DNA of 22,565 nt from positions 1 to 22,565 of IMG/VR virus record IMGVR_UViG_3300036830_000039; one strand, written 5' to 3'. The position numbers were made by a program, and so were the translations under genes. Shown piece after piece: positions 1-22,565 of the stretch. Position 1 is the first letter of the stretch, and every line of letters begins with the position of its first letter. This DNA is from a virus. The notes under the pieces were generated by a model that saw nothing but the letters and a program-made list of their open reading frames with translations, was not told the DNA's origin and ran no database searches.

Positions 1-66
1 GATCGACGCCTTGTAGGGCTCGCCGCTGTTGGTCTGTTGCGGCAACAGGATTTCAAACACGCGCAT
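1..66 (-). CDS. 5' end of a leftward hypothetical gene (partial)
   Basis: An ATG on the minus strand at 66-64 opens a frame without stops to the window edge; it begins MRVFEILLPQQ. It is preceded by AAGGAAG and then exactly GTTTAAAC before the ATG, so a Shine-Dalgarno sequence is present at workable distance. It overlaps the end of the upstream membrane-protein gene (stop at 55-53) by 14 nt, as do other genes in this leftward operon. Only 22 codons are visible, so no function can be given. It is called real because of the ribosome binding site and the operon-like overlap. Confidence 0.55.
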   Translation of the reverse strand, partial: MRVFEILLPQQTNSGEPYKASI

Positions 67-772
67 GTTTAAACGCTTCCTTGGCTTGAGCCTCCAGGGT
101 GTCAGGCTCCAGGGTGTAGAGCGATGAGGCTGGAAGGCTCAGGGTTGGCCGGGGGCGGATGTCCCCAGGCATGAACACGGCTTGATGGTCTGTGACCATG
201 GGCCGGTGAACGCGGCTCCGGTGGTAGGCTGAGAGGCGAAGCCCCTTAGCGGCCCAGCGGTTAACGTCTTGCGGTCGGTCGAACCAGCGGCGCGCCTGCG
301 CAATCGAGGCGAAGGCGAACAAGCCGCCGTCTCCGGCGCTGAATGGCCCGAACGTCGTCCCTTGGTAGGGGCGAGCCGGGATGCCATCGGGGCCGGGGCC
401 GGGGCGACGCGGGTTGCGTCCGTCGCGGTAAGGGCTATCGGGCGGCAACAGCGAATGGCCGTTGAACTCCGCTAGATAGACGCCTTCACCGTCCGGCATT
501 TCAGGGTCATTGTTCGCCCCTCCCTTCACCTTCAAGCGGCCATGGAACTCGGCTAGACGCCGTTGCTCCTTTACCGCCTCCAGGTGCTCCAGGTACTCGA
601 AAGCCGCCGCAAGGGTCACGCCCAACGCCACCCCAACGCGCGCCACAGCCTGCCAGATGTGATCGAAGGCGGGCCAGATAGCGGCGATGAGGTCGCACAG
701 GAAGATGACAAGCGCGACGTGGAAGATGGCCCAACGTAGAGTGGGCCGGAAACTCGGAGATATGCGCTTCAT
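53..772 (-). CDS. Hypothetical membrane protein, two N-terminal helices
   Basis: A 239-residue protein of no family I recognise. Residues about 13-34 and 40-60 are hydrophobic and probably form two membrane helices. A charged helix follows (EYLEHLEAVKEQRRLAEFHGR), then a long soluble tail rich in Pro, Gly and Arg (residues about 85-239). It is the fourth gene of the leftward operon, 61 nt beyond the DoxX-like gene, and its end overlaps the next gene. The ATG at 772 has only a weak GGA ahead of it. A GTTTAAAC palindrome lies in its last codons (Phe-Lys encoded TTT AAA). It could be an inner-membrane accessory protein made early in infection, but that is inference from position alone. Confidence 0.7.
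   Translation of the reverse strand: MKRISPSFRPTLRWAIFHVALVIFLCDLIAAIWPAFDHIWQAVARVGVALGVTLAAAFEYLEHLEAVKEQRRLAEFHGRLKVKGGANNDPEMPDGEGVYLAEFNGHSLLPPDSPYRDGRNPRRPGPGPDGIPARPYQGTTFGPFSAGDGGLFAFASIAQARRWFDRPQDVNRWAAKGLRLSAYHRSRVHRPMVTDHQAVFMPGDIRPRPTLSLPASSLYTLEPDTLEAQAKEAFKHARV
67..74. promoter_or_regulatory. GTTTAAAC palindrome, site 1
   Basis: This is one of 11 copies of YGTTTAAACR in the window. On the minus strand it sits precisely between the Shine-Dalgarno sequence AAGGAAG and the ATG at 66. It also encodes Phe-Lys (TTT AAA) near the end of the upstream gene. Confidence 0.7.
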
Positions 773-801
773 GGGATGGTCCGTCGTCTGACGTTCACGC
801 C

Positions 802-819
802 CCCCGCCCGATTGCGGGG
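802..819. repeat. GC-rich hairpin between leftward genes
   Basis: CCCCGC (802-807) and GCGGGG (814-819) form a 6-bp stem with a 6-nt loop, in the 61-nt gap between the DoxX-like gene and the next leftward gene. There is no T-tract, so it is more likely an RNA-structure or processing element than a strong terminator. Confidence 0.4.
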
Positions 820-824
820 AGCGC

Positions 825-832
825 GTTTAAAC
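825..832. promoter_or_regulatory. GTTTAAAC palindrome, site 2
   Basis: Intergenic copy of YGTTTAAACR, starting two bases beyond the stop codon of the DoxX-like gene and next to the 802-819 hairpin. Confidence 0.65.
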
Positions 833-833
833 G

Positions 834-1283
834 TCACCTGAAAAAGTAGGCGTCCACAGACCAGCGGCCGGGACCTAAGCAGATCACGACGGCTAGAATG
901 AGGATGTAGAGCACTTCGGGCAGGTACAGGAAGCAATCGAGCCAATCCGCCAGGTTTAGCGGCTTCATCTCCGAGATGCGCTTCAGCCCGTCCACAGTAC
1001 AAGCGCCCAGGCACAAGAGGATGAGCCCGGCCGCTGCTACCGTGGAGAGACACCCGACTGTCACGCCCAGCCCGCCCGAGAACTCGGCGAGCGGGATGAC
1101 GTACATTAGAGCCGGGTGATACACGCCATCGGCCTTGAAGGTCTCTTGAAGCGTGAGCCGCCGGGTGGGCGAGCACAGCTTGTGAAACCCGGAGATGGCG
1201 AAGAACACCCCAACGCCCAACCGGCATATCGCGGCGGCTAGGTCGGGGGAGGCAAGCCCGTAGGCGAGAAAGGGGACGCTCAC
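834..1283 (-). CDS. DoxX-like integral membrane protein
   Basis: A 149-residue protein with four predicted membrane helices at about 16-36, 58-78, 80-99 and 118-137. The first helix has the DoxX-type pattern R-x-G-V-G-x-x-F-x-x-S-G-x-x-K-L (from R21), and the second has an AEFSGG stretch (about 66-71), like the conserved E-x-x-G-G of the family. DoxX-family proteins are bacterial inner-membrane proteins linked to redox or small-solute functions. A phage copy is unusual and its role here is unknown. The start is GTG at 1283-1281, chosen because a strong AAGGAGG lies just upstream and because it overlaps the preceding stop as GTGA, indicating translational coupling. Family assignment is by motif only. 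Confidence 0.72.
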   Translation of the reverse strand: MSVPFLAYGLASPDLAAAICRLGVGVFFAISGFHKLCSPTRRLTLQETFKADGVYHPALMYVIPLAEFSGGLGVTVGCLSTVAAAGLILLCLGACTVDGLKRISEMKPLNLADWLDCFLYLPEVLYILILAVVICLGPGRWSVDAYFFR

Positions 1284-1480
1284 GCGCCCCCCTCCTTCGC
1301 AAGCCGGACCAGGGACGCGGCGTCACGCGCCCGAAGGCGCGCAAGACCGGGTTCCCAGGTTTCGGCATCGTGAGCCGCGACGCACGCGCGTTCCATGAGG
1401 TACGCGGTATTTCTCGGCTCGGCTTTGTAGGTCTCCAGCATTGGGGCCGGAGAACCTTGGCGTAATTGAATTACGGCCAT
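1280..1480 (-). CDS. Small hypothetical protein (66 aa)
   Basis: The start chosen is ATG at 1480-1478 (MAVIQLRQGSP), preceded by AAGGGGA at good spacing. The frame can be extended upstream to 1648, but that extension overlaps the metalloprotease gene for 170 nt and has an Arg-rich, shadow-like composition. The protein is probably mostly helical after residue 15, with no membrane segment and one Cys. It overlaps the end of the metalloprotease gene by 10 nt and shares GTGA with the DoxX-like gene, so the three are co-translated. I do not recognise the family. Confidence 0.65.
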   Translation of the reverse strand: MAVIQLRQGSPAPMLETYKAEPRNTAYLMERACVAAHDAETWEPGLARLRARDAASLVRLAKEGGA

Positions 1481-2499
1481 TGGAAGTCCCCTTGTGTGTG
1501 AGTGAACAAACCGCCGTTGAACACGTAACGGCCAAGCTCTTGGCCGCTTGTGTCGCTGGCGACTACTGACGCGATGCGCTCGCCCTCTTTCGATTGCTTG
1601 CGCGCCGCTTGCTTCGCGGCCTTCAAGTCTGTGCCGAAGGTTCCCCATGCGTCATCCTCCGGCGTCGAGACGCGGAAGGATGCGCTTGCGGGCTTCGGTG
1701 CAGGTGAAGGCGCGGAAGCCCGCTCCTTGGCCTTGGGAGGCTTCGGGGCGGGCTTCGGTGCTTCGGCCGGAGGCTTGGGAGCCTCCGGGACCGCCTTGGC
1801 GGGCTTCTCAGGCTTGGGAGCCTTGGGAGCCTTGGGCTTCGGCTCAGGCTTGGGCTTGCGCTCAGGCTTGGGCTTCGGCGGGGGAGGCGGCAACGGCTCG
1901 TCGTCGTCATCCTCCGGCATCTCGGCGCGCATGATCTCGCCGCTGTGCTCCGGGTTGGGGCAAAGCGGCGGGCCATACTCGGCGAGCCATTTGGCCGCTG
2001 TGCGCACCGTGTAGCCGCAAAGCTCACAGTCGCATTTCAGCATCCGCGTGGTTTGCTTCTTGCGCTCGTTCAGGTTCAGACCGCCCGCCGGATAGTCGCC
2101 ATGTTCCGCGATCCATTGTTTAAACGTCTCGCGCAACGCTTCGCCTACCGTCGTCGCAGTCATCTTCCCTTCAAGGCCGACCGCAACGGCGGGCTGTTTA
2201 AACAGCTTGCCGTGTTTCGCCTTCGTGCCGACCGCCGCGTGAATAAGCTCGTGGATGAGAACCCCGAGGATCGTCACGCTATCGGTGAGCCGAGGCGAGA
2301 TGAACACTTCAAAGTGTCCATCGGTCGAAGCCATGGCGTCCCAGCATTCGCCGATGCGCTTGCCGCGCCCGCCAGTGCTAGGCCACCCGATTGTCACTCT
2401 CACACTCTCAGGGACTACGCACCCGACCGCCTCTAGCAGTCGGGCGCATTCGGCGCGGCCTTGTTCAAGCCACGCCTGCCTTTCGGCTGACGTTCCCAT
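1471..2499 (-). CDS. SprT-like zinc metalloprotease with Pro/Lys-rich linker
   Basis: A 342-residue protein starting at ATG 2499 (MGTSAERQ), with GGAG about 9 nt upstream; a TTG five codons earlier is less likely. Residues about 1-140 form a SprT-like domain: HELIH (H83, E84, H87) with a third zinc ligand H96 in HGKLF. A zinc ribbon follows (C156, C158, C161, C180, possibly H185), as in SprT proteins. Residues about 195-275 are a low-complexity Pro/Lys/Glu/Ala linker. A small C-terminal domain of about 70 residues ends in GDFQWP. SprT/SPRTN relatives cleave proteins bound to DNA; a role in clearing host proteins from phage DNA is inference. It is the first gene of the leftward operon. Two GTTTAAAC palindromes are embedded in the protease domain, each read as Phe-Lys. 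Confidence 0.85.
   Translation of the reverse strand: MGTSAERQAWLEQGRAECARLLEAVGCVVPESVRVTIGWPSTGGRGKRIGECWDAMASTDGHFEVFISPRLTDSVTILGVLIHELIHAAVGTKAKHGKLFKQPAVAVGLEGKMTATTVGEALRETFKQWIAEHGDYPAGGLNLNERKKQTTRMLKCDCELCGYTVRTAAKWLAEYGPPLCPNPEHSGEIMRAEMPEDDDDEPLPPPPPKPKPERKPKPEPKPKAPKAPKPEKPAKAVPEAPKPPAEAPKPAPKPPKAKERASAPSPAPKPASASFRVSTPEDDAWGTFGTDLKAAKQAARKQSKEGERIASVVASDTSGQELGRYVFNGGLFTHTQGDFQWP
1695..1900 (-). repeat. Low-complexity Pro/Lys/Ala coding repeat
   Basis: Imperfect short repeats (KPKPE, PKAPK and similar) encode the linker between the zinc ribbon and the C-terminal domain of the metalloprotease. The DNA repeats are degenerate GGCTTGGG/GGCTTCGG units on the plus strand. Confidence 0.75.
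2118..2125. promoter_or_regulatory. GTTTAAAC palindrome, site 3
   Basis: Copy inside the metalloprotease gene, read on the minus strand as ACG TTT AAA CAA (Thr-Phe-Lys-Gln), using TTT and AAA codons that are uncommon in this sequence. Confidence 0.65.
2196..2203. promoter_or_regulatory. GTTTAAAC palindrome, site 4
   Basis: Copy inside the metalloprotease gene, 78 nt from site 3, read as CTG TTT AAA CAG (Leu-Phe-Lys-Gln) just after the third zinc-ligand histidine. Confidence 0.65.
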
Positions 2500-2654
2500 A
2501 GTGCATTTCTCCAATAGTGGTTGCTGTGTCCCCGAGGTCGCGACGTGCGTTGCTCGGCTTCGCGGGCCTCCCCTTCGCTTACCTATGAACTAGGCGTACC
2601 CGATCCGCCACCACTAGCACGCCCCGGTTAACGAGGCAATAACGGATTGAGGCT

Positions 2655-2662
2655 GTTTAAAC
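2655..2662. promoter_or_regulatory. GTTTAAAC palindrome, site 5
   Basis: Intergenic copy of YGTTTAAACR, in the part of the control region that lies upstream of the leftward operon. Confidence 0.65.
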
Positions 2663-2695
2663 GCTTTCTCGCGTTGCCATGGTCGCGAGGTCAAC

Positions 2696-2713
2696 GGTAA
2701 GCCATCGCTTACC
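2696..2713. repeat. Perfect inverted repeat, operator-like
   Basis: GGTAAGC (2696-2702), a 4-nt spacer, then GCTTACC (2707-2713). The perfect 7-bp arms and short spacer suit a dimeric repressor site or a small hairpin; it lies between palindrome site 5 and the tandem repeat. Confidence 0.5.
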
Positions 2714-2778
2714 ATTCAGCATTGCCGGGCTTGGTACTCACGCGCGGCTCAAAGGGTGATCGCACAGCGGCAACCACT

Positions 2779-2786
2779 GTTTAAAC
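2779..2786. promoter_or_regulatory. GTTTAAAC palindrome, site 6
   Basis: Copy within the first 53-bp repeat unit; followed by the palindrome GTCGCGAC at 2790-2797. Confidence 0.7.
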
Positions 2787-2833
2787 GTCGTCGCGACTGG
2801 TGCTCAAAGGGTGATCGCACAGCGGCAACCACT

Positions 2834-2841
2834 GTTTAAAC
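2834..2841. promoter_or_regulatory. GTTTAAAC palindrome, site 7
   Basis: Copy within the second 53-bp repeat unit; followed by the palindrome GTCGCGAC at 2845-2852. Confidence 0.7.
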
Positions 2842-2988
2842 GTCGTCGCGACTGAACATGAGACGCATTCGCAAAAGACCGGGGTGGGGTGGGGCGTACC
2901 CCCCGATCCGGCGCGCGTGTAATATCGCCATGACTTCCTGTCGCACGCGGCCGATTTTCAAACGCGCCCCCTCGCAAACATAAGGGGC

Positions 2989-3017
2989 TTGACACTCCAC
3001 CCCGCGACGGCTACTGT
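2989..3017 (+). promoter_or_regulatory. Promoter P1 for the packaging operon (sigma70 type)
   Basis: TTGACA at 2989-2994, a 17-nt spacer, and TACTGT at 3012-3017. The extended upstream GGGGCTTGACA is shared with P3, and GGGGCTTGAC with P2. Counting 7 nt from the -10 puts the start of transcription at about 3024, the A of the small-terminase ATG, so the mRNA would be leaderless. No Shine-Dalgarno sequence precedes that ATG, which agrees. Confidence 0.82.
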
Positions 3018-3023
3018 TTGCAA

Positions 3024-3578
3024 ATGACCCAACTGCTTATCACCATCCCCGAGGAGGGCGACCTGGGACCGGCCATGAAGGCGCTGAGCCCCATGCAGCG
3101 GAACTTCATCTACGCCTTGGTCGAGACCGGCGGAAATCCGACGAACGCAGCCGCGGCGGCCGGGTACTGCCAGGACAACCAGGACCCGGAGGCGAAGCGC
3201 CGGAACCTCTCCAGCATCGGGAGCCAACTGATGCGGAAGCCGGGGATCGTGGCCGCGATCCAGGAGGAGAGCAAGAAGCGCCTCCTGACGGGCGGCTACC
3301 TCGCGGTGCAGAAGCTCCTGGACCTGATGGATCACCCGACCCCCTCCATCTCCCTCCGGGCGACGAACTCGATGCTCGACCGGATCGGGATGGGGGTCAC
3401 GAGCGAGCACAAGGTCGTGGTCGAGCACACCCGCACCGACCAGGAGATCATCGCGCGCATCAAGGAGTTGGCCACAGCCAAGGGCCTCGACCCGCAACTG
3501 TTCCTCGGCCGGAAAGCCGCGGAGCCCATCGACGCAGAGTTCACCCCGGTGGACGACCTCGGAGACATCCTGGCATGA
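3024..3578 (+). CDS. terS: Terminase small subunit
   Basis: A 184-residue protein. The region LSPMQRNFIYALVETGGNPT (residues 21-40) with the following AAAAAGY, then GSQLMRKPGIVAAI (66-79), matches the helix-turn-helix DNA-recognition part of Terminase_2-type small subunits. The C-terminal half is charged and helical, ending in an acidic tail likely to contact the large subunit. Its product binds phage DNA and starts packaging together with the large terminase encoded three genes on. ATG 3024 is chosen although no Shine-Dalgarno sequence is present, because P1 predicts transcription to start there; TTG 3018 in the same frame is the only close alternative and also lacks one. Confidence 0.85.
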   Translation: MTQLLITIPEEGDLGPAMKALSPMQRNFIYALVETGGNPTNAAAAAGYCQDNQDPEAKRRNLSSIGSQLMRKPGIVAAIQEESKKRLLTGGYLAVQKLLDLMDHPTPSISLRATNSMLDRIGMGVTSEHKVVVEHTRTDQEIIARIKELATAKGLDPQLFLGRKAAEPIDAEFTPVDDLGDILA

Positions 3579-3757
3579 GCAAGCGCAACCGCACCAAAGA
3601 GATCGACTACCTCGTGAAGCGCACGGCGCGCGAGCGATGGGGCAACTCCGACCACGGCACCATCGCCCCAACCATGAGCACTTGGCTTACGGTGGGCGCG
3701 ATCCCACCTGAGTTCCTCGGGCACGTCCTCGAACTGTGGAGAGACCGCAATGGCTAG
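3575..3757 (+). CDS. Small basic protein, possible helix-turn-helix
   Basis: A 60-residue protein whose ATG overlaps the small-terminase stop as ATGA, so it is translationally coupled. It is basic at the N-terminus (MSKRNRTKEIDYLVKRTARE). The segment IAPTMSTWLTVGAIPPEFL (residues about 30-48) recalls the recognition-helix turn of YdaS/Cro-type DNA-binding proteins, where a Trp precedes a short turn and a Pro. The resemblance is weak and could be chance. A small DNA-binding partner of the terminase or a regulator are both possible. Confidence 0.6.
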   Translation: MSKRNRTKEIDYLVKRTARERWGNSDHGTIAPTMSTWLTVGAIPPEFLGHVLELWRDRNG

Positions 3758-4076
3758 GAAGCCCAAGAAGGTGTTTAAACGGGTCCGCTGCAAAATCAGC
3801 GAGGCGGGCCGGGCTCTGGCCGAAGACCTGATGGTCGAGCTTGAGCAGATCGTGTCGAGCAAGAACCCGTACATCGGCCCGGACTACCGGGCGAACCTGG
3901 AACAGATGGCTGACCGGCTGGTGCTCCAGGCGGATCGGGTGGACATGACAGCGGCGTCGCTCGGGCTCACCCCCGAGGAGGCCGAGAACTGCGGGGCCGC
4001 CCAGCAACTCAAGCGGCTGATCCAGACAGTCACAGGGACGTGGTATGGCGGACGACCCCAACAGCCCGAGCTTTAG
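3750..4076 (+). CDS. Hypothetical protein of the packaging operon (108 aa)
   Basis: A 108-residue, mostly helical protein with a very basic N-terminus (MARKPKKVFKRVR). It overlaps the previous gene by 8 nt and the large-terminase gene by 32 nt, so it belongs to the same translationally coupled run. No membrane segment or known motif is visible. The GTTTAAAC palindrome at 3773 falls in codons 8-11, read GTG TTT AAA CGG. A role beside the terminase is inferred only from position. Confidence 0.65.
   Translation: MARKPKKVFKRVRCKISEAGRALAEDLMVELEQIVSSKNPYIGPDYRANLEQMADRLVLQADRVDMTAASLGLTPEEAENCGAAQQLKRLIQTVTGTWYGGRPQQPEL
3773..3780. promoter_or_regulatory. GTTTAAAC palindrome, site 8
   Basis: Copy of YGTTTAAACR 23 nt inside the start of the gene at 3750, read as Val-Phe-Lys-Arg. 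Confidence 0.6.
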
Positions 4077-5520
4077 CCGCGCCGAGCTTCTCCAGGCCCT
4101 CGAACTTCTGGAGACGATGGATGCGCGGCAACGGTTCCATCGCATCGACTTCTTCACGCCGTATCCCAAGCAGGAAGCGTTTTTCCAGATGGGGGCGGTC
4201 AAGCGCGAGCGGCTGCTCATCGCGGCGAACCAGGTCGGCAAGTCTGAAGCGGGCGCGGTCGAGGCGAGCTACCACCTGACGGGTGAGTACCCGGCGTTGT
4301 GGGGCGGGCACCGCTTTGACCACCCGGTGCGCATGTGGATCGCGGGCGAGGCTGGGGTGCCGGTGCGGGACATCCAGCAGAACAAGTTGATGGGCACGCC
4401 GGGGGTCCTGGCGGACATCGGGACCGGCTACATCCCCAAGGCCAACATCCTCGACGTGAGCCTGGCCCGCGGCGTCACGGACGCCTACGATACCATCCAG
4501 GTCAAGCACAAGTCGGGCGGCACGAGCACGGCCAGCTTCAAGAGCTACGAGCAGGGGCGCACCAAGTTCCAGGGTGAGCCGGTGGACTTCATCTGGCTGG
4601 ACGAAGAATGCCCCATGGACATCTACACCGAGTGCCTGACGCGGACCAACACCGGCACGCGCGGCAAGGGCGGCAAGCTCATCACCACCTTCACCCCGCT
4701 GAAGGGGAAGACGGCGGTGGTGGCGCGCTTCATTGATGAGGAGAGCCCCGACCGCGGCATGGTCACGATGACCATTGAGGACGCGCTCCACTACACCCCC
4801 GAGCAGCGCAAGGCCATCATCGCCTCCTACCCGGCGCACGAGCGCGACGCCCGCACGAAGGGCATCCCCATGCTCGGCGAGGGGCGCGTGTTCCCCTACC
4901 CCGACAGCGCGATCCTGGAGGACCCGCTCACCTACATCCCGGAGCATTGGGTGAAGCTGTGGGGCATCGACTTCGGCATCGCCCACCCGTTCGCCGCGGT
5001 GCTCATCCTGTGGGACAAGGACAACGATGTCATCCACGTCCACCACGCGATCAAGTTCAGCGACGGGCTCCCGATCAATCACGCCGCGGCCATGCGCCCA
5101 ATAGGCGCGGCGGTCCCGGTAGCCTGGCCCCATGACGGCAACAACCGGGAGAAGGGGTCGGGCGAGAGCCTGTCGAAGGCGTACCGCAAGGACCCCTGCA
5201 ATCTCCTTCTGCTGCCTCAGCACTCGACGTTCCCCGAGGGGGGCTACTCCCTGGAGGCGGGCGTGATGGAGCTTCAGCAGCGGATGACGACCGGCCGCCT
5301 GAAGGTCGCCGCGCACTTGGCCTCGTGGATCAACGAGTTCCAGATGTACCACCGCAAGGATGGGCTCATCGTCGCGGTCAATGACGACCTTCTGTCGGCC
5401 ACGCGCCAGGCGATGATGATGCGCCGGTATGCGCGGGCGGTGCCGCTCGGGGGCAAGTCCCCGAAGCGGTCGAGCCAGCAAGTCGCCGAGGGGCTTGACT
5501 TCGACCTATTCGGCACGTAA
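4045..5520 (+). CDS. terL: Terminase large subunit (packaging ATPase-nuclease)
   Basis: A 491-residue protein, full length for the family. The ATPase half has a Walker A-type loop AANQVGKS (residues 60-67), Walker B VDFIWLDEE (180-188, with D186 and E187) and the coupling motif ITTFTP (213-218). The nuclease half begins near GIDFG (307-311), with D309 the likely first metal ligand. It cuts concatemeric phage DNA and drives it into the prohead through the portal encoded downstream. The ATG at 4045 follows AGGGAC and overlaps the previous gene by 32 nt. Promoter P2 lies in its last codons, and the TAA stop forms part of the P2 -10 element. Confidence 0.96.
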   Translation: MADDPNSPSFSRAELLQALELLETMDARQRFHRIDFFTPYPKQEAFFQMGAVKRERLLIAANQVGKSEAGAVEASYHLTGEYPALWGGHRFDHPVRMWIAGEAGVPVRDIQQNKLMGTPGVLADIGTGYIPKANILDVSLARGVTDAYDTIQVKHKSGGTSTASFKSYEQGRTKFQGEPVDFIWLDEECPMDIYTECLTRTNTGTRGKGGKLITTFTPLKGKTAVVARFIDEESPDRGMVTMTIEDALHYTPEQRKAIIASYPAHERDARTKGIPMLGEGRVFPYPDSAILEDPLTYIPEHWVKLWGIDFGIAHPFAAVLILWDKDNDVIHVHHAIKFSDGLPINHAAAMRPIGAAVPVAWPHDGNNREKGSGESLSKAYRKDPCNLLLLPQHSTFPEGGYSLEAGVMELQQRMTTGRLKVAAHLASWINEFQMYHRKDGLIVAVNDDLLSATRQAMMMRRYARAVPLGGKSPKRSSQQVAEGLDFDLFGT

Positions 5521-5523
5521 TCT
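5495..5523 (+). promoter_or_regulatory. Promoter P2 at the end of terL
   Basis: TTGACT at 5495-5500, a 17-nt spacer, and TAATCT at 5518-5523, preceded by GAGGGG as in P3. The promoter is built into the last codons of terL and its stop codon. Predicted start is about 5530, just ahead of the hairpin at 5536-5556. It would drive the small genes, the portal and the scaffold. Confidence 0.7.
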
Positions 5524-5535
5524 AGCATCGCCCCC

Positions 5536-5556
5536 ACCAACGGCTCCCTCGTTGGT
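5536..5556 (+). other. 5'-leader hairpin downstream of P2
   Basis: ACCAACG (5536-5542) pairs with CGTTGGT (5550-5556) around a 7-nt loop. If P2 starts near 5530 this hairpin would stand almost at the 5' end of the mRNA, where it could protect the transcript. It could instead be a weak terminator for the terminase transcript; there is no U-tract. Confidence 0.5.
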
Positions 5557-5572
5557 CCAGGGAAAGCGGATA

Positions 5573-5593
5573 CCGCGGCCCTCTCGTCCGCGG
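5573..5593 (+). other. CCGCGG-N9-CCGCGG stem
   Basis: Two copies of CCGCGG (5573-5578 and 5588-5593) can pair across 9 nt, forming a second GC-rich stem in the leader upstream of the gene at 5620. Confidence 0.4.
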
Positions 5594-5619
5594 AACGGGG
5601 GCATTATTCGGAGGGCACC

Positions 5620-5829
5620 ATGCCGCACTTCCTCGCCTTCATCGTGATCTTCCTGTCCGGCCCGGACGGCAAGCCCGCGATCCAGATGACCGGCTTCCAG
5701 GCTGCGAGCATGGAGGCGTGCCAAGCGGAGGCCGCCCTCGCCGCGAACTCGATCTCCCAGCGACCGGGCGTGAGTTATGTGTCCGCCGGGTGCGTCGAGG
5801 TCCGCAACCCGAAAGAGCAGGCGGCCTAG
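5620..5829 (+). CDS. Small protein, possibly exported, two cysteines
   Basis: A 69-residue protein with a good GGAGG ahead of its ATG. The N-terminus is hydrophobic (HFLAFIVIFLSG, residues 3-14) but lacks a positive charge before it, so it may be a weak signal peptide or a buried beta strand. Two Cys (C34 and C58) are placed as in small periplasmic disulfide proteins. It is the first gene after promoter P2. I do not recognise a family. Confidence 0.65.
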   Translation: MPHFLAFIVIFLSGPDGKPAIQMTGFQAASMEACQAEAALAANSISQRPGVSYVSAGCVEVRNPKEQAA

Positions 5830-5832
5830 GCC

Positions 5833-6048
5833 ATGCCCAGCACGAATGTCAAGAACCTGCCAATCAGCCCGGCGGCGTCAGACCTCGGGCTGGGGGACCA
5901 GTTGATCCAGCAAATCCAGGATGACGATGAGGAGCGCAAGAAGCGCCTCCTCGCGCAGGCCAACCAAGCGGCCGGGCAGGGTCCGGGTTCGCTGGCCATG
6001 AGCCCGGCGGTGGCGTCCCTGATGTCAGGCAGAGTGAGCGGGATATGA
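5833..6048 (+). CDS. Small pre-portal protein (71 aa)
   Basis: A 71-residue hydrophilic protein with a charged helix in the middle (about residues 22-42, DDDEERKKRLLAQ) and flexible Gly/Ser/Pro-rich ends. It is joined to the preceding gene by the junction TAG GCC ATG and to the portal gene by ATGA, so its translation is coupled on both sides. There is no clear Shine-Dalgarno sequence. The composition suits a short adaptor or assembly factor; function unknown. Confidence 0.7.
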   Translation: MPSTNVKNLPISPAASDLGLGDQLIQQIQDDDEERKKRLLAQANQAAGQGPGSLAMSPAVASLMSGRVSGI

Positions 6049-7811
6049 TCGACGCGCAAGAGAACGATGAGCGGCAACAGGAAATCCTGACCGACATCTT
6101 CAAGAGGTTCGCCCAACTACAGGTGTGGCGCAACGTCTTCGCCCAGCAATGGGAGGAAGTCGCCGAACTCATCTTGCCGACCTCGCGCAACACCTTCTAT
6201 TTCCAGAACTTCAACTTTCCCGGCATGAAGAAGACCGACCGCCAGGTCGATGCGTCTGGCATGATGGCGCTGCATCGCTTCGCGGCGATCTGCGACAGTC
6301 TGCTGACGCCGCGCAATATGTTCTGGCACACCCTGCGGCCGGAGGTCGATGACCTGAAGAACGACCGCGACACGATGCTGTGGTTCGAGCAGGTGACGAA
6401 AATCCTGTTCAAGCTGCGCTACGCGCCCATCGCCAACTTCTCCAGCCAGAACCAGAACCACTACATCCAGCTTGGGGCGTTCGGCAACGCGCCCATGTTC
6501 ATTGACCAGGCCCAGGACGCCGCGGGGAACGCTCTGCGCGCCTTCCGCTACAAGGAAATCCCGCTCGGCGAGATGTTCCTCACGGAGAACCACCAGGGTC
6601 TCATCGACGGCTTCATCCGCTGGTATCGCCTCACCGCGCGCCAGGCCATGCAGAAGTTCGGGCCGGAGCGGTTCCCGAAGGCCCTGGAGCCCGCCCTGGA
6701 CCAAGGCAGCGAGTACCCCTACAACTTCCTGCATGTCGTCGCGCCCCGCAAGGACTACGACCCGCACGCGCTCGATCACCGCCGCCAGCCCTTCGCCAGC
6801 TACCATGTGAGCGTCGAGGGCCGCGTGCTCATCAGCGAGAGCGGCTACCACTCCTTCCCGGTGGCCGCCAGTCGCTATGAGCAGACGCCAGGAGAGACCT
6901 ACGGGAGGTCTCCGGCGATGATGGTGCTGCCCGCGTTGAAGACCCTCAATGCCGAGAAAGCCACGTTTCTTAAGCAGGGCCATAGAGCGGCTGATCCCGT
7001 TCTGCTTACTGCTGATGATGGTCTTATTGATGGTGTCAGTCTTCGTCCTGGCGCACTTAATAAAGGCGGCGTCAACGCTGACGGAAAACCCCTCGTTACT
7101 ATCCTCCCCACTGGAGAAATCCAAGTCTCCAAGGAAATGATGGATGAGGAGCGCAACCTCATCAACGACGCCAACCTGGTCTCCCTGTTCCAGATACTTG
7201 AGGAGACCCCGCAGATGACCGCCACTGAGGTCATCGAGCGCACGTCCGAGAAGGGCATCTTGCTGGCCCCGACTATCGGCCGTCAGCAGTCTGAGTACCT
7301 CGGGCCGCTCATCGACCGCGAGCTTGACCTGGCAGCGCGGATGCACCTGCTGCCGCCCATGCCGCCCGCGTTGCGCGAGGCGCTCGGAGGGTACGAGGCG
7401 AGCTACACCAGCCCGCTCTCGAAGGCCCAGCGCGCCCAGGAGGCCGCGGGCTTCATGCGCACGGTCGAGACCGTCAAGGAACTCGTGAACATCACGCAGG
7501 ACACGAGCCTCCTGGACCCGTTCGACTTCGACACCGCGATCCCGGAGATCGCCGACATCCAGTCGGTGCCGACCTCGTGGATGGCGACCGACAAGCAGAT
7601 CGCGCAGAAGCGCCAGGCTCGGGCCAAGGCCCAGCAAGCGCAGCAGCAAATCCAGGCCATGCCCGCCCAGGCGGCCATGATGAAAGCCCAAGCCGCGCAG
7701 GCGAAGGCCGGACAGGGCCAGCCTGAAGCACCGCCGCAAGGCGGGGGCATGGGTCAACCGGGCGGCATCGGCCAACCCGGCGGCCTGGGTCAACCCGGAG
7801 GTCTTCAATGA
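6045..7811 (+). CDS. Portal (head-tail connector) protein
   Basis: A 588-residue protein with the character of podovirus head-tail connector proteins: an N-terminal helical region (QEILTDIFKRFAQLQVWRN), an aromatic-rich core, and a Gln/Ala-rich C-terminal coiled-coil stretch (about residues 515-560). The C-terminus is a flexible Gly/Pro/Gln tail. It forms the ring at one capsid vertex through which DNA is packaged and ejected. The ATG overlaps the preceding stop as ATGA. Residues about 302-365 are encoded with quite different codon use (many T-ending codons) from the rest of the gene. That interval coincides with a membrane-protein frame at 6949-7140 in the +1 frame. Confidence 0.92.
   Translation: MIDAQENDERQQEILTDIFKRFAQLQVWRNVFAQQWEEVAELILPTSRNTFYFQNFNFPGMKKTDRQVDASGMMALHRFAAICDSLLTPRNMFWHTLRPEVDDLKNDRDTMLWFEQVTKILFKLRYAPIANFSSQNQNHYIQLGAFGNAPMFIDQAQDAAGNALRAFRYKEIPLGEMFLTENHQGLIDGFIRWYRLTARQAMQKFGPERFPKALEPALDQGSEYPYNFLHVVAPRKDYDPHALDHRRQPFASYHVSVEGRVLISESGYHSFPVAASRYEQTPGETYGRSPAMMVLPALKTLNAEKATFLKQGHRAADPVLLTADDGLIDGVSLRPGALNKGGVNADGKPLVTILPTGEIQVSKEMMDEERNLINDANLVSLFQILEETPQMTATEVIERTSEKGILLAPTIGRQQSEYLGPLIDRELDLAARMHLLPPMPPALREALGGYEASYTSPLSKAQRAQEAAGFMRTVETVKELVNITQDTSLLDPFDFDTAIPEIADIQSVPTSWMATDKQIAQKRQARAKAQQAQQQIQAMPAQAAMMKAQAAQAKAGQGQPEAPPQGGGMGQPGGIGQPGGLGQPGGLQ
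6949..7140 (+). CDS. Overlapping small membrane protein inside the portal gene (candidate lysis protein)
   Basis: A 63-residue frame offset +1 from the portal. The N-terminus is basic (MPRKPRFLSR). A long hydrophobic helix spans about residues 15-38 (PFCLLLMMVLLMVSVFVLA), followed by a polar tail ending in KSKSPRK: a single-pass topology seen in small holins and phage lysis peptides. Over this interval 37 of 64 portal codons end in A or T, against 5 of 36 just before and 4 of 36 just after (counted by hand). The portal wobble base is the second codon base of this frame, where T gives Leu, Val, Ile, Phe or Met. The ATG has a weak GAAGA 6 nt upstream. An alternative is a patch of foreign or AT-richer DNA, with hydrophobicity as a by-product. 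Function is inferred. Confidence 0.55.
   Translation: MPRKPRFLSRAIERLIPFCLLLMMVLLMVSVFVLAHLIKAASTLTENPSLLSSPLEKSKSPRK
7747..7808 (+). repeat. Gly-Gln-Pro-Gly-Gly coding repeat
   Basis: Three consecutive GQPGG units (each followed by Ile or Leu) encode the flexible C-terminal tail of the portal protein; the underlying DNA repeats are 18 nt long and slightly diverged. Confidence 0.75.
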
Positions 7812-8098
7812 ACATCATCGAGCGGACGCTCGCCTTCCTTAGGCGGCGTCGGCTGGCGTACAAGCTGGCCTTCAATCTCGATCACCCCGCCGCGCAGATG
7901 GTCCTGGAAGACCTCCAGAAGTTCTGTCGCGCGAGCGAAGAAATCATCTCAACAGACGCTAGTAAAATGGCGTATCTGGAGGGACGACGCAGCGTGTGGT
8001 TGCGCATTCAGCGCCATCTACACTTGACCCCGGAGCAGCTAATGCTGCTGTATGCGGCTCCTAACCTCAGAATTGCAGAGGATGATAACCATGACTGA
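7808..8098 (+). CDS. Bbp19-like small virion protein
   Basis: A 96-residue protein between portal and scaffold, the place taken by Bbp19-type proteins in BPP-1-like phages. It has a basic helical N-terminus (RTLAFLRRRRLAYKLAF), then a pattern like the Bbp19 family: a short segment ending in VLEDLQKFCRAS (about residues 32-43) and an EGRRSVWLRIQRHL helix (about 57-70). It overlaps the portal stop by 4 nt and the scaffold start by 8 nt. The stretch from about 7940 to 8090 is richer in A/T than its neighbours. The Bbp19 assignment rests on position and a faint pattern. Confidence 0.65.
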   Translation: MNIIERTLAFLRRRRLAYKLAFNLDHPAAQMVLEDLQKFCRASEEIISTDASKMAYLEGRRSVWLRIQRHLHLTPEQLMLLYAAPNLRIAEDDNHD

Positions 8099-8945
8099 CA
8101 CCCCCGCCAACGGCGACACGGGTGGCGCACCGGCTGGAGCCGACAGCGCCGCTTGGATCGCCTCTCTCGATGAGGATAGCCGCGGCTACCTCACCAACCG
8201 CGGCCTGCATGACAAGCCGCTCGCCGACATCGCCGCCGCTTCGATCAAGGCGCACCGGGAGGCTGAACGCCTGCTCGGCCGCCCGGCGACGGACTTCCTC
8301 ATCAAGCCCAAGGACGCCTCGGACGAAGCCAATCACCAGGCGATCCGCGATTTCCTCGGGGTGCCCAAGGACGCCACCGGCTACAAGTTCGACGGCCTGA
8401 AGTTCGCGGACGGCACCGACCTCGATCCGGCCACTCAGGACTGGCTCCGCGGCGTGGCCACGAAGATCGGCCTGCCCGCCGAGCGCGCGGGCGAGTTCGC
8501 CCAGGAGTTCATCAGGTTCTCCGACGCGGCCGAAGCCGACGCGAGCGCCGAGACGACCGCCAAGGTCGAGGAGGGCCGCGCCGCGCTCAAGGCGAATTGG
8601 GGGCAGAGCTACGACGCCAACATGGTCGTGGCCAAAAATGCCTTCAGCACCGTGATGCAGGAGAGCGGGCTCACCCCCGAGCAGTACGGCGAGGCCATGA
8701 CCGCCCTGGAGAACCAGGTCGGCTACAAGGGCCTCATGGAGGTCTTCCGCACCATCGGCCTGAAGATGGGCGAGGACAAGTTCGTCTCCAACGACGCCAA
8801 GACGGGCCTGATGACCCGCGATGGCGCGACGGCGAGGCTGAACGAACTCAAGGCGGACCAGGCGTGGGTGACGCGCCTGAACAACGGCGACACCGCCGCC
8901 CGCAAGGAGTTCGAGCAACTCACCACGATCATGTCGGCGGACTAG
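8091..8945 (+). CDS. Capsid scaffold protein
   Basis: A 284-residue acidic, Ala-rich, helical protein immediately before the capsid genes, as expected for a podovirus scaffold. The N-terminal third contains the usual scaffold-type sequence WIASLDEDSRGYLTNRGL (about residues 22-39) followed by AHREAERLLGRPATDFLIK, and the remainder is coiled-coil-like. It would guide assembly of the prohead and then leave. ATG 8091 is preferred over upstream in-frame starts because AGAGG lies about 10 nt ahead of it; the gene overlaps the previous stop. Confidence 0.85.
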   Translation: MTDTPANGDTGGAPAGADSAAWIASLDEDSRGYLTNRGLHDKPLADIAAASIKAHREAERLLGRPATDFLIKPKDASDEANHQAIRDFLGVPKDATGYKFDGLKFADGTDLDPATQDWLRGVATKIGLPAERAGEFAQEFIRFSDAAEADASAETTAKVEEGRAALKANWGQSYDANMVVAKNAFSTVMQESGLTPEQYGEAMTALENQVGYKGLMEVFRTIGLKMGEDKFVSNDAKTGLMTRDGATARLNELKADQAWVTRLNNGDTAARKEFEQLTTIMSAD

Positions 8946-8948
8946 GCC

Positions 8949-9131
8949 ATGCCTTCTTCCTCCGGCGCACAGCATCGCTTCATGGCCATGGCCTCGACGG
9001 CTAAGGGCAGAGCGCGGCTGCGCGCCGAGGGGAAGAAGATGCCGCCCCAATCCGTCGCAACGGAGTTCCGCCACGCGGACAAGGGGCGGCGCTTTGCCGC
9101 CAAGCTGAAGGGCAAGAGCCATGGCAAGTAA
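8949..9131 (+). CDS. Small basic protein (60 aa) after the scaffold gene
   Basis: A 60-residue, strongly basic protein (AQHRFMAMASTAKGRARLRA near the start, ending KGKSHGK). Short basic proteins with the pattern S-x-A-Q-x-R-F-M followed by a K/R-rich segment and an FxxADKG motif (here FRHADKGRRF) are common beside capsid genes of tailed phages; they resemble, but I cannot assign them to, the small DUF3008-like group. It is joined to the scaffold gene by TAG GCC ATG. Binding to DNA or to the capsid interior is a guess from charge. Confidence 0.7.
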   Translation: MPSSSGAQHRFMAMASTAKGRARLRAEGKKMPPQSVATEFRHADKGRRFAAKLKGKSHGK

Positions 9132-9297
9132 GAAGTTCATCGCGAAGGCGATCAAGCACCCCGGCGCGATGACCGCGGCGGCCAAGCGTGAGGGCGTGTC
9201 GAACGCCAAGTACGAGCAGGAGCACAAGCACGACAGCGGCAAGGCTGGCCAGCGTGCGCGGCTCGCGATTACGCTCGGCAAGATGCGCCGCAAGTGA
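9121..9297 (+). CDS. Tiny basic protein (58 aa) before the capsid promoter
   Basis: A 58-residue frame starting MASKKFIAKAIKHPGAM and ending KMRRK. The pattern I-K-x-P-G-A (residues about 11-16), an AAAKREG turn and a C-terminal A-x-L-x-x-T-L-x-K-M segment are seen in small proteins near phage structural genes. Its ATG follows AAGGG at about 9 nt and overlaps the previous gene by 11 nt. The strong positive charge and the tandem position with another basic protein suggest a related job. It ends six nucleotides before promoter P3. Confidence 0.7.
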   Translation: MASKKFIAKAIKHPGAMTAAAKREGVSNAKYEQEHKHDSGKAGQRARLAITLGKMRRK

Positions 9298-9302
9298 GGG
9301 GC

Positions 9303-9331
9303 TTGACAGCCCCCGGCGCTTCGGCTATCTT
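9303..9331 (+). promoter_or_regulatory. Promoter P3 for the capsid genes (sigma70 type)
   Basis: TTGACA at 9303-9308, a 17-nt spacer, and TATCTT at 9326-9331, preceded by GAGGGGC as in P2 and nearly so in P1. It matches CTTGAC-N17-CTATCT, close to the alphaproteobacterial housekeeping consensus. Predicted start is about 9338, giving the capsid mRNA a leader of about 210 nt. Confidence 0.85.
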
Positions 9332-9407
9332 CAGCCTGGGTCGCCCCCTCATACGCCTGAAGCCGGTTCGCGCAAGCGTCCGGCGCGTGGAGGGGAGACC
9401 TGGGGCT

Positions 9408-9449
9408 CGCCAGGGGCGGGTGCGTGCGCGACACCGCCTGCCCCTGGTG
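9408..9449 (+). other. Hairpin in the capsid mRNA leader
   Basis: CGCCAGGGGC (9408-9417) pairs with GCCCCTGGTG (9440-9449), 10 bp with one G-U, and the 22-nt loop can pair further. It lies between P3 and the capsid start, so it is an RNA-stability or translation element rather than a terminator for the capsid gene itself. Confidence 0.55.
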
Positions 9450-9468
9450 GACTTCAAGCGGACACACC

Positions 9469-9476
9469 GTTTAAAC
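9469..9476. promoter_or_regulatory. GTTTAAAC palindrome, site 9
   Basis: Intergenic copy of YGTTTAAACR in the capsid leader, about 130 nt downstream of the P3 start point and 73 nt before the capsid ATG. Confidence 0.65.
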
Positions 9477-9549
9477 GGCCCCGCGTCAGACTGCCCGGCC
9501 CCCTTTTGGACACGGCCACGAACCCAACCCGTGAACCCAAGAGGACATC

Positions 9550-10479
9550 ATGTCTGAGAACCTCGTCAAACTGTGGACCACGCAATTCACCACGCTGCTG
9601 GAACTCAAGCTCCAGCAAAAGGGCTCGAAGCTCCGTGGGCGGGTCCGCGAAGGGTCGCACGTCGGCAAGCTGGCGTCGCCCATCAACCAAGTGTCCGCGG
9701 TCCAATCGCGTGCTCCGGCGGGGCGCTTCGCCCCCATGGCTCGCGTGGACGCCGACTTCACCCGCCGCTGGGTCTTCCCCACCGACCGGGAGCTTCCGCA
9801 ACTCGTGGACAGCTTCGATGAACTGCGCACCATCGTGGACCCCAAGTCCATGTACGTCGAGAACGCGGCCAATGCCTTCGGCCGTGACCACGACGACGCG
9901 ATCATCGGCGCGGCCTTCGGGACGGCGCAAGTCGGCACCGACAACGCCTCGCTCTCCTCGGAGACCTGGGCCTCCATCTCCTCGAACTTCACCGTCGCTG
10001 AGAACTTCAAGGCGGCGTCGGAGACCGGGCTGACGGTGGCCAAGATGATCGAGGCCAAGCGCATCCTGGAACACTACCACAACGACCTGGAGACCGACGA
10101 CCTCACCATCGTCATCGGCTCCAAGCAGCACTCCGACCTCCTGAACCAAGTCCAGGTGGTCTCGACCGAGTTCAACGACCGGCCGGTGCTAGTCGAGGGC
10201 CGCGTGACGCGCTTCCTCGGCTACAACGTGGTGGTCTCGGAGCGCCTCCAGTTCCGCTCGGACGACGCCGATGCCCGCCAGGTCATCGTGTTCGTCAAGT
10301 CGGGGCTGTACCTCGGCGTCTGGCAGGACACCTACAACCGCATCTCTCAGCGCAACGACCTGTCGTCGGAGCCCTGGCAGGTGTACTCCAAGCACACGTT
10401 CGGCGCAACGCGCACGCAGCCCGGCAAGGTCATCGAGATCGACTGCCTGGACAGCACCGGCGCGGACATCACGCCGTAA
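9550..10479 (+). CDS. Major capsid protein
   Basis: A 309-residue protein directly after the scaffold block, with its own promoter, the long leader and a good AGAGGA ahead of the ATG, all expected for the most abundant virion protein. The length and the sequence pattern (a polar N-terminal arm with KLRGRVREG, then VDADFTRRWVFPTDRELPQL, and a C-terminal beta-rich part with VIVFVKSGLYLGVW) suit the HK97-fold capsid of BPP-1-like podoviruses (Bbp17 type). No cleavage signal is evident, so the arm is probably retained. Confidence 0.88.
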   Translation: MSENLVKLWTTQFTTLLELKLQQKGSKLRGRVREGSHVGKLASPINQVSAVQSRAPAGRFAPMARVDADFTRRWVFPTDRELPQLVDSFDELRTIVDPKSMYVENAANAFGRDHDDAIIGAAFGTAQVGTDNASLSSETWASISSNFTVAENFKAASETGLTVAKMIEAKRILEHYHNDLETDDLTIVIGSKQHSDLLNQVQVVSTEFNDRPVLVEGRVTRFLGYNVVVSERLQFRSDDADARQVIVFVKSGLYLGVWQDTYNRISQRNDLSSEPWQVYSKHTFGATRTQPGKVIEIDCLDSTGADITP

Positions 10480-10503
10480 CGGGCAGCGAGAAGGAGAACA
10501 GCC

Positions 10504-11091
10504 ATGTCTGCCGATACCCTCAAGTCCGCTTCGATCACCAACCTCGACGCCTCCACGCTGACGCCCAACACTTCGGGCGAAGGCGGGGCGGGCATCCTGC
10601 GCGAGATCAGCGATTTCGTCACTCCCACCACAGGCGGCCTGGGCGATACGACCTCGACCTACCGCATCCTCCGTCTCGCCTCCAACGTCGTCCTGAAGGC
10701 TCTCCGGCTCGAAGCCGGGGCCGTCCTGGACAGCGGCGGCGCGTCGGCGGCCCTGAAGGTGGACGTGGGCGCATACTACAGCGACAGCACGAACAACGAC
10801 GGCACCGCCCCGGCCAACAGCGGCGTGGTCATCAATGACAACTGCTTCGCCGACGCCCGCGCGTTCGGGACCACGGCCGATAACGTGGTCTCGGGCATCG
10901 CCAAGCAAGGCGACCTGAACGTCGATGCGATGTCCAGCCTCAACCGGAACCTCATCAACAGCCAACTCTGGAAACAGGTCGGCCTGTCGAGCGACCCCGG
11001 CGGCTACATCGACATCGTTGTCACCGTCGAGACCGCGGCGAATACCGCGGTTGCGACCCCCTTCGCCCTCCGGGCGATGTTCGTCCAGTAA
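10504..11091 (+). CDS. Capsid decoration (cement) protein candidate
   Basis: A 195-residue protein, beta-rich after residue 50, with the pattern TYRILRLASNVVLKALRLEA (about residues 52-71) then a run ending VDVGAYYSD. The gene follows the capsid gene by 24 nt with a strong AAGGAG, and a terminator-like hairpin comes right after it, so it is made at capsid levels. In BPP-1 the equivalent place is held by the cement protein (Bbp16), a jelly-roll on the capsid surface. The identification is from place, size and beta character. Confidence 0.7.
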   Translation: MSADTLKSASITNLDASTLTPNTSGEGGAGILREISDFVTPTTGGLGDTTSTYRILRLASNVVLKALRLEAGAVLDSGGASAALKVDVGAYYSDSTNNDGTAPANSGVVINDNCFADARAFGTTADNVVSGIAKQGDLNVDAMSSLNRNLINSQLWKQVGLSSDPGGYIDIVVTVETAANTAVATPFALRAMFVQ

Positions 11092-11106
11092 GGCGAGCAA
11101 GGTGGC

Positions 11107-11136
11107 GCGGGCCGGGCTTAACCTCCCCCGGCCCGC
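11107..11136 (+). terminator. Terminator-like hairpin after the decoration gene
   Basis: A perfect 10-bp stem, GCGGGCCGGG (11107-11116) with CCCGGCCCGC (11127-11136), around a 10-nt loop, 15 nt after the decoration stop. The following T-rich stretch (TTCCTTT) is broken, so it may terminate only part of the transcripts and hold capsid expression above that of the tail genes. Confidence 0.65.
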
Positions 11137-11157
11137 CCGCTTCCTTTGGAGACCCCG

Positions 11158-11280
11158 ATGACCCTTGTACAGACCATCCTGAACCTGGTGTCGGCCCTGA
11201 ACTCCGTCCCCACGGCTGTGACCGCGGCCAAGGCGGCGCTTCAAGACTTCGAGACCTTTCTCACCACCAACCTTCCGTAG
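11158..11280 (+). CDS. Tiny hypothetical protein (40 aa)
   Basis: A 40-residue frame (MTLVQTILNLVSALNSVPTA at the start) with GGAGA 7 nt ahead of its ATG. It is predicted to be two amphipathic helices with no strong membrane segment. The start context GGAGACCCCGATGACC is nearly the same as that of the next gene (GGAACCCCCGATGACC), which supports both. Function unknown; a small capsid or tail accessory is possible. Confidence 0.5.
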   Translation: MTLVQTILNLVSALNSVPTAVTAAKAALQDFETFLTTNLP

Positions 11281-11365
11281 GGCCTTCGGCCTGTGGACCA
11301 CTCGCCAGCGAACCCTGGCCGGAACCCTCCTCGCCCTTCGACAGATCGCAGAACTGGAACCCCCG

Positions 11366-11716
11366 ATGACCCGCAAGCTCCTCACCCTCACGAAAGGCGC
11401 TGACAGCAACAGCGACGGGCGGCCGAGCATGGCGCAAGGTGGCGGCGCGGGTCCAGTCACCAGCTACGACTACACCAACGTGGCCGCCGACATCGCCACC
11501 CTCGTGGCGGATGGCGCGACCCCCACCCAGGCCCACGTCACCGCCCTCAACGGGCACTGGACCACGCTGAAGGCCAGTCTCGACGCCATCGCCGCGGAAA
11601 CCGGCGACGTGTACCTCTCGGTGGACACGTCCAAGATCGTCACCACCAACGACCTGAAGGCCGCGCTTGACAATCTGTTCAAGATGGCGCAATCTTCTGG
11701 CCTCGTGACCGCCTAA
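11366..11716 (+). CDS. Small virion-region protein (116 aa)
   Basis: A 116-residue protein of no family I know. The first 30 residues are polar and Gly-rich, and the rest is mostly helical (VAADIATLVADGATPTQAHV). There is no membrane segment. It sits between the capsid decoration block and the tail genes and is followed after 12 nt by the next gene. A possible promoter-like pair in its last codons is listed separately. Confidence 0.65.
   Translation: MTRKLLTLTKGADSNSDGRPSMAQGGGAGPVTSYDYTNVAADIATLVADGATPTQAHVTALNGHWTTLKASLDAIAAETGDVYLSVDTSKIVTTNDLKAALDNLFKMAQSSGLVTA
11667..11695 (+). promoter_or_regulatory. Possible weak promoter P4 inside the 116-aa gene
   Basis: TTGACA (11667-11672), a 17-nt spacer, then CAATCT (11690-11695). 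The -35 and spacing match P1-P3 but the -10 lacks its first T and the upstream GGGG is absent. It would serve the gene at 11729. Confidence 0.3.
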
Positions 11717-11728
11717 AGGAGCACCCCC

Positions 11729-11947
11729 ATGGCCAACGTCTCATTCTCCGTGACCTACGGGTTCGACGCCGAACTCGGCGACACGTCCGCAGTCACCGAG
11801 GGCACCAGCGCGCCGGGCGCGGGTGATGTGGAAGTCCGCATCAACTCGGCCACGATCAACCAGAAGCAACTCTATCACGCTCTGGAGCAAATCTGGCGCT
11901 TCGCCTCGGACCCGCTGCAATCCACGTCCGTCCTCCCCATCGTGTGA
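11729..11947 (+). CDS. Small virion-region protein (72 aa)
   Basis: A 72-residue protein with an excellent AAAGGAG before its ATG. The first half is beta-like and acidic (MANVSFSVTYGFDAELGDTS); the second half contains a helix with an LYHALEQIWRFASD stretch. It lies 9 nt ahead of the 179-residue decoration-like gene. Not recognised. Confidence 0.65.
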   Translation: MANVSFSVTYGFDAELGDTSAVTEGTSAPGAGDVEVRINSATINQKQLYHALEQIWRFASDPLQSTSVLPIV

Positions 11948-11956
11948 GGCACGGCC

Positions 11957-12496
11957 ATGGCCCTGTACACGCCCCCCAAGCCGACGCTGCTGGTCTCGAC
12001 CCTCACGCGCCCGGCCGACACCAACGCCTACGCGCAGAACGACCTCATCGCCTCCTCGACCACGGCGGGGTCGGTCGTCGTGCCCAGCTTCGTGGCGGAC
12101 ATTGACGAGACCGACCTCATCGAGATCACGGGCGGCATCCTCTATACCAGCGGCGAGGCTGTCGCGACCTTCGCGGTCCACGTCGATCTGTGGTCTGTCG
12201 CGCCGACGTTCACGAACGGCGACAATGGCACCTACGCCATCGCCTCGGGCATGGCCTCTTGGCTCGGGCACTTGTCGAGCGACGTGGTGGGCACCTTCGG
12301 GCGCGGCACTGATGGCGCGGCCATGGACCTGAGCCCCGGCTCGACCTACCTGTCCGGCTACTCGACCGAAGGCATCTTTTGGGCGCGCAAGCCCGGCGAC
12401 AAGCTGTACTGGTCGATGTACGAGAGCGACAGCACCGGCATGACCCCGACCTCTGGCGAGACGTTCAGGCTCTCACTCCGGGCCAACCAGCACTAG
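11957..12496 (+). CDS. Beta-rich virion protein, decoration-like (179 aa)
   Basis: A 179-residue beta-rich protein. The stretch STLTRPADTNAYAQNDLIA (about residues 14-32) is a pattern I associate with a family of phage surface or decoration proteins, where R-P-A-x-T-x-x-Y-x-x-x-D comes before a jelly-roll-type domain. It lies between the capsid block and the tail adaptor, so it could decorate the head or the head-tail junction. The family is recognised by pattern only and no exact name is claimed. Confidence 0.65.
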   Translation: MALYTPPKPTLLVSTLTRPADTNAYAQNDLIASSTTAGSVVVPSFVADIDETDLIEITGGILYTSGEAVATFAVHVDLWSVAPTFTNGDNGTYAIASGMASWLGHLSSDVVGTFGRGTDGAAMDLSPGSTYLSGYSTEGIFWARKPGDKLYWSMYESDSTGMTPTSGETFRLSLRANQH

Positions 12497-12505
12497 GAGG
12501 CTCCC

Positions 12506-13672
12506 ATGGTCTCCGTCGCCGCCGGAACCTTCAAGACGGCCCTGGACATCGCCAACGCCGCGTGTCAGCACATGGGGTGCGCCCGCATCACCAGCTTCGA
12601 CACGTCGGTAGATGACAGCGTGCAGGCCGACGAACTCAACTTCCGCTACGACAAGGTGCGCCAGGCTGAGCTTCGGCGCAACGTCTGGCGGTTCTCGATC
12701 CGCACGGCCCTCCTGCGGCCGGTGAGCGCCGCCAGCGCCATCGTCACGCCCCAGGTGTGGGATGCGACCAAGACCTACGTGAAGGGCTCCCTGGTCTCCT
12801 ACAACGGCATCGTGTACCAGGCGCGCAGCGCAGTCGCGGTGAACCTGGAGCCGGACCAGAACCCGACTTCCTGGGCTCAGTTCTATGGCTCGCCCCAGGC
12901 GACCCTGTGGGACGCCAGCGCCGCCAGCGGTTACTCCGCGGGCGAGATGGTGTACACCCAATCGGGCTCCTCGACGCCCGTGACCTACATCAGCGTGAGC
13001 AACGCCAACAGCGACAACCCCGATACGGTGCCCGCCTACGACGCCACTGTGACCTACGACAAGGGGGAGACCGTGACTTATTCCGCCGTGGTGTACCAGT
13101 CCACCCAGGACTTCAACATCAATAACACCCCGACCGGCGCGGGCGCGTGGGTGACGGTGCCGGGCACGCAGAATGACCAGTACCAGGGCCAGAATTGGGT
13201 TAAGCTGGGGACCGCCAGCCTGGCCGCGGTGGACATCCTGTATCCGCTCGGCGTCGGCCCGACTGAGCAGTCGGAGACGCTCAGCATCTTCATGCTCCCA
13301 TTCGGCTTCATGCGTGAGGCCCCCCAGGTCCCGAAGTCCGGGAGCGTCAGCTTCCTGGGCGCGCCCTCTGGTGACGCCTACCGCGACTGGACCTATGGCG
13401 ACGCCTACTTCACCAGCCGCGACACGCAGCCCCAGCGGTTCCGTTTCGCGGCCGACATCGCCGACGTGACGGCCATGGACCCGATGTTCTGCGAGATGGT
13501 CGGGGCGCGCCTGGGCATGGAGTGCAACGAGCGCGTCACGCAGTCGAGCGAGAAGCTCCAGGCCATAGAGCAGGTGTACAAGAAGTTCGGCGATGAGGCG
13601 CGGGCGGTCAACGGGATCGAGACTGGCCCGACTGAGCCCGCGGTGGACGATTACATCCTAGCGCGGAGGTAG
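12506..13672 (+). CDS. Tail adaptor (tubular A-like) with inserted carbohydrate-binding-like repeats
   Basis: A 388-residue protein. Its N-terminus (ALDIANAACQHMGCARITSF, residues 12-31, then VRQAELRRNVWRFSIR) and its C-terminus (MVGARLGMECNERVTQSSEK and following) match the helical adaptor that docks under the portal in T7/P22-type phages. Such adaptors are usually about 190-220 residues. The extra length is an insertion of three tandem W/Y-x-x-x-Y-x-x-G-x-x-V-x-Y modules at about 85-123, 135-172 and 178-215, similar to CBM5/12 (chitin-binding-type) repeats. They would stand out on the tail and could bind host surface glycans. GGAGG lies ahead of the ATG. Confidence 0.82.
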   Translation: MVSVAAGTFKTALDIANAACQHMGCARITSFDTSVDDSVQADELNFRYDKVRQAELRRNVWRFSIRTALLRPVSAASAIVTPQVWDATKTYVKGSLVSYNGIVYQARSAVAVNLEPDQNPTSWAQFYGSPQATLWDASAASGYSAGEMVYTQSGSSTPVTYISVSNANSDNPDTVPAYDATVTYDKGETVTYSAVVYQSTQDFNINNTPTGAGAWVTVPGTQNDQYQGQNWVKLGTASLAAVDILYPLGVGPTEQSETLSIFMLPFGFMREAPQVPKSGSVSFLGAPSGDAYRDWTYGDAYFTSRDTQPQRFRFAADIADVTAMDPMFCEMVGARLGMECNERVTQSSEKLQAIEQVYKKFGDEARAVNGIETGPTEPAVDDYILARR

Positions 13673-13675
13673 GCC

Positions 13676-16600
13676 ATGGCCGACGCCAGCTTCCTCCAGG
13701 CCAACTTCCTCGGCGGCGAGTGGTCGCCCTACGCGCAAGGTCGCGCGGACGAAGAAGCCTACCGCACGGGCATGAACCTGTGCTACAACGGCATCCCCCT
13801 GGAGGTCGGCGCGGTGACGCGGCGTCCGGGCACGATCTTCTGTGCCACCACCCGGAAGGGTGTGGCAGGCGTCCTGCGCCAGTTCCACTTCAGCCAGAAC
13901 GCGCCCTACAACATGGAGTTCACCCCGCTCCACATGCGGCTCTTTGCGGGCCAGGCGCTCCTGGTCAAGGAGCAGCGCACGGTCGCCAGCATCTCGACCG
14001 CGAACCCCGCGGAAGTGGCCGTCATGGTGGCCGAGACCTGGGCAACGGGGGATGAGATCGAGTTCGCCTGCACCCCCATCAGCGGCGCGAGCCCGGCGGG
14101 TCCGTCCCCGCTGTTCAACCGCCAGTTCGAGATCACGGTCATCGACAGCCAGCACTTCACCCTGGCGGACCCGGTGACGGGCGCGGGCTTCGACGGCTCG
14201 GTGCTTGATCTGTCCGGCTGGGAAGTCTCCGTCTCGAAGGTGGTGGACTTCACCACGCCCTACACGGCAGCGCAACTCCAGTCGCTCCGCGTCGTCCAGG
14301 ACGAAGACACGGCGCTCATCCTCCACAACTCCTGGGCTCCGCGCGCCCTGGAGGCCACAACCGCCCCGGTCGCCGGGGCTCCTGCGGTCTTCAGCTTCAC
14401 CACGCCGACCTTCCTGGACGGCCCGTACCTCGACGCCCCGAGTGATGGCAGCTACCTGACGGTGAGCGGCATCTCCGGCACGATCAACGTGACCGCCTCC
14501 AGCATCGCTTCGATCAATGGGGGCGCGGGCTTCGTCTCGACGGACGTTGGCCGGATGCTGCGTCTGTTCTCGGAGCCGGACGCCTGGGCCAGCGGCACGA
14601 CCTACAGCAAGGGCACCAACGTCAAGTACAACAACGCCTACTTCCAGGCCATCGCCAAGAGCACCGGGATCGAGCCCGACACCGACAACGGCACGAATTG
14701 GGTGGTCACGACGACCGCGGCGCAATGGACCTGGGCGCTCATCACCGTGATCCTGAGTACCAGCGAGGTCACGGTTGTTCTCCAGCCCGGCGGCCTCCTG
14801 GACCGCTACCAGCAGCCGCTCGCAGGCGGCCCGCTGCTCTACAACAACCACATCAACACCTGGCAGCTTGGGCTGTACAGCGACACTACGGGCTACCCGA
14901 CGTGCGGGTGCTTCTATGAGGGCCGCTTCTACCTGGCGGGCTGCATCCCCAACCGCTTCGACGCCACCATGTCGAACGAGAACTTCAACTTCGCACCGAC
15001 GCTGCTCGACGGCACCGTGGCGGACAACAACGGCATGGCCGAAATCCTGAAGGGCGAGGACCGCAACACGATCTTCTGGATGGTCGGGACCTCGGCCGGG
15101 ATCGCGGCTGGCACGCAGGGCGGCGAATGGTCGATCCAAGCCAGCCAGTTGAACGAACCGCTGAGCCCGACTTCGATCCAGGCGCACAAGGTCACGAAGT
15201 ACGGCTGCGCGAACGTGGAGCCCCGCAACACCGGCCTGAGCCACGTCTTCGTGCAGCGGTATCAGAAGCAGGTGTTCGAGTACCTGACGGACGTGTTCTC
15301 GGGCAAGTTCATCGGGACCAACATCTCGCGCAAGGCCAAGCACCTAACGAGCGACGGCATCGCCGAGATCGCTTACCAGGCCGAGCTTGCGCCGATTGTG
15401 TGGGCGCGCACCAACACCAACAAGCTCATCGGCTGCACCTACAAGCGGGAGAGCCCGTTCTCGACGCAGCCCGCCAGCTTCATGGGCTGGCACCAGCACA
15501 CGCTGGGCTCCGGCCGCGCGGTCGAGAGTATTCAGGCTGGGCCGAGCCCGGACGGCACGCTCGACAGCCTCATGCTCATCACCAATGACACGGCCACGGG
15601 CATCCGCTACGTCGAGTTGCTGACCCCGATCTTCGAGGAGACCGGGAAGATCACCGACGCCTGGTTCCTCGACGCTGCGGTCGTGCCGACTGCCTCGGAG
15701 GTCAAGACCGTGGCCGGGCACCTGTCGGTGGTCTTCTACGGTCTGGACTACATCGCGGGCAAGACCATCACGGCCTGGATCGGCGGGGTGGACGCGGGCG
15801 ACTACACGGTGTCGGCCAGTGGCACGATCACGGTGCCCATCGACGGGAGCGCCAACCCGCTGCTGACGCAAGCCCTCCTGGCCACGCTGACGACCGAGAA
15901 CGACTTTGGCGTGATCGGGGCTTCGATCCTGGTGACGCCACAAGGGCAGGGCTTCTTCAGCCCGGTCGGCGCGGCCCTGGACTATGTGTCCTCCTCCAGC
16001 GCGCCGCTGCACTACACCCGCGGCAACTTCGACTTCGACGGCAATCGGCTGTACCACGAGCAAGCGACGCACTCGGGCGACGCGGGCACCAACGGGCACA
16101 GCATGTTCATCTTCAACATCAAGACCCAGGCTCAGGTCGATGGTCCGGTCGCGCCCGGCGAACTCGCCTTCGCGAGCCCCGGCGTCACCTGCATGGGCTA
16201 TGACGGCAACATCTACTACGGGACCGCGGACGGCTCGAACCTGGTGGGCCAGTTCAACACCACCAGCTACGTGAACACGACCTATAGCGACACGCATAGC
16301 CTGGCCGCGGCGGGCTACGTGGCGGCGCTGACGGACGGCACCGACCAGTTCGTCGTCGTGACCGGCCTGAACTCCGGCCAGGGCTCGCCCGCGCACTCCG
16401 CGCCGCTCTACATCATCCAGATGACGCCCACCCCCATGGCGGTGCCGCTCTCTGGCCCGCAGGTGGAAGGCGGCTACCTCGACTACTTCGATGAGGCTCC
16501 GGGGAGCATCGCGCCCGGCAATGCCTACCCGTTCCGCGGCCCCAAGGGCAGCGCCTTCGTGCTCTGCGTTGTCGGCACGGATGCAGGCTTCTACCGCGTC

Positions 16601-17470
16601 GGGGTCTTCGGCTCGGGCACCACGGCCAAGGGCGGCAAGGTCAAGATCACCACGGTTGCCGCGGCGTCGATTGATGCAGCCTGGACCGGCATCAACGTGG
16701 AGAGCGCGATCTATGATGAGACGGACGGCAACGTCATCGTCCTGTTTGTGGGCAGCAACAGCAACTACTACCTGACGAAGCTGAACGCGCACACGGGCGC
16801 GATCATGTGGAAAATCCTGGTGGCCTCCAGCGTCCCCTTCTGGCAATCGCGCGTGCGCGGTGGTCGGTTCACGATGGTGAGCGGCTCGGGCTCGCCCTGG
16901 ACCCTCCTGGAAGTGGATACCATCGCGGGCACCGCCAACACGTCCACCACCGAGAGCGTTATCGGCCCCGATACGTTCGCCAGCGACGACAAGACGGGCC
17001 AGATCGTTGTGCAGGTGGGCGACATCGGCACGACCGATTGGGCGACCTTCGGCCCGAACTCCGGCGGTGGCGCGATCACCCCGGCGGGCTACTACATCGC
17101 ACCGCAATCGCTCGGGTTCAACTACACGAGCAAGTGGCAAATCCTGCGCACCATCGACCCCCAGCAGGCGGGCTCGCAGAACGGCCCGGCCATGGGCAAG
17201 ACGCGCCGGGTCCACATGCACGCCACGCTCCTGGCGAACACGCAGGGCGTGCAGTTCGGCACCGACTTCTCCAAGCCGATGCGTACCGGCAAGCTGCTGA
17301 CGGCCGGACGCTCGACGGAGATCGCCAAGAACGTCTTGTTCACGGGCGTGATCCAGGATACACTGGAGGACACCTACAGCTTCAACAGCATGTGGGCGGC
17401 TCAGACCACGAGGCCGTACCCGACCACCATCGTGTCGGTCGAGTGCTTCCTCCATACGCAGGACAGGTGA
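13676..17470 (+). CDS. Giant tail nozzle / stabilisation protein (1264 aa)
   Basis: A 1264-residue protein with the N-terminal signature of podovirus tail-nozzle or stabilisation proteins: FLGGEWSPYAQGRADEEAYR (about residues 11-30), then NGIPLEVGAVTRRPGT (38-53). Its C-terminus (RRVHMHATLLANTQGVQFGT onward) is also typical. Relatives I know are nearer 700-850 residues. The surplus includes a CBM5/12-like module at about 300-347 (W-A-S-G-T-T-Y-S-K-G-T-N-V-K-Y, then a Trp) and a long beta-repeat part at about 770-1150, with short blocks such as GNIYYGTADGSNLVGQF suggesting a beta-propeller. It forms the tail tube below the adaptor. It is joined to the adaptor by TAG GCC ATG. Confidence 0.85.
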   Translation: MADASFLQANFLGGEWSPYAQGRADEEAYRTGMNLCYNGIPLEVGAVTRRPGTIFCATTRKGVAGVLRQFHFSQNAPYNMEFTPLHMRLFAGQALLVKEQRTVASISTANPAEVAVMVAETWATGDEIEFACTPISGASPAGPSPLFNRQFEITVIDSQHFTLADPVTGAGFDGSVLDLSGWEVSVSKVVDFTTPYTAAQLQSLRVVQDEDTALILHNSWAPRALEATTAPVAGAPAVFSFTTPTFLDGPYLDAPSDGSYLTVSGISGTINVTASSIASINGGAGFVSTDVGRMLRLFSEPDAWASGTTYSKGTNVKYNNAYFQAIAKSTGIEPDTDNGTNWVVTTTAAQWTWALITVILSTSEVTVVLQPGGLLDRYQQPLAGGPLLYNNHINTWQLGLYSDTTGYPTCGCFYEGRFYLAGCIPNRFDATMSNENFNFAPTLLDGTVADNNGMAEILKGEDRNTIFWMVGTSAGIAAGTQGGEWSIQASQLNEPLSPTSIQAHKVTKYGCANVEPRNTGLSHVFVQRYQKQVFEYLTDVFSGKFIGTNISRKAKHLTSDGIAEIAYQAELAPIVWARTNTNKLIGCTYKRESPFSTQPASFMGWHQHTLGSGRAVESIQAGPSPDGTLDSLMLITNDTATGIRYVELLTPIFEETGKITDAWFLDAAVVPTASEVKTVAGHLSVVFYGLDYIAGKTITAWIGGVDAGDYTVSASGTITVPIDGSANPLLTQALLATLTTENDFGVIGASILVTPQGQGFFSPVGAALDYVSSSSAPLHYTRGNFDFDGNRLYHEQATHSGDAGTNGHSMFIFNIKTQAQVDGPVAPGELAFASPGVTCMGYDGNIYYGTADGSNLVGQFNTTSYVNTTYSDTHSLAAAGYVAALTDGTDQFVVVTGLNSGQGSPAHSAPLYIIQMTPTPMAVPLSGPQVEGGYLDYFDEAPGSIAPGNAYPFRGPKGSAFVLCVVGTDAGFYRVGVFGSGTTAKGGKVKITTVAAASIDAAWTGINVESAIYDETDGNVIVLFVGSNSNYYLTKLNAHTGAIMWKILVASSVPFWQSRVRGGRFTMVSGSGSPWTLLEVDTIAGTANTSTTESVIGPDTFASDDKTGQIVVQVGDIGTTDWATFGPNSGGGAITPAGYYIAPQSLGFNYTSKWQILRTIDPQQAGSQNGPAMGKTRRVHMHATLLANTQGVQFGTDFSKPMRTGKLLTAGRSTEIAKNVLFTGVIQDTLEDTYSFNSMWAAQTTRPYPTTIVSVECFLHTQDR

Positions 17471-17471
17471 G

Positions 17472-18143
17472 ATGGCTGGCGGTAGCATCGACTTCGGCGG
17501 GTTGGGCGGCGCGGTCTCGGGGCTGTTCGGTGCATTCGGCGACTTCGCCGAGGCCAAGGCGTACAAGACGGCCAGCCAACTGGCCATGCAGAACGCGGTC
17601 ATCACTGAGGAAGCCACCAAGCTCCAGGAGACCCAGGCCAACCGGCAAATCTTCAAGACGCTGGGCGCGCAAGCTGCTCAGGTCGGCGGCGCGGGCCTGG
17701 CGGCCAGCGGGTCGGCCATGGACCTCTTGCGGTCGAGCGCGCAACAGGGCGCGCTGACGAAGCAGTTGATCCAGGCTCAGGGCCTCATCACGCAGCAAGG
17801 CTTCGAGGCTGAGAGCGCGCAGTATCAGGGCATGGCGTCGGCGGCCAAGAGCGCCGGAACCGGCGGCATCTTCGGCTCGATCCTTAAGGGCATCGGCGCG
17901 GTTATCCCCTTCCTGTCTGACGCCAGCCTGAAGGAGAATATCGTGAAGGTGGGCGAGCGGCCGGATGGCATCGGTTACTTCCAGTACAACTGGAAGGGCT
18001 CGCCCGACACCACCTATGTCGGTCTGGTCGCGCAGGATGTGCGCCGCGTGCGGCCGGAAGTGGTGTCTATTGACGACGGCGGCTATCTCATGGTGGACTA
18101 CGCGGCGCTCGATGAGTGGCCCCTAGTCCTGCGGAGTGTTTAA
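17472..18143 (+). CDS. Internal virion protein fused to a peptidase S74-like domain
   Basis: A 223-residue protein. Residues 1-147 are Ala/Gln/Gly-rich and helical, with a Gly-rich hydrophobic N-terminus and the pattern LITQQGFEAESAQYQGMASA (105-124) before GGIFGSILKGIGAVIPFL, like T7 gp14-type internal virion proteins that enter the cell envelope at DNA ejection. Residues 149-223 resemble an intramolecular chaperone: SDASLKENI (S149 and K154 spaced as in the Ser-Lys pair), then GLVAQDVRRVRPEVV and VDYAAL. S74 domains usually end tail fibres and cut themselves off. If active here, cleavage would free the internal protein. The TAA stop is inside a GTTTAAAC palindrome. Confidence 0.75.
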   Translation: MAGGSIDFGGLGGAVSGLFGAFGDFAEAKAYKTASQLAMQNAVITEEATKLQETQANRQIFKTLGAQAAQVGGAGLAASGSAMDLLRSSAQQGALTKQLIQAQGLITQQGFEAESAQYQGMASAAKSAGTGGIFGSILKGIGAVIPFLSDASLKENIVKVGERPDGIGYFQYNWKGSPDTTYVGLVAQDVRRVRPEVVSIDDGGYLMVDYAALDEWPLVLRSV

Positions 18144-18145
18144 AC
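18138..18145. promoter_or_regulatory. GTTTAAAC palindrome, site 10
   Basis: The palindrome supplies the TAA stop of the upstream gene and ends directly against the ATG at 18146, with GGAG at 18133-18136 upstream: Shine-Dalgarno, palindrome, start codon, the same arrangement as site 1. Confidence 0.7.
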
Positions 18146-19876
18146 ATGCCCGGCAACATTGTCGAGTACAACAACCCCATCGACACCCTGCACCCGTCTG
18201 AGCAGGGCGTTCAGGCCGCCGTGCAGGCCGGTCGCCGCATCGGCGTGTTCTATCACCAGATGGGCGAGGATGTGGGCGGCGCGGTCGCCGAGGTTGGCAA
18301 GCAGTACCAGGACGAAGTGACGCGCCAGCAGGTGAGCCACGGGCTCGCCGCGCAGTCCCAACTGTGGGCGTCGCTGACGGATAGCTGGAACCAGACGGCC
18401 AAGGGCGCGGACCCGAATGACCCCAGCGTCGCCGCCAAGTGGCGGACGGAGCAACTGGAGCCCGCACTCCAGGCGTGGGGCAACGCCTTCACCACGACGC
18501 AGGGGAAGACCTACGCGGCCGAGGAGATGGCGCGGATGCGCCAGCACTTCACCGAGAGCACCCAGGCCGACCAATCGACCCTGGCCGGGATCGCTTCGGT
18601 GCAGAACCTCATCACCATGGGCGAGCAGTACAAGCAGACGGCCTTCAATGACCCGTCATCGCTCGATACGATCCTGGGCGCGCTAGACAAGGGCTATCGC
18701 GCCAGCGTGTCCATGCACACCGCCATGAGCGCCGAGGAGGCCGCCCGCGTCACGGGCGAGCCGCTGACGCAGATGAAGGCCGCGGTCGCCAAGTCGGCTA
18801 TCGAGGGCATGATCGAGAGCGGCCCCAACGGCATCGCGGAGGCGCGCCGCCTCCTGGCCAGCGGCAAGTACGCCGAGTACATCGGCGATCCTACGGAACT
18901 CCTCAACCGGGCGACGGCCACCGAGGAGCGCAACAACTCGATGCAGCGCCAGCAGACCGAACTGGATGAGCACACCGACCGCATCCAGGGCGAGGCCGCA
19001 GGCTCGGCGATCTTCAACGACATCAGCGCCACCATCCGGGCTGGCGGCCAGCCGACGCCCACGCAGATCAAGGCGGCTTCTGACTGGTCCAACCATGACA
19101 CCGGCCATGGCACCACCTGGGGCGGCCTCATCCCTGGTCGCAACGACGCACTCCAGAGCCTCCTCGACCGGAGCATCACCGACGCGAACTCGATGCGCTT
19201 CCAGACCTCGAACCCCCAGGTCACGGAGGGCTTCTATAACCGCGCCCTGTTCGACAGCAGCGACCCCAATGCCCTCACTCAGGCAGAAGTGGACAAGGCG
19301 TTTACGGTGGACCACACCATCTCCTCAGACGATCACCAGCGGCTCACCGAGGAGCTTCGGAAGCGGGACAAGCCGAACAGCGACATGATGCAGGCGACGA
19401 AGCTGCTCGACCAGAACCTCATGTCCACGATGCGCCCCTTCCTCACCAACGCCCCGGCGCTGAACGCAGACGGGACGCCCAACATCCTGGGCACCGGGGG
19501 CCACGATCCGAACGGCACGGCGGCCTGGGGCGAGGCCCGGCGCGAGAGCCGCGAGGTTCTCCAGGCGTGGGTGCGGTCTGGCAAGACGCCGATGGAAGCG
19601 GTCGAGATTATGACCAACCCGGCGAACAACCGCAACTTCATCCAGCGCCTCCAGTATTTCAAGCAGGCGGTCGCGAGCGGCAACTCCATGGCCTTCTTCG
19701 GCCACAACCCCCTCCCGGTGACGTACAATCCGGCGCTGGGGGCTGGACAACAGCAGGGTGCTGGTGGTACAGGTATTGCCCCCGGCCCGGACTTCCACGT
19801 CACTGGCGGGCCGGGCCAGATGAGGCGGCCGGGTGAGAGCCCGGAGGCGTTCCTCGCTCGAACCGGAGGTCACTAA
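18146..19876 (+). CDS. Internal virion protein (576 aa)
   Basis: A 576-residue, mostly helical, Gln/Ala/Glu-rich soluble protein (QAAVQAGRRIGVFYHQMGED near the start; ends in a Gly/Pro-rich tail) without membrane segments. Its place between the gp14-like gene and the large hydrolase-bearing gene corresponds to the T7 gp15-type internal core protein, which helps make the ejection channel. No motif confirms it. ATG 18146 is preferred to the in-frame GTG 18116 because GGAG lies 9 nt ahead of it and the longer form would overlap the previous gene. Confidence 0.72.
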   Translation: MPGNIVEYNNPIDTLHPSEQGVQAAVQAGRRIGVFYHQMGEDVGGAVAEVGKQYQDEVTRQQVSHGLAAQSQLWASLTDSWNQTAKGADPNDPSVAAKWRTEQLEPALQAWGNAFTTTQGKTYAAEEMARMRQHFTESTQADQSTLAGIASVQNLITMGEQYKQTAFNDPSSLDTILGALDKGYRASVSMHTAMSAEEAARVTGEPLTQMKAAVAKSAIEGMIESGPNGIAEARRLLASGKYAEYIGDPTELLNRATATEERNNSMQRQQTELDEHTDRIQGEAAGSAIFNDISATIRAGGQPTPTQIKAASDWSNHDTGHGTTWGGLIPGRNDALQSLLDRSITDANSMRFQTSNPQVTEGFYNRALFDSSDPNALTQAEVDKAFTVDHTISSDDHQRLTEELRKRDKPNSDMMQATKLLDQNLMSTMRPFLTNAPALNADGTPNILGTGGHDPNGTAAWGEARRESREVLQAWVRSGKTPMEAVEIMTNPANNRNFIQRLQYFKQAVASGNSMAFFGHNPLPVTYNPALGAGQQQGAGGTGIAPGPDFHVTGGPGQMRRPGESPEAFLARTGGH

Positions 19877-22565
19877 GTGCCCACTCCTGGCGTCACCCCT
19901 ATGCCCCCGGTCGCTCCGGGGCAAGCCCAACTGGACAGCCTCGCGGAGCACGGCTTTACCGCCTCTGAGATCGCGCAATATCGCCAGCGCCAGAACGAGC
20001 GCCTGGTGCAGGGTGGCTTCGACGCGGACAGCATCAACAAGTATTGGGGCTCGAACCAAGGCTCCCCCATCGTCCAGGGCTTCACCGCCTCGAACGTCCA
20101 GCAGCACTTGGCCGCAGGCACCACGCCGCCGCTGCACTGGTACGACTACCTCAAGGCGGGCTGGGACCACAGCGTCACCGGCCTGGTGCTCAGCCACGGG
20201 CAGGACAGCAACGTCAACCTCGCTGGGAAGGGCCTGGGGGCCGGTCTCCTATACAGCCTGGGGCAACTGCCCGGCGACCTCCCGTGGGCCTACGGCGGCG
20301 CTGTGGGTGGCTCCGCGGCCGGTGGCGGGCCGGAGGATGGGGTCGGCATACTGACAGGCGGCTTCGGTGCGGCCGCGTTCCCCGAGGCCAGCCGTCAGAC
20401 GCTCATCGCAGCGCACAACGCGGGCCAGATACACTCGTGGCAGGACGCCCTCCAGGTGGCGTCGCACGGCGGCTGGGAGACCCTGAAGCAGGGCGCGGCG
20501 TCGGCGCTGGGGATGCGGGCCATGGGGCCGGTCGGCGGCGCTGTGTTCCGGGCGACGGGTAGCGAAGCCGCGGCGAACGTGGCGGGCGCGACGGCGAACG
20601 TGGCAACCACGACAGTGGCGTCATCGGCCGAGCAGGGGCGTATGCCCACGGCTCAGGACTTCCTGCTTGGCGCGACCACTCTGGTAGCGGCGCACGTCAG
20701 CGGCGTCGGCGTGGCGCGGGTGCGGACCAACATGCAGAAGGTGTGGGGCTCGACCGGGCTCACCCCCGTGGAGCAAGTGCAGCGGGCTCAGGCGGACCCG
20801 GCCTTCCGCCAGGAGCTTCTGCAACAGGACGTGCAGGGCGAGCCCGTGACGCCGCGCTGGCAAGCGACCGCGCATGACGACCCGCCGTCCCTGATGAAGC
20901 CGCCGCCGGGCTACCGCGGCCCGAGCCGGTCGCAACTGATGAGCAGCGCCGCCCCGCGCGCCATGGAGCCGCTGCACGCACAGCCCACCTTCGTATCCGG
21001 GGTCCAGAGCGCCATGGGCGTGCTCCGCTCCCTGGAGGCGTCCGGCCCGAACGCCGTGAGCCCGATGGGCGCGGTCGGTGAATACCAGATCATGCCCGGC
21101 ACGGCCAGACAGTACGGCTTCGACCCGGCGCGGCTGAAGGACCCTCAGTACAACGAGGCCGCGGCGCGCGTCATCGTCTCTGACCTCTACCGCCGGTACA
21201 ACGGCAACATGGACGCCATCGCCGTCGCCTACAACGCCGGACCCAGCCGGGCGAACGCCTATCTAGCCGCTGGCCCCGGCACACGCTTGGAGGCGACGGT
21301 GGACCCGACCGTCCGCGGCGGCATCCGCTACACCCGCGTGCCCGCCTCCAAGAATGAGGCGATGCTCCCCTTCGAGACGCAGAAGTACCTGGCCCTCAAG
21401 CGCCAGCACGAGAGCGTCAACCCCGGCGCGGAACCGCTCCCGAGCGGCGGCCACGTCCTGATGGACCCCGATACGAGGCTGCGTTTAAACGCGATCCGGT
21501 CGAACCCGGAGGGCGAGTTCAGCCGCATCATCGGGTCGCAGGTGCGCATCACGTCGGCCGAGCGCAGCGCCGAGCACAATGCCCAGCTTCCGGGCTCCTC
21601 CAAGACGAGCGAGCACCTGGCCAGCAACTTCGCCGCGGGCTACGGCGCGTGGGACATCACCGTCCCCGGCAAGACCAACCAGGAGGTCATCAGCCTCCTC
21701 CAGCGCGCGGGCCTTCCTTTTGACCAGTTGATCGAGGAGGGCGACCACGTTCACATCGGGTTCGGCCCGCAGACCCGCGGTGAGGTCTTCACCATGCGCA
21801 ACGGCAAGGTGGTAGGCGGGAGCCCAGCGAACGAGCGGCCGGACGGGCGGCCGATCCCGAGCTACGACGCCAACCAGCGCCCCGAGAGCTTCGAGGCGGT
21901 CAACGCCGAGAACCCCGAGATGCGGGAGCCCGACAAGTCCCTGTCCGCCGCCGAGGTCTGGCCCAGCGCCACGGATGACGACCTGGTGTCCGGCACCCTG
22001 GAGAACGTGGGCGAGCGCCCGAAGTCGAGCATAGCCGACTTGGCGAACCCCGACCGACTGCTGACGCACTTCTTCTCGGAGCTTCAGCCCGCCCGGAACA
22101 TCGACAACCAGTTGGTCCGCGAGGGCCTGATGGACCGCAAGACCGACTTCGGCGCGGAGGACGCCATGCGCCAGACCTACGCCAGCGACGCGCGGGCGGG
22201 CGTGTGGGTACGGTACGGCCAGATCGACAGCCCTGATACCAAGAACATCGTGGAGGGCTCTCACAGCCTCCTGGACGCCGTGCGCACCATGCGCGAGAAC
22301 GGCGGCGACCCGGACGGTTTCCGCGCCTACATGCTGAACCAGCGGACGATGCAGAAGTCCACCGAGTTCCTGGACAAGGCCAAGGCCGCCTACGAGCTTG
22401 CTGTGGCCGAGGACGCGGCCAAGAGCACCAAGAGCACCAAGGCCAAGGTCGATGCGGCTCAGAAGGCCCTGGAGGCGATCACGAGCGGCGAGGCCGAGGA
22501 GGGCATCAACACCGGCTTCAACCCGCTCATCGCCAAGGAGATGCTATCCCGCGACAGCTTCAACA
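19877..22565 (+). CDS. Large internal virion protein with transglycosylase and M15-like peptidase domains (partial)
   Basis: An open frame of 896 visible codons starting at GTG 19877, directly after the TAA of the previous gene (TAAGTG), and still open at the window end. GGAGG lies upstream in AACCGGAGGTCAC. Residues about 380-470 form a lytic transglycosylase (SLT) domain: catalytic E387 in LEASG, then SPMGAVGEYQIMPGTA (395-410) and AYNAGP (451-456). Residues about 555-630 resemble an M15-type metallopeptidase: SEH with H580, WDI with D593, and HVH with H626 as zinc ligands. Residues about 110-165 are Gly/Ala-rich and hydrophobic. It corresponds to T7 gp16-type proteins ejected to open the cell wall. 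GTTTAAAC at 21483 lies between the two domains. Confidence 0.85.
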   Translation, partial: MPTPGVTPMPPVAPGQAQLDSLAEHGFTASEIAQYRQRQNERLVQGGFDADSINKYWGSNQGSPIVQGFTASNVQQHLAAGTTPPLHWYDYLKAGWDHSVTGLVLSHGQDSNVNLAGKGLGAGLLYSLGQLPGDLPWAYGGAVGGSAAGGGPEDGVGILTGGFGAAAFPEASRQTLIAAHNAGQIHSWQDALQVASHGGWETLKQGAASALGMRAMGPVGGAVFRATGSEAAANVAGATANVATTTVASSAEQGRMPTAQDFLLGATTLVAAHVSGVGVARVRTNMQKVWGSTGLTPVEQVQRAQADPAFRQELLQQDVQGEPVTPRWQATAHDDPPSLMKPPPGYRGPSRSQLMSSAAPRAMEPLHAQPTFVSGVQSAMGVLRSLEASGPNAVSPMGAVGEYQIMPGTARQYGFDPARLKDPQYNEAAARVIVSDLYRRYNGNMDAIAVAYNAGPSRANAYLAAGPGTRLEATVDPTVRGGIRYTRVPASKNEAMLPFETQKYLALKRQHESVNPGAEPLPSGGHVLMDPDTRLRLNAIRSNPEGEFSRIIGSQVRITSAERSAEHNAQLPGSSKTSEHLASNFAAGYGAWDITVPGKTNQEVISLLQRAGLPFDQLIEEGDHVHIGFGPQTRGEVFTMRNGKVVGGSPANERPDGRPIPSYDANQRPESFEAVNAENPEMREPDKSLSAAEVWPSATDDDLVSGTLENVGERPKSSIADLANPDRLLTHFFSELQPARNIDNQLVREGLMDRKTDFGAEDAMRQTYASDARAGVWVRYGQIDSPDTKNIVEGSHSLLDAVRTMRENGGDPDGFRAYMLNQRTMQKSTEFLDKAKAAYELAVAEDAAKSTKSTKAKVDAAQKALEAITSGEAEEGINTGFNPLIAKEMLSRDSFN
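21483..21490. promoter_or_regulatory. GTTTAAAC palindrome, site 11
   Basis: Copy of YGTTTAAACR inside the large internal-protein gene, read CGT TTA AAC GCG (Arg-Leu-Asn-Ala). It uses the Leu codon TTA, which is rare in this sequence, in the linker between the two hydrolase domains. Confidence 0.65.

Follow-up and report, generated by a model that had tools for sequence, protein, structure and literature searches.

A dispersed octamer network in phage genomes and its association with a SprT-like gene

Results

A sharp octamer in a podophage fragment

The DNA analyzed here (hereafter the window) makes up the whole of a 22,565-bp IMG/VR record and has a GC content of 65.6%. It is a podophage fragment with genes for the terminase large subunit (TerL), a portal-type head-tail adaptor, and capsid proteins, and several of the relatives described below are also fragments. 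The window genes were called with a simple codon-based caller. The features considered in this study are listed below; the octamer sites are given without strand.

67–74: GTTTAAAC, directly upstream of the start of a leftward gene (GTTTAAACATG, minus strand)
825–832: GTTTAAAC, just past the stop of the leftward gene 834–1283
1471–2499, minus strand: SprT-like metalloprotease-family gene, candidate reader (HExxH...H, zinc-ribbon Cys, PHROG 6361)
2118–2125: GTTTAAAC, within the SprT-like gene
2196–2203: GTTTAAAC, within the SprT-like gene
2655–2662: GTTTAAAC, in the divergent intergenic region, approximately 159 bp upstream of the SprT-like start
2747–2799, plus strand: 53-bp tandem repeat, unit 1, with one GTTTAAAC
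2779–2786: GTTTAAAC, in the divergent intergenic region, copy 1 of the 53-bp tandem repeat
2802–2854, plus strand: 53-bp tandem repeat, unit 2, with one GTTTAAAC
2834–2841: GTTTAAAC, in copy 2 of the 53-bp tandem repeat
3773–3780: GTTTAAAC, 27 bp into the small gene 3750–4076
4045–5520, plus strand: terminase large subunit, marking the window as phage
9469–9476: GTTTAAAC, 77 bp ahead of the gene for the major capsid protein
18138–18145: GTTTAAAC, providing the TAA stop of gene 17472–18143 and abutting the next ATG (18146)
21483–21490: GTTTAAAC, within gene 19901–22564

A preliminary description of this DNA had reported 11 copies of GTTTAAAC, and all 11 coordinates proved to be exact. The excess was also confirmed: approximately 0.03 copies are expected in the window, and dinucleotide-shuffled sequences averaged 0.04 copies, with one copy as the highest count. 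All 11 TTTAAA hexamers in the window are part of a GTTTAAAC, and no single-substitution neighbor of GTTTAAAC was found in the window; the octamer is therefore a sharp word. The earlier proposal that a pyrimidine before and a purine after each site extend the palindrome to at least 10 bp holds for all 11 copies in the window but not as a strict rule among relatives, where the flanking base was a pyrimidine in 65 of 88 half-sites (44 sites in six contigs carrying GTTTAAAC). Seven of the copies lie within the first 2.9 kb, as noted before, although the two at 2779 and 2834 are not independent because both are inside a perfect 53-bp tandem duplication. Five sites lie within called genes of the window, compared with 0.023 after synonymous-codon shuffling, which indicates selection at the DNA level, as the preliminary description had argued.

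Replacement and loss of the octamer among relatives

We examined approximately 180 related loci. GTTTAAAC occurred six times in L005, nine times in L108, eight times in L122, and three times each in L091 and L154, and the L005 homologue of the leftward gene near window position 67 has CTTTAAACATG at the equivalent place. At comparable or higher density, CTTTAAAG was present instead of GTTTAAAC in L096, L097, L099, L101, and L160, and GTGTACAC in L086, L092, and L164; in the CTTTAAAG group, G008 contained 25 copies in 20 kb. None of the three words was found in the complete-sized relatives G018–G030. The network is thus lineage-specific, with one of the three words standing in for another in some relatives and none of the three present in others. 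Within genes, CTTTAAAG was kept at aligned positions for 13 of 16 sites between G008 and G009 and for four of five between G010 and G011, the latter pair having 76% third-position identity at conserved residues. Where in-gene sites of this group were lost, the codons can revert to TTC AAG with the protein unchanged.

A megablast search of the phage collection with the window DNA matched no close relative. Rhizobium phages RHph_N3_2 and RHph_N2 and Microcystis phage MJing1, which have related TerL proteins, carry neither the network nor a PHROG 6361 gene, and no network was seen in the prophages of 44 bacterial genome contigs that encode related portals.

Association with the SprT-like gene

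The preliminary description had named loss of the motif in relatives as a finding that would count against its reading. Such loss does occur, yet the motif is lost jointly with one gene, that for the SprT-like protein, and this coincidence makes the loss informative rather than refuting. When the proteins of 31 contigs were clustered, the SprT-like family (c25, PHROG 6361) was present in each of the eight networked contigs covering its locus and absent from all 15 network-free relatives (Fisher test, 2e-6, phylogeny not corrected). An independent six-frame search for PHROG 6361 over 21 of these podophage-family contigs agreed with this distribution.

The same association was seen far outside this family. 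The unrelated complete podophage ctDrO704 (MW202512) contains nine GTTTAAAC together with a SprT-like gene, and one site lies 15 bp before the start of that gene. Searching viral contigs with an alignment of the SprT-like proteins gave 80 partly redundant loci, which together contained 486 GTTTAAAC against 14.8 expected, compared with 27 against 35.4 for the reversed word. A strongly enriched palindrome was present at 58 of the 80 SprT loci and at eight of 221 control loci, and these eight were mostly fragments of network phages. GTTTAAAC and the SprT-like gene co-occur in unrelated phages of Dinoroseobacter, Pseudanabaena, Methylophilales, Burkholderia, and enterobacteria. Among cultured phages bearing the gene, we counted 34 sites in Methylophilales phage Venkman, 20 and 17 in Dinoroseobacter phages R26L and R5C, 16 in Pseudanabaena phage Pan1, seven each in Mica, Arya, and KA2-1, and four each in Persinger and Escherichia coli phage ep3, the ep3 count (0.9 expected) being weak on its own.

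Phages of Arthrobacter, Microbacterium, and Streptomyces combine the SprT-like gene with a different word, GTTTACAC. It occurs 40 times in Microdon (in 50 of its 53 kb), 21 times in Crewmate, 14 times in Percival, and 13 times in bacteriophage 4A, with 0.03 to 0.22 copies expected across these four, and 25 times in Lego, which also has PHROG 6361. No GTTTACAC was found in Danzina, Eddasa, Shady, GMA4, Footloose, or RadFad, actinophages without PHROG 6361. The words share one build, a half-site GTTT, GTGT, or CTTT followed by a reverse-complement half-site. A network of one of four words was present in 104 of 115 SprT-bearing records, with octamer classes that were defined while looking. On the SprT tree, the motif class clustered, requiring 12 changes against a shuffled mean of 18.2, and none of 200 shuffles was as low.

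Across 16 phage lineages, the SprT-like family was detected in 12 by blastp, in 4A, Percival, and Microdon by tblastn, and in ctDrO704 by HMM. It is the only protein family common to the network lineages; the next most shared, DNA polymerase, was found in five of the 16. The preliminary description had left the reader of the octamer unnamed, and these sequence comparisons suggest the SprT-like protein, PHROG 6361, as a candidate. The correspondence between gene and network does not follow a strict one-to-one rule: Arthrobacter phage SWEP2 has 20 GTTTACAC and no detectable PHROG 6361 gene, and Dismas, CN1, and Epa43 have the gene and no such octamer. An alternative octamer was sought in Dismas, CN1, Epa43, G440, and G441, and none was found.

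Predicted structure of the SprT-like protein

The AlphaFold model of the window protein was confident, with a pLDDT of 88. Over residues 1 to 125, its structural matches were abylysin (Z 9.0), selecase (Z 8.9), and SPRTN (6mdx, Z 8.2, residues 1 to 116); Foldseek E-values taken alone were weak. The model describes the protein as a predicted minimal metallopeptidase followed by a zinc-ribbon-like part. In 22 aligned sequences, H83, E84, H87, and H96 of the HExxH...H zinc site and the zinc-ribbon cysteines C158 and C161 were invariant, and a GLEGKMTAT motif was largely conserved. PF10263 was the sole Pfam match, with most members under its cut-off, and the PHROG 6361 profile matched strongly. 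Structure comparison recognized no known sequence-specific DNA-binding fold, and a PDB sequence search with the SprT profile gave no real match.

Position and spacing of the sites

The preliminary description had proposed examining the sites relative to gene starts and stops. Among 233 sites in 18 genomes, some of them related, and with our own gene calls, 83 were intergenic (28 expected), 36 lay within 30 bp upstream of a gene start (9.9 expected), and 27 lay at a gene end (3.9 expected). In 11 of 29 dereplicated phages, the 200 bp preceding the SprT start contained a site; the site density of each phage would predict 2.6 such cases. In the Iiscvirinae, the site at the SprT gene directly follows a −10-like box (TATAAT in ep3 and KA2-1, TAAAAT in Arya, and TACAAT in Mica), and in these four phages it lies approximately 20 bp ahead of the SprT start codon. 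Spacing was even in the majority of the large networks, namely in R26L, G008, Pan1, Microdon, and Crewmate (coefficients of variation of 0.38, 0.44, 0.51, 0.55, and 0.57, respectively, versus approximately 0.95 for random sites), and the sites of Venkman were clustered. GTTTACAC occurred on both strands, with 14 and 7 copies in Crewmate and 21 and 22 in Microdon.

The SprT-like gene adjoins an integrase in KA2-1, Mica, and Persinger, and an integrase lies within approximately 3 kb of it in Crewmate and Percival. Many sites are located mid-gene, and no integrase was noted in the gene tables of R5C and Microdon; repression of a prophage is therefore not obviously the role everywhere.

Discussion

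A candidate reader and its alternatives

We give a probability of about 0.5 to the reading that the SprT-like protein, or an obligately linked partner, binds the octamer and represses or roadblocks transcription in the manner of stoperators. The identity of this putative reader and the repression are what we infer from the sites, their selection at the DNA level, the gene association, and the positions. The protein or its partner would bind an octamer made of two 4-bp half-sites. Binding at its own SprT promoter would lead to self-repression. Elsewhere, at the starts and ends of genes and all along operons, the bound protein would stop transcription like a stoperator-bound repressor, so that phage genes would be kept silent or timed. 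In a bolder form, a metalloprotease-fold protein would have turned into a sequence-specific DNA reader with swappable half-sites (GTTT, GTGT, and CTTT), serving as an immunity repressor or genome-wide silencer across several bacterial phyla, possibly with the protease site as an off-switch; this form is tentative, and we lean against it.

It is also conceivable, though we consider it unlikely, that the protein reads the octamer without acting as a repressor, and that the evenly spaced sites serve to load it, as a protease, at intervals over the genome. There it would remove or cleave proteins that are bound to the phage DNA or crosslinked to it, such as host silencers, restriction complexes, or stalled polymerases. 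The invariant catalytic HExxH...H, the resemblance of the model to SPRTN, and the even spacing in five genomes are consistent with this idea, as is ArdC, an anti-restriction protein with a metalloprotease domain (PMC7213743). However, length-dependent protection does not predict the enrichment at gene starts, at gene ends, and at the SprT promoter, and the clustered sites of Venkman do not fit it.

A second alternative is that a separate reader, host-encoded or another phage protein, binds the octamer and is cleaved by the SprT-like protease, just as IrrE and ImmA proteases cleave their repressors. We judge this improbable. SWEP2, which keeps the network without the gene, the conserved protease fold and active site, and the lack of a recognized DNA-binding domain in the SprT-like protein all speak for it, but no phage protein apart from the SprT-like one recurs across the lineages. 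Two candidates were rejected: a sigma-like "DNA-binding protein" encoded beside SprT in actinophages is restricted to actinophages, and ParB was found only in ctDrO704. Percival and Dismas infect the same strain of Microbacterium foliorum and only Percival is networked, so the host does not set the network. Given also that the motif differs between members of a single podophage family, the reader is unlikely to be a host protein.

We give very little credence to a highly iterated palindrome of the HIP1 type, left on the phage as an imprint of mismatch repair and methylation in the host. In its favor, the octamer palindromes are found in every reading frame, and their density of 0.2 to 1.3 per kb is near the approximately one per kb of HIP sites (PMC4390886). 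Against it, no octamer enrichment was detected in 385 alphaproteobacterial genomes (among which the host of the window may not be included), the network phages have no methylase in common, GTTTACAC lacks palindromic symmetry, and presence follows a phage gene rather than the host. A genome-wide host motif is likewise not supported, with no enrichment in 17 genomes and the 385 alphaproteobacterial genomes; the GC-rich ones among them were usually depleted in the octamer. The preliminary description had seen the sites as a dispersed protein-binding network with stoperator-like logic. That view stands as a DNA-selected site network with a candidate reader, but the host motif and the modification target, for which the network phages share no methylase family, are not supported, and neither is a partition role, as a ParB-like family shared by the lineages was not found.

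A possible missing immunity system

Lysogens of Arthrobacter cluster AZ phages are immune, with no repressor known for them, and these phages and those of Microbacterium cluster EH are temperate and homoimmune (shown or proposed) with no recognizable repressor (PMC8758107). Phages of both clusters carry both the gene and the sites, as seen in Lego and Percival. Our sequence comparisons suggest that the octamer network belongs to a previously unrecognized mode of control in phages, and in some temperate phages this could be the immunity system that is still missing. The SprT-like protein would then be a concrete candidate for the missing immunity repressor of the cultured AZ and EH phages. A family annotated so far only as protease or unknown function is now associated with a DNA code that spans the genomes of phages infecting widely different bacteria. 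Should binding be confirmed, it would represent a novel type of sequence-specific DNA reader with a metalloprotease fold, whose specificity changes form a natural series. We found nothing relevant on GTTTAAAC, GTTTACAC, or GTGTAAAC in phages in the open-access literature.

Comparison with known systems

The closest likeness is to the stoperators of Cluster A mycobacteriophages (L5 and Bxb1), 20 to 30 repressor sites across the phage genome, most of them off promoters. In both systems, many copies of one short site are dispersed in a phage genome, mostly away from promoters, and the motif varies between related phages, in Cluster A together with the repressor. By contrast, the Cluster A stoperator is a 13-bp asymmetric site oriented with transcription, whereas the sites here are 8 bp long, either palindromic or built from two half-sites, and have no set orientation. 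The Cluster A reader is a helix-turn-helix immunity repressor that, when bound, blocks elongation and gives immunity; the protein linked to the octamers is a SprT-like metalloprotease relative. Unlike Cluster A stoperators, the octamer network spans unrelated phages of Proteobacteria, cyanobacteria, and actinobacteria. The conserved inverted repeats of phiC31, the c1 operators of P1, and the SPBRE of SPbeta are also repressor operators scattered over one phage genome, but these are different sites with unrelated repressors, each confined to one phage group.

SPRTN and SprT are DNA-protein-crosslink proteases. With these and ArdC, the SprT-like family shares the metalloprotease fold, HExxH...H, and the zinc-ribbon cysteines; they are not known to read a short palindrome network, and a GLEGKMTAT motif and the link to the octamers set the phage proteins apart from them. 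Like HIP1 and the alternate highly iterated palindromes of cyanobacteria, the octamers are dispersed in and between genes. However, HIPs are host-genome features tied to orphan methylases (PMC4390886), whereas the octamers are phage features tied to the SprT-like gene.

Repeated words outside the network

Other repeated words occur in contigs related to the window. The network-free relative G023 (L217-L219) contains 52 copies of CCAATGG/CCATTGG, a near-palindrome of odd length, versus 6.3 expected, and the words repeated in the relatives G018 (L202-L204; CCGCATTCGC, 10 copies) and G007 (L195-L196; CCGCATAAGC, 5 copies) are non-palindromic. Many GC-rich bacterial genomes contain G/C-flanked TTTAAA several-fold less often than its reversed control, as exemplified by a Pandoraea genome (15 versus 175).

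Genes accompanying the network

The complete podophage ctDrO704, which possesses the network, carries the following gene, which is not common to the remaining network phages.

L286:3940-4788, ParB-like gene

Bordetella phage CN1 (L420-L422) possesses the SprT-like gene, yet is without the GTTTAAAC network; the word TAGATAGATA was present in 8 copies in this phage (0.0 expected).

Immunity repressor genes usually lie beside the integrase. The SprT-like gene adjoins the integrase in KA2-1 (L376), Mica (L377), and Persinger (L378), and its location in these phages is like that of a typical immunity repressor. Arthrobacter phage SWEP2 (ON528933; L444/L447-L449) has 20 GTTTACAC sites; the PHROG 6361 (SprT-like) gene was not found in this phage, and the interval from the sigma-like gene to the recombinase contains no SprT-like gene. 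With sites and no SprT-like gene, SWEP2 resembles D29, in which part of the repressor gene has been lost.
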